From: Brevibacillus panacihumi W25
Lineage (GTDB): Bacteria; Bacillota; Bacilli; Brevibacillales; Brevibacillaceae
Reading direction: 5' to 3'
Assembly: GCF_000503775.1 (NCBI RefSeq)
Contig: NZ_KI629785.1
Location: 1,053,501 to 1,117,500, forward strand
Length of the DNA: 64,000 nucleotides
The notes below the pieces were generated by a model. The model had not been told where the DNA came from, did not search any database, and saw only the letters and a list, made by a program, of their open reading frames with translations. Numbering within the stretch: the stretch's first letter is position 1; each line of letters begins with the position of its first letter. Positions 1 to 64,000 of this stretch are shown piece after piece. The position numbers and the translations under genes were made by a program.

Positions 1-183
1 ATAGGTTTTTTCCTGTATAAGAATCGGTTCCTTCACGAGATGGGTCAACTGACCATTCACCATCAATGATGCAGGTGCTGGGGGGGAAGCGGTGATGTCT
101 TGTGCGGAGGCTTCCGCTGAAAGAAAGGCGGAGAAACCGATTTGCAAGCCTAGGACAACCGCAACTACACTCTTGCCATACAT
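1..183 (-). CDS. Secreted stalk-domain protein, N-terminal fragment (runs off window)
   Basis: The reverse strand opens with ATG at 183 after a GGAGG ribosome binding site about 8 nt upstream, and stays open to base 1 (61 codons). Residues 1-28 form a signal peptide: Lys4, a hydrophobic stretch, then a likely cleavage after SAEASA. The following residues (LMVNGQLTHL, then PILIQEKTY) match the start of the copper amine oxidase N-terminal-like stalk domain, usually VNG...PI...TYVPLR. That domain is common in secreted or surface proteins of Paenibacillaceae. The rest lies outside the window, so the full function is unknown. The family call is from the motif only. Confidence 0.6.
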   Translation of the reverse strand, partial: MYGKSVVAVVLGLQIGFSAFLSAEASAQDITASPPAPASLMVNGQLTHLVKEPILIQEKTY

Positions 184-344
184 AACGCCAACCTCCATTC
201 ATTCTGATCCTCTTTGCCAGTGCTATCCTGTAAGACTCGTGTCGGGATCGATTCGTTTCATATACTCTACCCTCATTTTACGCTGGTAAAACGTGACAGA
301 AGTACCATCTTGGGTTGGTGGTTGTCGGGCTGCAGTGCTGGGAA

Positions 345-600
345 GGAAAAAGGAGAAAATGCTCCAGGCGGGTTGGGATCTTCATTGGGGCAGTACTGGC
401 CGGCTCCATTCCAAAAGGCGGAACCGCGGCCAAAAGCAGCCGACTTCGAAGAAGTGGTTCAGGGTTGGCCACTAAGGACGTGTTCCCCCTTTTTCCATTG
501 CGCCTGGGTCAAGATCCCAAATGCCTTCGCTTTTTTCTCCTTTTTCCTCGACCAGCTTATTCAAGTCCCCGTTCCTACAATTGTGGGTTTCTCTTGGAGC
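345..600 (+). repeat. Dispersed structured repeat, copy A (full length)
   Basis: Intergenic element closed by a perfect 15-bp inverted repeat: GGAAAAAGGAGAAAA (345-359) pairs with TTTTCTCCTTTTTCC (533-547). Inside, 417-454 is a 38-nt block identical to 40318-40355 in copy B, and AGTGG (453-457) can pair with CCACT (469-473). After the right arm, the sequence TCGACCAGCT and a TCTCTTGGAGC-like end are shared with copies B and C. The short reading frames across it encode low-complexity products and differ between copies, so it is not a gene. It lies between a secreted-protein gene and an integrase pseudogene. Family unknown to me; it resembles in kind the bcr1-type or MITE-like repeats of Bacillales. 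Confidence 0.85.
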
Positions 601-841
601 AAAGAAAAAACATCATAATACTAGACAACCCAATAAAACATGTAATTTCATGTACATCATTAACGTGTAGCTTGCAAATAAAAAGCAATAGCATCAGGAA
701 TTTACGATTAGTTACAGAGTACTTAATCTGGTACATAATTTTTCTCACATATTAACCTTTTTTAGTCGCTTTATGTCGGACTATTATGAATAGTTTGTTA
801 TAATATGTACAATACTAGTTAACTTTGATGAATGTATGAAG
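601..841. other. AT-rich spacer, no gene recognised
   Basis: Short frames here have no ribosome binding site and no recognisable motif. The composition turns clearly AT-rich from about 600, marking the left edge of the decayed accessory zone. Confidence 0.5.
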
Positions 842-856
842 GTAAGGGGGAATTTC

Positions 857-1942
857 ATGACGAATTCTGTTGTTCATTTTGGTGGATTTTCTCATAATCC
901 TGAAATCGATTCTTTCCGTTTTTTGTACAGACGTGGCCTTTCTACAAATAGATAATATCCGAGAATATCGTAAACATTCTGTAATCATGCTAAAGAACTC
1001 CATTACAAATCAATCAATCATACACCCTTTGACTGCATTTATCTTTTGGAAATGGAAACGGAAAGAATATAACACACAGCGGTTGCAAGCGATCCACCTT
1101 TGTCAGTTTTTAAACTACATTCTAATAGAGAAAAGAAACGTACTGCACTTCGTATAGCTCCACGAATTAGTCTCGGATTTATATGTCTATGTTTGGTGGA
1201 CTGCGTGCAGGAGAAGTTGCAAATATAAGAGTAATCGATATTACGCCCTATGGTGATTCACATGCCTCAGGGGGAATGAAAGTTTCTATAGTGACCCAGG
1301 ATTTAAGAAAAGACATTGGAGACAAGTCAGGCACGAGCCAAGTCAAACGGGAGAGAAAACAGTTCGTTTTTAACATCAAAGATGTGCTTCCTCTCCTTTA
1401 TAAAGAACATATGAAACGCTATTCATTATCCGATCGATCACAAAAATCCTCCATTTATGATCCCCTGTTTATAAATCGAGATGGGAAAGCGATGACCGGT
1501 AAGAGCATTCGCTATTACTCCAATAAGATCAAAGCCGAATTTATCAGGGAGCTTCTTGCTTCAGACAACCCCGACGATGTAATTACCGCCCTCAATCTGC
1601 AATCGACGAAATGGTCTTTCCACATCGGAAGAAGTATCTTTACAAATCTGACAGCAAAAACCGCCAAAAATCCATATGAAGTGGCACTCGCAAAAGGTGA
1701 CCTAAGCATTTATTCAGCCCTTACCTATATGTCAGATACACCTGAATGCCCTGTCCATTGCAGGCTCTACAGTCATTGTTAATTGCATCTCCAAGCAAAA
1801 AGTGGACTACTCTGCTATCACAAAAACTGTGAAAAGACTTCGAAAGATTGATTGGTCTACAAACGGAAACTTAATATTTGTTAAAGGGTTAAACAGTTCA
1901 AAAACACTCGCTTCTGACTTCGTTGCGCAAATGACATCTTAA
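857..1942 (+). pseudogene. Tyrosine recombinase / phage-type integrase, multiply frameshifted
   Basis: A good start (ATG 857, AAGGGGG about 7 nt upstream) begins a frame that stops after about 32 codons. Coding sense continues in a second frame (about 950-1137, with a core-binding-like stretch HPLTAFIFWKWKRKEYNTQR), a third frame (1183-1740) and a fourth segment (1742-1942, ending TAA). The third frame has the box I arginine (GGLRAGEVANI) and a degenerate box II His-x-x-Arg (SFHIGRSIFTN), followed by a region resembling the box that precedes the catalytic Tyr. At least three frameshifts separate the pieces, so no functional recombinase is expected. It could be a chromosomal integrase of a lost element or the partner of the Tn3 remnant just downstream. 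Confidence 0.75.
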
Positions 1943-1979
1943 TCATACACAGTAATTTAAGGTGTTTGTTTATGCTATC

Positions 1980-2352
1980 GATAAAAATTCTTTACACCTT
2001 GGGAAATAAACGTTGGTGTAGGGGAACATTTTTCAAGCCGATTAACATGTAGCCCACCTTCCTTACATTTAATACCATTAGCGCATCCATGTTGTCACCA
2101 ATCCACTGTAATCGACGAAGGTGAGTTGTAGTTCTCTTCTCAAGATAGTCTTCTACATTGAGACTAACCGCTAATCTGGTTCCTGTCGACTTAGTAGAAT
2201 TCCATTCGTTTTGTGATACCAGGTACTCGTCGAAGTCTTTATGCTGTCTACTTCCGACAATGGAAACATCTGCGGACCTACATAATTTCTTAGTTCCATA
2301 AGAGAATCCATTTCATAGTAATGCTGATAGTTCCATCCTCATCAAACACATG
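1980..2352 (-). pseudogene. Tn3-family transposase (TnpA) internal fragment, frameshifted
   Basis: The reverse strand carries three consecutive short frames that join into the conserved middle of Tn3-family TnpA. The first (about 2352-2285) reads YYEMDSLMELRNY. The second (2285 downwards) contains RSADVSIVGSRQHKDFDEYL, matching the family pattern R-S-G-D-x-x-V-x-G-S-R-x-Y-x-D-[FL]-x-x-Y-L. The third (ending near 1980) reads GGLHVNRLEKCSP, matching the GxLHVxxLE block. Both ends are missing and each junction is a frameshift. The fragment abuts the convergent integrase pseudogene. No terminal inverted repeats were identified. Confidence 0.72.
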
Positions 2353-2416
2353 TTTTTACCATCCGGACTCTAAAGAGGGTACCGCTGCCCCACGCTAAGA
2401 ACTTGGATACAATAAT

Positions 2417-2454
2417 AAAAGCTCGAGTTCATGTACGTTGAACTCGAGCTTTTT
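2417..2454. terminator. Bidirectional Rho-independent terminator
   Basis: A perfect 15-bp stem, AAAAGCTCGAGTTCA with TGAACTCGAGCTTTT, encloses a 7-nt loop. A T-run on one side and A-run on the other allow termination in both directions. It is the first strong terminator downstream of the lipase pseudogene on the minus strand. Confidence 0.8.
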
Positions 2455-2763
2455 ATAATGAGGATTGCTCCTATCCAGATCCGGAAATACTCGGGAGTGA
2501 TTATGGTTCAAATACCAATAACTGCGCCTCGTTTTCTTGGAGTTATTTGGAACGACGTACGGCTTTACATGGAGGCGCGGGCACGATAGGTTGGGTTGCC
2601 TTGCGATATATGGTCTTCCCCATAGCCCAATTGCAAGAATCCATGCCCATCAGAGCCTCCATGTCAAGCTCGGCAGAAGCAACATCATTTTTACGTCTGG
2701 AGCTTATATAGTTACGCGTGCCAGCCATTTGCAAGTAGTTTCAAGAAGGCAGAAAAGTGGTTT
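2455..2763. other. Spacer without a supported gene
   Basis: GC content rises here compared with the flanks and short frames exist on both strands, but none has a ribosome binding site or a family motif I recognise. It may be more gene debris; nothing further can be said. Confidence 0.4.
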
Positions 2764-4440
2764 TTAGTCTTTTGAATCATCATCGTAATCTCCAGTTAAG
2801 GCTCTTTCAACATAGTGAGGAACCCTTGGATGTAAACGCATACTACTATGTCCACCGAATTCATCATCCCAAATTAAGAATCTCCTATTCATCAACACTG
2901 GATCTTCATTATAAGAGTAATCCGGGTCGTAATCTGAGCCTAATGCAGAATCAATATTAACGTTTCCATCTCCAATATCAAAACGTGTCGGGTATTCACC
3001 CGTCTTGTCATAGTATTTTTCTTGTACATAGTCGTACCAACTACTATATAGTCTATTCGGCCCAACTCCTAGCCCTGTACCATAAATGTTTCGAATATCA
3101 CCAAAATCAGGATCAACAAGCTTACGGTACGAAGGATTCCACCCAGCAAATGCAATCATTGGCTTTGTGAAATCATTGTCTAAACTTCGAGAACCATTCC
3201 ATAACTCACTATTATCTCGACTAAGATCACCATCAGGTGCTTGATCACTTCCAAAATGAGGCGTTCCTAAAGTGATTACTCTCTCGACATCTGCTCTAGA
3301 TATATTTTCGACTAAATAACGAGATACTAGCCCCCCCATACTATGGCCAACTAAGTTGACATCTTGTGTTCTGCTACTAAAAACTTCATTTTTAAGATCT
3401 GTGATAACATCTTCTAAATGATTCGCTGCTACCCTAACAGTACCATCTACACCTGAAGCATTGTAAACAAATGCAAAAATATCTTCGTTAGGAGTGTAAC
3501 CATATTCTATAATTAGTTTAGATCCAAGTTCTTCGTCATTGACGATACCTGTTATCGAGTGAACATCAATGTTTGAATAAGTACTTTCAGTATGAGTTGG
3601 ATAGCTTGTCCCAGTTATAGTTTCATATCCTCGAATCGGTTCCCCAGCCCACGGTTCATCATAAAAATTATGAACCCATCTATCTTCGAATCCCCATGTG
3701 TCTGCTCCCCCAAAAAGTCCATGCACTAATATAACTGGTGTCTTTCCTGATTGCAAAGTAACAGCACTTGCACTTAATACCATTGTTTCATTTTCTTCAT
3801 ACATTTCATCAATCATATAAGTAGCTTCTAATACAACTTCGTCCTTTTCTTTAAGATTTTTGTCACTGAGTATTTCATTATCTAAACTATCTTCATCTTT
3901 AAACTTCACTATTTTTGAAATCTTAAATGTTCCATTTTCCGTAAAATCTTTACCGTCTAACTCTAACGGTAGGTTATTAATGCGTGCTTTACCGTTAAAC
4001 TTTTTGAATTTAGTTTTCTTTCCTTCAGTTGAGAGTCCGTTTTCTTGCACTTTATTGCTCGATAAAACTACAAAAGTTCCGCCACCTTCAAATGTTGCAC
4101 TAATGGTTTCACTTTTCTTGTTGAATTTTTGTTTTTTTACGGTCTCAAGTTGCACTTCTTTATGATTATATTTTAAAAGCAAAAAATCTTCTTTCTTAGA
4201 TTGGACTTCGACTGGGATTTCCAAATTAAATTCAATAGTTGGATCTAAGCTTACTATATCAAAAACAAGAGCATCTTCAATTTGCTGCATCAATAAGATA
4301 GGTGTATCTCTAACAATCACTTTTTGTGGCACATTAAAAGTACCAACCATTGTCCCCTCAATTTCAAACTCATTACGCGGGAATTTGTACTCATGCTCTT
4401 CCTCACCATCGGGAATATCATTATCATTTTCATCTGGTTT
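2764..4440 (-). pseudogene. Secreted alpha/beta-hydrolase lipase, C-terminal part (cut by IS3 insertion)
   Basis: This is the downstream half of a gene interrupted by the element at 4441-5978. It carries a lipase domain with the oxyanion-type HGLFGG motif (about 3720) and the nucleophile elbow GHSMGG (Ser codon near 3342). A late acidic-His region (GGHSSMRLHPR) probably supplies the catalytic His. The first possible ATG (4350) lacks a good ribosome binding site, and sense continues upstream of it (KPDENDNDIPDGEEEHEY) to the insertion point. Removing the element and one copy of the 5-bp duplication joins this frame to the half at 5979-6411. Without its signal peptide this half would not be secreted. 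Family (triacylglycerol lipase/esterase) is clear; substrate is not. Confidence 0.85.
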
Positions 4441-4521
4441 CTCTTAAGCCCCAAAATTGGATTTGAGTCTACCCCCCTTATCTTGTTAAGCTGGTATCAG
4501 AAGAACAGAGGGGGATTTTTT

Positions 4522-4854
4522 ATGCAACGAAAACGCTATCCAATCGAGTTTAAACAACAGCTGGTTCAAGAAGCCCAAGATGCAGGAAATGCAAGCCAAG
4601 TTGCCAGACGGCATGGGATCGATGTGAAAATGTTGTATCGTTGGATACGTGATTCGAAACATGCGGATTGGAAAAACGCTCCTGCCGAAGCCAAAGCGGT
4701 AACGAGTTATACTCCGAGCCCGGGAGAATTTCGTGAATTGGAAACCGAGAATGATCAACTGAAGAAACTACTTGGAGAAAAGGATTTGGAAATCGCGATC
4801 CTCCGTGATCTTGTAAAAAAGGTGAACCCAGCTTATCGGACAAAGTGGAAATAG
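4522..4854 (+). CDS. IS3-family transposase OrfA (helix-turn-helix)
   Basis: 110 residues starting at ATG 4522 behind AGAGGGGG. Residues about 5-45 (YPIEFKQQLVQEAQDAG, then VARRHGID and YRWI) form the IS3-type helix-turn-helix that binds the element's ends. Residues about 75-100 form a leucine-zipper-like coiled coil (LETENDQLKKLLGEKDLEIA). An A-AAA-AAG slippery heptamer near the 3' end allows a -1 shift into orfB. Intact. Confidence 0.9.
   Translation: MQRKRYPIEFKQQLVQEAQDAGNASQVARRHGIDVKMLYRWIRDSKHADWKNAPAEAKAVTSYTPSPGEFRELETENDQLKKLLGEKDLEIAILRDLVKKVNPAYRTKWK
4814..4820 (+). promoter_or_regulatory. Programmed -1 frameshift site (A6G)
   Basis: AAAAAAG in the orfA phase A-AAA-AAG is the classical slippery heptamer of IS3 elements. 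From it the -1 frame is open straight into orfB without a stop, so an OrfAB fusion transposase can be made. No downstream pseudoknot was modelled. Confidence 0.75.
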
Positions 4855-5774
4855 CCGACAAGTGGATACAGCTGGGGTATACAGCCAAATTGGTGCTACG
4901 TATTGTCGGCATCCTTGAAGCAACCTACTACTATCGGAAAAATAAGGCCTCTCAAAAGCCACGGGTTTACCATGGAGGGCGGCCGATCCCTGGTTATTCA
5001 TTGTCAACGGACGGACAACCTGTCAGTGACGAGCAAATTAAAGAATGGATATCGGAACTGATTGCGGATGAAGAATCTGCTTATGGCTATCGAAAGCTTA
5101 CGGTCTGCCTGCGGCGAGATCACCAGTTGATCATCAACAAGAAAAAAGTGTACCGCCTGCTGAAAGAAGAAGGACTTTTACAACCACAACGAAAAAAGAA
5201 TAGTCATCATCCCCGGAGGCTTGCCAATAACCGAGAGATCACCGCTCCGAATCAATTGTGGGAGATGGACGTAAAATACGGATTTATCGCCGGGGAACAT
5301 CGTTTCTTTTTCCTGATGAGTCTCATTGACGTCTATGATCGAGCGATCGTAGACTATCATTTTGGTTTGTCATGCGAAGGAAAACATGCATCTCAGATTC
5401 TTCAAAGAGCTTTGTGGAAACGGCAACAATTCGACAACGAGAATCCCCCTGTTATCCGTACGGATAACGGTCCGCAGTTTATTAGTCATGTATTCGAGGA
5501 GGCCTGTCAAAGCTTCCGAACCGTTCACGAACGAATTCCTCCAAAGACGCCAAACAAAAACGCTCACATTGAGTCCTTTCACAGCGTTTTGGAGAAAGAA
5601 TGTTTGCAGCGGAATGAATTTCAGAGCTATCAAGAAGCCTATGAAACCGTGACAAACTATCTGCTCTTTTACAATCAGCGCCGGATTCACGGAAGCTTGT
5701 ACGATTTATCACCTGTAGAATTTGGTAAAGCTTTTACCCTGCAACGCATTACACCATTTGTTGTGAAAGTGTAG
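4845..5774 (+). CDS. IS3-family transposase OrfB (DDE integrase core)
   Basis: 309 residues from GTG 4845, overlapping the orfA end by 10 nt in the -1 frame. An N-terminal HTH_21-like region (YGYRKLTVCL about residue 80) is followed by a complete rve/DDE core: first Asp in WEMDVKY, second Asp in RTDNGPQF, and the catalytic Glu in HIESFHSVLEKE. All three acidic residues are present and no stop interrupts the frame. It probably acts as the C-terminal part of an OrfAB fusion that catalyses strand transfer. The IS subgroup was not determined. Confidence 0.93.
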   Translation: MEIADKWIQLGYTAKLVLRIVGILEATYYYRKNKASQKPRVYHGGRPIPGYSLSTDGQPVSDEQIKEWISELIADEESAYGYRKLTVCLRRDHQLIINKKKVYRLLKEEGLLQPQRKKNSHHPRRLANNREITAPNQLWEMDVKYGFIAGEHRFFFLMSLIDVYDRAIVDYHFGLSCEGKHASQILQRALWKRQQFDNENPPVIRTDNGPQFISHVFEEACQSFRTVHERIPPKTPNKNAHIESFHSVLEKECLQRNEFQSYQEAYETVTNYLLFYNQRRIHGSLYDLSPVEFGKAFTLQRITPFVVKV

Positions 5775-5798
5775 TGTGGCAAAGGATTGCAGAACGAT

Positions 5799-5911
5799 CC
5801 CTACTTCAACCTAGCTGACAAGCAGAAAGGAAACCGTCTGGGGTCAAGTGATCTCCTTGACGCTAGACGGTTTCCTTTCTAGACTCCGACTCCAAGGTGG
5901 TTGAAGTAGGG
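5799..5911. repeat. Three-tier palindrome at the 3' end of the IS
   Basis: Nested inverted repeats share one axis: CCCTACTTCAACC (5799-5811) with GGTTGAAGTAGGG (5899-5911); AGAAAGGAAACCGTCT (5824-5839) with AGACGGTTTCCTTTCT (5865-5880); and GTCAAG (5843-5848) with CTTGAC (5856-5861). All stems are perfect. It follows orfB by about 25 bp and may act as an IS terminator that blocks read-through, or be a small nested hairpin element. Confidence 0.85.
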
Positions 5912-5978
5912 AAGAAGGAAGAATCATATGAAAATGCGAGAATAAGGGAGAAAGACTCTAATTTTGAGGGGTTAAACC

Positions 5979-6411
5979 GGTTTTAATGGATCAAATTTTA
6001 AATACTTAATTTCAATACCATCCTTTAACCCATCACCATCAGTGTCGGCAACATCTGGCTTTGTACCATATTCATCAATTTCTTCTTTGTGTCTAATCCA
6101 TCGCCATCGCTATCGATTTTATCCATTCTTGTCCCTAATTCTTGTTCTTCGAGATTTGTTAATCCGTCACCATCGTAATCTTCATCGCCATCTAAAACTC
6201 CGTTTTTGTCGGAATCTGAATCTTTTGTGTTTGTATTAAATAGCTCATAAAAATCTTTTAGACCATCTCCATCTGTGTCCAAGTCGAAATTTTCGGTAAT
6301 ATTCTTTTTAGACTTTGCACCTACTTGTTGCGGATTGAACGCAGCTTCAACAAACAATGAGGTTACTAATAGTGTTGAAACAAAAAATAATGAAACTTTC
6401 TTTCGGCGCAT
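5979..6411 (-). pseudogene. Secreted lipase, N-terminal part (signal peptide and Ca-binding repeats)
   Basis: The start is ATG 6411, with AAGGGAGAG about 8 nt upstream. Residues 1-32 are a signal peptide (MRRKK, then a hydrophobic run ending before SKKN). Next come thrombospondin type 3-like calcium-binding repeats (DTDGDGLKD, DSDKNGVLDGDEDYDGDG, DSDGDG). A single-base loss near 6094-6096 shifts the frame; in the next frame sense resumes (HKEEIDEYGTKPDVADTDG) and runs to the IS junction. The gene is therefore doubly broken: one frameshift and one IS insertion. It is the upstream half of the hydrolase at 2764-4440. Confidence 0.85.
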
Positions 6412-7263
6412 AGAGCACTCTCCCTTGTTTGAAATTTTTTCCACTCTATCAATATTAGTCGAAATTTATATTATTTTCAATATATTTGTGGAATATTGAA
6501 AAAATTACAATATTGAGTTCATAAACCATTTTTTACAAGACGGCCGTTAAGGCAGCGGTTAGGCGGTTATCTCTGAAAACCGATTTTGAATGCTGATCAA
6601 AAAGATGACCATATTTGGGGCAAACGATCATCTGCGAGTTTACATCCTACGATGTTTCCTTACACACAAAGCAGCATTTTATTATCTGAACCGATAATCG
6701 TAAAAGGGAAAGGGTAAACCCATTGCCACGCAAGCCCTTGACGATAATCAGTTCAGCAAAAATATCTGCAAATAGATCTGAAAATGATGATGTGTTCTCA
6801 ACGTGTCGGATGGGTAATATTATGTTGAGCAAAGTGGTTAACTTTTTGGCGATTGTTCCCATCTTCAGCCCTCATCATCCATTCGACATGTACTGGTACT
6901 CCATTGATAAGGAATAGACTGTATCTCCCACAGGCAGTTGTGGCTTGCACTTAACTCAAGATTACCGATTTCATGGTTTCAAATCGTCCCGTCTTTTGTC
7001 CCTGATTTTATCAGGGCTTTATCCAGCTTTCAGTCCCTACTTTTGTCGGGAGTTTATCGAAGCTTCCTACATCGAAGGGCACTCAGTTCATACCGAGTGC
7101 CCTAGCGCTTTGTACAATTGCATCTTTTTTTCATTCGTAACACTGGTCTCTCGTCAAACCTAAGTCCGGTTACACATTGATGTCTTTAACCCTTGAAGTA
7201 CTGAGATACTTCTCTTCAATGATCCAAAGTACAATCTCATCAAGTGAAAACTGTAAAGTGCGT
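6412..7263. other. Long AT-rich spacer without a recognised gene
   Basis: No frame here has both a ribosome binding site and a recognisable sequence. The only clear structure is a hairpin at 7076-7103 (AGGGCACTC pairing with GAGTGCCCT, 10-nt loop) without a T-run. The region may be degraded mobile DNA. Confidence 0.5.
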
Positions 7264-7389
7264 TTAAGCCTCGTTTATTATCTCTGTTGGTTGAAACCTT
7301 GGGAGCAGTTGATCTACGCCCTTCTCTATAAGTTGCTTCTTATTCTGAACAGCAACATCGAGAGCTTTATATTCTTTGAGTCCAATCAC
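7264..7389 (-). CDS. Possible 41-residue small protein
   Basis: A short frame starts at GTG 7389, 5 nt after a GGGAGG ribosome binding site, and ends TAA 7264. The product (MIGLKEYKALDVAVQNKKQL, then IEKGVDQLLPRF and a short tail) is hydrophilic, probably helical, with balanced charge. I do not recognise a family. The good ribosome binding site and protein-like composition are the only evidence; it could be the end of a decayed gene. Confidence 0.4.
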   Translation of the reverse strand: MIGLKEYKALDVAVQNKKQLIEKGVDQLLPRFQPTEIINEA

Positions 7390-7429
7390 AAAAGCCTCCC
7401 TTATTTCCGTTCACTCTTATTTTTGTTGG

Positions 7430-7461
7430 GTACCAAAGAAATTTGGTACTTTTTGTTTTTT
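7430..7461 (+). terminator. Rho-independent terminator on the plus strand
   Basis: GTACCAAA (7430-7437) pairs with TTTGGTAC (7442-7449) around a 4-nt loop, followed by TTTTTGTTTTTT. No convincing plus-strand gene precedes it, so it may end an RNA antisense to the 41-residue frame or be a relic. Confidence 0.6.
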
Positions 7462-7652
7462 AATACAGCATTAAAATAAGGTAACAACATAAAATTAGGA
7501 GGGGTTCAGTAAGAAACTATAGGATATGGTCAATTATATGTATAGGGGTCTTCGCCAGTTTATTTAGCAAAAAGACAATCTTTTAGTCAGCCATATAATT
7601 GTTGCCTACAAATCCAATACATAGTAATGTTTTCCTATCCAGGAGGTGTTTT

Positions 7653-8006
7653 GTGTTGCAATCTTTTGTTGAATCAATGTTGGAGCTTCTATTCGCTCAG
7701 CCAGAAGATTCTCGTTTTACAATTTGGCAATATATTTATTATAAATACGTGTTCGTTTTTATTATTACGTTAGTAATTATTCCAATTTTGATTGCTATAT
7801 TAAAAAGATCCTATAAACCGCTTTTTTTCATACTGATCAATTTTGCTTGTTTCTTTATTCCATATTATATTTCAACTTGGAATGCCACTTCAGGAATAGC
7901 CTATCGTATCGTTCTTTACTTTTTTATAATTAGCTCGATAAATTTAGTTATCTTTATTTTCACATTTCTAGAATACGCAAGAAAATCACGAAAATTTAAA
8001 CAATGA
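7653..8006 (+). CDS. Small membrane protein of unknown function
   Basis: 117 residues from GTG 7653, chosen because CCAGGAGGTG lies just upstream; a TTG three bases later is possible. After a short soluble N-terminus there are three strongly hydrophobic stretches (about residues 32-50, 56-74 and 84-106) and a basic tail (YARKSRKFKQ) that should be cytoplasmic. No family recognised. A hairpin at 8041-8076 follows. The isolated position in the accessory zone fits an immunity, phage or element-associated membrane protein, but nothing specific supports that. Confidence 0.6.
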   Translation: MLQSFVESMLELLFAQPEDSRFTIWQYIYYKYVFVFIITLVIIPILIAILKRSYKPLFFILINFACFFIPYYISTWNATSGIAYRIVLYFFIISSINLVIFIFTFLEYARKSRKFKQ

Positions 8007-8040
8007 TCACTTTATTAAGTTCATTATTCTTTGCTACTAT

Positions 8041-8076
8041 ATTACAAACGCTGCTAAATTAAGTGGCGTTTGTAAT
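8041..8076 (+). terminator. Hairpin downstream of the small membrane protein gene
   Basis: ATTACAAACGC pairs with GCGTTTGTAAT (11 bp, 14-nt loop). The following tract is only weakly T-rich (CTATATTTT), so termination may be inefficient. Confidence 0.55.
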
Positions 8077-8294
8077 CTATATTTTGCAGGAATTTTCAGA
8101 TACTTTTTATTTCCTTCTTTGTGCTTCACTATACTTCCTCTTACCAACCAGCTCCCTGTTTCATCCGTAGAAAACCACAGAAACGTAAAGCGTAACATTT
8201 TTACAAACACCGATTGGGAAATGGAGCCAAAAAAATAAAAAAAATGTCCATTCTAAGCAGGACAATTCTTAGTGTACAAATATCATTCTACACA

Positions 8295-8384
8295 ATGTAC
8301 ATATTAGTAATTATGTACATAGATATGATTGTTATAATTTTTTGGAAAATCTAGTTAAAATATCGAAGCCTATATTATGTACAT
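8295..8384. repeat. Three ATGTACAT palindromes in an AT-rich spacer
   Basis: The 8-bp palindrome ATGTACAT occurs at 8295-8302, 8313-8320 and 8377-8384; the outer two have similar flanks (ATTATGTACATTAATTTTT-like). No promoter use or regulator can be assigned. The rest of 8077-8410 shows no gene. Confidence 0.5.
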
Positions 8385-8407
8385 TAATTTTTGGTAGTCT
8401 TAGGTTC

Positions 8408-8440
8408 AAAAAAACCGAACCCCTTCTGAAGGATTCGGCT
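8408..8440 (-). terminator. Terminator of the minus-strand transporter remnant
   Basis: Read on the minus strand, CCGAATCC pairs with GGGGTTCGG and is followed by TTTTTTTG. It lies directly after the stop at 8439 and so belongs to the original transporter gene. Confidence 0.7.
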
Positions 8441-8590
8441 ATTTTGTCACTTTTTCCAGCAAACTGCCCATATACACGACGACCGGGATGCTCAGCATCG
8501 CCAGCAAAAAAAAGCTCGTCATGACGCCCATCTTCTCATCTACCGCATAGCGCCCGAACAGAATCGAGGCGAGGGTCAGCGCGGCATCAC
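8439..8590 (-). pseudogene. C-terminal remnant of a membrane transporter (auxin efflux carrier-like)
   Basis: About 50 codons in one frame (DAALTLASILFGRYAVDEKM, then a hydrophobic helix and SLLEKVTK, stop at 8439) look like the last segment of an AEC-type permease: a helix with small residues, an acidic turn, then a final membrane span. There is no start and no upstream part. The fragment begins where the Imm1-like gene ends, in a different frame, so a deletion removed the body of the gene. Its terminator is preserved. AEC is my best guess, not certain. Confidence 0.5.
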
Positions 8591-8988
8591 TGCTCTACTT
8601 CCTGCCAGCTCAGCTCCACGGGCTCGCCTTTTTCACAGGTGCGCAGCAAATCACCGCAAATCGGGATGACCTTCTCGACAGGGACGCACCAGCTCGCCGG
8701 AAAAGCAATTTCTTCTCCCTCGATGACCAAGGTTGCCATCACAGCAGACTGCTTGTCCGATGCGAGCACATAATGCCGTTCGGAAGGCTCATGCTCCTTC
8801 CATTGCACCAGGACCTTTCCCTTGTTTCCGCCTGCCACCACTAGATCGACGTGGTCTCCGTAAGCGGCGTGGACGAGCGTATGGGTCTTTCCGTTCAGCT
8901 GTGCAATCCCCTTCAAAACCTCATGCCAGGCTACGTGCTTTTGTTCTTCTCCTGTGCCGTCCATATAGACACGCCAATCGTTCAACAT
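8587..8988 (-). CDS. Imm1-like immunity protein
   Basis: 133 residues from ATG 8988 behind a perfect AAAGGAG. The C-terminal half has the spacing seen in Imm1 immunity proteins: a YxxAxxK segment, a beta strand ending FPASWCVPVEKVIP, and a terminal GEPVELSWQEV. Such proteins neutralise contact-dependent or polymorphic nuclease toxins in the cytoplasm. No toxin gene is present in the window, so this would be an orphan immunity gene. It sits at the edge of the decay zone, its stop fused to a transporter remnant. The family assignment is from pattern memory only. Confidence 0.5.
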   Translation of the reverse strand: MLNDWRVYMDGTGEEQKHVAWHEVLKGIAQLNGKTHTLVHAAYGDHVDLVVAGGNKGKVLVQWKEHEPSERHYVLASDKQSAVMATLVIEGEEIAFPASWCVPVEKVIPICGDLLRTCEKGEPVELSWQEVEQ

Positions 8989-9183
8989 ATCGTTAACTCC
9001 TTTATCGGCTGTAATACCTATGCGTATTCGTTCCTATTGTACGCTTCTTTGGCAGGCTGCTCAACTGTCAAACACGTTTCTCCCAGCGCTTGGACATACC
9101 CGGAAGCGTTAACGCGTACACTAAAGGAAGCAAACGGGAATCCGCATAACCAAGTAAGTGAATAGGAATTAGCGTTTTTATCA

Positions 9184-9212
9184 TTGACAAACACCCAGTG
9201 AAACCATACCAT
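9184..9212 (+). promoter_or_regulatory. Sigma-A promoter of the cystine importer operon
   Basis: TTGACA (9184-9189) and TACCAT (9207-9212) are separated by 17 bp, about 40 bp before the first start codon. No riboswitch-like structure was seen in the leader. The spacer 8989-9183 shows nothing else convincing. Confidence 0.55.
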
Positions 9213-9252
9213 ATATTCATTAAATCAGATCAATTTAAAGGGGTTTTCCATC

Positions 9253-10080
9253 GTGAAGAAAATTCTTTCCTCCCTCTTATTTGCAAGTCTACTCGTCGGT
9301 CTGACCGGATGCGGCACTTCTGGTCCCGCTGCTCCTTCCGAACAAAACAATGCGGCTCCAGCACCCGCGGCGAACAAATCCTTGCTGGAAAAAGTCAAGG
9401 CAGACGGCAAGCTGCTGATCGGTACGGAAGGCACCTATGCTCCCTTCACCTTCCATGACCAGTCCGGAGCATTGACTGGCTACGATATTGACGTAGTGAC
9501 TGAAGTGGCCAAACGGATCGGCGTTGAGCCCGTATTTCAGGAAACCCAATGGGATGCGATGTTTGCCGGACTGGACTCCGAGCGCTTTGACGTGGTAGCC
9601 AACCAGGTCGGCATTCGTCCCGATCGCCAGGAAAAATATGATTTCTCCAACCCTTACACGGTATCGACTGCCGTTCTCGTCACACATAAAGACAATACCA
9701 ATGTGAATGGCTTCGCAGATATTAAAGGACTGAAAGCCGCTCAAACGCTGACGAGCAATCTGACTGATATCGCCAGGGAAAACGGTGCGGAAATCGTCGG
9801 TGTCGAAGGCTTCAACCAAGCGATTGATCTGCTGGTCTCCAAGCGTGTGGACGTAACCATCAATGACGGTATCTCTCTGCTCGATTTCATGAAACAAAAA
9901 CCTGAAGTGCCGATCAAAATCGTCGCCAAGCATCCGGATGTCGCGAAGAACGGTTTCCTTTTCCGCAAAGGAAGCACTGATCTGGTCGATGCCTTCAACA
10001 AGGCATTGGATGAAATGAGCCAGGACGGCACGCTGAAAAAAATCTCCGAGAAGTGGTTTAACGAAGATGTTTCCAAATAA
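9253..10080 (+). CDS. tcyA: Cystine-type ABC transporter substrate-binding lipoprotein
   Basis: 275 residues with a lipoprotein signal (MKK, hydrophobic core, LTGC, lipidated Cys20). A family 3 solute-binding fold follows: GTEGTYAPFTFHD near residue 57, GYDIDVVTEVAKRIG, and NQVGIRPDRQEKYDFSNPY near residue 118. It captures the amino acid outside the membrane and hands it to the permease encoded next, whose start overlaps this gene by 14 nt. Lengths and order of the three genes (275/231/247 residues) match the B. subtilis TcyABC cystine importer. Family 3 binding protein is certain; cystine as ligand is inferred from overall resemblance. Confidence 0.85.
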   Translation: MKKILSSLLFASLLVGLTGCGTSGPAAPSEQNNAAPAPAANKSLLEKVKADGKLLIGTEGTYAPFTFHDQSGALTGYDIDVVTEVAKRIGVEPVFQETQWDAMFAGLDSERFDVVANQVGIRPDRQEKYDFSNPYTVSTAVLVTHKDNTNVNGFADIKGLKAAQTLTSNLTDIARENGAEIVGVEGFNQAIDLLVSKRVDVTINDGISLLDFMKQKPEVPIKIVAKHPDVAKNGFLFRKGSTDLVDAFNKALDEMSQDGTLKKISEKWFNEDVSK

Positions 10081-10762
10081 CCTGTTTGAGAATCCAGAAA
10101 GGCTGAACCGTCTCATCGACATCGCGCAAAGCTCCTTTCTCCCTTTGGTGAAGGGAGCCTTGCTCTATTCTATTACGATTGCTCTCGTGTCTTTTGCCGT
10201 CGGTCTGATCATTGCGGTACTTACCGCCCTAGCCCGTATTTCGGGCATTCGTCCACTCGTCCTTATCGCCCGCATCTACGTCTCGATCATTCGCGGGACT
10301 CCGCTATTGGTTCAATTGTTTATCATCTTTTACGGCTTGCCCAGTCTCGGGCTGCGGATCGATCCCATCCCATCCGCTATCATCGGGTTTTCGCTGAGTG
10401 TGGGCGCTTATTCTTCGGAGGTCATACGGGCTGCGATCCTGTCTATTCCCAAAGGACAATGGGAGGCTGCCTACTCCATCGGGATGAGCTACACGCAGGC
10501 TCTCAGACGGGTTATCCTTCCGCAAGCTACGCGAGTGAGCATTCCTCCCTTGTCCAACTCCTTTATCAGTCTGGTCAAGGACACATCGTTGGCTGCTGCC
10601 ATCACTGTACCGGAGATGTTTCGCAAGGCCCAAGAAATCGTCGCTTCTACCTATGAGCCCATGCTGCTCTATATCGAAGCTGCCCTGATCTACTGGCTAA
10701 TCTGTTTCCTGCTCTCCATCCTGCAGGATCGCATCGAAATCAGACTGGACCGCTATGTCTAA
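10067..10762 (+). CDS. tcyB: Cystine-type ABC transporter permease
   Basis: 231 residues, HisM/GlnP-type polar amino acid permease with about five membrane helices. The conserved EAA-like loop that contacts the ATPase is visible (EAAYSIGMSYTQALRRVILP), as is SIIRGTPLLVQLF of the BPD_transp_1 domain. Its start overlaps the binding-protein gene by 14 nt, which indicates translational coupling, and the ATPase gene follows after 20 nt. Substrate inferred from the operon. Confidence 0.85.
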   Translation: MFPNNLFENPERLNRLIDIAQSSFLPLVKGALLYSITIALVSFAVGLIIAVLTALARISGIRPLVLIARIYVSIIRGTPLLVQLFIIFYGLPSLGLRIDPIPSAIIGFSLSVGAYSSEVIRAAILSIPKGQWEAAYSIGMSYTQALRRVILPQATRVSIPPLSNSFISLVKDTSLAAAITVPEMFRKAQEIVASTYEPMLLYIEAALIYWLICFLLSILQDRIEIRLDRYV

Positions 10763-10782
10763 GAAGCAGGTGAATACCAACG

Positions 10783-11526
10783 ATGATTCAGGTTCGTGAT
10801 TTGCATAAGCAGTTTCATTCCCTCCAGGTATTAAAAGGAATCTCCCTCACCGTGGAAAAAGGAAAGGTCGTAGTCGTGATCGGCCCTTCTGGTTCCGGCA
10901 AAACCACCTTGCTGCGCTGTCTGAACGCCTTGGAGGTGCCGACGAGCGGGACCGTTCAGATCGGAGACGTCAAGCTGGACTTCTCGCAAAAACCGGATCG
11001 TTCCCGCATCCCGCTTCTGCGCAGGCAGACCGGAATGGTGTTTCAAAGCTACAACCTGTTTCCTCACATGACGGCTCTGCAAAACGTGATGGAGGGACCT
11101 GTCACGGTAAAAAAGGAAGATCCCCGCAAAGTCCAACTAAAGGCTTCTGCCATTTTGGCAAAGGTAGGACTCGCAGACAAGGTGGATCATTACCCTGCCC
11201 AGTTGTCTGGCGGGCAGCAGCAGCGGGTAGGGATTGCTCGGGCATTGGCCATGGACCCCCAGGTGATGCTCTTTGACGAGCCTACCTCCGCTCTCGATCC
11301 CGAATTGGTCGGCGAGGTGTTGAAAGTGATGAAGGAATTGGCGCAGGAAGGCATGACCATGATCGTCGTCACGCATGAGATGAGCTTCGCCCGCGATGTG
11401 GCAGATGAAGTGATCTTCATGGACCAGGGCGTCATCGTCGAGCAGGGTCCTCCCGAGCAGATTTTCCGCCAGTCTCGCGAGGAGCGTACGCGCCAGTTCC
11501 TCCAGCATTTGCAGGTGCGAGACTGA
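10783..11526 (+). CDS. tcyC: Cystine-type ABC transporter ATPase
   Basis: 247 residues with every ABC motif: Walker A GPSGSGKT (34-41), Q-loop ([10 protein letters not shown]), signature LSGGQQQR (141-148), Walker [12 protein letters not shown], and H-loop VVTHEMSFA. It powers import by the upstream permease as a dimer on the cytoplasmic side. Last gene of the operon, with a strong terminator 30 bp downstream. The polar amino acid subfamily is clear; cystine is inferred. Confidence 0.88.
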
Positions 11527-11556
11527 CAGACTCCCCTGTCCTCGCATTCGAAAACA

Positions 11557-11600
11557 AAAAGACTCTGTGTTCCGAGCCAGGACACAGAGTCTTTCCTTTT
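11557..11600 (+). terminator. Rho-independent terminator of the tcyABC-like operon
   Basis: AAAGACTCTGTGT and ACACAGAGTCTTT pair over at least 12 bp around a 12-nt loop and are followed by CCTTTTTATT. An A-run before the stem makes it usable by the convergent small gene too. Confidence 0.85.
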
Positions 11601-11620
11601 TATTAATCTGACAAAAACGC

Positions 11621-11704
11621 TTAGTCATCGAACAGAGCAAAAATCAGCAGGATAATCAAAATGATCCACCAAAAGTTTCCGCCGCCAAACCCACGGTTTC
11701 CCAT
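11621..11704 (-). CDS. YjcZ-like small hydrophobic sporulation peptide
   Basis: 27 residues starting at ATG 11704 behind GGGGGAGAG. Composition is typical of the YjcZ/YjcM-type peptides of spore formers: a short Gly-rich head (GNRGFGGG), one membrane span (WWIILIILLIFALF) and an acidic end (DD). These peptides are mostly uncharacterised and often mother-cell expressed. It is too short for most gene finders. A longer upstream extension of the frame lacks support. Confidence 0.65.
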   Translation of the reverse strand: MGNRGFGGGNFWWIILIILLIFALFDD

Positions 11705-11948
11705 CGCGCTCTCCCCCTTCCTGTCCGGATTGAAAGAGGCTGCCATTGTTGAGTACAGCGTCTCATTTTTCAATTTATGACAGGTTGGCCCCAACCGCAT
11801 GGATGCCTGTCTAGGGAAAAGGGAAAACGGGTGAATGACGGAAGGCAAACATTTACAATCTCTTCAAATCAACTCTACGTTTCCTTCATATCCATAAGCT
11901 AGAATAGAATCTGTCAGTGAAACGATGGACTTGATGTCCCCGTTTTCG

Positions 11949-11989
11949 CCGCCCGTACCGCCCCCTTATGTATGACGGGCGGTTTTTTT
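11949..11989 (+). terminator. Orphan plus-strand terminator
   Basis: CCGCCCGT (11949-11956) pairs with ACGGGCGG (11975-11982), followed by seven T. No plus-strand gene lies upstream except the cystine operon, which has its own terminator at 11557. It may end a short untranslated RNA from about 11900, or cap antisense transcription into the nitroreductase gene. Confidence 0.6.
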
Positions 11990-11993
11990 GATC

Positions 11994-12536
11994 TTACTCG
12001 AATCGCGTGAATTTTTCCTCGGCTGGGGTTCTTGGCGCAGCTTGCGGAGTCTTGTCTGGATCGAAAAAGCCGAGATGCAAAAAGCCGACGATTTTTTCAC
12101 CCGGCTGCACGCCCAGCACCTTGTGTGCCTTGGGGTCGAGGTTATGCGGGTTGGTTTTCCAAACGACACCGAGACCTTTTTCCCAAGCGAGCAATTGGAA
12201 GTTTTGGATCAACGCACTCGTGGCGCTGAAGTCTTCCTCCCACTGCTTTTGCCGCGGATCTTCCTTCATGATTACAATCAAAAAGGCTGCCGGTTCGCTA
12301 AACAAAGCCCGCCGCTTTTCTTGTTGATCCGCTGGATAAACCGGCATCATCCGCTCAATAAATTCTTCCTTCTTCTCGGTTGGGATAAACAGAAAACGCC
12401 AGGGCTCACGCAGCCCGTGGTTGGGTGCATACACCGCATCGTTCAAAAGCTCGAGAATCAGCTTTTCCGGCACTGCGTCCGGTTTGTATCCGTTTTTAAT
12501 GGAGCGCCTGCCCCGAATAATAGAAGCAATTGACAC
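11994..12536 (-). CDS. Nitroreductase family protein (YdjA-like)
   Basis: About 180 residues. The start is placed at GTG 12536 because AGAGGTGA sits at proper distance; GTG 12545 would add three residues. The N-terminal RGRRSIKNGY and PNHGLREPWRF are hallmark FMN-binding segments of the small nitroreductases, and GLGVVWKTNP supplies the second flavin contact region. Such proteins are homodimeric cytoplasmic FMN enzymes using NAD(P)H. A Fur-box-like palindrome lies 35-53 bp upstream, so it is probably iron-repressed, which suggests a role in iron or flavin-linked reduction rather than nitro compounds. Physiological substrate unknown. Confidence 0.82.
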   Translation of the reverse strand: MSIASIIRGRRSIKNGYKPDAVPEKLILELLNDAVYAPNHGLREPWRFLFIPTEKKEEFIERMMPVYPADQQEKRRALFSEPAAFLIVIMKEDPRQKQWEEDFSATSALIQNFQLLAWEKGLGVVWKTNPHNLDPKAHKVLGVQPGEKIVGFLHLGFFDPDKTPQAAPRTPAEEKFTRFE

Positions 12537-12570
12537 ATCATTCACCTCTTCGTTGATTGTCCACGAACAT

Positions 12571-12589
12571 GATAATGGTTATCATTTTC
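12571..12589 (-). promoter_or_regulatory. Fur box upstream of the nitroreductase gene
   Basis: GATAATGGTTATCATTTTC matches the 19-bp Fur consensus (GATAATGATAATCATTATC) at 16 of 19 positions. It lies in the promoter region of the minus-strand nitroreductase and predicts repression by Fe(II)-Fur. Confidence 0.7.
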
Positions 12590-12766
12590 ATATATTAGCG
12601 TGAAATCACTGGCAAATCAAGTGAAAAAACCCCGGGAATATTCTCCCGAGGGTAATCGGTAAAAGGGATTTTCGCAATCAAGAAGAAATCTCTGTCTCTT
12701 AGATGAGATAAACTAAAGAAAAACCTGAGGTATGACAATACCAATTGTTCATAGGAGGATTGGATC

Positions 12767-13253
12767 ATGACGAATGCGTCTGACAAGAAGAGAGCGGATA
12801 CTGCCTCAAAAGTGATTACGGCATCTCCGCAAACCATCTATCAGTCGTTCATGGACCCAAAGGCGCTCATTTCGTGGCTACCGCCGGAGGGGATGAAAGG
12901 CCGTATCGACATGTTCGACCCCCGTGAAGGCGGAGCCTATCAAATATCGCTCGTTTACATCACCCCCGATCGTTCCCAGCCTGGCAAAACTTCAGAGGAC
13001 ACCGACGTCGTACGAGGGACATTTCTCAAGCTGGAAGAAGGCAAGCGAATCGTGCAGCTGATTACATTCGAATCCGATGATCCGGCGTTTGCGGGCGAAA
13101 TGACCATGACCTGGAATCTCGACGCTGTCCCGGAAGGCACCAACGTTACGATTGTTTGCGAAAACGTACCTGAGGGAATCCGGCAGGAAGACCACGATAA
13201 GGGTCTGCGGTCCACACTGGAGAATCTCGCTACCTATTTACAAAACCCAAAGG

Positions 13254-13270
<17 letters not shown>
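12767..13270 (+). CDS. AHSA1/SRPBCC family protein
   Basis: 167 residues from ATG 12767 with AGGAGGATTGGATC upstream. It shows the Activator of Hsp90 ATPase 1-like START-domain pattern: ASPQTIYQSFMDPKALISWLPP at the start, a FDPREGGAYQ strand, and a closing helix (DHDKGLRSTLENLATYL). Family members bind hydrophobic ligands in a helix-grip cavity; few have known function. The gene overlaps the convergent transporter gene by 17 nt at their 3' ends. Specific role unknown. Confidence 0.8.
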
Positions 13271-14627
<1,357 letters not shown>

Positions 14628-14759
14628 CCACTTTCCTCCTCTCTTCGCTTGTTTTAGGATTTGTCGGGAGGGCTTTTTTATTCCACTTACATCCCTGTTG
14701 AAAAGCTGCCGAATTGTTTTGCTGCTTGCTACTGTTTCCTTTTCTTGTTATGCTAACTG

Positions 14760-14771
14760 ACGAACGTTCGT
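14760..14771. promoter_or_regulatory. TetR operator palindrome
   Basis: ACGAACGTTCGT is a perfect 12-bp palindrome, extended by partial symmetry on both sides, 20 bp before the tetR start. Position and form fit an autoregulatory operator controlling tetR and the transporter behind it. Confidence 0.65.
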
Positions 14772-14790
14772 TAAGTTGGAGGTGAGGTCA

Positions 14791-15372
14791 TTGAAAAGCA
14801 ATGAAATTAAGGAAGCAGCGCTCAAATATTTCACGATCCACGGCTATGAGGGAGCATCGCTTTCCCAAATAGCGGAAGAAGTCGGCTTGAAGAAGCAATC
14901 CATATACGCCCATTTCAAGGGGAAGGATGATCTCTTTCTGCAGGTTTTACGGGACGCGAAAGAGGCTGAGCTGTCTTCCAAGCTCCACTATTTCAGCAAG
15001 GTCGATTCACAAAATCCCGAAAAAGATTTATACGGATTCCTGCAATTGGTGATCGATTTATTCCAAAAAAATGAGCTGCTAAGGTTCTGGCTGCGCATGA
15101 CTTTTTTCCCGCCGGCTCATCTTCGGAATGAAATCGGCGAAGAAGTAGCCGATATCGAAGCGAAGGTGCAGTCGGTCCTGGAGGGGAAATTTCAGGATTG
15201 GATTGATGCAAAAGTCATCGTTCATGATATAGCGAAAACGCCGACCCTGGCCTTCGTGGGGGTAGTCGACTCCATTCTGATCGAGCTTGTATACGTCAAT
15301 GATGAAAAGCGGCTGAAGGATAAATTAGAAGCTTGCTGGTCCGTATTTTGGAGAGGAATTTCACATTCATGA
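14791..15372 (+). CDS. TetR family transcriptional regulator of an efflux transporter
   Basis: 193 residues from TTG 14791, chosen because GGAGGTGAGG precedes it at correct spacing; TTG 14776 overlaps that site. The N-terminal helix-turn-helix is standard (IKEAALKYFTIHGYEGASLS, then EEVGLKKQSIYAHFKGKDDL). The C-terminal ligand domain is unassigned. The palindrome at 14760-14771 is its likely operator. A NorA-type transporter gene starts 26 bp after its stop, so it probably represses a drug-efflux operon; that transporter is internally deleted here. Confidence 0.85.
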   Translation: MKSNEIKEAALKYFTIHGYEGASLSQIAEEVGLKKQSIYAHFKGKDDLFLQVLRDAKEAELSSKLHYFSKVDSQNPEKDLYGFLQLVIDLFQKNELLRFWLRMTFFPPAHLRNEIGEEVADIEAKVQSVLEGKFQDWIDAKVIVHDIAKTPTLAFVGVVDSILIELVYVNDEKRLKDKLEACWSVFWRGISHS

Positions 15373-15398
15373 TTTTTCAGAAAGGGGGGGTTGATACC

Positions 15399-16229
15399 AT
15401 GGGGAAAACCATCAAACAACAAAAATGGGTATTAACAATCCTTCTAAGCAATATATTCATTGCATTTCTGGGAATTGGCCTCGTCATCCCGGTGATGCCA
15501 TCCTTTATGAACATCATGCATTTATCAGGAAAAACAATGGGCTATCTTGTCGCCGTATTTGCGGTGGCACAACTGCTCATGTCACCAATCGCCGGCCGCT
15601 GGGTTGCAGAAATATCGGCCCATACAACGCAGACTAATTTTGTGAGTGACCTAAAAAAATCCGTAAATCCGCTGTACTTTACGGCGTTTATTATTGTATT
15701 TGTACTCGCGTTTGGTTTGTCGGCTTATGAAACCGTCTTTAGCCTTTTCTCCGACCATAAATTCGGCTTCACTCCGAAGGATATTGCCGGCATTATTACC
15801 ATTAGCTCGATTTTCGGCGTGGTCGTGCAGGTATTTCTATTTGGAAAAATGGTTGATCTGCTCGGCGAAAAGAAGCTGATCCAAATCTGCTTGTTCTCGG
15901 GTGCCATATTAGCGGTAGCCTCCACCATGATTGCCAGCTATTTTGCCGTGTTGGCCGTAACGTGCTTGATCTTCCTTGCCTTTGACTTGCTCCGTCCAGC
16001 ATTGACGACATTTCTGTCGAGAGCAGCCGGAAAAGAGCAGGGATTCGTGGCTGGCATGAACTCCACCTATACCAGCTTGGGAAATATCGTCGGACCAGCA
16101 ATGGGTGGAATTCTGTTTGACGTCAATATCAACTATCCTTATCTGTTCGCCGCTGTGATTATGGTCATTGGCCTTGGCATTACGTTCGTATGGAAGGAAA
16201 AAACGTTGGCAGAAGGCGTAACGGAATAA
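15399..16229 (+). pseudogene. NorA/Bmr-type MFS multidrug transporter with internal in-frame deletion
   Basis: 276 residues from ATG 15399 (AAAGGGGGGG upstream); the family is about 390 long. Residues 1-69 match helices 1-2 up to the loop where motif A (GxxxDRxGRK) should begin: the sequence reads SPIAGRWV and then jumps directly to AEISAHTTQTN, the middle of the central loop. Helices 3-6, including motif C (the antiporter motif), are gone. The second half is normal (LAFGLSAYETVFSL, FGKMVDLLGEKK, FLSRAAGKEQGF, NIVGPAMGG). The frame is preserved across the junction at about 15605. Transport function is unlikely; a sequencing or assembly deletion is possible. Confidence 0.8.
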
Positions 16230-16247
16230 AAGATCGCATAGCAAAAG

Positions 16248-16276
16248 AAAAAGACGTGCTGGCTGGCACGTCTTTT
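16248..16276. terminator. Bidirectional terminator between convergent genes
   Basis: AAAAAGACGTGC pairs with GCACGTCTTTTT (12 bp, short loop), serving both the plus-strand transporter remnant and the minus-strand suhB gene. Confidence 0.85.
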
Positions 16277-16314
16277 TGCATGTCTATCGGAATGTTTGCT
16301 CCCCAAGCACTATT

Positions 16315-17139
16315 TTATCCATGGCTCTCGGAGAGGTTCAAATAATGCTGCAATTCCTCGTAAAAGGCTGGATTGCACGCCATGACACTGCTTTTTTGAT
16401 CAAAGGGCAAAGGTGTTCCCGCCATGGACGTGACGCGGCCTCCTGCTTCCTCGACGATGATCCGGCCAGCGCCGAAATCCCATGCATTCAGTGAAAGGCT
16501 GACGTAACCGTCCAATCTGCCTGCGGCTACATACGCCATCTCCAAAGCGGCGCTGCCCAACAGGCGCATACCGCGTACCTTTCCTGCCAGCTTTTTGACG
16601 ATTTGATCGATCCCCATCTGCTCTGCTCGTTTGTTCCAAAATACGCTGGTACACAGCAAAGCTTCTTCCAGACGAACATGCCGTTCGAGACGCAGTGGAC
16701 GATCATTCAGAAAAGCCCCTTCTCCTTTGACCGCGTAAAAAAGCTCGTCGCGCGAAGGATCGTATACAGCTCCGACCAATCCCTCTCCCTTGTGGTACAC
16801 CGCGATCGAGACGGAAAAATTAATCTGCTGATGGACGAAATTGGTCGTGCCATCGATGGGATCAATCACCCAGAGCGTCTCGTATTGACTCGGGTCACCG
16901 GCAAAGGTTCGCTCCTCGCCCAATATCCCGTGATCAGGGTACTGCGCCAGGATCAAATCGATGACGTGCTTTTCCACTTCTTTATCGACGGCCGTAACCA
17001 GATCGGAGGCAGATGTCTTGTATTCTACGGTAAACGGCTCACTCATCCGAGCCAGGCTCAGCTTTCCCGCAGAGCGGGCACAATGCAGAGCGTGCTCCTT
17101 CAGCGCCGCCAGTGATGATGTTTGCACTCGTATCGCCAC
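16315..17139 (-). CDS. suhB: Inositol monophosphatase family protein
   Basis: 274 residues with all metal-site motifs: GEE in GILGEER, WVIDPIDGTTNF (about 90-101), GSAALEMAYVAAGRLDG and WDFGAG. These bind the Mg ions used to hydrolyse phosphate monoesters such as inositol-1-phosphate; related enzymes also act on fructose-1,6-bisphosphate or NADP. Start GTG 17139 has only a weak ribosome binding site, so the true start may differ slightly. Single gene with a shared terminator downstream. Confidence 0.88.
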   Translation of the reverse strand: MAIRVQTSSLAALKEHALHCARSAGKLSLARMSEPFTVEYKTSASDLVTAVDKEVEKHVIDLILAQYPDHGILGEERTFAGDPSQYETLWVIDPIDGTTNFVHQQINFSVSIAVYHKGEGLVGAVYDPSRDELFYAVKGEGAFLNDRPLRLERHVRLEEALLCTSVFWNKRAEQMGIDQIVKKLAGKVRGMRLLGSAALEMAYVAAGRLDGYVSLSLNAWDFGAGRIIVEEAGGRVTSMAGTPLPFDQKSSVMACNPAFYEELQHYLNLSESHG

Positions 17140-17258
17140 CCAAACATGACTTTGCTATTAGTGTACCATACTTTACCTCCTGTTACACCCCGCTGGTCGG
17201 CCAAGTGCAAAAGGAGAGGAGGCCCGTTCTCGTGCGGACCTCCCTGAAAGTGACCTCA

Positions 17259-17471
17259 TTAACAGCAGCGCGTGATGCCGCCTTTTTCATAACGTTCGCG
17301 CAGGGCGTACATATAGTATTCTCGCTCGGTCATCGGAAAAATTCCCGGAGACGCATGCGTAACATACCAGTGCTGCAGATAACGATCGTAGTCCGGCATC
17401 CCGAAAATCGTCTTGATCGCAGAGCTTACGCGGCGCAGGGACTTTCGGATCGTTCTCCACTTTTTCCTCAT
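17259..17471 (-). CDS. ybdD: YbdD/YjiX family small protein, CstA partner
   Basis: 70 residues, DUF466 type: basic N-terminus, MPDYDRYLQHWYVTHASPG, PMTEREYYMYALRERYEKG, and the conserved terminal Arg-Cys-Cys. Its ATG overlaps the cstA stop (ATGA), the usual cstA-ybdD coupling in bacteria, where the small protein is required with CstA-family pyruvate or peptide carriers. A GC-rich hairpin at 17213-17245 may terminate the operon. Confidence 0.85.
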   Translation of the reverse strand: MRKKWRTIRKSLRRVSSAIKTIFGMPDYDRYLQHWYVTHASPGIFPMTEREYYMYALRERYEKGGITRCC

Positions 17472-19555
17472 GCGACGTGACCTGTACCGTCCAAGATGTC
17501 CCCTTTGGATTTGACGTAGGGAGACTCATGCAGCTCGTACTGTTTGCCGCGAAGAATATTGATCCAAAGCCGGATGCCGTCCAGAATGATGCCGATGGTA
17601 ATCACCATGAAGATCGCGCAAACCACAGCGTCGATCTGGTCGTTGAGAATCATCTTTTGCGCAGCCTCTACCGTTTTTGCCCCGGCAGGCAATGTACCTG
17701 CATCTAGTGCTTTTTGGAATACCTCCGCATGCGCCAGGAAGCCGATTTTCGGATCTGCGTGGAACAGCTTTTGCCAGCCTGCTGTCAATGTCGCCGAGGT
17801 CAGCCAGGCCATAGGCACCAGCGTCACCCAGGAGTAGCGCGCCTTGCCCATTTTGAAGATGATCGTGGTACCTACGGTAAAGGCGATCGCTGCCAGCATC
17901 TGGTTGGCGATTCCGAAGAGCGGCCACAGTGTGTAGATGCCGCCGAGCGGGTCCATGACACCCTGCAGGAGGAAATAGCCCCATCCGATCGAGATGATGG
18001 CAGACCCGATCAGGTTGCCGGGCAGCCAGTTTACCTCTTTCATTTTCGGAATGACGTTCCCCAGCATATCCTGCACCATGAAGCGTCCGACGCGGGTTCC
18101 CGCATCGATGGTCGTCAGGATGAAGACGGCTTCAAAAAGGATCGCAAAATGGTACCAGAAGGCCATCAAGGCTTTTCCGCCGAGAATGCCGGAGAAAATG
18201 GTGGCCATCCCGATCGCAAGCGACGGAGCGCCCCCGGTACGGGACAAGATGGTTTTTTCCTGAATATCATCAGCCAACGTAGTAATCATATCCGGGGTAA
18301 TCGTATACCCCCAGCCGGATATCGTCTGCGCTGCCGCGACAGCATCAGCCCCAATCACAGCACCCGGCGAGTTGATGGCGAAGTAGATTCCTGGCGTCAA
18401 GACGCACGCCGCGATCATCGCCATGACCGCCACGCCGGATTCCATCAGCATGCCGCCATAGCCGATCAGCGGAGCATGCGATTCTTTGGCAATCATCTTC
18501 GGCGTCGTACCCGAGGAGACGAGGGCGTGGAAGCCCGATACTGCCCCGCAGGCTATGGTGATAAAGAGGAACGGGAAGAGATTGCCCGCAAAAACCGGAC
18601 CTGTGCCATCGATAAATTTAGTCAAGGCAGGCATCTGCATCGGGGGCAAGGTCAGGATAATCCCCACAGCCAGCACCGCAATCGTCCCCACTTTCAAAAA
18701 GGAGCTGAGGTAATCGCGCGGAGCCAGCAAGAGCCAGACCGGCAGTACCGATGCGACAAAACCGTAGACGATAATCATCCAGGCCAATTGCACCTTGGTA
18801 AAGGTAAAGGCAGGTCCCCACACTGGCGAGTCTGCCACTGCCTGCCCCCACCAGAGGGAGAGGAACAAGAGCGCCAGTCCGATGAGCGAGCCCTCCACGA
18901 CTCGTCCCGGCCGGATGTAGCGCATGTACAACCCCATCAGGATCGCGATCGGCAAGGTCATAAAGATCGTAAACGTAGCCCAAGGCGACTCTGCAAGAGC
19001 GTTGACCACAACCATCGCCAAGACGGCAATCAGAATGATCATAATCGCAATAATGCCGATCAACGCTAAAGCACCGCCAAAAGGACCGATCTCTTCCTTG
19101 GCGATCTGACCCAATGTTTTACCATTGCGGCGCATCGAGCCAAACAAAATGATGAAGTCCTGCACAGCTCCGCCGATGACGACCCCGACGATAATCCAGA
19201 TCGTCCCCGGCAAATACCCCATCTGAGCGGCCAAAGTGGGTCCTACAAGCGGCCCCGCACCGGCAATCGCGGCGAAATGGTGCCCGAACAGGACCCATTT
19301 GTTCGTCGGCACGAAATCCTTTCCGTCGTTGTTCACCTCTGCAGGCGTGGCCCGATTGTCATCCAGGCCCATGATTTTCTTCGCAATAAAACGGCTGTAA
19401 AAACGATAAGCAACAGCATAAGTACAGATTGCTGCAGTCAACATCCAGAACGAGTTGACAGACTCCCCGCGCGACAATGCCAGCACACCGAAACCGATGG
19501 CACCCAGCGCGGCAATCCCACCCCAGATCAGGATGGAGAGAAGCCATTTTTTCAT
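17468..19555 (-). CDS. cstA: CstA family carbon-starvation / pyruvate transporter
   Basis: 695 residues from ATG 19555 (GAGGAGGAG upstream), a polytopic membrane protein with about 16 helices. The CstA domain is clear: NDGKDFVPTNKWVLFGHHFAAIAGAGPLVGPTLAAQMG near residue 65, and FHALVSSGTTPKM. Family members (CstA, BtsT) take up pyruvate with protons and have been linked to peptide use. A LytS/LytT pair is encoded just upstream on the same strand and a candidate LytTR site precedes this gene, a layout like BtsSR-BtsT. Substrate pyruvate is therefore likely but inferred. Confidence 0.92.
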   Translation of the reverse strand: MKKWLLSILIWGGIAALGAIGFGVLALSRGESVNSFWMLTAAICTYAVAYRFYSRFIAKKIMGLDDNRATPAEVNNDGKDFVPTNKWVLFGHHFAAIAGAGPLVGPTLAAQMGYLPGTIWIIVGVVIGGAVQDFIILFGSMRRNGKTLGQIAKEEIGPFGGALALIGIIAIMIILIAVLAMVVVNALAESPWATFTIFMTLPIAILMGLYMRYIRPGRVVEGSLIGLALLFLSLWWGQAVADSPVWGPAFTFTKVQLAWMIIVYGFVASVLPVWLLLAPRDYLSSFLKVGTIAVLAVGIILTLPPMQMPALTKFIDGTGPVFAGNLFPFLFITIACGAVSGFHALVSSGTTPKMIAKESHAPLIGYGGMLMESGVAVMAMIAACVLTPGIYFAINSPGAVIGADAVAAAQTISGWGYTITPDMITTLADDIQEKTILSRTGGAPSLAIGMATIFSGILGGKALMAFWYHFAILFEAVFILTTIDAGTRVGRFMVQDMLGNVIPKMKEVNWLPGNLIGSAIISIGWGYFLLQGVMDPLGGIYTLWPLFGIANQMLAAIAFTVGTTIIFKMGKARYSWVTLVPMAWLTSATLTAGWQKLFHADPKIGFLAHAEVFQKALDAGTLPAGAKTVEAAQKMILNDQIDAVVCAIFMVITIGIILDGIRLWINILRGKQYELHESPYVKSKGDILDGTGHVA

Positions 19556-19639
19556 CTGTTCTCCTCCTCGTTTCAATATTCAGGCAACGAACCTGAATAG
19601 AAGGTACCACAGGGAGGAAACGAGCCATATAGAAAATGG

Positions 19640-19669
19640 CTGAACGGTAGAAAAGGGGACACGAATCGT
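19640..19669 (-). promoter_or_regulatory. Candidate LytTR direct-repeat operator of cstA
   Basis: On the minus strand ACGATTCGT and ACCGTTCAG lie 21 bp apart, start to start. The second fits the LytTR half-site pattern [TA][AC][CA]GTTN[AG][TG] exactly, the first loosely. A -10-like TCTATAT follows. The spacing of two helical turns is typical for LytTR dimers. Confidence 0.5.
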
Positions 19670-19712
19670 AGAAGATCGGACATGGATGAAAGCGAATACA
19701 AAAAAGTCAGCC

Positions 19713-20006
19713 TTATACGTACGCCATGATGATGTAGACAACAAGGCTTGGCAGTGCGAGCAGAATGAGGTTCCTCGTCCAGCGGAATCTGCTTTTGCTC
19801 TCTCTTCGCGCGTTGTTCTGGTCATGAAAGTAAGCAATAGAGGTATCAGGCCCCAAAGAAGTGATGCTGAGCATCCCCGCGAAAAGAACGCATGCCCCAA
19901 CTAGATAAAAGGACAACGTATCAGCCAAACCCATATCCCCCACAAAAAAGCTGACGAGCCAAATCACTGCTTGCAGCAGACAGCCGATGATCAAGGATTT
20001 TAGCAT
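19713..20006 (-). CDS. Small membrane protein (DUF5316-like)
   Basis: 97 residues with three hydrophobic segments (about 4-22, 31-51, 79-96) and a basic loop (NNARRESKSRFRWTRN). The pattern resembles DUF5316 proteins of Bacillales, which have no known function. It lies between lytT and cstA on the same strand, 30 bp after the lytT stop, and may be co-transcribed with the two-component genes. Confidence 0.6.
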   Translation of the reverse strand: MLKSLIIGCLLQAVIWLVSFFVGDMGLADTLSFYLVGACVLFAGMLSITSLGPDTSIAYFHDQNNARRESKSRFRWTRNLILLALPSLVVYIIMAYV

Positions 20007-20036
20007 GTTCTCTACTCCTTTTTATGAAATCGGCCC

Positions 20037-20840
20037 CTAAAAGCCCAACCTGCGCTTCAGCTCCTTCACTACGTTGCGGCTTACCGGCACCTCCGTTTTC
20101 CGCTGATCCTGCATGACGAGATGAATCGCCCCTTTGAACCAGGGGACAAGCTCTGCAGTCTTGTTCAGATTGACGATATAGGCCCGGTGCGTGCGAAAAA
20201 ACTGGTGCGGGGACAAGCGATTCTCCAATTCCTGAAGCGTAAAGGAGCTGGCGTATTGCTCAAATCTGGTGTAAATGCTGGCATATCTCCCCTCCAAGGT
20301 CGCATACACGATTTCATTGGGATCGATCAGCATGATTTTTCCGTTTTTTTCCACCGGAACACGTCGTGGCGATTGTTCCGTCAGCACGTTTTGCAGCAGG
20401 CTGTGCAAGCGCTCCTCCAGATTTTCGGCAGGAGACGGCTCCGCCTTCAAGAGCGGTCTCGCACTTTCTTTGCGTAGCATCCATTTTCGCACGCGATTCA
20501 TGGTCTTTTCCAGGCGGCTTTCGCTAAACGGCTTGACGATGTAATCGACGGCCTCCGTCTCAAAAGCGCGTACAGCATGAATCTCGTAGGCGCTGGCGAA
20601 AATGATGACTGGCGGATTGACCATGGATTCCAGCAGCTCCTGTCCCAGGTCGACACCGTCCCGATCCTGCAGATGAATATCCAAAAACACGGCGTCCGGC
20701 TCCAGTCCAAGAACCTGCTCGACCGCCTCTTCCCCGCTGCCCGCCTCTCCGATGACCTGTACGTCGGCAAATTGCTCCAGCAAATAGCGAAGCTCTGCTC
20801 TCGCAGGCGCTTCGTCATCCACGATGAATACTTGCGGCAC
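20037..20840 (-). CDS. lytT: LytTR-type response regulator
   Basis: 267 residues. A receiver domain comes first (FIVDDEAPARAEL, phospho-acceptor Asp in AVFLDIHLQD, Lys in YIVKPF), then a linker, then a LytTR DNA-binding domain (residues about 160-265: IVYATLEGRYASIYT, FFRTHRAYIVNL, PVSRNVVKELKRRL). It is phosphorylated by the LytS kinase, whose gene overlaps it by 26 nt, and should bind direct repeats upstream of target genes. By position the likely target is cstA, as BtsR controls btsT in enterobacteria. Confidence 0.9.
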   Translation of the reverse strand: MPQVFIVDDEAPARAELRYLLEQFADVQVIGEAGSGEEAVEQVLGLEPDAVFLDIHLQDRDGVDLGQELLESMVNPPVIIFASAYEIHAVRAFETEAVDYIVKPFSESRLEKTMNRVRKWMLRKESARPLLKAEPSPAENLEERLHSLLQNVLTEQSPRRVPVEKNGKIMLIDPNEIVYATLEGRYASIYTRFEQYASSFTLQELENRLSPHQFFRTHRAYIVNLNKTAELVPWFKGAIHLVMQDQRKTEVPVSRNVVKELKRRLGF

Positions 20841-22542
20841 GCAGATTCACTCCTATCGGAAGTTGTATGGTGCAGGTCGTTCCCCCACCCGGTGTGCTTG
20901 AAATGACAATTCCATACGGTGGCCCATAGATGGACTGTATCCGTCCCTTTACATTGGCAAGGCCGATCCCGGACAAGCGTCTCTTTCCGTCCTTTTGCGG
21001 CTGCGGCGTCGGGACCTCGTCCACATCCATCCCTACTCCGTTGTCCGAAACGGTCAACTCCAGCACCTGCTTATCCAGGCGTCGCGCTGATATGGTTACA
21101 ACCCCGCCTTCTTTTTTGGGCAGCAGCCCGTGTTTGACCGCATTTTCTACCAGGGGCTGCAGGATCAGTCCAGGCACCACAAACCGTTCCACCCCTTGCT
21201 CGATGTGGTAATCTACCTTCAGCTTCTCGCCAAAGCGCGCGCGCTCGATCGCCAGATACGCCTCGATGTGCTCCAGCTCCTCGGCTAAAGTGACGAACCC
21301 TCCTGAATCGTGCAGATTCCGGCGAAAATACTCGCTGAGATGGATCAGCAGTTCGCGCGCCTGTTCGGGACGAAAACGGATGAACGAAACAATCGTATTG
21401 AGAGCGTTGAATAAAAAATGCGGATTGATCTGTGCGTGCAAAGCCTTGATTTCTGCATCAGCCAAAAGTCGTGACTGCCTCTCCAGCTCGGCCAGCTCCA
21501 ATTGGGTGGAAATCAGATTGCCCAATCCGCGGACCAGCTCGAGGTCGACGGCTGACAACTTGCGGGATCGATCCTGATAGAGCTTGAGCACTCCGACAGT
21601 CTCCCGCTTGCGCAGCAGCGGCACCAGGATGGCGGAGCGAAGCGAGCAGTTTTGCTCCTTGCAGCCGATCTCCTCTTTGTTGCGCGCGATCATCACCTGC
21701 CTGGTGTCCAGCACCTCCCGCGTCGCTTTTGTCGTGATCCCCTGTCCGACTACATGATGGGAGGCTCCCGCTCCGACATGGGCCAGAACGGTCTTGGTAT
21801 CCGTGATGGCGACGGCAGCTACCCGTGTCGTCCGCAAAATTTCCTCTGCTACCTTCTGTGCAGATTCGTAGGTCAATCCTTGTCGCAGGTAGGAGAGCGT
21901 CTTGTCCGCCACCTGCATGGTCCTCTGGGCTTGCAAGGCACCGACGCGATCCTCTTCTTTTTTTGCCAGGTCAATGATGATGATCAGAATGGCGATGCCG
22001 ATTGAATTGACCACTGACATCGGAATACTGATAGACTTGACCAATGCCCAAGCCTCTGCGTACGGCCGCGCCAGCAGCAGGATGATGCCCATCTGCATCC
22101 ACTCCGCGATAAAGCCCACGACCAAGGCAGTCGTCCAGCCGATCTCCTGGTTGCGGCTTCTGCGATACTGGTACACCAATCCCGCGATTACCCCTTCGCT
22201 GATCGTCGAAACCGCACAAGCCAGATCCGTAAAACCGCCCAAGGTATAGCGATGAATCCCAGCTATCAGCCCGGTCAAGAGCCCGACCCAAGGCCCCGCC
22301 AACAGTCCCGCTACAACCGTGCCGATGACGCGGGAGTTGGCGATGGCATCCTGATACCAGATGCCGTTGTAGGTGCCCATGATCGAGATGGCGGAAAAGA
22401 TTAAAACCATAATGGCATTTTCTTTGCGAGTCGCCCTCTGATTCAAAATACTCCGAAAAGCGCGAACACGCGTAAATAACAATGCGGCCACAATCAATAC
22501 GGCAGTCCGTTCTGCCAAGGGAACCATCAAGTCAAAATTCAT
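20815..22542 (-). CDS. lytS: LytS/BtsS-type sensor histidine kinase
   Basis: 575 residues from ATG 22542 behind GGGAGGAAG. A 5TM-5TMR_LYT membrane sensor comes first (about 1-190, including NSRVIGTVVAGLLAGPWVGL), then a GAF-like domain, the His_kinase box with the phospho-acceptor (INPHFLFNALNTI), and a HATPase domain (VENAVKHG, SDNGVGM, GIGLANV). In known systems this sensor type responds to pyruvate (BtsS, LytS of Bacillus). The pairing with lytT and cstA argues for the same role here. Confidence 0.9.
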   Translation of the reverse strand: MNFDLMVPLAERTAVLIVAALLFTRVRAFRSILNQRATRKENAIMVLIFSAISIMGTYNGIWYQDAIANSRVIGTVVAGLLAGPWVGLLTGLIAGIHRYTLGGFTDLACAVSTISEGVIAGLVYQYRRSRNQEIGWTTALVVGFIAEWMQMGIILLLARPYAEAWALVKSISIPMSVVNSIGIAILIIIIDLAKKEEDRVGALQAQRTMQVADKTLSYLRQGLTYESAQKVAEEILRTTRVAAVAITDTKTVLAHVGAGASHHVVGQGITTKATREVLDTRQVMIARNKEEIGCKEQNCSLRSAILVPLLRKRETVGVLKLYQDRSRKLSAVDLELVRGLGNLISTQLELAELERQSRLLADAEIKALHAQINPHFLFNALNTIVSFIRFRPEQARELLIHLSEYFRRNLHDSGGFVTLAEELEHIEAYLAIERARFGEKLKVDYHIEQGVERFVVPGLILQPLVENAVKHGLLPKKEGGVVTISARRLDKQVLELTVSDNGVGMDVDEVPTPQPQKDGKRRLSGIGLANVKGRIQSIYGPPYGIVISSTPGGGTTCTIQLPIGVNLRAASIHRG

Positions 22543-22619
22543 CGGCTTCCTCCCACTTTTTCCGCAAACTGCCATCACTTACCATTATCATAAGGGAGTA
22601 CGGAATTGGTCAAGCAGGC

Positions 22620-22668
22620 AAAGAAAAAAAGCGATAGGCGAAACCACCGCTTTTCTTTGCTGTTGGCC
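22620..22668 (-). terminator. Terminator of the minus-strand amino acid ABC operon
   Basis: On the minus strand GCAAAGAAAAGCG and CGCTTTTTTTCTTTGC enclose a loop, giving a long A/T-flanked stem with a T-run immediately after the ATPase gene. Confidence 0.65.
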
Positions 22669-22672
22669 TGTT

Positions 22673-23413
22673 TTACAAGACACGCGTCAAAAATTCCCTT
22701 GTCCGCTCTTCTTTCGGATGGTTAAAAATCTCATCTGGCGCTGCAAGCTCCAGGATTTTTCCTTTATCCATAAAGGCCACCCAATCCGCTACATCCTTGG
22801 CGAAGCCCATCTCATGCGTAACAATAATCATGGTCATCCCTTCGCGGGCAAGCTGTTTCATCGTCTCCAGCACCTCACCAACCAATTCGGGATCAAGTGC
22901 TGAAGTCGGCTCGTCAAACAACATAATTTTCGGCTTCATCGCAAGCGAGCGCGCGATCGCCACACGCTGCTTTTGACCTCCGGACAACGCAGAAGGATAG
23001 ACGTCCGCCTTCTCTTCCAAACCGACTTTTTTCAACAGCTGCATGGCTTCCTTCTTCGCTTCTTCCTTGTCTATTTTGCGGACGATCAGCGGTGCTTCGA
23101 TGACGTTTTCCAGAACCGTTTTGTGCGGAAACAGGTTGAAGTGTTGAAAGACCATCCCTACCTTTTGGCGCACCTTCGAGAGATCATCCTTCTTCGGATC
23201 GATGCTCTTGCCTTCAATGAAGATGTCTCCTCCGTTTTTGATTTCCAGGAAATTGATGCAGCGAATCAACGTGCTTTTTCCCGAGCCACTGGCTCCGATC
23301 AGCACGACAACCTCCCCTTTTTTCACCTCGAGATTAATGTCCTTCAACACTTCAACTGCTCCGAAGCTCTTCTTCAGGTTTTGCACGCGGATCATAGCTT
23401 GTTTCTCGCTCAT
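22673..23413 (-). CDS. Polar amino acid ABC transporter ATPase (GlnQ type)
   Basis: 246 residues with Walker [10 protein letters not shown] (about 38-46), Q-loop [10 protein letters not shown], signature LSGGQKQR, Walker [13 protein letters not shown] and H-loop IVTHEMGFA. It is the ATPase of the three-gene importer that starts at 24993; the permease gene ends 10 bp upstream. The close similarity to the ATPase at 10783 is that of the shared family, not a recent duplication. Substrate unknown; glutamine, glutamate or a related amino acid is likely. Confidence 0.88.
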
Positions 23414-23423
23414 GGTATCCCTC

Positions 23424-24089
23424 CTACGAGTCCCCTTTTGCCAGACGCTTTTCCATTTTATTGACCAAATAGGTGAAGAGCATCACAATCACCAGGTAGT
23501 ACACGGCGACGATCAAGAAGAATGTCATCTCATCAAATGTCTCTGCGGACAAGCGGCGAGCCATCGAGAACAACTCGTCCATCGCGATGAAAGCAGCGAG
23601 AGAAGATTCTTTTAATGAAAGAATGAATTGATTTCCCAATGGCGGTATGGATCGTTTTAAAGCCTGCGGCAGGATGATGCGGCGCATGGTTTGCGCAGGC
23701 GACATCCCCAGTGAAAGCCCGGCCTCCATCTGTCCTTTGTCAATCGATTGAATGGCGCCACGGAAAATTTCCGCGATATACGCGCCGCTGTGTACAGCCA
23801 GAGCCAGCGCAGCCGACCAGAATTGGCCCAGATCCACAACCTTGTAGAAGCCGAAATAGAGGACGAAAATCTGAACGATCAGCGGCGTACCGCGAATGAC
23901 AGTGATGTAAACATTCGCGATCATAGGACCGAGCGGAAATTTGGAAACTTTTAACAGCGCGACGAACAGGCCGATTACCGTCCCTACAACTACAGAGGCG
24001 AACGTCAATTCAAATGTCAACAGCAACGGCTTCAGAAAAAACGGGAATGTGCGGATAAACTCTTCGATCAAATGTGAGATACTAGGCAC
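23424..24089 (-). CDS. Polar amino acid ABC transporter permease
   Basis: 221 residues with about five helices, the [12 protein letters not shown] segment and the ATPase-contact EAA loop ([20 protein letters not shown]). It forms the membrane channel with the ATPase encoded 10 bp downstream. Separated from the binding-protein gene by 82 bp that contain a stable hairpin. Confidence 0.88.
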
Positions 24090-24119
24090 CTTTCCACCCC
24101 TCGCTTGTCATGGAATGAA

Positions 24120-24150
24120 CCTGCCAAACCCTGCGAAGGCATTTGGCAGG
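24120..24150 (-). other. Intercistronic hairpin between binding protein and permease genes
   Basis: CCTGCCAAA pairs with TTTGGCAGG (9 bp) in the 82-bp gap, without a T-run. Such hairpins often protect the upstream message so that the binding protein is made in excess. Confidence 0.6.
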
Positions 24151-24171
24151 TGTAATGGCTACTGAGGCTGA

Positions 24172-24993
24172 TCAGTCTTTTTTGCTGATATCGCGTTGGA
24201 AATACTTTTCGCTCAGCTTCAAATACGTGCCGTCTTCGTGCATTTGTTTAAGTGCTTCGTTGATTTTCTTCAGCAGTTCCTCATTGCCCTTGCGTACCGC
24301 GATCCCGTGTTGGACCTCGGTCAGGGCTGCACCGCTCTTTTTGATCTTCAGACCTTGTTGAATGGCAATTTCGCCCACGACGCTGTCTGTAATGACGACA
24401 TCATGCTTGCCTTGTTCCAATGCGCGCATAGCGGTCACATCGCTGTCATAGGTCTTGATGTTGTCCGTGTACTCGCGAGCCATCTTCTCATGCGTCGTGC
24501 CGAGGGCAACAGCCACCTCTTTTCCTTTCAGAGCTTCCAAGGTGCTTACATCACTGTCCGGACGCGTGAAAAGCTGACCACCAGAGAGGTAGTACGGATC
24601 GGCAAAATCGACCTGCTGCTTGCGTTCATCCGTGATCGCATGGCTGGCAATCGCAGCATCGTAGCGCCCTTCTTTTACCCCGGCAATGATCCCGGAGAAA
24701 GGAGACGTGACGGCTTTTGGTTCCAGGCCCAGTCTCTTGGCGATTTCTTCCCCGATCTCGATGTCAAAACCGGTCAGTTGGCCGTCCTTGAAGTAGCTGA
24801 ACGGCTGATACTCCCCTGACGCCGCGTACGTGAACACACCCGCTTCCTTGGTCATGGAAGAGCCGCCGGCAGCAGGGGCAGGGGCTTGTCCCCCGTCGCC
24901 TCCTGCTGGAGCCGGAGACGACTGACCACATCCGGCGATTAGCAAAGTCATGGTGAGCAGCATAACGGAAATACCATTGATTGTTTTTTTCAT
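24172..24993 (-). CDS. Polar amino acid ABC transporter substrate-binding lipoprotein
   Basis: 273 residues from ATG 24993 (GGGGGAAAG upstream); a longer frame extension is untranslated leader. The lipoprotein signal ends LLIAGC. A Gly/Pro/Ala linker follows and then the family 3 solute-binding fold (GEYQPFSYFKDGQLTGFDIE, DAAIASHAITDERKQQVDF). First gene of the importer operon. It lies about 100 bp behind the CoA-transferase genes on the same strand, so it might be read through from the sigma-54 promoter. Ligand unknown. Confidence 0.87.
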   Translation of the reverse strand: MKKTINGISVMLLTMTLLIAGCGQSSPAPAGGDGGQAPAPAAGGSSMTKEAGVFTYAASGEYQPFSYFKDGQLTGFDIEIGEEIAKRLGLEPKAVTSPFSGIIAGVKEGRYDAAIASHAITDERKQQVDFADPYYLSGGQLFTRPDSDVSTLEALKGKEVAVALGTTHEKMAREYTDNIKTYDSDVTAMRALEQGKHDVVITDSVVGEIAIQQGLKIKKSGAALTEVQHGIAVRKGNEELLKKINEALKQMHEDGTYLKLSEKYFQRDISKKD

Positions 24994-25092
24994 CTTTCTT
25001 TCCCCCTGTATGGTTTGTTTGAGCTTGAAACGTGCAACTGCCTGCCTCCAACACCTCCTACATTCAGGCACACCTCCTTTGAAGCAGATTCG

Positions 25093-25755
25093 CTAGTCCA
25101 CCATTTGCAAATATTCTGATATCATCAGCGGCGCCCCGGTTTTCGTGACGACCTCTTCCAAAGAATAGGGGTACATGACCTCTGTCAGACACAAGCCTTG
25201 CTTGGTCACTTTCATTACAGCCCTTTCGGTGATGATCATGTCGACACAGCTTTTCGCTGACAAGGGCAACTCGCACTCCCTGAGGATTTTCGGTTCATTC
25301 CTTTCGTTGAGGTGACTCATCAGTACAATCACCTTTTTTGCGTAACGGGCCAATTCCGGTCCACCACCAATTCCGTAGACGCGTTTGCCGGGCACGATCC
25401 AGTTCGCCAAATCCCCTCGTTGACTTACCTGCAAAGCACCTAAAAATGCCACATCTACTCTCCCGCTGCGCACCATGCCATACGCAATAGAGCTGTCGAA
25501 GAAGGAAGCCCCGGAGTGAAGCGTGACAGGCGTCCCTCCTGCGTTTGAGAGATGCGCGTTTTCCTCGCCTTGAACGGGGAACGGCCCTACTCCCAAGATT
25601 CCGTTGACCGAGTGAAACATAACGTTCCATTCACTCGGCAGAAAGTCGGCTACCAGTTCAGGGATGCCGATACCCAAATTCACCGTCATACCTGGAAGAA
25701 TCTCGCGTGCTGCCCGGCGAGCAATCATGTTTCGCTGATCGATCTGAAGCCCCAT
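25093..25755 (-). CDS. scoB: CoA transferase family I, beta subunit, lacking the catalytic Glu
   Basis: 220 residues with the AtoA/ScoB/PcaJ fold: NLGIGIPELVADFLP near residue 26, GEENAHLSNAGG, and a Gly-rich IPGKRVYGIGGGPELA. In characterised enzymes the nucleophile that forms the CoA thioester is Glu in the motif S-E-N-G. Here the DNA (25606-25608) reads GTC, giving Ser-Val-Asn-Gly with Val50. The rest of the motif (NGILGVGPFP) is intact. The gene overlaps the alpha-subunit gene by 31 nt and has its own GGAGGG site. Either the enzyme is inactive, uses another residue, or belongs to a divergent subgroup. Substrate not assigned. Confidence 0.82.
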   Translation of the reverse strand: MGLQIDQRNMIARRAAREILPGMTVNLGIGIPELVADFLPSEWNVMFHSVNGILGVGPFPVQGEENAHLSNAGGTPVTLHSGASFFDSSIAYGMVRSGRVDVAFLGALQVSQRGDLANWIVPGKRVYGIGGGPELARYAKKVIVLMSHLNERNEPKILRECELPLSAKSCVDMIITERAVMKVTKQGLCLTEVMYPYSLEEVVTKTGAPLMISEYLQMVD

Positions 25756-26420
25756 TCTCCCATCCCTCCGCTTGTTCGCACGATATAGTTTACGAAAATG
25801 CCGGGAGTGACAATGTGCTCTGGATTCAGCTCTCCCGCTGGCAGGATCTCCTCCACCTCTGCGATCGTGATCTTTCCAGCCATGGCAACCAATGGATTGA
25901 TATTGCGAGCTGCCTTCTCATAGATGAGATTTCCGTAGGTATCCGCCTGCTTGGCATACACGATTCCTACATCTGCGGTCAGGGCTGGTTCGATGACATA
26001 GTTTTTCCCTGCGTACCTGACGAGTTGCTCCTGTTGGCTTGGGCCAATTCCCACGTCCGGCTCGACGAGAATGGCAGGAAGCCCGACTCCGCCTGCTCTA
26101 ATCTTTTCAGCCAAAATCCCCTGCGGATAAAATAAGACCTCGAGCTTCCCTTCCATCATCTGTCGTCCAGCATCTGGATTGGAGCCGATGTGAGTCGTGA
26201 GCAGCCGCTTCACTCTCTCGTGGGAAATAAGCCTGCCAACTCCCTGATCAGCAAATCCGGCATCATTGCCAATCAGCGTCAGATCTTGCATTCCTTTTTG
26301 CAGGATCCTATCAATCAGGCTGACAGGCGTACCAATCCCTCCGAACCCTCCGACCATTAAACGAATGCCGTCTCGAATTTGATCTACGGCTTCTTCTATC
26401 GAGATTAGTTTTGAGACCAT
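25725..26420 (-). CDS. scoA: CoA transferase family I, alpha subunit
   Basis: 231 residues from ATG 26420 (AAGGAATGG upstream). The alpha-subunit signature GGFGGIGTPVSLID lies near residue 25, followed by the NDAGFADQGVGRLI block and a family-typical EPDVG/IEPALTADVGIVYAKQAD segment. With the beta subunit it should move CoA between acyl groups, for example acetoacetate or another 3-oxoacid. A sigma-54 promoter lies 60-77 bp upstream and a sigma-54 activator gene is divergent, so expression is probably inducible by the carbon source. Confidence 0.85.
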   Translation of the reverse strand: MVSKLISIEEAVDQIRDGIRLMVGGFGGIGTPVSLIDRILQKGMQDLTLIGNDAGFADQGVGRLISHERVKRLLTTHIGSNPDAGRQMMEGKLEVLFYPQGILAEKIRAGGVGLPAILVEPDVGIGPSQQEQLVRYAGKNYVIEPALTADVGIVYAKQADTYGNLIYEKAARNINPLVAMAGKITIAEVEEILPAGELNPEHIVTPGIFVNYIVRTSGGMGEWGFRSISET

Positions 26421-26479
26421 GGTTCCATTCCTTATCATTCGTTATCGTTTGTAAGGGCACCTCACGTCCTTCCTTAAAG

Positions 26480-26497
26480 AAGCAAGCTTTATGCCAA
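26480..26497 (-). promoter_or_regulatory. Sigma-54 (-24/-12) promoter of the CoA transferase operon
   Basis: The minus strand reads TTGGCATAAAGCTTGCTT, with GG and GC exactly 10 bp apart, matching the SigL/RpoN consensus (TGGCA-N6-TTGC). It points into scoA. Confidence 0.88.
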
Positions 26498-26553
26498 CAA
26501 AGAAAGACGTTTATACCGGGCCTGAAATCTTTCGTGGTCTTCGTATTGAGTTG

Positions 26554-26641
26554 AAATCGACTCAAACGGGATTTTACTTTTCTGATAATGCAATCTTTTC
26601 AGTCGAATCGATTTCGAATCACTTGTTTTCAAAATCGATTC
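26554..26641. promoter_or_regulatory. Three copies of an activator-site motif AAATCGAYTC
   Basis: AAATCGACTC at 26554-26563, its reverse form GAATCGATTT at 26605-26614, and AAATCGATTC at 26632-26641. They lie 57-161 bp upstream of the sigma-54 promoter, where enhancer-binding proteins normally bind. The first also sits in the palindrome TTGAGT/ACTCAA. Confidence 0.6.
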
Positions 26642-26692
26642 AGTTTACAATTTTGATGGACCATATCCTCGATGAGTTGGAGGCTTTCAAAA

Positions 26693-28147
26693 ATGGAGAA
26701 AGATGCAGAAATTTTCGCCATGTTTCAAACCAGCCGTTTCATCGACATTTTTAATGCCTTAGCCGACGGGATCTACATCTCGGATGCGCAGGGAACCACC
26801 ATCTGGCTTAACAATGCCAGTGAAAACCTGTGCGGCTTGCCCAAATCACAGCTCATCGGACAAAATGTGGCCGACCTGGAAGCGCTTGGGATCTTTAATC
26901 CGTCCGTCACGAGACTTGTCATGGAAAGCGGAAAAACCACCACGACGATCCAACTCGTCAACAATAAAGGCAAATTCCTCGTCACAGGCCACATCATACC
27001 GGACGAGTCAGGAAACCCGGACCTGATCGTCTCCCACTCTCGCGACATTACAGAGGCAGCACGGGCCAGTTCGCAATTGGAGGAGACCAGCGCGCTTCTG
27101 AAGCGATACAGCGAGGAAATCCAACTCATGAAACGGGAAGCAAACCAGAACCTTTCCCGGACGGTAATTGGCAACAGTCGGGCCTATCTTGCCTTGCTTG
27201 ACCTGATCAAAAAGGCAGCAGTCGCAGACACTACCGCCCTGATTACCGGAGAGACAGGGGTGGGCAAAAGCTATCTCGCCGAACAAATTCACCAGCTTAG
27301 CGAACGCTGTGCCGCTCCATTCATCCACGTCAATTGTAGTGCCATCCCCGAAACCCTGCTGGAGTCTGAACTGTTTGGCTACCAAAAAGGCGCATTTACC
27401 GGAGCCAATCATTCAGGCAAGCTGGGGCTTGTCAAAATGGCGGACAAAGGCACCCTGTTTCTCGATGAAATCAGCGATCTTCCCTACCACCTTCAGTCTA
27501 AATTGCTATTGCTTTTGCAAAATAAAACCTTCATGCCGATTGGCGGAACCAAAACGTACACCGCCGATATACGGATCATTGCCGCCACCAACGCCAATTT
27601 GCTGGATCTGGTACGTCAAGGGAAATTCCGACATGATCTTTACTATCGTCTCAATATTCTGCCAATCAATGTTCCGGCACTCCGTGAGCGAAAGGAAGAT
27701 ATTTTCCCGCTGCTTCACCACAACTTGAAGAAATTTAATGCCAAGCATAATCAGAAGCGGCGTTTCTCTGCTGAAGTCCTAGACCGCTTGCATCACTACG
27801 AGTGGCCCGGGAACGTGCGTGAGTTGGAGAATCTTGTAGAGCGGATCGTCATCACCTCGAAGCTGGACGAGATCTTGATTACCGACTTGCCGGAGGAATT
27901 GCGCAATATGGGGGAAAATGAAGATCATCTGCTCACAATCGGCGGTCATCTTTCGTTGAATGAGAGGCTGGAAAAGATCGAGCTGGAGATCATCACACAT
28001 GCACTGAAACAGCATAAAACCACCCGCAAGACGGCCGCTGCATTGGGCATTACCCAATCTCTACTCATGCGGCGCATCAAGAAATACGGGATCGCGGTTG
28101 ATCATTCTGGAGATGGGAGCTTTGACGACCCTCTCTTCAAGCTGTAG
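26693..28147 (+). CDS. PAS-domain sigma-54-dependent activator
   Basis: 484 residues from ATG 26693 (TTGGAGGC upstream). Domains in order: PAS sensor (about 15-125, ALADGIYISDAQGTTIWLNN), coiled linker, AAA+ sigma-54 interaction domain (Walker A GETGVGKS from residue 186, GAFTGA at 233-238, Walker B GTLFLDEI), and a C-terminal Fis-type HTH (TRKTAAALGITQSLLMRRIKKY). It should contact sigma-54 polymerase at the divergent CoA-transferase promoter. The PAS domain probably binds a small metabolite. Similar BkdR/RocR/AcoR-type activators control catabolic operons in Bacillus. Confidence 0.93.
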   Translation: MEKDAEIFAMFQTSRFIDIFNALADGIYISDAQGTTIWLNNASENLCGLPKSQLIGQNVADLEALGIFNPSVTRLVMESGKTTTTIQLVNNKGKFLVTGHIIPDESGNPDLIVSHSRDITEAARASSQLEETSALLKRYSEEIQLMKREANQNLSRTVIGNSRAYLALLDLIKKAAVADTTALITGETGVGKSYLAEQIHQLSERCAAPFIHVNCSAIPETLLESELFGYQKGAFTGANHSGKLGLVKMADKGTLFLDEISDLPYHLQSKLLLLLQNKTFMPIGGTKTYTADIRIIAATNANLLDLVRQGKFRHDLYYRLNILPINVPALRERKEDIFPLLHHNLKKFNAKHNQKRRFSAEVLDRLHHYEWPGNVRELENLVERIVITSKLDEILITDLPEELRNMGENEDHLLTIGGHLSLNERLEKIELEIITHALKQHKTTRKTAAALGITQSLLMRRIKKYGIAVDHSGDGSFDDPLFKL

Positions 28148-28163
28148 TGGAGGCGAGGAAAAA

Positions 28164-28201
28164 GAGATGAACCGCCCCTATCGCCGAGGCGGATTCATCT
28201 C
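28164..28201. terminator. Terminator between convergent genes
   Basis: GAGATGAACCGCC and GGCGGATTCATCTC form a long stem with one mismatch. Flanking A and T runs are modest; it separates the activator gene from the convergent MerR gene. Confidence 0.65.
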
Positions 28202-28210
28202 CCTTCCCTC

Positions 28211-28975
28211 CTATTTTCCAATTCCTGTATATACCCCAATGGCATCTCGCAAAAATTCCGCTGCTCCTGGCTGCACAGCGTCGTAATACGCATTGAAGCG
28301 TTCATCCTCCACGTACATCTGCGCCAATCCGGCATGTGCTTCCTTGCTGTATTCATTCCAGGTGAAGCTCAGCCATTGCCGGTGCAGGTCTGCTGCCTTC
28401 TGTGCTTCTTCGCTAGCAGGATCTCCTTTTTGGAGGGCAGCACCCAGCGCGGCGAGGACCTCGTTTTCCAAGCGCTTCATCTCGTCATATTGCTCGGCTG
28501 TCATTCCCATAAGCTTTTGATTGGATCGGTCCACGACGTCATCTCCGTACTTTTCCCGTATTTCTTTTCCGTACTTCTGCTCATTTTCTTCCACTAATTT
28601 TTGCGTAAACCCGGCAAATTTCTCTTGATCCGTCATCATCGTTCTCCCCTCTTTCTGAGCGATTGTCTTCTCCACGGTGGCAATCAAGGCATCCAACTGC
28701 TTCCTTCTGTCCAGAAGCTGTTGGTAATGCTCCTTAAGCGCCTTGTTCTCGTCGAAGGTTGGCGAGTTGATCAGCTCCTTGATCTGATTCAGCGGCAGAC
28801 CGAGCTCGCGGTAAAACATGATTTGCTGCAATTTATCAACCTCTGCCTGGCCGTAGATCCGATAGCCGGAGGAGTTGATTCTCGCTGGCTCCAGGATCCC
28901 GATCTGGTCGTAATAACGCAGCGTGCGCGTACTGATTCCCGCCAGCCGTCCCAGCTTCTGCACGGTGTATTCCAC
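28211..28975 (-). CDS. MerR family regulator with TipAS-like ligand domain (Mta type)
   Basis: 254 residues from GTG 28975, which has GGGAGG at proper distance; GTG 28984 is too close to it. The MerR winged helix is textbook (VQKLGRLAGISTRTLRYYDQ, then SSGYRIYGQAEVDKL). A long dimerisation helix follows, then a C-terminal TipAS-like antibiotic-binding domain (YDEMKRLENEVLAAL, FTWNEYSKEAHAGLAQMYV, FNAYYD). Length is close to B. subtilis Mta (about 257). A palindrome inside its own promoter spacer suggests autoactivation on drug binding. Confidence 0.88.
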   Translation of the reverse strand: MEYTVQKLGRLAGISTRTLRYYDQIGILEPARINSSGYRIYGQAEVDKLQQIMFYRELGLPLNQIKELINSPTFDENKALKEHYQQLLDRRKQLDALIATVEKTIAQKEGRTMMTDQEKFAGFTQKLVEENEQKYGKEIREKYGDDVVDRSNQKLMGMTAEQYDEMKRLENEVLAALGAALQKGDPASEEAQKAADLHRQWLSFTWNEYSKEAHAGLAQMYVEDERFNAYYDAVQPGAAEFLRDAIGVYTGIGK

Positions 28976-29008
28976 TGTCTTCACCTCCCGACAATTTCAC
29001 TTTACAGA

Positions 29009-29023
29009 TTGACGTAATGTCAA
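29009..29023 (-). promoter_or_regulatory. MerR-type operator within the spacer of its own promoter
   Basis: TTGACGTAATGTCAA is a 15-bp inverted repeat (TTGAC/GTCAA). On the minus strand it lies between TTGACA and TGTAAA elements spaced about 17 bp, the arrangement MerR activators use to realign -35 and -10. Confidence 0.55.
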
Positions 29024-29065
29024 TGTCAACACGATTTTATTTTTTCCACGGTGGAGATTTTTCTC

Positions 29066-29113
29066 AAAAAGAAAAGAGCATTCGAGGTGGAGTTGCGACT
29101 CCTCGATTGCTCT
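29066..29113 (-). terminator. Terminator of the 4-hydroxyphenylpyruvate dioxygenase gene
   Basis: On the minus strand AGAGCAATCGAGG pairs with CCTCGAATGCTCT (one mismatch), followed by TTTCTTTTT. It lies about 20 bp past the dioxygenase stop. Confidence 0.8.
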
Positions 29114-29134
29114 ATATGGTAAGGGTTAGTTTAT

Positions 29135-30232
29135 TTACAGATTGCCGCGCAGCTCCTGCTCGCGCTCCAGCGCTTCAAACAGGGCTTTGAAATTGCCGTT
29201 GCCAAAGCCGCGCGCGCCTTTGCGCTGAATGATTTCAATAAATAGTGTCGGACGGTCCACGATCGGTTTGCTGAAGAGCTGCAGCAGGTAGCCTTCATCG
29301 TCTTTGTCCACCAGGACCTTCAGCTTTTTCAAGGTTTCTACGTCTTCGTCGATCTCGCCGACGCGGTCCTTGAGCTCCTCGTAGTACGTATCCGGTACAG
29401 AGAGGAAATCCACTCCGTTGGCGCGCAGCTTGGTGACCGTATCGATAATGTCGTTGGTCAGGATCGCGATATGCTGGACGCCTGGACCTTTGTAGAACTC
29501 CAGGAATTCCTGAATTTGCGATTTGCGGCGTCCTTCTGCCGGCTCGTTGATCGGGAATTTGATTCTGCCTGTCCCGCTCTGCATGACTTTGGACATCAGC
29601 GCAGAATACTCGGTGGAGATGTCGTCATCGCTGAAATTTTGCACCGCCGTAAAGCCCATTACTTTTTCGTAATAGGAGACCCATTCGTCCATTACTTCAA
29701 CATTGCCGACGATGTGGTCAATACCGATCAAGCCTGTGCTCTCGCTGGCCACCGGAGATTCATAGGCGACATAACCGGGGAAGAATGGTCCGTTGTAGTT
29801 CTTCCGTTCGATGAAGGAGTGAACATTCTCTCCATAGGTGCCAATCACCGCTTTTTTGATGGTGCCGAACTCATCCGAATATTCAGTCGGCTCCATGATC
29901 GGAATAGCCCCGCGCGAAATCGCCTCTCGATACGCCTGTTCGCAGTCATCCACGCGCAGCGCCACGTCCTTTACCCCGTCACCGTGCTTTTTCACGAAAT
30001 CAGCGATGGGATGGTCTGGCGTCAGGGCCCCACTAATTACAAATGTCATGTGTTTTTGTTTCAACACATACGACACTTTGTCCCGTGAACCAGTTTCTAA
30101 TCCAGCGTAAGCCACTGCTTGAAACCCGAAAGCCTTCGTAAAGTAATGCATCGCTTGTTTTGCATTGCCGGTGTAAAACTCCAGGTAGTCCCAGTCTTGA
30201 ATCGGAAAGAAATCGGTGTTGGCCTTGCTCAT
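29135..30232 (-). CDS. hppD: 4-hydroxyphenylpyruvate dioxygenase
   Basis: 365 residues, two VOC domains. The Fe(II) ligands are visible: His173 (IDHIVG), His254 (GVQHIAIL) and Glu333 (FIEIIQRKG). The C-terminal RKGARGFGNGNFKALFEALE is the lid helix of HPPD. It converts 4-hydroxyphenylpyruvate to homogentisate in tyrosine breakdown. No homogentisate dioxygenase or hydrolase is nearby, so the rest of the pathway is elsewhere or the product is used for pigment. A cre-like site lies about 72-85 bp upstream, suggesting catabolite repression. Confidence 0.95.
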   Translation of the reverse strand: MSKANTDFFPIQDWDYLEFYTGNAKQAMHYFTKAFGFQAVAYAGLETGSRDKVSYVLKQKHMTFVISGALTPDHPIADFVKKHGDGVKDVALRVDDCEQAYREAISRGAIPIMEPTEYSDEFGTIKKAVIGTYGENVHSFIERKNYNGPFFPGYVAYESPVASESTGLIGIDHIVGNVEVMDEWVSYYEKVMGFTAVQNFSDDDISTEYSALMSKVMQSGTGRIKFPINEPAEGRRKSQIQEFLEFYKGPGVQHIAILTNDIIDTVTKLRANGVDFLSVPDTYYEELKDRVGEIDEDVETLKKLKVLVDKDDEGYLLQLFSKPIVDRPTLFIEIIQRKGARGFGNGNFKALFEALEREQELRGNL

Positions 30233-30303
30233 AGATAACCCTCCATTATCCTTGTCATATTTGGGATTTTCAGGATGACTGATTCGTTACTTAGAGAATA
30301 TAT

Positions 30304-30317
30304 GGAAAGCGTTTTCT
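30304..30317. promoter_or_regulatory. CcpA cre-like site upstream of hppD
   Basis: GGAAAGCGTTTTCT matches the cre consensus TGWAANCGNTNWCA at all but the two outermost variable positions, with the AAAGCGTTTTC core perfect. Located between divergent hppD and the methyltransferase gene. Confidence 0.5.
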
Positions 30318-30419
30318 TTCGCAAGAACACCAACCACCGCGAAAACGCAACAACGCTTTTATTGCTTAAAGCATTTGGTACAATGAAGGAAACGACTGGA
30401 TGAAAGGGGCTTATGCGAA

Positions 30420-31103
30420 ATGCGTGATTGGAATGAAAAAACGGCGAAGACCTTTGACCATATGGCGGAAGAATGGAGCCGGAAGAGCGATGACATGTGG
30501 GAGACGGGCAGCCGCAAGACGATACTTCCCCTGTTCATGCGTCACGTTCCGCCCATGTTTGGTCCCGTCCTGGACGCAGGGTGTGGTGACGGCTATGCGA
30601 GCTGGAGGCTGGCAACAGATGGCTATCAGGTAGAAGGCGTGGACATTGCCGGGGAAATGATTCGTCTGGCCCAGCAGCGAGCTGAGAAAATGGGTTTCAA
30701 AATCCGCTTCCAGACGGGAGACATTAGCAATCTTCCTTTCGCGGATCAGACGTTTGCCGGCATCCTCTCCATCAACGTCATCGAATTCACCCCGTCTCCA
30801 CTGAAGACGCTCCGGGAATTGCATCGCCTTTTACGACCGGGTGGCGTCTTGGTTGCAGGCATTTTGGGGCCGACTGCCGGACCGCGCGGACACAGCTACC
30901 GCAGGCTCTATGACGAGACGACCATTCAAAATACCATGATGCCGTGGGAAGCCAAGCAGTTGGCAATCGAGAATGGCTTTGAGCTCCTGGAGGAAGAGCC
31001 TGTCTACAAAGAAGGAGTTCCTTCCGAGCTGGCTGACCGCCTGCCTGTAGATTTGCAGGAGGCGTTGAGCTTTTTGACGCTGTTTGTTTTGAGAAAGAAA
31101 TAG
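30420..31103 (+). CDS. Class I SAM-dependent methyltransferase
   Basis: 227 residues with motif I VLDAGCGDGYASWRLA (about 50-65), an acidic end of strand 2 (VEGVDIAGEMI), GDISNLPFADQTF, and a post-motif LHRLLRPGGVLVAGIL. These define a Methyltransf_11-type enzyme acting on a small molecule. The substrate cannot be told. The YbaK gene starts 27 bp after its stop on the same strand, so they may be co-transcribed. Confidence 0.82.
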   Translation: MRDWNEKTAKTFDHMAEEWSRKSDDMWETGSRKTILPLFMRHVPPMFGPVLDAGCGDGYASWRLATDGYQVEGVDIAGEMIRLAQQRAEKMGFKIRFQTGDISNLPFADQTFAGILSINVIEFTPSPLKTLRELHRLLRPGGVLVAGILGPTAGPRGHSYRRLYDETTIQNTMMPWEAKQLAIENGFELLEEEPVYKEGVPSELADRLPVDLQEALSFLTLFVLRKK

Positions 31104-31129
31104 TCTGGGTGTACAGGAGGAATCGCGGG

Positions 31130-31576
31130 ATGCTTCCACTGGAGACGATCTTGCAGGATAACCAGGTTGAATACGAAATCATTCAGCACACTGCCACGAT
31201 TCGGACTGCAAAAGAAGGGGCTGCTCTGCTGGGCATCGAAATCGGACAGACAGCTCCTACTCTTGTCCTTCGGTCCGAAAAAGCGTTTTTTGCCTTGATC
31301 CTTTCCGGAGCTCGCGGTCGCATTAATATGGATGATATTTCCAGTTTGCTGGACAGCGAAAAGCTGAAGATGGCTGCCCCGGAAGAAGTAAAGCAGGTTA
31401 CGGGCTGCACTGTAGGCAGCGTTCCGCTTGTCGGCCACTCTTTGCCTTGCATCATGGACCGGATGTTGTCCCATCATCCCTTTGTCTACGGCGGGACGGG
31501 CAGCCCAACTTCCACGCTTAAAATCAAGCCGGCTGATCTGGAACGGGTCAATCACGTGGTGGCTTTTTTCGAGTAG
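31130..31576 (+). CDS. YbaK/EbsC-type aminoacyl-tRNA deacylase
   Basis: 148 residues from ATG 31130 (AGGAGG upstream); GTG 31109 overlaps that site. Family features: YEIIQHTATIRTAKEGAALLG at the start, an LVLRSEKAFFALILSGARGRIN strand pair, and GHSLPCIMD followed by VYGGTGSPTSTLKIKPADL, where the YbaK/ProX proteins have their substrate-binding GxxP/GS motif. Such proteins hydrolyse mischarged tRNA in trans, or act on free amino acid adducts. Exact tRNA specificity unknown. Confidence 0.82.
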   Translation: MLPLETILQDNQVEYEIIQHTATIRTAKEGAALLGIEIGQTAPTLVLRSEKAFFALILSGARGRINMDDISSLLDSEKLKMAAPEEVKQVTGCTVGSVPLVGHSLPCIMDRMLSHHPFVYGGTGSPTSTLKIKPADLERVNHVVAFFE

Positions 31577-31601
31577 TCAGTCCCTCATAACAATGCAAAA
31601 A

Positions 31602-31649
31602 AAACAAGCAGGCGCATCGGTCTGATTCATGACCGATCCCTGCTTGTTT
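31602..31649. terminator. Strong terminator between convergent genes
   Basis: AAACAAGCAGG pairs with CCTGCTTGTTT and, inside, ATCGGTC with GACCGAT. An 8-A run on the left gives a T-run for the minus-strand gene at 31653. Confidence 0.85.
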
Positions 31650-31652
31650 GGC

Positions 31653-33074
31653 TTATTTTATCTTCACATACGGTATATTGTTGCGCACGATCCAATCCCA
31701 CTTGCTTGCCATCAATTGCGCAATCACAGGCTCTTCCTGACCGTAGATCTCCTTGTAGAGCTGCTGCGTTTCCAGCAAATCGTTATAGGTGAGATATGGA
31801 TAGTCGGGGCGGGCAAATGTACCGTCCGGATAGTAGGCATAGTGGAGGTCTCCGTTCGGAAGGATCCACTTCTTCCCGAGCTGGACAACTCCCGCCAGCA
31901 TGATATCAGCCAAATCCTTGTCTTCAGGTCGGCCAAACACTTGATAAAAGCTGTACAGGTAGTTGATCTCCGCAAGCTGATGGTTGAGTGAGACATGCGT
32001 ATCCTTATGCGGCTGCGTCGAGGCGTAATCTGCCACCAGCCAGCCTGTCTGGCCTTCTACGGTATAGTGGTTTGCTTGTGCATGCTGGTGAAAATAATCT
32101 GCATATTTGCGCGCAGATTCGCAAAAGTCCGGCTCGTCATATCTCTTGCAGCCCTCCAGCATTTTTTCGGCTGCACCTGTGTTAAACCGCGTATCATAAA
32201 AGCCGGCTGGAATTTGGTAATCGTCACGCAGCCATTGGGACATCGGCAAGGTTTTCCAATGCCCGTCTGGCTCCTGCTGCTCCAGGCTGGTTCTCAGCAT
32301 GACGTAGGCCATATGCTCTGCCGCCTTGCCGCCGCCCGTAAATAATAACGAGTGCAGGATGTAATTATCCGGGATGCGCCAGAATCCATTTTCTGCTGTC
32401 GGCTCATAGGTGCTTGGGCTCTTGTAATGATAGCCATTGTATAGCCATTTGGCGTTCTGCGTGAGATCACGTGAGAGCCAGATTTGCTCCATTGAGCCCT
32501 CTCTCCATTGGATCAACGGCTCCTTCGACTCCATCGCCCAGATTTCACTGACATATCCTGCTCGCTTGGGCAAGCGGATTTCCAGGGTGATGCCTCGAGA
32601 AGTCTGCACCACTTCGATGGGTATCTCCATTCCGGGCATGGCTTCGACCGTTCCATTTCCCAGTTCCCTATAGACGATCGGTTCCCCGATCCATATGTAC
32701 TTTCCTGCTGCCTCGATGAATCCAGGAGCAACAGGTAGTGTCTTCACTTCCTGCAGATTTAGATGCCGCCAGTAAGGCTTTTTGTCCTCCCCGCTGGAGA
32801 GCTCCCGGTAACGAAACGCAGCGAATTCCTCTCGCAGCGGAATCCTGATCGAATAGGGCTCTTCATCAGCCTCCGCCGTCACTTGGTGCATCCAGTACGT
32901 TGTTCCGTCCTCAAACTCAAATTCCCTTTTTTTCAATATGGCACTGCCATCTATATCCAAGGTATCGCGTTGGATCGGTTTTTTCGGATTGGCATTGGTT
33001 GGAACATTTACAGTGAAAATTCCCGCAGCTGCTACAACAAGCACAGCAAGCAAAAACAAAATACGTCGTGACAT
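31653..33074 (-). CDS. Secreted protein with glucuronyl C5-epimerase-like C-terminal domain
   Basis: 473 residues with an N-terminal signal or anchor (MSRRILFLLAVLVVAAAGIF). The N-terminal half is beta-rich and unassigned. The C-terminal half (about 300-460) has alpha-helical repeats with GAAEKMLEGCKRYDEPDF, LNHQLAEINYLYSFYQVFG and YPYLTYNDLLETQQLYKEIYG, reminiscent of the D-glucuronyl C5-epimerase C-terminal (alpha/alpha barrel) family. A carbohydrate-active role outside the membrane is plausible but not proven. Not in an operon. Confidence 0.65.
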   Translation of the reverse strand: MSRRILFLLAVLVVAAAGIFTVNVPTNANPKKPIQRDTLDIDGSAILKKREFEFEDGTTYWMHQVTAEADEEPYSIRIPLREEFAAFRYRELSSGEDKKPYWRHLNLQEVKTLPVAPGFIEAAGKYIWIGEPIVYRELGNGTVEAMPGMEIPIEVVQTSRGITLEIRLPKRAGYVSEIWAMESKEPLIQWREGSMEQIWLSRDLTQNAKWLYNGYHYKSPSTYEPTAENGFWRIPDNYILHSLLFTGGGKAAEHMAYVMLRTSLEQQEPDGHWKTLPMSQWLRDDYQIPAGFYDTRFNTGAAEKMLEGCKRYDEPDFCESARKYADYFHQHAQANHYTVEGQTGWLVADYASTQPHKDTHVSLNHQLAEINYLYSFYQVFGRPEDKDLADIMLAGVVQLGKKWILPNGDLHYAYYPDGTFARPDYPYLTYNDLLETQQLYKEIYGQEEPVIAQLMASKWDWIVRNNIPYVKIK

Positions 33075-33214
33075 GTCACTTCTCCTTTCGCAAGAAGTTG
33101 GTTGGCCTGTCGTGGAGCAGACATTAATAGGGACGTCACAGCTTGCAGGAATGTTTCACTTGGGTTATTTTTGCCACTTTGAACCCGATCGACTATACTC
33201 GGGAGGAAAGGAAG

Positions 33215-34204
33215 ATGCGGATGATAGGAAAAAAACGAGGAAAGCGCAAATGGCTGGTTCTTTTTTTGGTAGTTATCGCGTTTGTCTATGTAAACAACAG
33301 CTCGTATTTGGCTCAGCGGCATGACGAAAAGCCGCTTCTGCTCGCCCATCGCGGCTTGGCCCAGACCTTCGATTTGGAAGGCGTGAAAAATGATACCTGT
33401 ACCGCTACTCGTATCCATAAACCAGAGCATCCCTACCTGGAAAACACCCTGGCGTCGATGGAGGCGGCATTTCTGGCTGGCGCGGATCTCGTAGAATTCG
33501 ATATCAAGCCGACCAAGGATGGGCAGTTCGCCGTCTTCCATGATTGGACTCTCGATTGCCGAACCAACGGGCAGGGGACAGCCAGCGATTATACGATGGC
33601 AGAACTGAAGCAATTGGACGTAGGCTACGGATACACCTCTGACGTAGGAAAAACCTATCCCTTCCGCGGCAAGGGAGTGGGCCTGATGCCATCGATGGAT
33701 GAAGTCCTGGCCCGTTTCCCTGACAAATCGTTTTTGATTCACATCAAAAGCAATGACCCCGCAGAAGGAGAGCTGCTGGCCCGGCACTTGGCTGCACTCC
33801 CGGAACAACGATTGGCGCAACTGACCGTCTACGGCGGAGATGAGCCGATCGCTGCCTTGAAGGAAAAGCTCCCTGCCGTCAGGGTGATGTCCATGGCGAC
33901 GATGAAAAGCGGCCTCATTCCCTACATATTGATCGGCTGGACGGGATATGTTCCCGATGCGTTGCGCCATACACAGGTACATATTCCCGAAAAAATAGCC
34001 CCTTGGCTATGGGGTTTTCCCCATCGCTTTCAGGAGCGGATGGATCGTGCCGACACGCGAGTGGTTCTCGTCGGCGGCGACGGCAGTGATTTTTCCAGCG
34101 GATTTGATACGGCTGAGGATGTGAAGCGCCTCCCGCCCGGTTTTTCCGGCTTGATTTGGACGAACCGGATTGATCGAATCGCTCCGTTGTACGGGAAGGA
34201 ATAG
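33215..34204 (+). CDS. Membrane-anchored glycerophosphodiester phosphodiesterase
   Basis: 329 residues from ATG 33215 with GGAGGAAAGG upstream. A single N-terminal membrane anchor (residues about 12-28) leads into a GDPD barrel: LLLAHRGLAQ (catalytic His), ENTLASMEAAFLAGADLVEFDIKPTKDG (metal Glu and Asp) and AVFHDWTLDCRTNG (second catalytic His). It should cut glycerophosphodiesters outside the cell to release glycerol-3-phosphate. The late TRVVLVGGDG and IWTNRIDRI parts fit the family. Convergent with the next gene, leaving one base between stop codons. Confidence 0.88.
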   Translation: MRMIGKKRGKRKWLVLFLVVIAFVYVNNSSYLAQRHDEKPLLLAHRGLAQTFDLEGVKNDTCTATRIHKPEHPYLENTLASMEAAFLAGADLVEFDIKPTKDGQFAVFHDWTLDCRTNGQGTASDYTMAELKQLDVGYGYTSDVGKTYPFRGKGVGLMPSMDEVLARFPDKSFLIHIKSNDPAEGELLARHLAALPEQRLAQLTVYGGDEPIAALKEKLPAVRVMSMATMKSGLIPYILIGWTGYVPDALRHTQVHIPEKIAPWLWGFPHRFQERMDRADTRVVLVGGDGSDFSSGFDTAEDVKRLPPGFSGLIWTNRIDRIAPLYGKE

Positions 34205-34205
34205 G

Positions 34206-35228
34206 CTATTTGTTCTCTTCTATTTTGCCTTCCAGCCATTCGACTGGGGTGTCCTGGCCTCGCACCCAATCGGCAAAATTCAGCGTAAAGAAGCGCTCTC
34301 CCTGTGCAAGAACAGTGACGATCCTCGCATCTTGATAGGCGTAGGAGAACGTGTGCAGCGTCCCGAACAAATCGGCATAATCTCGAAAAAAGAGCGGCGA
34401 CTCTTTATCCTTGAAGAGCTGAACCATTTCGTCTTGCGTATAGGCTTTGTCTTGCAGCCCCTGCATATAGGCATTTCGCTTGACAGAGCCGGCGATGATC
34501 GAACGGTTTTTCGGAGCGAGCAGATCGGTTTGGAAGTGATTGACGCAGGACAATAGCGCTGCGTCTCGTCTGACCTGGATGCCCTCGGGACTTGCCTCGA
34601 CGACGGCTAGATCGCCGCTTTTGTCCCCGATGGAGAAGTTGTAGCAAGCGGCATGAGGCAGCTCTTGTAACAGCTGGATCGCATCCTCCACATTCTGGCA
34701 GGTGTCCAGGACCATCCGAACCGCTGTCCATGCCGAGATTCCGCGCGTATAGCCCGCATTGCTGACAAAGTGAAGGCCGATCACCAGCCCGTGTTCATTG
34801 ACGCCGTCATGCCTCCCGATCAGCTGCAGATTATAGCCTGCCGTGGCAAATGCCTGATCCGGCTGCAGCAGGCTGAAAAATCCATCATAGAAGTCTGGGG
34901 AAAAATCATAGTTGCGCACGTAATAGTCGCGGGTCAGAATAGCGGAACACCCCATCGCCTCGGTCTTCGGCACGTCATAACCACCAAAACGCGCGCAGAC
35001 CTGTCCCCAAGTGAGCTCCAATCCTTCCGCAAGCCCTCTCAATTCCTCCAATACATGCGGGGCAAACGCAGTGTAGATCGATTCCATCGCTTGCACATCG
35101 ATCTGATCCCTCGTTATTTTTTCAAAGGTCTGTACAATCGGATTATGTCTCGCCTGCTGGCCCAGCGTTTTTCCGATTTCATAAGACGATCCTCTATGCT
35201 GGAGGACCTTTACCTGAAAGTGCTGCAT
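34206..35228 (-). CDS. C45 family autoproteolytic acyltransferase/hydrolase
   Basis: 340 residues from ATG 35228 (GGAGAGGTG upstream). It matches the acyl-CoA:6-aminopenicillanate acyltransferase-like C45 peptidases: RGLAEGLELTWGQV, then the N-terminal nucleophile Cys94 in TEAMGCSAI, NYDFSP, a GRHDGVNEHGLVIGLHFV strand pair, and NHF. The family self-cleaves before the Cys and hydrolyses amide bonds. Residues upstream of Cys94 would be released as propeptide. Substrate unknown. Confidence 0.8.
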   Translation of the reverse strand: MQHFQVKVLQHRGSSYEIGKTLGQQARHNPIVQTFEKITRDQIDVQAMESIYTAFAPHVLEELRGLAEGLELTWGQVCARFGGYDVPKTEAMGCSAILTRDYYVRNYDFSPDFYDGFFSLLQPDQAFATAGYNLQLIGRHDGVNEHGLVIGLHFVSNAGYTRGISAWTAVRMVLDTCQNVEDAIQLLQELPHAACYNFSIGDKSGDLAVVEASPEGIQVRRDAALLSCVNHFQTDLLAPKNRSIIAGSVKRNAYMQGLQDKAYTQDEMVQLFKDKESPLFFRDYADLFGTLHTFSYAYQDARIVTVLAQGERFFTLNFADWVRGQDTPVEWLEGKIEENK

Positions 35229-35282
35229 GAAAATCACCTCTCCAGATTACAAATATGGGAAATTGTCTCAACCAAGGGTGTC

Positions 35283-35312
35283 AAAAAGGACGAGCATCAT
35301 CTTCTCGTCCCT
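35283..35312 (-). terminator. Terminator downstream of the soluble chemoreceptor gene
   Basis: On the minus strand GGACGAG pairs with CTCGTCC around a 9-nt loop and is followed by TTTTTG. Confidence 0.75.
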
Positions 35313-35323
35313 TCCGAAAAAAA

Positions 35324-36274
35324 TTATGATTGCAACAACTTCTGCACTTGCGCTGCGCTCGCCTGAATCTGCTCTTCCACCTGATTGGATTGGTTTATAA
35401 GCTGTTCGTTCTCTTCGCGCCATGCGTCCAGCAGGCTGTTCGCAGCAGTCAGTTCATGAGAGACCCCATCGGCAAACTCCTTCTGTTGATGGATAATTTG
35501 GATCACATCCGTTACTTGGGCCTGCACATCCGCAAATGCCTGGACAATGCCATCCATTTTATCCGAAGCTTCCTTGCTGAGCGTAAGGCCGTTTCTGATC
35601 GCCTGACTATTTTGATCACTGTTGGCCAATGCGTCTTTGGTTTCTTCCTGAATTTTGCCAATCAGCTCGGCAATATGTTTCGTGGAGTTCGCTGTCATCT
35701 CCGCCAGCTTGCGCACCTCGTCAGCTACCACGGCAAACCCTCTGCCCTGCTCTCCTGCGCGAGCGGCTTCGATCGCAGCATTGAGTGCCAACAAATTGGT
35801 CTGGTTGGCAATATCACTGATGACCTGAACGATGCTGGTGATCTCGGACGAACGCTCCTCCAGTCTGCTCATGGAGAGGGTGGTATTCGTCGATTGCTGG
35901 TCGAGCAGCGTCATGACCTCTACTACCTCGTTCATCGCTTTCTTGCCTTCCCCTGCGCGTTCAACCGATTGCTGGCAGATGGTTTGCAGCTGTTCGCCCC
36001 GGCTGTGGAGCTGACCTGCTGATTGATCATCCTTTTCATTGATCTGCGAAATGTTGGCGACAATCTGGCTCATCTGATTCCCCAGCATCTCGATTTTCCC
36101 ATACTGCTGGTGAAGGGATGTATTGTGCGCCAAAATGTCTCCCAGTTGTTCATAAATGGTTTGCAATTCTCCCTGCAAGAACGCCTCTTGGTCTGGCTGT
36201 ACCGCTTCTACAGCCGCTTCTGCCGTCGCAACTGCACCAGCTTCCATATTCCCTTTGCTCTTCTTCCAGAACAT
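35324..36274 (-). CDS. Soluble methyl-accepting chemotaxis protein
   Basis: 316 residues from ATG 36274; TTG 36280 is an alternative. No membrane segment is present. A short N-terminal helical region (40-110) leads into the highly conserved signalling hairpin ([39 protein letters not shown]). It is a cytoplasmic receptor that would act with CheA/CheW. The sensory part is small and unassigned. It follows an uncharacterised membrane protein gene by 15 bp, so the two may work together. Confidence 0.88.
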
Positions 36275-36289
36275 CTCCAATCCTCTCCT

Positions 36290-37054
36290 CTATCCGATCG
36301 GTTTATCTTCTCGATGTGCGAAACTGCGTGATTCCATAATTCCCGGATGCTGTTTCGCCAACAGTAGCAGGTTTTCCAAGTAATAATAATGGCCCTCTAA
36401 AATCTCCACGTCTTTGCGCTCGAAATGTTTCGCCTGCAAGTACTGCTGCATCTCCCAGGCGTAACGCTCCAGCTTGTCATGAAAGTCGTTGGCGCGGATC
36501 ATTTGCTCCACTTCAGGGTACGCTTGCTTCAACCGGACGATCTCGCTGTAGACCTTGCTGCCTTCCAAAATCATCTGGTAGGCCGCTCGTTCCAAGGAGG
36601 CCAGTGAAGCCGCTTTTTCCTCCTCACGCTGCTGGCGCAATGCTGACAAGTACGTGATAAAATGATAGACAGTGAGAAACAAAGGACCTAAAAATAGGAT
36701 GATTCCTGCTTTGTAGACATGCTGATTGGATAGATTGCTGATTAGCAGGAACAGATGAAACAGGATTGCTCCAAGCCAGGCGTAGATAATGACTTGGTGA
36801 TTGATCGCGCCTGCCGTTTCCTGACGGGAAAAAACAAAGGTTAAACCCAGCAGGTAAAAGGCAAGCAGGGTAAAACTGGCTGAAAACAAGGCCATCTCCA
36901 TTTCTTGCAGCCAGCCAGCTTCTACCGGGATCTCGATAAAAAACTCGAAGGCTAGCACCAAGAGTGAGAAAAGCAACCCCATAATCCAAAAGCGGCTGAC
37001 ATCAGAGTCGTTTCTCCGTCTGGAGCGATATCGTTCCGCGCGGGTCCCTTTCAT
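36290..37054 (-). CDS. Membrane protein with cytoplasmic coiled domain, unknown function
   Basis: 254 residues from ATG 37054 (GAGGTGAGAAGG upstream); a longer frame extension lacks a ribosome binding site. A basic N-terminus (GTRAERYRSRRR) precedes four hydrophobic helices (about 24-44, 54-76, 84-104, 112-132), then a soluble, helix-rich C-terminal half (QQREEEKAASLASLERAAYQ onward). No family recognised. The soluble chemoreceptor gene follows immediately, suggesting a shared transcript and perhaps a signalling link. Confidence 0.7.
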   Translation of the reverse strand: MKGTRAERYRSRRRNDSDVSRFWIMGLLFSLLVLAFEFFIEIPVEAGWLQEMEMALFSASFTLLAFYLLGLTFVFSRQETAGAINHQVIIYAWLGAILFHLFLLISNLSNQHVYKAGIILFLGPLFLTVYHFITYLSALRQQREEEKAASLASLERAAYQMILEGSKVYSEIVRLKQAYPEVEQMIRANDFHDKLERYAWEMQQYLQAKHFERKDVEILEGHYYYLENLLLLAKQHPGIMESRSFAHREDKPIG

Positions 37055-37139
37055 AATCCTTCTCACCTCAAAAGCTATGATTCGCCATTGTTCTACATTA
37101 TTCCTTTCTCGGCGACCAGAATTTGACAAGGAGGCTTTC

Positions 37140-38552
37140 ATGACCCCACAACTTCCATCCGCATTTACGCAGCGCATGCAATCGTTGCTGCAGCATGACT
37201 TCGAGGCTTTCCTCGACTCCTATCGCGGGGAAGCTTTCCACGGTTTGCGCGTCAACACTCTGAAGGTAGCCCTGGAATCATTTCGCCAGATCTCCCCCTT
37301 TCCACTCGACCCGATTTCCTGGTGTCCGCAAGGCTTCCGCTACCCCGACGAAGTGCGTCCCGGCAAGCATCCCTATCACGCCTGCGGGCTTTACTACCTG
37401 CAAGAGCCCAGCGCGATGTCCCCGGCCGAGGCGTTGGGAGCACAGCCCGGCGAACGGATTCTTGACCTGTGCGCTGCACCGGGAGGGAAATCGACCCAAC
37501 TCGCCGCAGCACTGCGCGGGGAAGGACTGCTCATCGCCAACGAGATCCATCCGCAGCGCGCCCGTATCCTGGCGGAAAATCTGGAGCGCTGCGCGGTTCG
37601 CAATGCCGTCGTCACCAATGAAACGCCGGAGAGATTGCAGGAGCGCTTCCCCCAGTTTTTTGACCGCATTCTGGTAGATGCCCCCTGCTCGGGAGAAGGG
37701 ATGTTTCGCAAGCTGCCGGAAGCCATCACGGACTGGTCAGAGGAGAAGGTCGCAGAGTGCCATCGCATGCAAATCGACATCCTCGACGCGGCAGCAGGGA
37801 TGCTCAAGCCCGGGGGCACCTTGGTCTACTCCACTTGCACCTTCGCGCCATTGGAGAATGAACAGAGCATCACGAGCTTTCTTGCCAGACATCCCGAGTT
37901 TTCACTCATCGCTTTGCCCCATCACGAATGCTTTGCACCCGGAAATCCGGAATGGGCAGAACCTTCATTGGCAGACTTGCAGATGACCGCTAGACTGTGG
38001 CCGCACAAGCTGGAGGGAGAAGGACATTTTTTAGCCAAGTTAAAAAAAGACGAACAGCATGCGGAAGAGCTGTCCAAACCCAAACGAAAGGAAAAACGCA
38101 ACGGTAAAGCGCTGCCTGCCGGTAAAAAAGAAGCCTTGGCCGTATGGCGCAGCTTCGCAGATGAGATCATGCCGCAGGCCGCTAGCCAGTACAGCGACGA
38201 ATCCGCCTTTCTTCTCTTTGGCGAACAGCTTTATTACTCTCCTGCACCCGAACTCGACTGGGATGGCATCAAGGTCCTGCGCATAGGCCTTCACCTGGGA
38301 ACCGTCAAGAAAAACAGACTGGAGCCAGGACATGCTCTTGCTCTCGCCTTGTCTGCCGAAGAGGTGGCTCGACTCGCAACCTATCAAGCTGATGATCCAG
38401 AAATCATCCGCTATTTGCGCGGCGAAGCACTTCTTCGGGAAGGTCCTCCAGGATGGACGCTCGTGACTGTAGACGGGTATTCCATCGGCTGGGGCAAGCA
38501 AGCAGACGGTCAACTGAAGAACCACTACCCCAAAGGGCTGCGCTGGCTCTAA
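37140..38552 (+). CDS. rsmF: RsmF-type 16S rRNA (cytosine-5) methyltransferase
   Basis: 470 residues from ATG 37140 (AAGGAGG upstream). The NOL1/NOP2/sun catalytic domain is clear: ILDLCAAPGGKSTQLA (SAM motif I, about 107-122), DAPCSGEGMFRK (first Cys, release) and STCTFAPLENE (catalytic Cys). A C-terminal ferredoxin/PUA-like RNA-binding region (about 290-470, ending YSIGWGKQADGQLKNHYPKG) is the RsmF mark. It methylates C5 of a cytidine in 16S rRNA. The exact position is inferred from family only. Confidence 0.9.
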   Translation: MTPQLPSAFTQRMQSLLQHDFEAFLDSYRGEAFHGLRVNTLKVALESFRQISPFPLDPISWCPQGFRYPDEVRPGKHPYHACGLYYLQEPSAMSPAEALGAQPGERILDLCAAPGGKSTQLAAALRGEGLLIANEIHPQRARILAENLERCAVRNAVVTNETPERLQERFPQFFDRILVDAPCSGEGMFRKLPEAITDWSEEKVAECHRMQIDILDAAAGMLKPGGTLVYSTCTFAPLENEQSITSFLARHPEFSLIALPHHECFAPGNPEWAEPSLADLQMTARLWPHKLEGEGHFLAKLKKDEQHAEELSKPKRKEKRNGKALPAGKKEALAVWRSFADEIMPQAASQYSDESAFLLFGEQLYYSPAPELDWDGIKVLRIGLHLGTVKKNRLEPGHALALALSAEEVARLATYQADDPEIIRYLRGEALLREGPPGWTLVTVDGYSIGWGKQADGQLKNHYPKGLRWL

Positions 38553-38583
38553 GCCAAACCTGTGCCTCTGGCAAGAAATCTAG

Positions 38584-38634
38584 AAAAGTCCACGTCCTGC
38601 AGATCCGATCATATCTGTGAGGTGGACTTTTTCT
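38584..38634 (+). terminator. Terminator after rsmF
   Basis: AAAAGTCCAC pairs with GTGGACTTTTT across a 28-nt loop that can fold further (CAGAT/ATCTG). A T-run follows; the A-run also serves the convergent small gene. Confidence 0.75.
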
Positions 38635-38641
38635 TTCTTCG

Positions 38642-38878
38642 TCATGATCTCCTGTGGACATCCTGATCGACTACCGTCAATGACCCCGATTTGATAAAGC
38701 GGAGAATCTTGGAAATCGAAATGCCCGTCGCGTTTGCAATCTGCATCGCATTGGAATTCGGGTAGGTCTTGACGTAATTTCGAATCAATTGATATTCGTC
38801 GTAGTCATTCTGCCCGCAAACGGAACAGATCAAATCTTTGGCATTCATGGGACTTCCACATTTCAGGCACGATTCCAT
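38642..38878 (-). CDS. Zinc-ribbon / helix-turn-helix small protein
   Basis: 78 residues. An N-terminal zinc ribbon (CLKCGSPMNAKDLICSVCG, four Cys) is followed by a short winged-helix-like segment (NAMQIANATGISISKILRFI, then KSGSLTVV). This two-part layout recalls the YvyF-type flagellar-operon regulators but without their operon. Probably a small DNA- or RNA-binding regulator; targets unknown. Confidence 0.7.
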   Translation of the reverse strand: MESCLKCGSPMNAKDLICSVCGQNDYDEYQLIRNYVKTYPNSNAMQIANATGISISKILRFIKSGSLTVVDQDVHRRS

Positions 38879-38976
38879 CTCAGTTTCTCCTCATACCTTG
38901 TACACAGGCTTGCCTGGCACATAGGGTTTTCTCTCCTTTACTAGTACCCAGTTTCGGGCATGAGCAAAACCTACTT

Positions 38977-39603
38977 TCAGCCAATCAGTCCTTTTTGCAA
39001 AAGAAGAAGCGCAAAACCGATCAGCAATACGCCCACCAACTGATCCAATCGGCGGATCCACGAGGGTCTGAGGATGCCAGAGAGCCAGCGTCCGCACATT
39101 GCCACCATCGTCAAAAAGAAGACAGTCGCTGCGATGCATCCGACAGCAAAGCCCGCCAGTGACAGATGATCTGACAGGGTTTGGGAAGCCATCATGGAGC
39201 CGAACACACCAGCCCAAAAGATGATCGTCAACGGATTCGTCAGCGTCAATCCGATTCCATACCAAAAGCTCCCCTGTCCCTTCTCCTCGCCGCGGACAGG
39301 CGGCTCCGCTTCCTTGCGCTGCTCCTCTTCCGGTTTCGCGCGGAAGCTGCTCATGCCAAACCAAATCAGCGTTGCCCCTCCTGCGATCAGGACGAGGGTT
39401 TGGACCCAATCGATCTGCAGCAGTGCTGTAAGACCGCCGATAGCAGCCAGCATATAGAGCGCATCGGCGCAAGCCACACCCCACACCATCCAGATGGCTT
39501 CCCGCATGCCGTGCGTAAGAGAGCGCCGCCATACCGCCAGGCACACCGGCCCCACAGAGAGCTGCAGCAGCATGCCAAACAAGAATCCTTCCCAGATGAC
39601 CAT
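38977..39603 (-). CDS. LysE/RhtB family amino acid exporter
   Basis: 208 residues from ATG 39603, positioned by AGAGGAG, which lies within the end of the upstream regulator gene. Six helices with the family hallmarks: GPVCLAVWRRSLTHGMREAI near residue 20, a poorly conserved hydrophilic loop (RAKPEEEQRKEAEPP), and GLTLTNPLTIIFWAGVFG. It exports an amino acid. The regulator stop lies 6 bp before this start, and an Lrp-type partner strongly suggests amino-acid-induced expression. Substrate unknown. Confidence 0.86.
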   Translation of the reverse strand: MVIWEGFLFGMLLQLSVGPVCLAVWRRSLTHGMREAIWMVWGVACADALYMLAAIGGLTALLQIDWVQTLVLIAGGATLIWFGMSSFRAKPEEEQRKEAEPPVRGEEKGQGSFWYGIGLTLTNPLTIIFWAGVFGSMMASQTLSDHLSLAGFAVGCIAATVFFLTMVAMCGRWLSGILRPSWIRRLDQLVGVLLIGFALLLLQKGLIG

Positions 39604-39608
39604 TCCGG

Positions 39609-40043
39609 TCACATCTCCTCTTTCATCGTTGACAGCACGATCATGGTATTGGTTTTCGCTACCCCTTCTACCCGCTTGATCTGTTCCGAGATCAGAAGCT
39701 CCAGCTCACTGGTGTTTTTCAATGCGACTTTGAGCAGATAGTCATAGGAGCCTGCGATGTGGTGGCATTCCCGTACGCTTGGCGTCTGGGCGATCATCTC
39801 CCGAAAGCCTGCCACATGCTCTGGCTTCTCCAGCTGCACCATGATAAACGCGAGCAGGTGAAGTCCAATCTGTTCCCGATTGACACGCACGGTAAATTTA
39901 TCGATGATCTGCGCTTCTTCCAGTTTGCGAATTCGCTCCGAGACGGCGGGAACGGATAAATGGACGTGTTTTCCGATCTCTGAGCTGGTCATTCGCCCGT
40001 TCGCCCCCAACAACTCCAAGATCTTTTCGTCAATCTGATCCAC
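39609..40043 (-). CDS. Lrp/AsnC family transcriptional regulator
   Basis: 144 residues from GTG 40043 (AAAGGAGGG upstream; ATG 40067 overlaps nothing useful). HTH: DEKILELLGANGRMTSSEIG and VSERIRKLEEAQII. The C-terminal RAM ligand domain shows HIAGSYDYLLKVALKNTSEL. It forms octamers that bind amino acids. The exporter gene follows directly, so it probably activates amino acid export. Its upstream region is AT-rich, as usual for Lrp targets. Confidence 0.88.
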   Translation of the reverse strand: MDQIDEKILELLGANGRMTSSEIGKHVHLSVPAVSERIRKLEEAQIIDKFTVRVNREQIGLHLLAFIMVQLEKPEHVAGFREMIAQTPSVRECHHIAGSYDYLLKVALKNTSELELLISEQIKRVEGVAKTNTMIVLSTMKEEM

Positions 40044-40246
40044 ACGGTTTCCCTCCTTTGGGAACATTATACTGGAAAATGAAATAAATAAATGAATTCT
40101 TGGTTAATACGAAAATTTATTATGTATTTTTCCTATTTACTTTAAATTGTATTGCTCCATCTTTTTCAGCAGTAACGTTCTTTTTATTTTTTAACTCGAA
40201 GGAGGGAGCATGAGGCATGGCCTTTGACCAACTGTAGCGGCTGGGC

Positions 40247-40500
40247 GGAAAAAGGGGAAAACGCTCCAGGTTAGTTGGATCTTCGCTGTGGGTATCACTG
40301 GCCGGCTACACTCCAAAGGCGGAACCGCGGCCAAAAGCAGCCGACTTCGAAGAAGCGGTTCAGGGTTGGCCGCTGAATGCGTGTTCCGCCTTTTCCGTTT
40401 CGCCTGGGTCAAGATTCCAAATACCTTCGCTGGTTTTCCCCTTTTTCCTCGACCAGCTTGGCCTGGTCCTCCCACATTTTGTAGGCTTCTCATGGGGCAT
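40247..40500 (+). repeat. Dispersed structured repeat, copy B (full length)
   Basis: The terminal arms GGAAAAAGGGGAAAAC (40247-40262) and GTTTTCCCCTTTTTCC (40433-40448) pair perfectly over 16 bp. The 202-nt interior aligns with copy A throughout. Relative to A, the terminal stem has a G-C pair where A has A-T, and the internal hairpin AGCGG (40354-40358)/CCGCT (40370-40374) has C-G where A has T-A. GAACCGC and GCGGTTC offer an alternative 7-bp stem. Downstream GACCAG-N6-CTGGTC forms a second hairpin. Intergenic, between the Lrp gene and the LVIVD gene terminator; the flanking spacer 40044-40246 shows only AT-rich sequence. Confidence 0.87.
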
Positions 40501-40560
40501 TTTGAACTTCGAACATTTTCGAAAGGTTTTCCCACAACTTATAAAATCCAATCTGGTATG

Positions 40561-40590
40561 AAAAAAGGACCCGACATCTGTCAGATCCAA
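40561..40590 (-). terminator. Terminator of the LVIVD protein gene
   Basis: On the minus strand GGATCTGAC pairs with GTCGGGTCC (two wobble pairs), followed by TTTTTTC. Confidence 0.7.
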
Positions 40591-40620
40591 TTTTTATTAA
40601 CTATTTCCACAAGCCTCTCG

Positions 40621-42372
40621 TTATTTTGTCTGCGGCAATCCGTACTTGGGTTCCCCCAGCAAAGGCGTAGACAGCACGTAGATGCCGTGGTTGGAGAAGG
40701 CCCACACCAGATTGCGGTCCCATTCCACGAAAATGCTGTGGACAGGATTGGAGTGTTCACTCGTTTCAAATCCGCTGCCATCGTTGCTCAAATACTCTCC
40801 CGACATCTTGGGTACGAAATAAGCGCCGATGGTCGGTTTTTTGAGGTCTTTCAGAGCAAAGATTTGCACCCCGGCATTGTAGAAGGCATACGGCATGATC
40901 AATGGATTCGGTGTTCCCGGCTGAATCGCCGCATAACCGCTGCGCTTGGGTCCGAAGCTGCCGCGACGCTGGCAGTAATCCGTAAATGGGGCATTTTCCG
41001 GCGGAGTCGGCCTTGGCAAGACATAAGCGATTTTCGGATGGAGCGGGTCGCGCACGTCGATGGCATAGATGTCCTTGTACGGCTCATGACAATCTTCTCC
41101 CAAAGGATAGCCGCTGTAGTACACCATTCCTGTCTTCTCTACCTTGGTCACATCGATGTTGTCCCCTTCCGTTCCGCTCACGCTGACGGGCATGTCGATA
41201 TGGGATACAGCCTTCATATTGGCCGGATCAGAAATATCCACGATCCAGAAACCGAAGCCGCCCATTGCCGCATATCCGTATTTTCCGCCCTCTTCGACCG
41301 GCTTCGGAATGAACAGCGGCATCCTAGCTCCCATCCAGCTCGTTTTGTTGCCGGCACGCAGATTCTTGTTGTACTCCTTTTCCTCTCCTTTGCGTTGCCC
41401 GGGAACCCACCATGTAGACAGGCGCTTCGGCTTGGTTGGATCGGAAATGTCAAACGCCATCTGGCCTGCTGAATACAGGTAGCTCTTGTACTCGGTGTTG
41501 GAGAAGCTGTCGTCCGGAGCTCCTGCAAGGAATAGATACTTGCCGCCATCGTATACGGGAACATCCAGTCCGCCGGAGCCTTGCTGGACGTCATCTGTCG
41601 CATCCGCGTTCGGATCGAGCGCTGTCTCAGAGAGCAGCTTCCAGTCTGTCCACAGCGGGCTTGTCACTTCATAGATTCGGAAGCCGCGGAGCATTTTGCG
41701 GTTTTTGATCGCCTCGATTTCCTCAGGATTCGTATACTTGTTGGACAAAACGCCATAGCGCGGCACTTCATAGACCTGCACGGCAATCGTTTTGCCCAGC
41801 TCCTTGTTGTACTTCACAGTAAACGGTCCGAATTGGTGCTCGACTTTGGTATCAAAGCTTTTGTATGCGATGCGCTTCGCGTTTCTCGGATCTGTAATAT
41901 CAAACACGTTGTACATCGTCGTTTCATAGTCGTACAAATAGCGCCGTCCCTGCCAGTCGAAGGTAGCCTGCCAGCTATGGCCCCATCCTGCTACGTACGG
42001 ATAGAATCCCTCCACTTTCATATTTTTGATGTACTGGTTCTGATCCAGGTACGGCAGGCTTCCGTTAAAGGGCTGCGGCCCTTCATTGTCCGGCGTCGCT
42101 TGCGGGTGGGTAAATGTCCCTGATTTACGATCGTATCCCCACGTACCGGGTGCTGGCTCTGTAGGCTCTCCCGGCAAAAGCTTGCGTTCCTCCGTTGAAT
42201 AAGGGGCTGGCGCATCAGGAGCATTTGCATTAAGTCCAGTCCGCGGCGCTGTGAACACCTCCGATTGCTTGGCCGCCTCGGCATTCACGGTGGAAAACGG
42301 CAGCACTGCACTTACAGCCAGCGCGGTTGCCAGCGCCATCCCTGCCAGGCGTTTCCTTCTCTCTTTTTTCAT
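40621..42372 (-). CDS. Secreted LVIVD-repeat beta-propeller protein
   Basis: 583 residues from ATG 42372 with GGAGGG upstream. A typical signal peptide comes first (MKKERRKR, hydrophobic core, ending about AEAA). Blade repeats of LVIVD type follow: NVFDITDPRNAKRIAY, AFDISDPTKPKRLSTW, WIVDISDPANMKAVSH, YAIDVRDPLHPKIAY and IFALKDLKKPTIGAYF. These form an extracellular beta-propeller whose biochemical role is unknown in most bacteria. Conserved Trp/His-rich stretches (YVAGWGHSWQATFDW) may bind a ligand or metal. Single gene with its own terminator. Confidence 0.85.
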   Translation of the reverse strand: MKKERRKRLAGMALATALAVSAVLPFSTVNAEAAKQSEVFTAPRTGLNANAPDAPAPYSTEERKLLPGEPTEPAPGTWGYDRKSGTFTHPQATPDNEGPQPFNGSLPYLDQNQYIKNMKVEGFYPYVAGWGHSWQATFDWQGRRYLYDYETTMYNVFDITDPRNAKRIAYKSFDTKVEHQFGPFTVKYNKELGKTIAVQVYEVPRYGVLSNKYTNPEEIEAIKNRKMLRGFRIYEVTSPLWTDWKLLSETALDPNADATDDVQQGSGGLDVPVYDGGKYLFLAGAPDDSFSNTEYKSYLYSAGQMAFDISDPTKPKRLSTWWVPGQRKGEEKEYNKNLRAGNKTSWMGARMPLFIPKPVEEGGKYGYAAMGGFGFWIVDISDPANMKAVSHIDMPVSVSGTEGDNIDVTKVEKTGMVYYSGYPLGEDCHEPYKDIYAIDVRDPLHPKIAYVLPRPTPPENAPFTDYCQRRGSFGPKRSGYAAIQPGTPNPLIMPYAFYNAGVQIFALKDLKKPTIGAYFVPKMSGEYLSNDGSGFETSEHSNPVHSIFVEWDRNLVWAFSNHGIYVLSTPLLGEPKYGLPQTK

Positions 42373-42429
42373 CGACCCAATCCCTCCAGACATTCATTTT
42401 CAATCAAGCCGTATGCATGATCTGGATGC

Positions 42430-43589
42430 TTATGAAGGTATGTCCTTGTTGCTGCTTTGCTGGGCTGAAGCTTCGTAGGCTGCTGGATTCGCCTTTTTCC
42501 AAATGAAGTAGGCAATGGAGATCAGGATGAGCAGCGGAAAGCCCATGGTCAGGGTGTCTTTAAACTCCGGTTGGAACCATGTGGAGAGGACCACGCAAGC
42601 CAAAAGCGCCGCGCCAAAGATCGTCAGGTACGGATAGCCGATCATCCTTACAGGGAGCTTCCTGCCGCCCATTTGCTCCCATTTGCGGCGGAAGAACAGA
42701 TGCGTGACAAAGATCATAAACCACGCAAACATCGCCCCAAAGCTGGACAGTGAAATCATCACGACAAAGGATTGATCCGGAGCAACGATGTTGATGTAGG
42801 AGGCAATCGCAATTCCGATGGTCGATAAAGCAAGCGCTTTCAAAGGAACGCCCTTTTTACTCAGATCGCCTAGCTTGGCAGGAGCGAAGCCAGCGCTTCG
42901 CCGGCGCTGACAGCGATCATCTCAATACTCAAGTAGCTGAACAAAGAAATGAAAATGGCAATCCACATGCCCCATAGACCATTCGGGAAAAATCCGCCGT
43001 TGTTGGTGAAGTTCTGCGGTCCGATCTCCGGGTTGCTGCTGCCGAATACAACATAGGCTCCAAATACGATAAACAGGATGATAGCCGCTACTTTAATCAT
43101 GGAGAACCAGTACTCGACACTGCCGAATAAATGGACGCTCGTCGCATTGACGTAAATCAATACAGCGGAAAAGATCGCGATCCACACGATGGCAGGAACA
43201 TCGGGGAACCAGTATTTCATATAGACGGACATAGCTGATACTTCCGTCCCGATGGCACACACCAGAGAGAACCAATAGGCATACCGGACAGAAAAGCCTG
43301 CCCATGGGTTGATGTAACGCTCAGCATGCGCCCCGAAAGAGCCTGTCGTCGGATGCGCCACGGTCATCTCCGCGAGGCAGCCCATCAGCAGCAAAGCGAT
43401 CACAGCCCCGATCAAATAGCTGACGATCACGCTCGGTCCGGCAAAGCCAATCGCCATCCCGCTGCCGAGAAACAATCCCGTACCGATCGCGCCGCCAATC
43501 GCGATCATGGCGAGCTGGCGGGTCGTTAATCCGCGCGTAAGCCCCTTTTCCCTTTCCATAATATCTGGAACGTTTGTTTTGTTTGACAT
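42430..43589 (-). pseudogene. APC-family amino acid permease with internal out-of-frame deletion
   Basis: The first 240 codons (ATG 43589, AAAGGGGG upstream) are a normal amino acid permease: GLTTRQLAMIAIGGAIGTGL, SGMAIGFAGPSVIVSY, and ending SYLSIEMIAVSAGEA. The frame then stops at 42870. The second frame resumes at GFAPAKLGDLSKKGVPLKAL and continues to 42430. In intact family members about 75 residues (helices 7-8) lie between SAGEA and the GFAP segment, so they were deleted and the frame lost at about 42880. It follows kynureninase by 25 bp, so the parent probably carried an aromatic amino acid or kynurenine-related substrate. Confidence 0.82.
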
Positions 43590-43614
43590 GGAATAACCCC
43601 CTTTGACTTGGGCG

Positions 43615-44898
43615 CTAGGCGACGACCCCGCGCTTGTTTTCGAATTTTTCATACGTCTTCTCAAGCATGATCGTCTTCAGGATCTGCACGCTTTCCCAGA
43701 CTTCTGTATACGTGGTGTAAAACGCAACCGGAGCCAGGCGAATGATGTTGGGAGCCCGGAAGTCCGGGATGACTCCTGCTTCTTTGAGAGCTCGGCAAAT
43801 GCGAACCGCCTCCTCATGCTCCAGACTTACATGTCCTCCACGCCGATCGTCTTCCACGGGATTGGCCAGAGAAAAGCCCATCCCCGCCAGCTCGCTCTCG
43901 ATCAAATCCATCATGTACCGCGTGATCTTGAGGGATTTTTCCCGGAGCTTTTCGACCGTCACTTCTTGAAACATCTCGAGCGACCCGATCAACGGTGCCA
44001 CGCTAAAGATGTGCGGGGTCCCCGTCTGATACGCTCCCGCCGACTCGGCAACAGTCAGCATGTGCTCCATGTCAAACTGCTTATCCTTTCTGGAGCTGTA
44101 CCAGCCCGCCAATCCGGGAACGGTACCGAAGTGCTTGCGATTGACATAAATGCTGCCCACGCCGCCTGGGCCTGCATTGACGTACTTGTAGTTGCACCAG
44201 TAAGCGAAATCCACCTCCCATTTGCTGAATTCATGCGGAATGGCTCCTACAGAATGACACCCATCAAAGCCGATCATGATGCCCCTCTCGTGCGCTGCTT
44301 TCGTCAGTCGCTCGATGTCAAGCAGTTGACCGCTGCGATAAAGCACGGTAGGCAGGACAACCAGTGCGACCTCCTCCGTCATCGCAGCGATGATGTCCTC
44401 TTCCTCCATCATGCGCCCGTCTCTTGAGGCGACCAGAATCAACTGCTCATCCGGATCCAGGCCTTTCAGCTTGATTTGGCTTTGCAGGGCGTAAATATCT
44501 GTAGGAAAATCAAGATCCGTGGCAATGATCTTGGTCTTATTCCCTTCCGGCCGATAAAAGGTTGCCGCCAGCTGATGCAGGTTCAAGGTGGTGGAGCCGG
44601 TCACGATGACTTCGTCCGGGTCAGCCCCTACCAGAGGTGCACTCATTTCCCCCAGTTTCTCCGACAGGAAAAACCATGGGTGCTTTCCTGTAGTCCAGCC
44701 TTCGATGCCAAGCGCCTTCCAGGAGTCAATCAGCTCCTGCAAGCTGCTCTCCGCTCGTCTGGACATCAGTCCCAGCGAGTTGCCGTCTAAGTAAATGCTT
44801 GGCAGCAAATAAAATTCATCGCGGTAGCTGGCAAGCGGATCGTTTGCGTCCAGCTCTTGCGCAAAGCTCTTCGTAAGTGGGACAGATGGTGTAGACAT
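43615..44898 (-). CDS. kynU: Kynureninase
   Basis: 427 residues, PLP enzyme of the aminotransferase V fold. Visible features: [14 protein letters not shown] near residue 36, [29 protein letters not shown] (Asp holding the pyridine nitrogen) and the PLP Lys238 in [13 protein letters not shown]. It cleaves kynurenine to anthranilate and alanine. Tryptophan dioxygenase and kynurenine formamidase genes are not in the window. A sigma-A promoter lies about 80-105 bp upstream. A broken permease gene follows. Confidence 0.95.
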
Positions 44899-44975
44899 GG
44901 TACGTCGCCTCCTCAGTCTTAATTTTCTGTATATTCGTGCAATAATTAGGATTATAAAATGAATCCGACATGATG

Positions 44976-45004
44976 TATATATTTATTTCGATGATTTATT
45001 TCAA
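44976..45004 (-). promoter_or_regulatory. Sigma-A promoter of kynU
   Basis: On the minus strand TTGAAA and TATATA are separated by exactly 17 bp, about 75 bp before the kynU start, in AT-rich DNA. No further operator was identified. Confidence 0.6.
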
Positions 45005-45073
45005 GTTTTAATAAGATATAGCAATCATAATGTAATGATTATAGACTTCATGTCGAATTTTAAATGGCATAAC

Positions 45074-45112
45074 AAAAGCCTTGGTCCGTTATTCCAAGGA
45101 ACCAAGGCTTTT
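45074..45112. terminator. Terminator of the TetR gene at 45111
   Basis: AAAAGCCTTGGTCC and GGAACCAAGGCTTTT form a 12-bp perfect stem with extra pairs, bidirectional. It overlaps the last codon of the minus-strand tetR gene. Confidence 0.82.
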
Positions 45113-45731
45113 AATCCAGGTAAATGGCGTCAACATACATCGTTGTTAACGTATGGGCAATTTCCTCCAAGGTATAATCATTTTTCTTGAATACAATCTC
45201 CCATTGGTACATTTCGTTCGAAAAAAACCAGCTGCGTGCGACCACCTCGGCTTTCAAATCCGTGCGAGCCAGCCCTTTTACTTGCGAATACGTAATATCC
45301 TTTGTAATGCTTTGAATAAACCTCTGTCGAATCTCCTCCCACTTTTGGTTGATCGTTTGGGAGAGTCCGATTGCTTCCGAAAAAACCTTCATGATTTCTC
45401 TTTCATTTTCCGCAATTTTCAAAAATTCCAATACTTGACCTTGAATGATCTGCTTTGCTTCTTCCCTTGTTGCCGGAAAAAAAGGCGTATGCGCGATCTC
45501 AAAAAATTGGTTCATGACATCTTCCATCAAAATGATGAGCAGATCATCTTTTCCTTTAAAATGACCATAAGCGGTCCCGTACCCTGTTTTTGCTTGCTCG
45601 ATTATTTGCTTGATCGTTGTATTTTGAAAGCCTTCCTTCAAAAAGACATGATGTGCCGCGTTAATGATTTTATTTCGGGTTTTCATCGACCTTAAGTGCC
45701 GTCCATCTTCTATATTGATTTGGTGTTTCAT
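45111..45731 (-). CDS. TetR family transcriptional regulator
   Basis: 206 residues. N-terminal HTH: TRNKIINAAHHVFLKEGFQN and IIEQAKTGYGTAYGHFKGKDDL. The C-terminal ligand domain is unassigned. The most likely start is ATG 45731 behind AGGTGGGG. A tiny 18-residue reading frame with its own ribosome binding site ends 20 bp upstream, and the DEAD-box helicase gene lies before that on the same strand. Target genes are not obvious. Confidence 0.83.
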   Translation of the reverse strand: MKHQINIEDGRHLRSMKTRNKIINAAHHVFLKEGFQNTTIKQIIEQAKTGYGTAYGHFKGKDDLLIILMEDVMNQFFEIAHTPFFPATREEAKQIIQGQVLEFLKIAENEREIMKVFSEAIGLSQTINQKWEEIRQRFIQSITKDITYSQVKGLARTDLKAEVVARSWFFSNEMYQWEIVFKKNDYTLEEIAHTLTTMYVDAIYLD

Positions 45732-45751
45732 GATTGCCCCACCTACTTCAT

Positions 45752-45808
45752 TTATTCAATCATTAAATCCATTGGCTTCATCATACCATTTTTTTGATAA
45801 ACTTTCAT
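45752..45808 (-). CDS. Possible 18-residue leader peptide upstream of tetR
   Basis: ATG 45808, preceded by GAGG at about 5 nt, opens the frame MKVYQKNGMMKPMDLMIE, ending TAA 45752, 20 bp before the tetR start. It follows the helicase terminator. Too short to judge by content; it could be a translational leader for tetR or chance. Confidence 0.3.
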   Translation of the reverse strand: MKVYQKNGMMKPMDLMIE

Positions 45809-45831
45809 GGCCGCCTCTTCTTTCTGAATGT

Positions 45832-45872
45832 AAAAAAAACTGCCCATCACCCTGTTGGATGCATGGACAGTC
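45832..45872 (-). terminator. Terminator of the DEAD-box helicase gene
   Basis: On the minus strand ACTGTCCAT pairs with ATGGGCAGT (one mismatch), followed by eight T. It lies just after the helicase stop at 45879. Confidence 0.75.
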
Positions 45873-45878
45873 GTCTGG

Positions 45879-47345
45879 TTATCCTCTTGTTTTTCCTCTG
45901 CCAGTGGACGGGCGTTTCGATTGGCCGAAGCCGCCTTTGCCCGCTTTCCCGCCTGCAGCCGGCTTCGGATTTTTTCCAGCCTTACGTGCAGCGATGGCTT
46001 CTGCTTTTTTGCGGTTTTTCTCGTATCTGGTTTGCAGCTCATCCAGTTCACGAGCCAGCTTTTTCTTGTAGCCAGGTTTTACCTTGGTCTTTTTCTTGAT
46101 CGCTTCGCGAACAGGGGCAAATTCCTTGTCCTTTTCCTTCTTCTGCTCCTGCTGCTGTTGCTTGCGCAGCTCGACAAAATGAGCTTCCCGCTCTTCGGCG
46201 CGTTGCCGACGGCCTGCGTCCAGATGGCGGCCCGGCTGGAGAATTCGCTCCTCGATGTTTGCCTTCGTCGATTTGGCGAAGCGCGCCAGCAGGTTTTTCT
46301 GGCGAGGAGAGATCAGCGAGATCGCCTTGCCCTTCTGTCCCGCACGCCCTGTGCGCCCCACGCGGTGGATATAGCTCTCCACATCATTGGGCAGGTCGTA
46401 GTTGATGACATGAGTGACACCTTCTACATCGAGACCACGCGCAGCGATATCTGTCGCAATCAAATACTGAAAGCGAATCTCGCGGAACTGCTTCATCAAT
46501 TGCTCCCGTTTGTTCTGCGACAAATCCCCGTACAGAGCCTGGGCTGAAAAACCGTTTTCCTGCAGACGCGCCGTCAATTGCTGAACGCGAACCTGCGTAT
46601 TGGCGAAGACGATGGTCAGGTACGGCTGCTCTTGCTCCAGCACATCCACTAGCGCATCTGTCTTGTCGCTTTGGTTGACGACGTAGTAAAACTGCTCGAT
46701 TTGCTCGACCGTTTTTTGCTTGCCCTCAATCTTCAAATGAGGCGGCTGCTTCATGAAGCGGTGCGCCAGCTTTTTCACCACATCCGGCATCGTCGCGGAG
46801 AACAGCAGCACCTGACGGGTGGACGGAGTCCCGATGATTACCTGCTCCACGTCCTCGAGAAAGCCCATCTCCATCATTTTATCCGCTTCATCCAGCACGA
46901 GGGTGGAGATGCGTCCAAAATGAAGGGAGCCGCGCTTCATATGATCCAGTACACGTCCCGGCGTACCGACTACGATATGAACGGTTTCCTTCAGCTTGGA
47001 CAATTGTCTGTCGATGTCTGTTCCCCCATGCAGCGAGAGAACGTTGACGCCCATGTGCTTGCCGAGCTTCTCCACCTCTTTTGCAATCTGGATCGAAAGC
47101 TCCCGCGTCGGAGTCAGGACCAGCGCTTGAATATCACGTTTGCCCTCCTGCAAGCCATTCAGGATCGGCAGCATAAAAGCTGCGGTCTTGCCCGTCCCGG
47201 TCTGTGCTTGTCCGATCACATCTTTTCCTTCCAGGATAAGCGGAATCGCCTCTTCCTGGATCGGCGTTGGTTCTTTATAGTACAGGTCTTGAATCCCTTG
47301 CAACAGCTCAGGTCGAAAACCAAAAGACGCAAATGTTTTTGCCAT
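45879..47345 (-). CDS. DEAD-box ATP-dependent RNA helicase (CshA-like)
   Basis: 488 residues with all motifs: Q motif (FGFRPELLQGIQDLYYKEPT, PIQ), Walker A AQTGTGKT (47-54), PTRELSIQ, TPGRVLDH, DEAD, SAT, and the C-terminal IATDIAARGLDVEGV and HRVGRTGRAG. The tail (370-488) is Lys/Arg-rich (KKEKDKEFAPVREAIKKKTK) and Gly-rich at the end, fitting an RNA-binding extension. It unwinds RNA in ribosome assembly or mRNA decay. A long leader (47346-47472) might carry cold-shock-type regulation, but no structure was resolved. Confidence 0.93.
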   Translation of the reverse strand: MAKTFASFGFRPELLQGIQDLYYKEPTPIQEEAIPLILEGKDVIGQAQTGTGKTAAFMLPILNGLQEGKRDIQALVLTPTRELSIQIAKEVEKLGKHMGVNVLSLHGGTDIDRQLSKLKETVHIVVGTPGRVLDHMKRGSLHFGRISTLVLDEADKMMEMGFLEDVEQVIIGTPSTRQVLLFSATMPDVVKKLAHRFMKQPPHLKIEGKQKTVEQIEQFYYVVNQSDKTDALVDVLEQEQPYLTIVFANTQVRVQQLTARLQENGFSAQALYGDLSQNKREQLMKQFREIRFQYLIATDIAARGLDVEGVTHVINYDLPNDVESYIHRVGRTGRAGQKGKAISLISPRQKNLLARFAKSTKANIEERILQPGRHLDAGRRQRAEEREAHFVELRKQQQQEQKKEKDKEFAPVREAIKKKTKVKPGYKKKLARELDELQTRYEKNRKKAEAIAARKAGKNPKPAAGGKAGKGGFGQSKRPSTGRGKTRG

Positions 47346-47474
47346 GTATTGCCACTTCCTTTCACAAACGTGCCGATTCCTGCCACCGCATGCTGCATGG
47401 ACAACCTGTGTGCCACATCGGCTACCTTTACCTTCATCCTTCCCATACTATATGAGTGAATACAAAAAAACAAC

Positions 47475-47525
47475 AAAAGACAGGGAGAACCGGATGCTTT
47501 TTTGCATCGTCCCCCTGTCTTTTTG
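47475..47525. terminator. Terminator downstream of pepV
   Basis: AAAAGACAGGG pairs with CCCTGTCTTTTT, with GGATGC/GCATC inside. A and T runs flank it; on the minus strand it follows pepV. Confidence 0.8.
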
Positions 47526-47538
47526 CCGATTATCATGA

Positions 47539-48978
47539 TTACTTAGCCAATTCGTAGATCGCTTGGGCGTAAATCGCCGTCGCTTTGATCAGATCTTCCA
47601 CCAGGATGTACTCGTCCCGCTGGTGTGCGCTGTCAGGACGTCCAGGAAACAACGGTCCAAAAGCAACTCCGACATCAAGGGATCGGCCGTAGGTAGCGCC
47701 CCCGATCGCAATGATTCCTGCCTCTTCCCCGGTCTGCTCAGTGTAGACGCGCTGCAGGGTCGTTACAAGCGGATGATTCGGGTCTACGCGGTGAGGCGGC
47801 AGATGCTCGACCACTTCCAAAGCGAAGGCACCCTCCTGCAATAGCCCTGTCAGGACACCCGACCATTCTTCAAAAGAAACCGAGTGCGGGTACCGGATAT
47901 TCACTTGGATCAGTGCATCTCCGTCCGCTTGATACTCAAAAACCCCCGGATTGACGGTCAAGGCGCCCATCTCTGCATCTAGATGCGCGATTCCAAGCGC
48001 AGCGCCGTGATGCTCGTGGTGCAGGTAGCGATCAACAAACGACGTATACAGACTCGCCCGCTCGTCCAGAGACAGCGTACGCAAGAAATGAATCAGCTCT
48101 GTTCCGGCATTGACACCTTTTCCAGGGTCCATGCCATGCACGGATACGCCCTCCATCATGAGGACAACCTGTCCATTCCCTTCCTCTGCATGTCCAGTGC
48201 GCCCCGTTTCGCTTAGGTACTGGCGATAACGATCTGCGATCTGCGTTCCCGTCATCTGCAGTGGTTTCAAGACAGCCTCGGCTTTGTCAGGCACCATGTT
48301 CATCCTGCGTCCGGCGGTGAAGGAGACGAGGGCAGCCTCAGCCTGTGATGCAGCCGGAAGATTCAGAGCGCGAAAAGCCTCGATAGTTTGGCGCCATTTC
48401 AGATCCGTCAAGCCTTTCTCCGCATAAATCAGCGGAAAGTCCGCATCCGGGGTGAAGCCCATCGTCGGCATCTCTTCGGTCTGAAAATAGCGTTGGACGC
48501 ATTTCCAGGAGGATTCTTCGTCCGTCCCAAAGATCAGGCGGACCCTCTTGGAGAGCGGCAACCCCAGCTCCAGCACCAGTTTTGCCGCAAAAATGGCAGC
48601 CATAGCAGGACCTTTGTCATCGATCGCCCCGCGCGCGACCAGCTTGCCGTCTACGATCTGCGCAGCATACGGCGGCGTGCTCCAGCCGTCCCCCTCCGGA
48701 ACGACATCGACATGACAGAGAATTCCGATCAGCTCATCCCCGGCCCCGAATTCCGCGTGAGCCGCATAGCCATCGACGTCTTTGATAGTCATTCCGGCTT
48801 GGCGGCATACCTGCAAGGCAAAATCCAAGGCCTCGCGAATTCCTTCCCCAAAGGGTGCCCCCTCCCGTGCCGTCTCGGGATCAAGCACGCTTTTGATGCG
48901 CAAAAAGGCTTGCGCCGTCTCCAGCAGTTCCTCTTGCCGTTTTTGGGTCTGGGCAAGCCAGTCAATGTTTTTCGTCAT
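47539..48978 (-). CDS. pepV: Dipeptidase PepV (M20 metallopeptidase)
   Basis: 479 residues. Zinc-site motifs: HVDVVPEGDGW near residue 88, the bridging Asp in GAIDDKGP, and catalytic GTDEESSWKC. The lid domain has FTAGRRMNMVPDKAEAVL, and the C-terminus IAIGGATYGRSLDVGVAFGP contains the final zinc ligand region with PDSAHQRDEYI. It cleaves dipeptides in the cytoplasm. The alarmone synthetase gene overlaps its start by 17 nt, so they share a transcript and may be translationally coupled. Confidence 0.9.
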   Translation of the reverse strand: MTKNIDWLAQTQKRQEELLETAQAFLRIKSVLDPETAREGAPFGEGIREALDFALQVCRQAGMTIKDVDGYAAHAEFGAGDELIGILCHVDVVPEGDGWSTPPYAAQIVDGKLVARGAIDDKGPAMAAIFAAKLVLELGLPLSKRVRLIFGTDEESSWKCVQRYFQTEEMPTMGFTPDADFPLIYAEKGLTDLKWRQTIEAFRALNLPAASQAEAALVSFTAGRRMNMVPDKAEAVLKPLQMTGTQIADRYRQYLSETGRTGHAEEGNGQVVLMMEGVSVHGMDPGKGVNAGTELIHFLRTLSLDERASLYTSFVDRYLHHEHHGAALGIAHLDAEMGALTVNPGVFEYQADGDALIQVNIRYPHSVSFEEWSGVLTGLLQEGAFALEVVEHLPPHRVDPNHPLVTTLQRVYTEQTGEEAGIIAIGGATYGRSLDVGVAFGPLFPGRPDSAHQRDEYILVEDLIKATAIYAQAIYELAK

Positions 48979-49741
48979 TCGTTTCGATCCCTTCTTCCAG
49001 GTTCATTTCCTCGTATTCCTCATCAACATCCAGATCAATCTCTACCAGAGAGAGCAGCGAATCCATCGGCACTTCTTTTTGCGTAAATTCGGCTTGCGCT
49101 TCTTTGATTTCGTCGCGGATATTGTTCATCTCGCTGTCCAGCTTGTAGGAAGCCTTGGCTGCTTCTATGAGACGCTGGCGCACGTTGGAGGGGAGTATTC
49201 CCTCGTACTTGTAATTCAGCGAGTGTTCGATGGTCGCCCAGAAATTCATGCCCAATGTGCGAATCTGAATCTCTACGGGAATGGTGACCTGCCCATCCGC
49301 CATATTCAGCGGGTACTCGACTGCAAGATGATAGCCTCGGTATCCACTCTCTTTCGGCGTCGTGACATAGTCCTTTTCCAGATAGACTCGCATGTCCTGG
49401 CGCTTGCGAATCATCTCTACGACCGCCGGAATGTCCTCGATAAATTGGCAGATGACACGTACTCCCGCGATGTCCCGAATCTCCCAGCAGATGTTCTCGT
49501 CGATTGGAAATTGCAGTCGATTCGCCTTGTTGTAGTTGCTGGGGATCGATTTCACTCTCCCCATCGCAAATTCGATCGGGGAGTGCTCTTTTCTTTTACG
49601 CAACTCGTTGCGGATATTTTTCAGCTTTACCTTGATTTCTTCTACAGCTTGCTCGAACGGCAGCAGATATAGTTCCCAGTCTAGTTTGTGCACGCTTTCG
49701 TCCCTCCGCCCGGTTACTCCAACATCTTTATCATTCAACAT
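48962..49741 (-). CDS. Small alarmone synthetase, (p)ppGpp synthase
   Basis: 259 residues with a RelA/SpoT synthetase domain and no hydrolase domain. Key segments: AMGRVKSIPSNYNKANR (substrate Arg/Lys), EIRDIAGVRVICQFIEDIPA, TPKESGYRGYHLAVE, and EIQIRTLGMNFWATIEHSLNYKY (catalytic Glu). The 50-residue acidic C-terminus (ending LEEGIETNDEKH) is longer than in RelQ/RelP. It makes (p)ppGpp from ATP and GTP/GDP. The subgroup is near RelQ/RelP but not clearly either. It overlaps pepV by 17 nt, linking alarmone and peptide metabolism on one message. Confidence 0.88.
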   Translation of the reverse strand: MLNDKDVGVTGRRDESVHKLDWELYLLPFEQAVEEIKVKLKNIRNELRKRKEHSPIEFAMGRVKSIPSNYNKANRLQFPIDENICWEIRDIAGVRVICQFIEDIPAVVEMIRKRQDMRVYLEKDYVTTPKESGYRGYHLAVEYPLNMADGQVTIPVEIQIRTLGMNFWATIEHSLNYKYEGILPSNVRQRLIEAAKASYKLDSEMNNIRDEIKEAQAEFTQKEVPMDSLLSLVEIDLDVDEEYEEMNLEEGIETNDEKH

Positions 49742-49771
49742 TTTAATTCTGATATCCTCCCAAATAGGAAA

Positions 49772-49794
49772 AAGAGACCGTGGATCGGTCTCTT
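49772..49794 (-). terminator. Terminator of the membrane chemoreceptor gene
   Basis: AAGAGACCG pairs with CGGTCTCTT (9 bp, 5-nt loop); the minus strand continues with TTTTTCC. It sits between the chemoreceptor and alarmone synthetase genes. Confidence 0.82.
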
Positions 49795-49822
49795 GATTGC
49801 AAGGTTTTCCCGCAGGAGATCC

Positions 49823-51907
49823 TCATTCTGATGATTCTGACAATATAAACGATGATAAGGACTTCTGCAAATTGTCAGCTAAAGCAGCTAAGCGATCCGC
49901 AGAACCGACGATCAATTCCATCGATGAACTTTGCTCCTCTACGGCTGCCGAGATCGTCTGAACCCCTGCAGCGGCTTCACTCGAAGCGGCTGATACCTGA
50001 TGGGCGACTGCTACGACCTGTTGCGCCTGGGGAGCCATCCTGCTGCATGTCTGGTTCACGCACTCCAACTCCTGCGAGACACGCAAGATATTGTGCTCGA
50101 TGTTTTGGAACATCTCGCCTGACTGACGGGCAATCTGTCTGCCGCGCTCAGTCGTACCGGACCCTTCCTCCATTCGTTCGACCGCGTTTCGAGTGTCCTT
50201 TTGAATGTCTCCGATCATCTGGACGATCTGCTGGGCGGCTTCATTCGTCCCCTCTGCCAGCTTGCGCACTTCTCCGGCTACGACAGCAAATCCTTTTCCA
50301 TTCTCCCCCGCGCGGGCTGCCTCAATCGCCGCATTCAGGGCCAATAGGTTGGTTTGTCGCGCAATTTCGGTGATGACAGCGATGATTCTCGAAATGTTCT
50401 GTGATCGCTGCTCCAGAGCATGGATGACTTCCTTGGCAGCATTGACGGAACGATTGATCTCCTCCATGCTGACGATGACTGCTGTCACAGCCTCTCGTCC
50501 TGCTTCGGCGTGCCGTTTCATTTCTTGCGAGGATGAGGAGACGCGCTGCACGTTATCCGTCACATCCGCTACGTCGCGGGTTAACTCCTCGGCCAGATGA
50601 AGCGTTTCCCCCATTTTGTCCAATTGATTTTCTGCCGAGACCGCGACACTGTCTACCACTTGGACGATCTGCTGGCTCGAGGAAGCGATCTCCGCGGTGT
50701 TGCCGTGAATTTGCAAAACGGAATCAGTGACGGAGGAAGCGGAGTTGCGCACCTGCAGCAGGATCGCATGAAGCTGTTGGCGCATCTCGAACAACGATCT
50801 CCCCAGCTCTCCCAGCTCGTCTTTTCGCTTGAGCAGTCTCACCGGGAAGGGACTCGCAAAATCTCCTTTTCCGATCCGCGCCGCTACTCCCAGCAATCCC
50901 TGAAAGGACTGGCTAAGCCAATTCGCCGTATACGTAGAGATCAGTACGATGAGCAACAAGACAATCCCATTGAAGAGAACCATGGCCTGCATGATCTGGT
51001 TCGGTCCCTGCATGATCTCGGTCATATCCATCTCTGCGAGAATGATCCAATTGTGCTTGCCCACACTTACCTTGTCATAGGAAACGAGCACCTCATTGCC
51101 CAGGTAGTCGGTGCTCATCTTCGTTCCTTCTGATTGATCAGATGAAAAAGCCTCCTGGACAATCTGCGTGTCGACGAGCTGTGCAAGCAGCGTCGGCTGT
51201 TCGCGTCCCAGCTCGGAGCGCATCAGCTTGTCTGCGCCGACCAGATAGATTTTCCCTGTCTCCTGCAAGCCCTCTCTCCTGTTCAACTGTCGGGAAATAT
51301 ACTCCAGGGAGGTCTCCACGGCCAATTGGCCAATGATCACTCCCTTGTCGTAGATCGGCACCGAGATGAACACGCCCGGGACATCCCCCGAAGGTTCATA
51401 GCGTGCGAGGTCGGACATTTCCGTGCTTTGCTGCCCTGCTGCTTTCTGCACCGTCTGGCCCAGGACCGAATTGGCGTATGGCCCCGAGAGGAGATTGGTT
51501 CCGAAATCGGCCTGCGGCTTGATCTGATAGATGACATCCCCGCGGTCATTGATCAGGGATGCATTGGCGAAGCCATAGCGGGAGACCTCCATTTTCAATT
51601 CTTTTGCATAGGCGGACTCTGCCTCCTGATAGGCATCAGACTCCCTGCCAAGCTTCCATACCGGGTCAAAGGATTGAATCGCCGTGATGATCGTCCCTGA
51701 AGCGGCCAGGGTCTCGACATTTCGCGTCCGTTCCCGGAAGTAGTTCTCGACCTGTTCTTTGTTGCTGTTGCGCAAGGATTCTAAGGTGGCGGCACTGCTG
51801 TTCAACAATTCCTCTTTGGTTGCGTGATACGAAAACACACCTGCGGCAGTTAACGGCACGATTCCAGCAAACAATAAGGCAATCAGTACGCGCGCCCCTA
51901 GCTTCAT
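49823..51907 (-). CDS. Membrane methyl-accepting chemotaxis protein with dCache sensor
   Basis: 694 residues. One N-terminal membrane helix (about 7-28), an extracellular double-Cache-type sensor (about 35-300, with [20 protein letters not shown] and [13 protein letters not shown]), a second helix (310-330), HAMP (330-390), then the signalling domain ([39 protein letters not shown]). dCache receptors often sense amino acids or small acids. No Che genes are nearby. Confidence 0.92.
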
Positions 51908-51992
51908 CAGCAGCCCCCCATGACTTTCTGTACTATTCTCTCTATGAATATAGTACCAGAAAACGAAAATGGAAGGCTATACCATTCTGCAA

Positions 51993-52466
51993 TTAGGCGG
52001 TCTCAAATATCATGGCGATCTCGTCGCACATAGGTAATTTGGAGCAATTGATGCAATCCTTCCATACCTTTTGCGGCAGAGATTCCTTGGCTACAATCCA
52101 AAAACCGCATTTCTCAAAAAACTCCTTTTGATACGTTAAAGCCAGCACGCGGTTGATGCCCAAAACGCGGCATTGCTCTACCAGATGCAAAACAAGATGT
52201 TTTCCTACACCCATGCCTTTGGCTCTTTCCGCAATCGCCAACGAACGTATTTCCGCCAGGTCTTCCCACAAGATATGAAGGCCCGCTACACCGACGACCG
52301 TCTCCCCATCATGGGCTACGATAAACGATTGCAGGTGCTCGCACACCGACAGCTTGGTGCGCGGAAGCATCAACCCTTGCCGTGCATATTCATTAACAAT
52401 CTCCAGCATTGCATCTACGTCTTTCATTGTTGCCTGACGTACGGTCAGCGCCTTGGTGACACTCAT
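51993..52466 (-). CDS. argA: Short-form N-acetylglutamate synthase (GNAT)
   Basis: 157 residues from ATG 52466 with GGAGTG upstream. GNAT fold close to the ArgA acetyltransferase domain: RQGLMLPRTKLSVCEHLQSF, DLAEIRSLAIAERAKGMGVG (acetyl-CoA loop), LALTYQKEFFEKCGF, LPQKVWKDC and the Cys-x-x-C-like end (CSKLPMCDEIAM). It probably acetylates glutamate at the start of arginine synthesis. A good ARG-box-like site 42-59 bp upstream supports this. Other GNAT substrates cannot be excluded. Confidence 0.8.
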   Translation of the reverse strand: MSVTKALTVRQATMKDVDAMLEIVNEYARQGLMLPRTKLSVCEHLQSFIVAHDGETVVGVAGLHILWEDLAEIRSLAIAERAKGMGVGKHLVLHLVEQCRVLGINRVLALTYQKEFFEKCGFWIVAKESLPQKVWKDCINCSKLPMCDEIAMIFETA

Positions 52467-52507
52467 CTTACACTCCTCCACTCCACGCTCAGGAAGCCTG
52501 GTACAAT

Positions 52508-52525
52508 ATCATAATTATTCATTAT
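52508..52525 (-). promoter_or_regulatory. ARG box (ArgR/AhrC site) upstream of the N-acetylglutamate synthase gene
   Basis: The minus strand reads AATGAATAATTATGATAT, matching the ARG-box pattern WNTGAATWWWWATTCANW in its left half and AT centre. An AT-rich second copy-like stretch lies next to it. It would give arginine-dependent repression. Confidence 0.55.
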
Positions 52526-52588
52526 AGTATATAAATATACATTCGCAATGGTCAGAAGTCTATCCCTTTTTTCATTGTCTTGTCCCCG

Positions 52589-52616
52589 TTCATTCAAATG
52601 AATTCTTTCGAAAGAA
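52589..52616. promoter_or_regulatory. Two adjacent palindromes, likely TetR operator
   Basis: TTCATTCAAATGAA (arms TTCATT/AATGAA) is directly followed by the perfect palindrome TTCTTTCGAAAGAA, just before a TATAAT -10. They lie between the divergent acetyltransferase and tetR genes. Confidence 0.5.
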
Positions 52617-52704
52617 CAAATTATGGTATAATGTCGGATAAGACATCGGTCAGGAAGTAGGTCCAACAGCATAAACGATGAAGCCAAACGGAGGTGTACG
52701 CGAT

Positions 52705-53298
52705 TTGACGACACGAAGAGAACGTAAAAAACGGGAGACGCGGGAAAAAATCTTCAATTCTGCCATCAAACTGTTCAAGGAGCACGGCTTCGAAGGAACA
52801 ACCATCGATATGATCTCCGAGGAAGCCGATGTGGCGCGCGGAACGATTTTTCTCCATTTCACCTCCAAAGAAGCGATTCTCGCCAACTGGGGATACGAAA
52901 GGCTTCATGAAATTGAGGAACGTCGGGATGAGTGGGATATCGATGATGATTGCAAAGCGAAGGTCTTGCGCATCTACAAGATTATGAACGAAGTCACCAT
53001 CAACAATTTCGACTTCATTAAAGTTGTCGTGGAGTCTTCGATGAAACACCGCAAAGTGCTGGAATCGGAGAAAAACATGTATTTTGAACTGCGCCAGCTT
53101 TTTGCGGATCTGATCGAAGATGCCCAGGAGAAAAAACAGCTGAAATCCAAGTTCAATCCTCTGGTCGCCGCCAACATGCTCGAAAACATCTACTACAACG
53201 CGCTGTACGACTGGGTTCGCAGCGAAGGAGCATGGGCGTTGGAAGAAATCATGGAAGAAAAGGTCTCTATCGTATTTGAAGGGCTGCACACAGATTAA
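52705..53298 (+). CDS. TetR family transcriptional regulator
   Basis: About 197 residues. Start placed at TTG 52705, 9 nt after GGAGGT; ATG 52678 would add nine residues without a good site. HTH: TREKIFNSAIKLFKEHGFEG and ISEEADVARGTIFLHFTSKE. The effector domain is long and acidic and unassigned. Two palindromes overlap its promoter, suggesting autoregulation. The next gene has its own promoter, so the target is unclear. Confidence 0.82.
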   Translation: MTTRRERKKRETREKIFNSAIKLFKEHGFEGTTIDMISEEADVARGTIFLHFTSKEAILANWGYERLHEIEERRDEWDIDDDCKAKVLRIYKIMNEVTINNFDFIKVVVESSMKHRKVLESEKNMYFELRQLFADLIEDAQEKKQLKSKFNPLVAANMLENIYYNALYDWVRSEGAWALEEIMEEKVSIVFEGLHTD

Positions 53299-53394
53299 AT
53301 CTTGTGATCAGCCCTTCGCGTTTTCTGCGCATCCTTGCTCCCTCTCTTTCCCCCTGCTCGCAGCACTTTCAACATCTACCAGCCTCGTTTTTGC

Positions 53395-53423
53395 TTGCGG
53401 TCACTATCACAATTCCCTATGAT
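53395..53423 (+). promoter_or_regulatory. Sigma-A promoter of the U32 peptidase gene
   Basis: TTGCGG and TATGAT separated by exactly 17 bp, ending about 43 bp before the start codon. Confidence 0.6.
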
Positions 53424-53465
53424 GAAGTTAGCTTGTTTGAAGACCTTGGAGGTAATGACATTCAG

Positions 53466-55958
53466 ATGCGAAATGGAATCAAGCGTGAAGATATTGAATT
53501 GCTGGCTCCCGCAGGCAACTGGGATTGTCTGAAGGCTGCTGTAGCCAACGGAGCCAATGCCGTATTTTTTGGAGTCGAAAAGTTCAACGCCCGTGCCCGG
53601 GCCGAAAACTTTCAAATGGCAGAACTGCCAGAGATTATGTCCTACCTGCACATGTACGGGGTAAAAGGCTTTTTAACCTTTAATATTCTGGTATTTGAAA
53701 ACGAATTGCAGGACGCCCAGGAGCTGATCGACGCCTGTATCAACGCGGGTGTGGATGCTGTCATCGTCCAGGACCTCGGTTTGGTCAAGCTGATCCGTGA
53801 GATGTCGCCTGACTTCCCGATCCACGGCTCTACCCAGATGACCATCACCTCGCCGGAGGCAGTCGAGTTCACCAAGCCGTTCGATATCGAGCGAGTGGTG
53901 CTCGGACGGGAAAATTCACTCAAAGAGATCCGCAAAATCGGAGAGAAAGCCAAGCTGCCGATGGAAGTATTCGTCCACGGCGCTTTGTGCGTCTCCTACT
54001 CCGGCCAATGCCTGACTTCGGAAATGTGGGGTGGCCGCTCCGCCAACCGGGGGGAATGCGCACAAGCCTGCCGCTTGCCGTACGATCTGATGGTGGACGG
54101 CGTGCAAAAAGAGATGGGCAATATCGCGTACCTGCTGTCTCCCAAGGATTTGGCTGCGATCGAGCTGGTGCCCGAGCTGATCGAAGCAGGTGTCACCTCG
54201 TTTAAAATTGAGGGAAGACTCAAAACCCCGGAATATGTCGCCAACGTGGTCAGCAAATACCGCGCTGCCATCGACCGCTATTTCGACGGTATCGACACGC
54301 CGCCGAATGAACAGGAAATCCGCGAGCTGCAACAGAGCTTTTCGCGCGGCTTTACGCATGGCTTCCTGGAAGGAACAAACAATAAAAAGCTCGTAGACGG
54401 AAGCTTTCCAAAGAGCCGAGGCGTCTATCTTGGGGAAGTCAAGAAAAAGCTGTCCCACGGCTTGCTCGTCGAAATTGCCTCCCCTGTCAAACGCGGGGAC
54501 GGAATTGTCTTCGACGCTGGTGATCCGACTCAGAAGGAAGAAGGCGGGCGCATCTACGACATCCTCTCGCGCAGCAAAAAGGTAGAGGGTGAAGTTTCAA
54601 AGGGGCTGTACGAGATCGTCATGGGCCGCAACGATGTAAACCTGAAGCGCATCAACGTCGGCGACCGCGTCTGGAAAACCAGCGATCCCGAGCTGGACAA
54701 GCGACTGCGCAAGACCTTCGAGACCGAAAAGCCGTATCATACGTTCCCAATCGCAGTACATGCCAGCGGAAAGCTGGGTGAAAAGCTGAAGCTGACTTGG
54801 GTGGACCTGCAAGCGCAGCATGCTGTTACCAACCAGTCCCAAATTCCGCTGGAGCAAGCCTTGAAGCGTCCGCTGACACATGAACTGCTGCACGATCAGC
54901 TGGGACGTCTGGGCGGTACACTGTTCCATCTGAATCAGGAGGATTTGACAATCGAGTTGGACGGGGAACTGATCCTTCCAGTAAGCGAGCTGAACCGGTT
55001 GCGCAGGGAAGCTGCGGAGCAGTTGCTCTATCTGCGTTCCAAGCCGCCTGTCTATCAAAAGCGTCCCGTGAATGCGTTCGCAGACATTCCTCGGAAAAAA
55101 CAGGTGGAAAAGCCCTTGCTCACTGCTCTGTGCCGTTCCCTTGAGCAATTGGAAGCAGCTGCACAGACAGATGTGGACTTTCTCTACGCAGATTTTGAAT
55201 TCGTGAAGCAATATCCAGATGCTGTCAAGCTGGCGCATCGCTACAACAAAAAGATCGGCATCGCGACGATGCGCATCCACATGCCGGATGAGAACGGCGT
55301 GCTGGCCTTGATCGCGAAAGCCAAGCCAGATGCCATCCTCGTGCGCAACACCGGAGCCTTGTACTACTACATGTCCAGACGCGGCGAAATCAACATCCCG
55401 CTGATCGGCGACTTTTCGCTCAACATCGCCAACCACAAAGCGGTCGAGCTGTTCCTGGACTGCGGCCTTGAGCGGGTAACGCCGTCCTATGACCTGAACA
55501 TCCAGCAGATGGTGGATTTGCTGGAAAACGCGGACGCTGCCCAGATGGAATTGGTCATTCATCAGCACATGCCGATGTTCCATACCGAGCACTGTGTCTA
55601 CTGCACCTTCCTCAGCGAAGGGACCGATCATACCAACTGCGGTACGCCTTGCGAGACCTCCCGCGTCTCCCTCAAGGACCGCGTCGGCTTCTCCCATCCG
55701 GTCCGTGTCGATACCGGATGCCGCAACACCGTATACAACGCAATCGACCAGTCTGGGGCAGAATACCTGAATGAATTCCGCTCCCTGCAGGTAGGTTCCT
55801 ACCGGATCGAGTTCCTGGAGGAGGAGCCTGAGCGCGTCCAAGAAGTCATCTCCCTGTATCGCCAGGCGCTGCGCGGAGAAGTAAGCGGAACCCATGTCTG
55901 GCGCACCCTCAAAGCGACCAATCAACTGGGGGTCACCCGCGGACAACTTACCAAATAA
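53466..55958 (+). CDS. U32 family peptidase with DUF3656-type extension (RlhA-like)
   Basis: 830 residues from ATG 53466 (TTGGAGG upstream). The U32 core is clear: ELLAPAGNWDCLKAAVANGA at the start, IHGSTQMTITSPEAVEF, EVFVHGALCVSYSGQC, NRGECAQACRLPYDL, and KIEGRLKTPEYVANV, with the conserved Cys cluster. A long middle and C-terminal region follows, with a second Cys set (HCVYCTFLSEGTDHTNCGTP, GCRNTVYN). Long U32 proteins such as E. coli RlhA are needed for hydroxylation of a cytidine in 23S rRNA, so an rRNA or tRNA modification role is more likely than proteolysis. UPF0435 follows after 25 bp. Confidence 0.88.
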   Translation: MRNGIKREDIELLAPAGNWDCLKAAVANGANAVFFGVEKFNARARAENFQMAELPEIMSYLHMYGVKGFLTFNILVFENELQDAQELIDACINAGVDAVIVQDLGLVKLIREMSPDFPIHGSTQMTITSPEAVEFTKPFDIERVVLGRENSLKEIRKIGEKAKLPMEVFVHGALCVSYSGQCLTSEMWGGRSANRGECAQACRLPYDLMVDGVQKEMGNIAYLLSPKDLAAIELVPELIEAGVTSFKIEGRLKTPEYVANVVSKYRAAIDRYFDGIDTPPNEQEIRELQQSFSRGFTHGFLEGTNNKKLVDGSFPKSRGVYLGEVKKKLSHGLLVEIASPVKRGDGIVFDAGDPTQKEEGGRIYDILSRSKKVEGEVSKGLYEIVMGRNDVNLKRINVGDRVWKTSDPELDKRLRKTFETEKPYHTFPIAVHASGKLGEKLKLTWVDLQAQHAVTNQSQIPLEQALKRPLTHELLHDQLGRLGGTLFHLNQEDLTIELDGELILPVSELNRLRREAAEQLLYLRSKPPVYQKRPVNAFADIPRKKQVEKPLLTALCRSLEQLEAAAQTDVDFLYADFEFVKQYPDAVKLAHRYNKKIGIATMRIHMPDENGVLALIAKAKPDAILVRNTGALYYYMSRRGEINIPLIGDFSLNIANHKAVELFLDCGLERVTPSYDLNIQQMVDLLENADAAQMELVIHQHMPMFHTEHCVYCTFLSEGTDHTNCGTPCETSRVSLKDRVGFSHPVRVDTGCRNTVYNAIDQSGAEYLNEFRSLQVGSYRIEFLEEEPERVQEVISLYRQALRGEVSGTHVWRTLKATNQLGVTRGQLTK

Positions 55959-55983
55959 AAGCGAGACGAGAGGAGATGTTTCC

Positions 55984-56217
55984 ATGGCTGACCTGAACCA
56001 ACCATCGGTAGAAAACCTGTCTATCCTGATCGAGGGCATCAAAGCCAAGCTGAATATGGCGAATACCGCTGTGATGCGCCCGGAGGACTTCGATCTGGAG
56101 CACTACGAGGATCTGTTGTACCTCTACAACATGGTGCAGAAGAAAAGCACATTCGGCATCAATGAAATGACTGCTATCGTCGAAGAACTGGGCCAAATGC
56201 GCAAGCAAGGATCCTAA
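55984..56217 (+). CDS. UPF0435 (DUF1128) protein
   Basis: 77 residues from ATG 55984 (AGAGGAGATG upstream). Matches the UPF0435/YfkK family of Bacillales: SVENLSILIEGIKAKLNMAN, then MRPEDFDLEHYEDL and FGINEMTAIVEELGQMR. All-helical, function unknown. Probably co-transcribed with the U32 gene and ended by the terminator at 56233. Confidence 0.88.
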   Translation: MADLNQPSVENLSILIEGIKAKLNMANTAVMRPEDFDLEHYEDLLYLYNMVQKKSTFGINEMTAIVEELGQMRKQGS

Positions 56218-56232
56218 TACGAGTATAAAAAG

Positions 56233-56273
56233 AAGAGTATGGGCAAAGAACATCTTTGCCCATACTCTTTTTT
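56233..56273. terminator. Strong bidirectional terminator
   Basis: AAGAGTATGGGCAAAG pairs with CTTTGCCCATACTCTT (16 bp, 5-nt loop) and is followed by TTTTTT. It separates UPF0435 from the convergent efflux gene. Confidence 0.9.
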
Positions 56274-57748
56274 CATGTTTGCTGCTGGGCAACCTTCCCT
56301 CTCGCTCTGGCTCTCTGTCTTTCCGGACCGGGTGAATCATGAAGAAAGAAGGCGAGAATCAATGCGGCAGCGGCGAAGCAGGTGGCGACCAAAAACGCGT
56401 CATTGGTGCCCATCGTCATTCCCTGCAGGGTCGCTTGCCCCATCTGGACCTGGTCTGCGGGATTGATCTGGCGCTCGCTGACGATCCGGGAGATATACGT
56501 CTCGCTTCGGATCGTCATGATCGAGACGAACAGGGCCGTTCCGATCGCCCCTCCTATCGCATTGAGGGTATTGGACATCGCTGTGCCATGCGGATTCAGC
56601 CGCAACGGCAAGGAATTAAGCCCCGCCGTCATCACCGGCATCATCAGCATCGACAGTCCGAAGCTGCGGAAGGTGTAGATCGTCGCCAAATACCAAAAAG
56701 TCGTGCCCAGACTCAGTCTGGTCAATCCAAAAGTCGTCACGATGGTAATCGACAAGCCGATAATCGCCAGCCATCTCGCTCCATACTTGTCAAACAGCCT
56801 GCCGTTGATGATGCCCATCAGAATGCTTCCTGGCAATAACAACAATCCAGACTGTACAGGCGACAAGCCCAAGATGTTTTGTACGAAGACAGGCAGCAGG
56901 ATCAAGCCAGAGAACAAGGTCATATTCAGTAACAGGCTTATTAAGACGGCAATCGTATAGGTCGGCGTGCGAAAAATGCGAAACTCCAGCATGGCGTGTT
57001 CAATGGACAATTGCCTGCGGACGAAAATCACCAGACTGATGATCCCGATCAGAACGGGGACAATCACATGGTAGCTCCCCCAGCCATATCCACCTGCAGA
57101 GCTGAAGCCGTAGAGGATCCCGCCAAAACCGATCGTGGAAAAGATGACGCCCCATGGATCAAATTTCGGATTCTCGGTTTCCGTTACATTTTTCAAGAGA
57201 AAGGCAGCTGCGATGAGAACGATCAAAGCGATCGGCAAAATGATAAAAAACAGGACGCGCCAGGGGTAATGTTCGACCACCCAGCCTGACAGGGTCGGAC
57301 CGATTGCAGGTGCAAAGACCATGGCGACTCCGACAAACCCCATTGCCGACCCCCTCTGTTCTTTGGGGTACATGTTAAAAATGACATTGGTCATTAAAGG
57401 CATCATAATTCCCGCACCGGCCGCTTGAATCATCCGCCCTCCCAGCATGGAGAGAAAATTGGGAGAAACGCCGCACAGCAATGTCCCGATCGAGAACAAG
57501 GTCATCGCAGTCAAGAACAGCTGTCGCGTCGTAAATCTCTCCATTAAAAATGCGGTCGTCGGGATCAATACCCCGTTCACCAGCATGTAGATCGTGATGA
57601 CCCACTGTGCCGTCGAAGTACTGATCTGAAAATCTTGCATCAAATGGGGTATCGCTACGTTCAGCAAGGTTTGATTGAAAAATGCTACGATGGCTCCTGC
57701 AATCACAACACCTAGTATGAGTCCCCGGTTATAGCCCGCTTGCGTCAT
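56273..57748 (-). CDS. DHA2 family drug efflux transporter (EmrB/LmrB-like)
   Basis: 491 residues from ATG 57748 (AAGGAAAGGAAGG upstream); a 75-codon upstream extension would run through the repeat and is not used. Fourteen helices; FNQTLLNVAIPHLMQDF near residue 27, motif B-like GGRMIQAAGAGIMMPLM and motif C GPTLSGWVVEHYPWR. It exports lipophilic drugs with protons. Repeat copy C lies directly in front of it. The C-terminus is basic (ERQRARARGKVAQQQT) and reaches the terminator. Confidence 0.88.
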   Translation of the reverse strand: MTQAGYNRGLILGVVIAGAIVAFFNQTLLNVAIPHLMQDFQISTSTAQWVITIYMLVNGVLIPTTAFLMERFTTRQLFLTAMTLFSIGTLLCGVSPNFLSMLGGRMIQAAGAGIMMPLMTNVIFNMYPKEQRGSAMGFVGVAMVFAPAIGPTLSGWVVEHYPWRVLFFIILPIALIVLIAAAFLLKNVTETENPKFDPWGVIFSTIGFGGILYGFSSAGGYGWGSYHVIVPVLIGIISLVIFVRRQLSIEHAMLEFRIFRTPTYTIAVLISLLLNMTLFSGLILLPVFVQNILGLSPVQSGLLLLPGSILMGIINGRLFDKYGARWLAIIGLSITIVTTFGLTRLSLGTTFWYLATIYTFRSFGLSMLMMPVMTAGLNSLPLRLNPHGTAMSNTLNAIGGAIGTALFVSIMTIRSETYISRIVSERQINPADQVQMGQATLQGMTMGTNDAFLVATCFAAAALILAFFLHDSPGPERQRARARGKVAQQQT

Positions 57749-57869
57749 GCCATTCCTTCCTTTCCTTGTGTCATGACTGCTATTCCCACGGAAGTAGTAT
57801 GTGAAGGTGTTGCATTTTCCATTCTCTGACAAGATTAAGTTTGCGTTGGACAGGCTTTCGTGCAGGGGA

Positions 57870-57968
57870 GGAAAAAGGAGAAACGCTTCAGGCGGGTTGA
57901 ACGCTTTTTCCCCTTTTTCCTCGACCAGCTGTGTCTGGTCCTCCATCATTCTGGAATCTCTTGGAGTA
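57870..57968 (+). repeat. Dispersed structured repeat, copy C (internally deleted)
   Basis: Only the terminal arms remain: GGAAAAAGGAGAAAC (57870-57884) and TTTTTCCCCTTTTTCC (57905-57920), separated by 20 nt where copies A and B have about 170 nt. The 3' flank is kept: TCGACCAGCT, the hairpin GACCAG-N6-CTGGTC, and TCTCTTGGAGTATT. The stem now has one A-C mismatch, combining an A-type left arm with a B-type right arm. It lies between cimA and the efflux gene. Confidence 0.85.
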
Positions 57969-57974
57969 TTCAAA

Positions 57975-58011
57975 TAAAAGCAGCGCCCAAATCCGTAGAT
58001 TCAGGCGCTGT
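57975..58011 (-). terminator. Terminator of cimA
   Basis: On the minus strand CAGCGCCTGAATC pairs with GATTTGGGCGCTG (with mismatch) and is followed by CTTTTATTT. Confidence 0.78.
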
Positions 58012-58022
58012 CTGTTATGTCA

Positions 58023-59645
58023 TTAATGATTGAGAATCCCCACCCGGGCTTCCGAGGCAACCAGATTCTTCGCTTCCTCGCAGCCTTCCTTCCAAAGAAG
58101 ATAACGGATACTGTCCGCCAGAGCCTCCCAGCTCGCTTCGATAACGTTGGTAGAGACGCCGACGGTGCTCCATTTTTCCCCATCGCAGGCGGATTCGATC
58201 AGTACGCGGACTTTCGCGGCCGTTGCACCATTTTCGTCCAGCACGCGTACCTTATAGTCGGTGAGATGCATCTTGGAGATGCATGGATAGTAAACTTCCA
58301 GCGCTTTTCGCATCGCGTTGTCCAGCGCATTGACCGGTCCATTGCCATCCGCTGCTGTATGGACGACTTCTGTATTCACATGAATCTTCACAGTCGCCTC
58401 AGACGTGATTGCGTGTGAAGCTGATTTCTCCATGAGAATTTTGAAGGAATCGAGCGAAAACAGATTTTTCAGCTTTCCGGACGCCTCCAGCAGCATCAAG
58501 GTAAGCGACGCTTCCGCTCCTTCGTACTGGTAGCCCTGGAACTCGCGCTCTTTGATCGTTTTGATGATTTCGCGCGCTTCTGCACGCTCCAGGGAGAGGT
58601 CGATCCCCAGCTCTTCCATTTTCGCCTGCAGGTTGCTTTGTCCTGCCAGTTCAGAAACCAGGACACGCCGCTTGTTGCCGATCTCCTCCGGCTCGATATG
58701 CTCGTAGGTTTTCGGGTCGCGCAAGACCGCGCTGACGTGGATGCCCCCTTTGTGGGCGAAGGCGCTGTTGCCGACAAAAGGCTGGTTATTCGGCAGCGTC
58801 ATGTTGGCGATCTCAGCCACATAGCGGGAAAGCTGTGTCAGCTGCTGCAGCTGCTCGCTGCTTACGCAGGAATACCCCAGCTTCAATTGCAGGTTGGGAA
58901 CGACAGAGATCAGGTTGACGTTGCCACAGCGCTCTCCGATGCCGTTGATCGTGCCTTGCACTTGTGTCGCACCCGCTTGAACCGCTGCCAGCACATTAGC
59001 GACGGCGACTCCGCTATCATTGTGCGGGTGTATTCCAAGCGGAACTTGCAGGTTTTTTAATACAGCCTTCACGATATCGTAGATTTCTGTCGGAAGGCTT
59101 CCGCCGTTGGTATCGCACAGGACGATCCAATCAGCCCCGGCCTGCTCTGCCGCCTGCAAAACCTGCATGGCATAGGCGGAATTGGCTTTGTAGCCGTCAA
59201 AAAAGTGCTCAGCCAGGAAGAGCGTGGTCAAGCCCTGTGATTTCAGGAACGATACGGAATCGCCCACCATCCGCAGGTTTTCCTCCAAGGTTGTTTTGAG
59301 TGCGTCTGTCACATGCATATCCCAGGACTTCCCAAAAATAGCCGCCGCTTTTACGCCGCTCTCGATCAGCGCTCTCAGATTGTCATCTTCTGCTGCCGCC
59401 ACATGAGGTCGACAGGTGCTGCCAAACGCAGTGATCTTCGCGTGCTTTAGGGGAACTTCCCGTATCCGCTCAAAAAAGGCCATGTCCTTGGGATTGCTTC
59501 CTGGCCAACCGCCTTCGATAAAATCAATCCCAAACTGATCCAGCCGCAATGCAATTTTTATTTTGTCTTCCACTGACAAACTGATGCCTTCACCCTGCGT
59601 TCCGTCACGCAGCGTCGTATCGTACAGATACACTTTTCTCTCCAT
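58023..59645 (-). CDS. cimA: (R)-citramalate synthase
   Basis: 540 residues from ATG 59645 (GGGGTGGAG upstream). HMGL-like TIM barrel: YDTTLRDGTQGEGISLSVED, FIEGGWPGSNPKD, LCDTNGGSLP, GIHPHNDSGVAVANV (metal His pair) and NGIGERCGN. The C-terminal LeuA allosteric domain follows (about 400-535, NALDNAMRKALEVYYPCISK). The GGWPGSNPKD segment and overall length separate citramalate synthase from LeuA. It joins pyruvate and acetyl-CoA, opening the threonine-independent route to isoleucine. Isoleucine is the likely feedback inhibitor. Confidence 0.93.
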   Translation of the reverse strand: MERKVYLYDTTLRDGTQGEGISLSVEDKIKIALRLDQFGIDFIEGGWPGSNPKDMAFFERIREVPLKHAKITAFGSTCRPHVAAAEDDNLRALIESGVKAAAIFGKSWDMHVTDALKTTLEENLRMVGDSVSFLKSQGLTTLFLAEHFFDGYKANSAYAMQVLQAAEQAGADWIVLCDTNGGSLPTEIYDIVKAVLKNLQVPLGIHPHNDSGVAVANVLAAVQAGATQVQGTINGIGERCGNVNLISVVPNLQLKLGYSCVSSEQLQQLTQLSRYVAEIANMTLPNNQPFVGNSAFAHKGGIHVSAVLRDPKTYEHIEPEEIGNKRRVLVSELAGQSNLQAKMEELGIDLSLERAEAREIIKTIKEREFQGYQYEGAEASLTLMLLEASGKLKNLFSLDSFKILMEKSASHAITSEATVKIHVNTEVVHTAADGNGPVNALDNAMRKALEVYYPCISKMHLTDYKVRVLDENGATAAKVRVLIESACDGEKWSTVGVSTNVIEASWEALADSIRYLLWKEGCEEAKNLVASEARVGILNH

Positions 59646-59750
59646 GTGTCTCCACCCCATACGAAATCATTTTTTCTTTTTTCAGAATAATCTAACCATT
59701 TAAACTCCTGAACACTAGACAGTATAACATAGCCCAGAAGGAAAGAAAAT

Positions 59751-59781
59751 GCGGGAGGAGACGGAAAATCCGCCCTCCCTT
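59751..59781 (-). terminator. Terminator of the alpha/beta hydrolase gene
   Basis: On the minus strand GGGAGGGCGG and CCGTCTCCTCCC form a stem with one internal bulge around a 4-nt loop, followed by GCATTTTCTTT. Confidence 0.65.
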
Positions 59782-59782
59782 C

Positions 59783-60622
59783 CTATGTCCATCTGCTGTG
59801 GACAAAATCAGCTGTCAACCGGATCGCTTCCTCCAATTGAGGTGTGCTTCCCGCAAATGGATGACGAGCGTTGAAGGTATGGTCTGCCCCGTCGATCCAG
59901 TACAATTCACTGTTTTTGGCGGCTGCATGCAGTCGCTCAGCCCCTTTTACCAGTCGGGCAAAATCTTCACGTCCCTGGATGATGCGCAATGGCTGATCCA
60001 TCTTCGCTACTTTGTCCAGCAGATCGTATTCTTGTCGATGGCTGTCCACGTCTTCAATGACGACACGGGTAATCGGCATCTGCTGCCCTGTACGTGCATT
60101 GGGGATATAGCCGACACCATGCTGCGCAATTTCGGCGCGAAGCTTCTCATCGAACAGGTTGACATCGGCGACACCGTTCCAGGTGATGATACCTGCCACA
60201 TGCGGATTTCCTGCCCCGAACAGGATCGCGTCCGCCCCGCCTTTACTGTGTCCTGTTACAAACAGCTTTTGTCTGTCGGCAACCTCTGGCAAATCCAGTT
60301 CATTCGCCTGTATCGCTTCCACCAAAGCTTGCAGATCCGCTATTTCTCGCGCATACGTATTTCGTCCGAATTTTTCCAGCTCGTCGAAATGGGTTCCGCT
60401 CTCCCCGACACCATTGCAGGAGAAGTTCAAGCGTATCGTGACAATTCCCCTTTTTGCCAGCTCATCCGCAATATACGGGAAGCTGCCCCAGTCCTTGAAG
60501 CCCTTGAAGCCGTGGCAAAACAACAGGATCGGCTGCCGCTCCCCTTTTGTTCGATCCGCATGCCAATTTCCCCGCAGCGTAAGTCCTTCCCCGAGGGACA
60601 GGGAAAATGCTCTTGTCTCCAT
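59783..60622 (-). CDS. Alpha/beta hydrolase
   Basis: 279 residues from ATG 60622 (GAGGTG upstream). Fold markers: LLFCHGFKGFKDWGSFPYIA (oxyanion), NFSCNGVGESG, nucleophile elbow GHSKGGADAILFG, a late acidic residue in IIQGREDF, and His in GADHTFNARHP. It looks like a cytoplasmic esterase or dienelactone-type hydrolase; substrate unknown. The VOC gene starts upstream on the same strand with a 29-bp gap. Confidence 0.85.
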   Translation of the reverse strand: METRAFSLSLGEGLTLRGNWHADRTKGERQPILLFCHGFKGFKDWGSFPYIADELAKRGIVTIRLNFSCNGVGESGTHFDELEKFGRNTYAREIADLQALVEAIQANELDLPEVADRQKLFVTGHSKGGADAILFGAGNPHVAGIITWNGVADVNLFDEKLRAEIAQHGVGYIPNARTGQQMPITRVVIEDVDSHRQEYDLLDKVAKMDQPLRIIQGREDFARLVKGAERLHAAAKNSELYWIDGADHTFNARHPFAGSTPQLEEAIRLTADFVHSRWT

Positions 60623-60651
60623 CCGGAACACCTCTCGTTTTTGATAAACAA

Positions 60652-61014
60652 TCAGCTTTTCAATAAAAATGTATTCCCATCTTCATCTTTAAATTGTACA
60701 AAGGTTCCCCATTGCATCTGATTGGGTTCTCCCAGAAACTCGACTCCCCTTGTTTTCATTGTTTCATATGTACCTAAGCAATCGTCACAAGCGAAAACAA
60801 TGGATGCTTTCATGTTTTCTGAGCCTTGCATCATCGATTTTGGATAAATGACCAAACGGGTTTGGGCACCCTTAGTGGCTACTTCAAGCCAGTGTGCATG
60901 TGGACCCATCGGATGGTCTGCGATGACCTCAAAACCAACTTTTTCAGTCCAAAACCGTTTCGCCTTTTGCTGGTCTTCTACATATACCGCAACCGTTGCA
61001 ATCTCTTTAATCAT
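60652..61014 (-). CDS. VOC superfamily protein (glyoxalase/bleomycin resistance-like)
   Basis: 120 residues, a single VOC module pair: ATVAVYVEDQQKAKRFWTEK with GFEVIADHPMGPHAHWLEV (metal His/Glu), and FVQFKDEDGNTFLLKS at the end. Proteins of this size act as dimers on small molecules or bind drugs. Likely co-transcribed with the alpha/beta hydrolase. Confidence 0.85.
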   Translation of the reverse strand: MIKEIATVAVYVEDQQKAKRFWTEKVGFEVIADHPMGPHAHWLEVATKGAQTRLVIYPKSMMQGSENMKASIVFACDDCLGTYETMKTRGVEFLGEPNQMQWGTFVQFKDEDGNTFLLKS

Positions 61015-61150
61015 ATGGTCCTCCCTACAGTCTGATATCTATATTATACGGTACTATTTTTTGATATGCGAACGGGGTTCAAGCGACTATCTCGGCGGGT
61101 ACGTTATCTGGTATAGTGAAAGTAGCCCGAAACTAGAGGAGGGGTAGCCG

Positions 61151-61525
61151 TTGGCAAGAGAACTCCAATTTGATGATGAAGGTGTCATTTTAACCCTAAC
61201 GGGAGCGACCGGATTTTTCGCTTTAAAATTCAATCTGAAAATGCCCTACAGCACAATCAAAAATGTATATGTCGATTATTTTGACGCTCCGCGATGGATG
61301 CTCAGGATGCCTGGAACTTCCATTCCTGCGCTACATATTTTCGAAGGGAGCTTCAAATACGCGGATGAATGGTACTTTCTTTCTTACGAGAGCAGAGTCC
61401 CCCTTTTAAACATCGAGCTGGAAGGACATGAGAAATATAAGTATGTGATTTTTGAGATCGATGACCCTACCGGGGTTGCAGCCGATATTCGAAGACGCTT
61501 GGCAAGACATACAACCAACGGGTAG
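61151..61525 (+). CDS. Conserved hypothetical protein, PH-like beta fold
   Basis: 124 residues from TTG 61151 behind AGAGGAGGGG. Mostly beta strands (VILTLTGATGFFALKFNLKM, PYSTIKNVYVDYFDAPRW, WYFLSYESRVPLLNIELEGH) with a closing helix (GVAADIRRRLARH). This resembles bacterial PH-like proteins that place a small barrel on one helix. No catalytic motif. Function unknown. Confidence 0.72.
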   Translation: MARELQFDDEGVILTLTGATGFFALKFNLKMPYSTIKNVYVDYFDAPRWMLRMPGTSIPALHIFEGSFKYADEWYFLSYESRVPLLNIELEGHEKYKYVIFEIDDPTGVAADIRRRLARHTTNG

Positions 61526-61549
61526 CGTTCGTTGGCGAACCAGCCAAAG

Positions 61550-61600
61550 AAATAGCGGCAGTCTAAGACTTTCGTTCCTTGTCTTAAACCACCGCTATTT
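61550..61600. terminator. Terminator between convergent genes
   Basis: AAATAGCGG pairs with CCGCTATTT, with GTCTAAGAC/GTCTTA-type pairing inside the loop, followed by TTTTATA. Confidence 0.75.
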
Positions 61601-61611
61601 TTTATATCGCT

Positions 61612-62724
61612 CTAGACGTAAGCATGATTTTCATCGGACACTTGTTGGTCATTCAAAAGCAGATGGGCCGCGTATTCCAGCGGTCTGCGCACGGCTTCGA
61701 GATACCGTTTTCTCTGTCCCAGCTGGCGAAAGATTTCACGGCCAGGCTTGGGATTCATCTCAATCAGCCAAACATGTCCCTTCACATCAATGCCGATGTC
61801 AAAGCCGAATTCCATCATCTGACCGAAGTGCTGCTCGATCCGCGATACGGCATGCAGTGCCAGCTCCTTGCATTCGCCGATGATCTGCCGCGTCATCTCG
61901 TAGCCGAAATGCTCCGTGAGAAAACGCGCAGCCGGGACAGCCGTCCCTCCACTATGCAGATTGGAAGTGGAGGATCGCCTGGCTCCCAGCCGAATCGCCA
62001 TCCCGGTCAATCTCCAGTTTCCCGTCCCGTCTTTTTGGGCGAGCAGCCGCGCATCTACCGTTCGTCCCGGCACCAGGGAAAGCTCCAGGCCCTGCTGCAA
62101 AAAAAACTGCTCGTTGCCCTGCTTCTCTTGTTTTATCCACGCTTGAAGCCGTTGATGCAAAACATCGAGACTGGGGATGCTTTCGGAGATCTTCTTCTTT
62201 TTCTTGGTCTGTCCCTGCAGATGAAAGCCACCTGGCGTTCTCACGACCCGCAGGATGCTTCGCCCACCTGTGCCATTGGTTGGTTTCACATAGACGACCC
62301 TATGCTCTTGCAATAAAATCGCCAATGACTCTCGGGAGTACTCCATTGTTTGCGGGAGCCATTTTCTCAGAATGGGGTCTTGCTCCAATACCCGGTGAAC
62401 GGAGAATTTATTGGCGAAGCGGCTGTTCGCGTAACGAAACAGTTGTTGTCGACGAAAGGGCAGATACCCGGCATGCTTGGGAACCGGGTAGTAGCGATAA
62501 CGGTCGATGACAATATCGGGCCAAGCGTACCAGTCGTTTTTCCAGCCTGTCTGTGTTGGCGTATACCCTCTTATTTTTCTCGCAGTGAGATCGACATCTT
62601 GTGGACTAAAGAGGAAGACTTCCAAATTCATTTTCTCCCCCTCTCTGACCATCAGACGCAGAATGCCAGGCTCGATAAAGCCCTTCTCTCCTCTGTAGGT
62701 AAGGACCCCGATCCTTTTTTTCAC
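61612..62724 (-). CDS. YheC/YheD family ATP-grasp protein
   Basis: About 370 residues from GTG 62724, the best fit to AAAGGCGGG; no ATG is available nearby. Typical opening (VKKRIGVLTYRG), then PDIVIDRYRYYP, an ATP-grasp core (YVKPTNGTGGRSILRV, FLQQGLELSLVPGRTVDARL, MEFGFDIGIDVKGHVWLIEMNPKPG) with metal-binding Glu and Asn. In B. subtilis YheC and YheD are spore-coat-associated. The acceptor substrate is not known. A gene for spore development is plausible. Confidence 0.85.
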   Translation of the reverse strand: MKKRIGVLTYRGEKGFIEPGILRLMVREGEKMNLEVFLFSPQDVDLTARKIRGYTPTQTGWKNDWYAWPDIVIDRYRYYPVPKHAGYLPFRRQQLFRYANSRFANKFSVHRVLEQDPILRKWLPQTMEYSRESLAILLQEHRVVYVKPTNGTGGRSILRVVRTPGGFHLQGQTKKKKKISESIPSLDVLHQRLQAWIKQEKQGNEQFFLQQGLELSLVPGRTVDARLLAQKDGTGNWRLTGMAIRLGARRSSTSNLHSGGTAVPAARFLTEHFGYEMTRQIIGECKELALHAVSRIEQHFGQMMEFGFDIGIDVKGHVWLIEMNPKPGREIFRQLGQRKRYLEAVRRPLEYAAHLLLNDQQVSDENHAYV

Positions 62725-62792
62725 TGACAGCAACACCCGCCTTTCTTCTTCACTTCCGCCCTCATCCCCTTGACAGTTTATGCCGAAAATGA

Positions 62793-62829
62793 AAAAAGCG
62801 CCTTTGCCTGTACTAGGCATTAGCGCATC
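62793..62829 (-). terminator. Terminator of the M20 amidohydrolase gene
   Basis: On the minus strand GCGC and GCCT arms pair with AGGC and GCGC, followed by TTTTTTC. The stem is interrupted, so strength is moderate. Confidence 0.5.
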
Positions 62830-62850
62830 TTTGGACTCCTTGTCTGTATT

Positions 62851-64000
62851 TTAGGACGAATGTTTTTCCAGGTAGAGCAAGGCTGTACGCCCCAACAATT
62901 CCCCTGCGACCAGCATGGCATCCTCGTCGATGTCAAAGCGCGGGTGATGGTGCGGGAAGTTGGCAAGCTTTTCGGGATTGCCTGCTCCGACAAACAGAAA
63001 GGCTCCAGGCACTTTGCCCAGATAGTAGGAAAAGTCCTCTCCGCCCATCAGCGGCTTCATCGGCTTCACACGCTCCGCACCAAACGCTGCCAAAGCTGCT
63101 TCCCGAGCCACCTGCGCTTCCTTCTCGCTGTTGATGACCGCGGGATAATCGCGAATGTAGCTCACCTTCGCAGAGGCTCCCATCATCGCTGCGGTTCCCT
63201 GAGCGATCTCGGTCAATCGTTCCTGCGCCCGATCACGCACTTCCGGCATAAACGTGCGAACCGTTCCCGTGAGGCGGCAGCTGTCTGCGATCACGTTGTT
63301 GTTGTCACCGCCGTGGAAGGTTCCGACTGTAACCACGACACTTTCCATCGGGCTTACGTTGCGGCTGGCGATGGTTTGCAGGGCACCGACGATCTGCGAG
63401 CCGACGACAATCGAGTCAATCGTCTCATCGGGAATGGCACCGTGTCCCCCGCGACCTTTGACCTCAATCACGAAATCATCAATGCTCGCCATAATCGGAC
63501 CTGGGCTGATGAACACCTGCCCTACCGGCAGCATTGACCACAGATGCACGCCGAAGATCGCATCGACGCCATCTACGGCTCCGTCCTGCGTCATCTGGAT
63601 CGCACCGCCCGGCGACTCCTCCTCGGCATGCTGGAAGACAAAGCGGATCTCCCCGGCAAATTCCTCGCGATGCTTGGCAAGAACACTGGCAAGACCGAGC
63701 AATTGGGACGTATGCGCGTCATGTCCGCAAGCGTGCATGACCCCCGGCACAGTCGACTTGTACGGCACTTCCTTTTGATCCTGAATCGGCAAGGCGTCAA
63801 AATCCGCACGCAACGCTACAACAGCGCCGGGACGGACGCCTTTCAGCACACCGATTACACCTCGACCGCCTACACCTGTACGAACCTCGTCCAGCTCCAG
63901 CTCTCTGAGAATCTCGGCGATCATGGCAGGCGTCTTCTCTTCCTGAAAAGAAAGCTCCGGATTTTGATGCAGATGACGACGCCAGCGGATGATTTGCGGT
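62851..64000 (-). CDS. M20D family amidohydrolase (N-acyl-amino acid type), N-terminus outside window
   Basis: The frame is open to base 64000, so the start lies outside; the first visible residues are IIRWRRHLHQNPELSFQEEK, the family's beginning. Binuclear metal motifs: MHACGHDAHTSQLLG and FQHAEEESPGGA. The lid domain has GRGGHGAIPDETIDSI, and the C-terminus MGGEDFSYYLGKVPGAFLFVGAG with the late metal His region (HHHPRFDIDEDAML). It cleaves N-acyl or N-acetyl amino acids, or related amides. Single gene with its own terminator. Confidence 0.9.
   Translation of the reverse strand, partial: PQIIRWRRHLHQNPELSFQEEKTPAMIAEILRELELDEVRTGVGGRGVIGVLKGVRPGAVVALRADFDALPIQDQKEVPYKSTVPGVMHACGHDAHTSQLLGLASVLAKHREEFAGEIRFVFQHAEEESPGGAIQMTQDGAVDGVDAIFGVHLWSMLPVGQVFISPGPIMASIDDFVIEVKGRGGHGAIPDETIDSIVVGSQIVGALQTIASRNVSPMESVVVTVGTFHGGDNNNVIADSCRLTGTVRTFMPEVRDRAQERLTEIAQGTAAMMGASAKVSYIRDYPAVINSEKEAQVAREAALAAFGAERVKPMKPLMGGEDFSYYLGKVPGAFLFVGAGNPEKLANFPHHHPRFDIDEDAMLVAGELLGRTALLYLEKHSS

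What the first reader, a model, noticed from the sequence alone, without database searches (positions are those of the whole stretch)
345..57968. Undescribed dispersed repeat with covarying terminal and internal stems (three copies)
Seen: copies at 345-600, 40247-40500 and 57870-57968, all intergenic. A and B are 203 and 202 nt between outer arms and share an identical 38-nt block (417-454, 40318-40355). The terminal stem is 15-16 bp in each. Where A has an A-T pair in that stem, B has G-C; in the internal 5-bp hairpin A has T-A (AGTGG/CCACT) and B has C-G (AGCGG/CCGCT). Two compensatory changes argue that folding is selected, as RNA or as DNA cruciform. C keeps only the terminal stem and the 3' GACCAG-N6-CTGGTC hairpin, like an internally deleted, still recognised element. 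Inference: a MITE-like or bcr1-like repeat family, possibly transcribed.
Basis: partly seen in the sequence, partly recalled or inferred. Interest (0 to 1): 0.8.

Follow-up and report, generated by a model that had tools for sequence, protein, structure and literature searches.

The report
Replication-oriented long-hairpin DNA repeat family
The three repeats belong to a large, old family of roughly 230-base hairpin-forming DNA elements scattered between genes in Brevibacillus and its relatives; most point the same way as DNA replication, and their folding is conserved, which suggests they move or act as folded single-stranded DNA.

Summary
Copies A, B and the centre-deleted C belong to a dispersed family: in this Brevibacillus-type genome at least 49 near-full-length copies, 11 split by a group II intron and 7 partial ones. 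A covariance model finds relatives in 36 of 39 genomes of the GTDB family and 59 of 398 sampled Bacilli genomes. Stems are conserved as stems: 50 of 51 pairs change on both sides across subfamilies, and paired columns diverge less than unpaired ones between orthologous copies (2.9% against 6.3%). G·U pairs are rare (1.8% of pairs against 8.9% in eight tRNAs), which points to DNA rather than RNA folding. S is then the lagging-strand template. Elements often lie just downstream of transcription terminators. Sister species share sites; distant species mostly do not. Best reading: a non-autonomous MITE/REPIN-like element handled as an ssDNA hairpin; enzyme unknown. No literature could be opened.

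The parts
321..557 (-). Copy A, full element read on the S (minus) strand; outer stem arms 345-359 and 533-547
   Evidence: R2 match 203.4 bits; arms read
558..600 (-). 5' flank of S copy A with the weakly conserved CCAAGAGAAACCCACAA block
   Evidence: flank listing
40223..40458 (-). Copy B, full element on S strand; outer stem arms 40247-40262 and 40433-40448
   Evidence: R2 match 208.1 bits; orthologous copy in G016 at the same site
40459..40503 (-). 5' flank of S copy B with the block CCCATGAGAAGCCTACAAAA
   Evidence: shared with G016
57846..57930 (-). Copy C, centre-deleted element keeping the outer stem and both ends
   Evidence: R2 match 51.9 bits; fold -32.2 kcal/mol
57931..57968 (-). 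5' flank of S copy C with the rest of the GACCAG..CTGGTC hairpin
28133..28219 (-). Truncated remnant keeping the 3' end TTTTTCCTCGCCTCCACTACAGC; the G016 record ends inside an intron-bearing copy at this site
   Evidence: R2 match 28.9 bits; L067 alignment
9003..9152 (.). Unoccupied counterpart of a site where G007 and G022 carry a composite element of about 496 bp
   Evidence: about 70% flank identity, so the junction cannot be read to the base

Best explanation
A non-autonomous dispersed DNA element of about 230 nt (about 290 with conserved flanks), MITE/REPIN-BIME-like, that works as a single-stranded DNA hairpin. SHOWN by the sequences: the S strand can fold into a long, nearly pure Watson-Crick rod with some conserved unpaired bases; in the main subfamily S runs with the replication fork, i.e. 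has the sequence of the lagging-strand template; elements often sit just downstream of intrinsic terminators; copies amplified largely by lineage and were then inherited at fixed sites. INFERRED: S becomes single-stranded on the lagging-strand template, folds, and is recognised by a trans-acting enzyme or host factor, which gives both past spread and one-way orientation. NOT SHOWN: the enzyme, the exact ends, target duplication, any current transposition. Slower change of stems between orthologous copies suggests that the fold still does something at many sites.
For: Copy number and distribution. Structure: 50 of 51 pairs with double changes, 89.8% of cells paired against 38-48% when slid (the alignment was fitted to the structure). 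DNA-like pairing: 49 G000 copies give WC 2357, GU 42, AC 13, other 60, so GU is 1.8% of standard pairs against 8.9% in 8 tRNAs. S is the better strand (GU 42 > AC 13). Orientation: 63 of 67 copies fork-codirectional in G000 (skew); 99 of 99 listed places in five genomes with dnaA near base 1 and 24 of 24 listed places in G002, whose skew changes sign near 1.8 and 4.9 Mb and explains what looked like exceptions; 40 of 40 loci, mostly the same places. Where flanking genes converge and so impose no direction: 13 of 13 and 9 of 9. Terminator within 170 nt 5' of S in 27 of 59 copies, on the 3' side in 4 of 59. Lineage amplification: G000+G016 copies one clade 100/99, G004 copies one clade 100/97. 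Site sharing: 35 of 38 G016 loci share flank with a G000 copy, against 0 of 10, 0 of 6, 0 of 4, 3 of 20 and 3 of 17 for five other species. Constraint: paired 52/1810, unpaired inside 121/1915, outside the stem 81/661.
Against: No transposase was tied to the dispersed copies: Y1 matches in G000 are only broken or split pieces (4 matches; G004, G007 and G021 do have full-length ones), and 1 of 20 Y1 loci has an element nearby. No target duplication or precise empty site could be read. Shared sites with G016 mean no visible movement since that split. Orientation is not absolute: 4 of 67 exceptions in G000; two of them lie between genes that run against the fork (one of those genes is an inserted IS110 transposase). 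G008 14 of 17. Read by hand with dnaA: G010 5 of 6 and G001 3 of 4 (one search list), G021 15 of 24 and G034 8 of 11 (one search list, weaker subfamilies). In A4 as a whole AC (50) equals GU (48), though in pairs at least 75% WC it is 12 against 28. One-sided changes dominate between orthologues (44 against 5), so copies are also decaying. In the tree G008 and G010 do not form single clades (2 and 3 changes).
Confidence: 0.52

Rival explanations
1. Host cis-element rather than a parasite: a chromosomal hairpin kept on the lagging-strand template for a cell function such as primer or primosome loading, SMC/condensin or gyrase binding (as reported for E. coli BIMEs, recalled), or relief of transcription-replication conflict.
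For: Fork orientation even between convergent genes; stems more conserved than loops and flanks between orthologues; wide distribution in the family; frequent placement after terminators.
Against: No matches in plasmid or phage records for one alpha and one beta copy (close relatives may be left out).
Confidence: 0.22
2. A classical terminal-inverted-repeat MITE moved by a DDE transposase, perhaps of the IS1182 kind.
For: Composite units carry short terminal inverted repeats of the type GCTGTAGTGG/CCACTACAGC; one IS1182-family element, in G000 twice and in G121 and G038, carries an S-type hairpin next to its transposase.
Against: That IS ends in GAGAGCCCTGCAAAA repeats with 6-bp target duplications (CCTAAG, CTATTT; read by eye), about 90 bp outside the hairpin; these ends were not noticed next to the dispersed copies in the flank listings (read by eye, partly cut). 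Fork-locked orientation is not expected of double-strand cut-and-paste (inference).
Confidence: 0.13
3. A structured non-coding RNA gene or RNA regulatory element present in many copies.
For: Strong covariation; S-strand fold better than its complement; 4 of 59 copies have a terminator-like site after S.
Against: G·U pairs rare; often placed after the upstream terminator; no conserved promoter was noticed in the 5' flanks by eye, but no promoter scan was run; no Rfam family.
Confidence: 0.1
4. Neutral relics whose arms stay complementary through template switching, without selection for folding.
For: Intra-palindrome correction is a known way to make double changes (recalled); decaying copies exist.
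Against: Unpaired bases such as the junction CGgnCAGt are kept across subfamilies whose stems differ wholly; paired columns diverge less than unpaired ones.
Confidence: 0.03

Closest known systems
REPIN / BIME (REP doublets with RAYT transposases; features recalled)
   Same: Dispersed intergenic palindromes at the 3' side of genes, two unlike units in inverted pairs (RC-beta plus alpha) and tandem arrays in related genomes, imperfect hairpins with conserved unpaired bases
   Different: About 230-nt rods instead of short palindromes; no intact Y1 transposase found in the host genome; strong fork orientation
bcr1 repeats of the Bacillus cereus group (recalled)
   Same: Intergenic, structured, many copies in a Bacillota genome
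   Different: Sequences not compared here; no target duplication seen here; other host group and size
ERIC-type imperfect palindromes and other MITEs (recalled)
   Same: Non-autonomous, near-palindromic over the whole length, copy number differing by lineage
   Different: Orientation tied to replication; unpaired bases conserved across wholly changed stems
IS200/IS605 elements, integron attC sites (ssDNA-hairpin substrates, recalled)
   Same: Folded single strand as the proposed substrate; lagging-strand bias; stems free to change in sequence
   Different: No Y1 transposase linkage seen; integron integrase and attC boxes were not searched for

Membership tests
REPIN/BIME | Inverted pairs of palindromic units, dispersed and in arrays | tested here: met
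   496-bp RC-beta+alpha composites in 9 genomes, tandem places of period about 521; in the 0.86 Mb of G000 scanned with R2 only one such pair was seen
REPIN/BIME | RAYT (Y1) transposase in the genome, flanked by the repeats | tested here: not met
   G000: 4 matches, all broken or split pieces; G026 one fragment; G004, G007 and G021 have full-length ones; 1 of 20 Y1 loci has an element nearby
MITE | Dispersed, short, non-coding, amplified by lineage | tested here: met
   non-coding judged by eye from frame-shifting indels
MITE | Terminal inverted repeats and target site duplication | tested here: inconclusive
   Short TIR in composites; no target duplication readable; the one empty site is too diverged
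Rfam structured RNA | Match to a described family | tested here: not met
   0 gathering hits in the window; group II intron parts and sub-threshold matches in ten other loci
Selected RNA structure | G·U pairs common among variant pairs | tested here: not met
   GU 42 of 2399 standard pairs; control 8 tRNAs, minimum-energy folds, 17 of 190
bcr1 | bcr1 sequence and target duplication | not tested
   No bcr1 sequence compared; paper calls failed
Integron attC | Integrase gene and R/L boxes | not tested
   No search made
IS1182 element ends | Element ends equal the IS inverted repeats | tested here: not met
   IS ends GAGAGCCCTGC lie about 90 bp outside the hairpin

The most novel reading that the evidence does not exclude
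A previously undescribed class of chromosomal elements, found in seven genera of one family and in some genomes of seven further families of Bacilli, that are displayed as roughly 230-nt ssDNA hairpins on the lagging-strand template, recognised through unpaired bases (apical ccAnCnntga, junction CGgnCAGt, 3' CCACtACAGC in the main types) while the stem sequence is free to change, and either transposed at the fork by an unknown enzyme or used as lagging-strand landmarks.
Probability: 0.35. Interest if true: 0.85.

Novelty: new variant of a known kind. Interest (0 to 1): 0.66.

Why it matters
If right, this is a Gram-positive counterpart of REPIN/BIME elements with far longer hairpins and, in the main subfamily, a fork orientation strict enough to serve as a natural strand marker. 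It would make testable how folded ssDNA on the lagging-strand template is recognised in Bacilli. The same repeats also serve as landing pads for a site-specific group II intron and an IS110-family element, a natural system for retrohoming and RNA-guided insertion.

Tried and rejected
Rejected: (1) the pairs of weak hits about 2 kb apart as ends of a transposon: they are one repeat split by a group II intron. (2) Joint spread of repeat plus intron: the repeat halves beside the introns differ among copies while the introns are nearly identical. (3) A coding reading: core lengths of 203-209 nt and single-base indels shift the frames (judged by eye). (4) Y1/RAYT parentage. (5) IS1182 parentage through shared ends. 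(7) Plasmid or phage origin: no DNA matches for two query copies. A first gene caller failed and was replaced; only the second is used, and it is a simple codon score. Dead ends: no empty site found between G000 and G016; the one empty site found is too diverged for a junction. The whole-class search scored five candidates per genome; of the 26 genomes outside the own family only one locus (L370) was fetched, so the rest were not inspected. All literature calls failed, so no statement is made that the family is absent from print.
Full report
WHAT WAS CHECKED. The window lies in contig C4 (1053501-1117500, + strand) of a 5.55-Mb genome, G000. The closest relative met, G016, has three contig lengths equal to those of Brevibacillus panacihumi JCM 15085, the only organism listed by an exact 25-base core search (the window's own genome may be left out there).

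BLAST with copy B gave 63 matches, 40 of them long, with 40 of 97 candidates scored. A covariance model (R1, from 30 copies) found 49 near-full-length copies with at least 160 bits on their own strand, plus split and partial ones (150 of 2372 candidates scored, so counts are lower bounds). Because the element is nearly palindromic, matches on the opposite strand at the same place are ghosts and were not counted.

ANATOMY. From 5' to 3' S reads: a short 5' segment ending in AGCTG; the outer stem (GAGGAAAAAGGGG.. / ..CCCCTTTTTCCTC in this genome); a stacked series of stems; an apical loop; then on the 3' side an asymmetric junction with CGgnCAGt; and the 3' end CCACtACAGC. Copies from other species keep this plan while stem sequences change wholly. 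Over 38 rows (37 distinct) from other genomes, 50 of 51 pairs have double changes, 89.8% of cells pair, and the covariation score is 0.746 against 0.08-0.12 when partners are slid. The alignment was fitted to the structure, and a few of its rows are weak or partial, so the figures lean; the slid controls show how far.

DNA OR RNA. In 49 G000 copies the structure's pairs are WC 2357, GU 42, AC 13, other 60: G·U is 1.8% of standard pairs. Eight tRNAs from the same genome, folded by minimum energy, give 17 of 190 or 8.9% (a small control). The excess of GU over AC says that S, not its complement, is the folded strand; the rarity of both says that pairing is kept nearly Watson-Crick, which fits DNA better than RNA. 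In the wider set A4 the totals are GU 48 and AC 50; restricted to pairs with at least 75% WC they are 28 and 12. Cells are not independent.

ORIENTATION. GC skew was sampled in 40 stretches plus the window: it is negative over C1, C4 and C5 below dnaA (C5 about 429 kb) and positive beyond and on C6, except for the first 20 kb of C4 (positive) and of C6 (near zero). S runs with the fork in 63 of 67 copies (49 full, 11 intron-split, 7 partial). Genes also tend to run with the fork, so flanking genes were called by a codon score. Between genes of one direction, S runs with them in 46 and against in 1. Between convergent genes, which impose no direction, S runs with the fork in 13 of 13; between divergent genes in 3 of 4; three copies lack a neighbour. 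Of the four exceptions to the fork rule, two sit between genes that run against the fork and follow those genes, one of these being an IS110 transposase gene. In five genomes with dnaA near base 1, 99 of 99 places listed obey the rule, taking the terminus as half the length. In G002 two listed places looked wrong under that assumption; its own skew, sampled at 20 points, changes sign near 1.8 and 4.9 Mb, and 24 of 24 listed places agree with the nearest skew point. In G008, 14 of 17 agree. At 40 loci of G007, G005 and G022, mostly the same places as, it holds 40 of 40, with 26 same-direction, 9 convergent, 2 divergent and 1 both-opposed contexts and 2 without one neighbour. Counted by hand with dnaA: G010 5 of 6 and G001 3 of 4 (one search list), G021 15 of 24 and G034 8 of 11 (one search list). 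Lists are capped; orthologues and tandem units are not independent. A strand codirectional with the fork has the sequence of the lagging-strand template (textbook).

POSITION. An intrinsic-terminator-like hairpin with a T-run lies within 170 nt 5' of S in 27 of 59 copies, in S direction (10 of 59 in the reverse direction), against 4 of 59 and 1 of 59 on the 3' side and 4 of 150 random windows (random windows are mostly coding, so the 3' side is the better control; eight copies left out, seven partial and one without flank). S starts 28-209 nt after the stop codon of a codirectional upstream gene in 48 of the 59 copies that have one.

HISTORY. Of 39 G016 copies with the exact 25-mer, 38 have at least one flank matching the G000 DNA held here, 20 of them both flanks in one stretch; 35 of 38 loci match a G000 copy flank by 250 bp or more. 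For loci of G004, G008, G010, G007 and G005 this is 0 of 10, 0 of 6, 0 of 4, 3 of 20 and 3 of 17. A tree of 84 copies puts 51 G000 and G016 copies in one clade (100/99) with orthologues mostly as sisters, and 11 G004 copies in one clade (100/97); G008 (18 copies) and G010 (4) need 2 and 3 changes. So amplification was largely by lineage, followed by inheritance at fixed sites. In the window itself, 9003-9152 is the unoccupied counterpart of a site that carries a composite in G007 and G022. There are also losses: 28133-28219 is a stump of a copy that G016 keeps, there with the intron, and L204 is centre-deleted where G016 keeps the middle and an intron.

CONSTRAINT. In 21 G000/G016 pairs, with the search 25-mer masked, paired columns differ at 52 of 1810 (2.9%), unpaired columns inside the element at 121 of 1915 (6.3%) and columns outside the outer stem at 81 of 661 (12.3%); Fisher p 5e-7 for the first two. 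In 12 pairs with both flanks the core is 96.7% identical, the near flanks 92.4% and 90.1%, stretches farther out 93.6-96.5% (unmasked). Among paired positions that changed, 44 changed on one side (18 GU, 7 AC, 19 other) and 5 on both, so constraint is real but not perfect.

DISTRIBUTION. With a cross-species model (R2) 36 of 39 genomes of the GTDB family have matches at E 0.001, all 7 genera; the three without are in one genus, two other members of which do match. A broader model (R3) finds matches at E 1e-4 in 59 of 398 Bacilli genomes, 33 of them in the own family and 26 in seven other families; five candidates per genome were scored. One outside hit, L370, is part of an IS1182-family element that also occurs twice in G000 and in G038 and carries a beta-type hairpin beside its transposase. 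Thus some of the spread may be hitch-hiking. In nine Brevibacillus genomes a composite of about 496 bp, two unlike hairpins in inverted order, makes up nearly all of the 31-44 BLAST matches per genome (33 candidates scored each), often in tandem (the list shown is capped).

PASSENGERS. Seven G000 copies carry an IS110-family end at one point of the outer stem, six with the 1305-bp gene, in the same direction as S.

READING. The dispersed, lineage-wise, inherited pattern is that of a non-autonomous mobile element; the fork orientation, Watson-Crick pairing and conserved unpaired bases point to a folded single strand on the lagging-strand template as the form that is recognised. The first part is well supported; the second is inference. 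The main rival, a host function at the fork, is not excluded and may be true together with it. Names such as REPIN, BIME, bcr1, ERIC and attC are used from recall; no paper could be opened.

Noticed in passing
window 28133-28219: Truncated fourth copy keeping the 3' end; the G016 counterpart is longer and bears the intron.
   Followed up: yes
   Followed up: partly
L194:902-2206 minus and six more copies: IS110-family element inserted at one point of the repeat's outer stem in 7 copies, 6 with the full-length gene in the same direction as S.
   Followed up: partly
L163:11130-13122, L180:17761-19754: IS1182-family element with 15-bp ends and 6-bp target duplications (read by eye), carrying a beta-type hairpin between its end and its transposase; near relatives in G121 (another family) and G038.
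   Followed up: partly
L227-L232 (G008), L323 and L334 (G007): Head-to-tail tandem arrays of the element (period about 352 or 303 in G008, about 521 in the composite clade).
   Followed up: no
L072, L073, L074: Three IMG/VR 'viral' contigs each carry one element (R2 201.7, 110.1 and 110.1 bits).
   Followed up: no
G000 C1, C4, C5, C6: Nine equal-scoring DnaA/IstB-like ATPase matches, probably copies of one insertion sequence.
   Followed up: no
L136:2261-3384: A two-ORF transposase unit (HTH_Tnp_1 plus rve) sits inside one intron copy.
   Followed up: no
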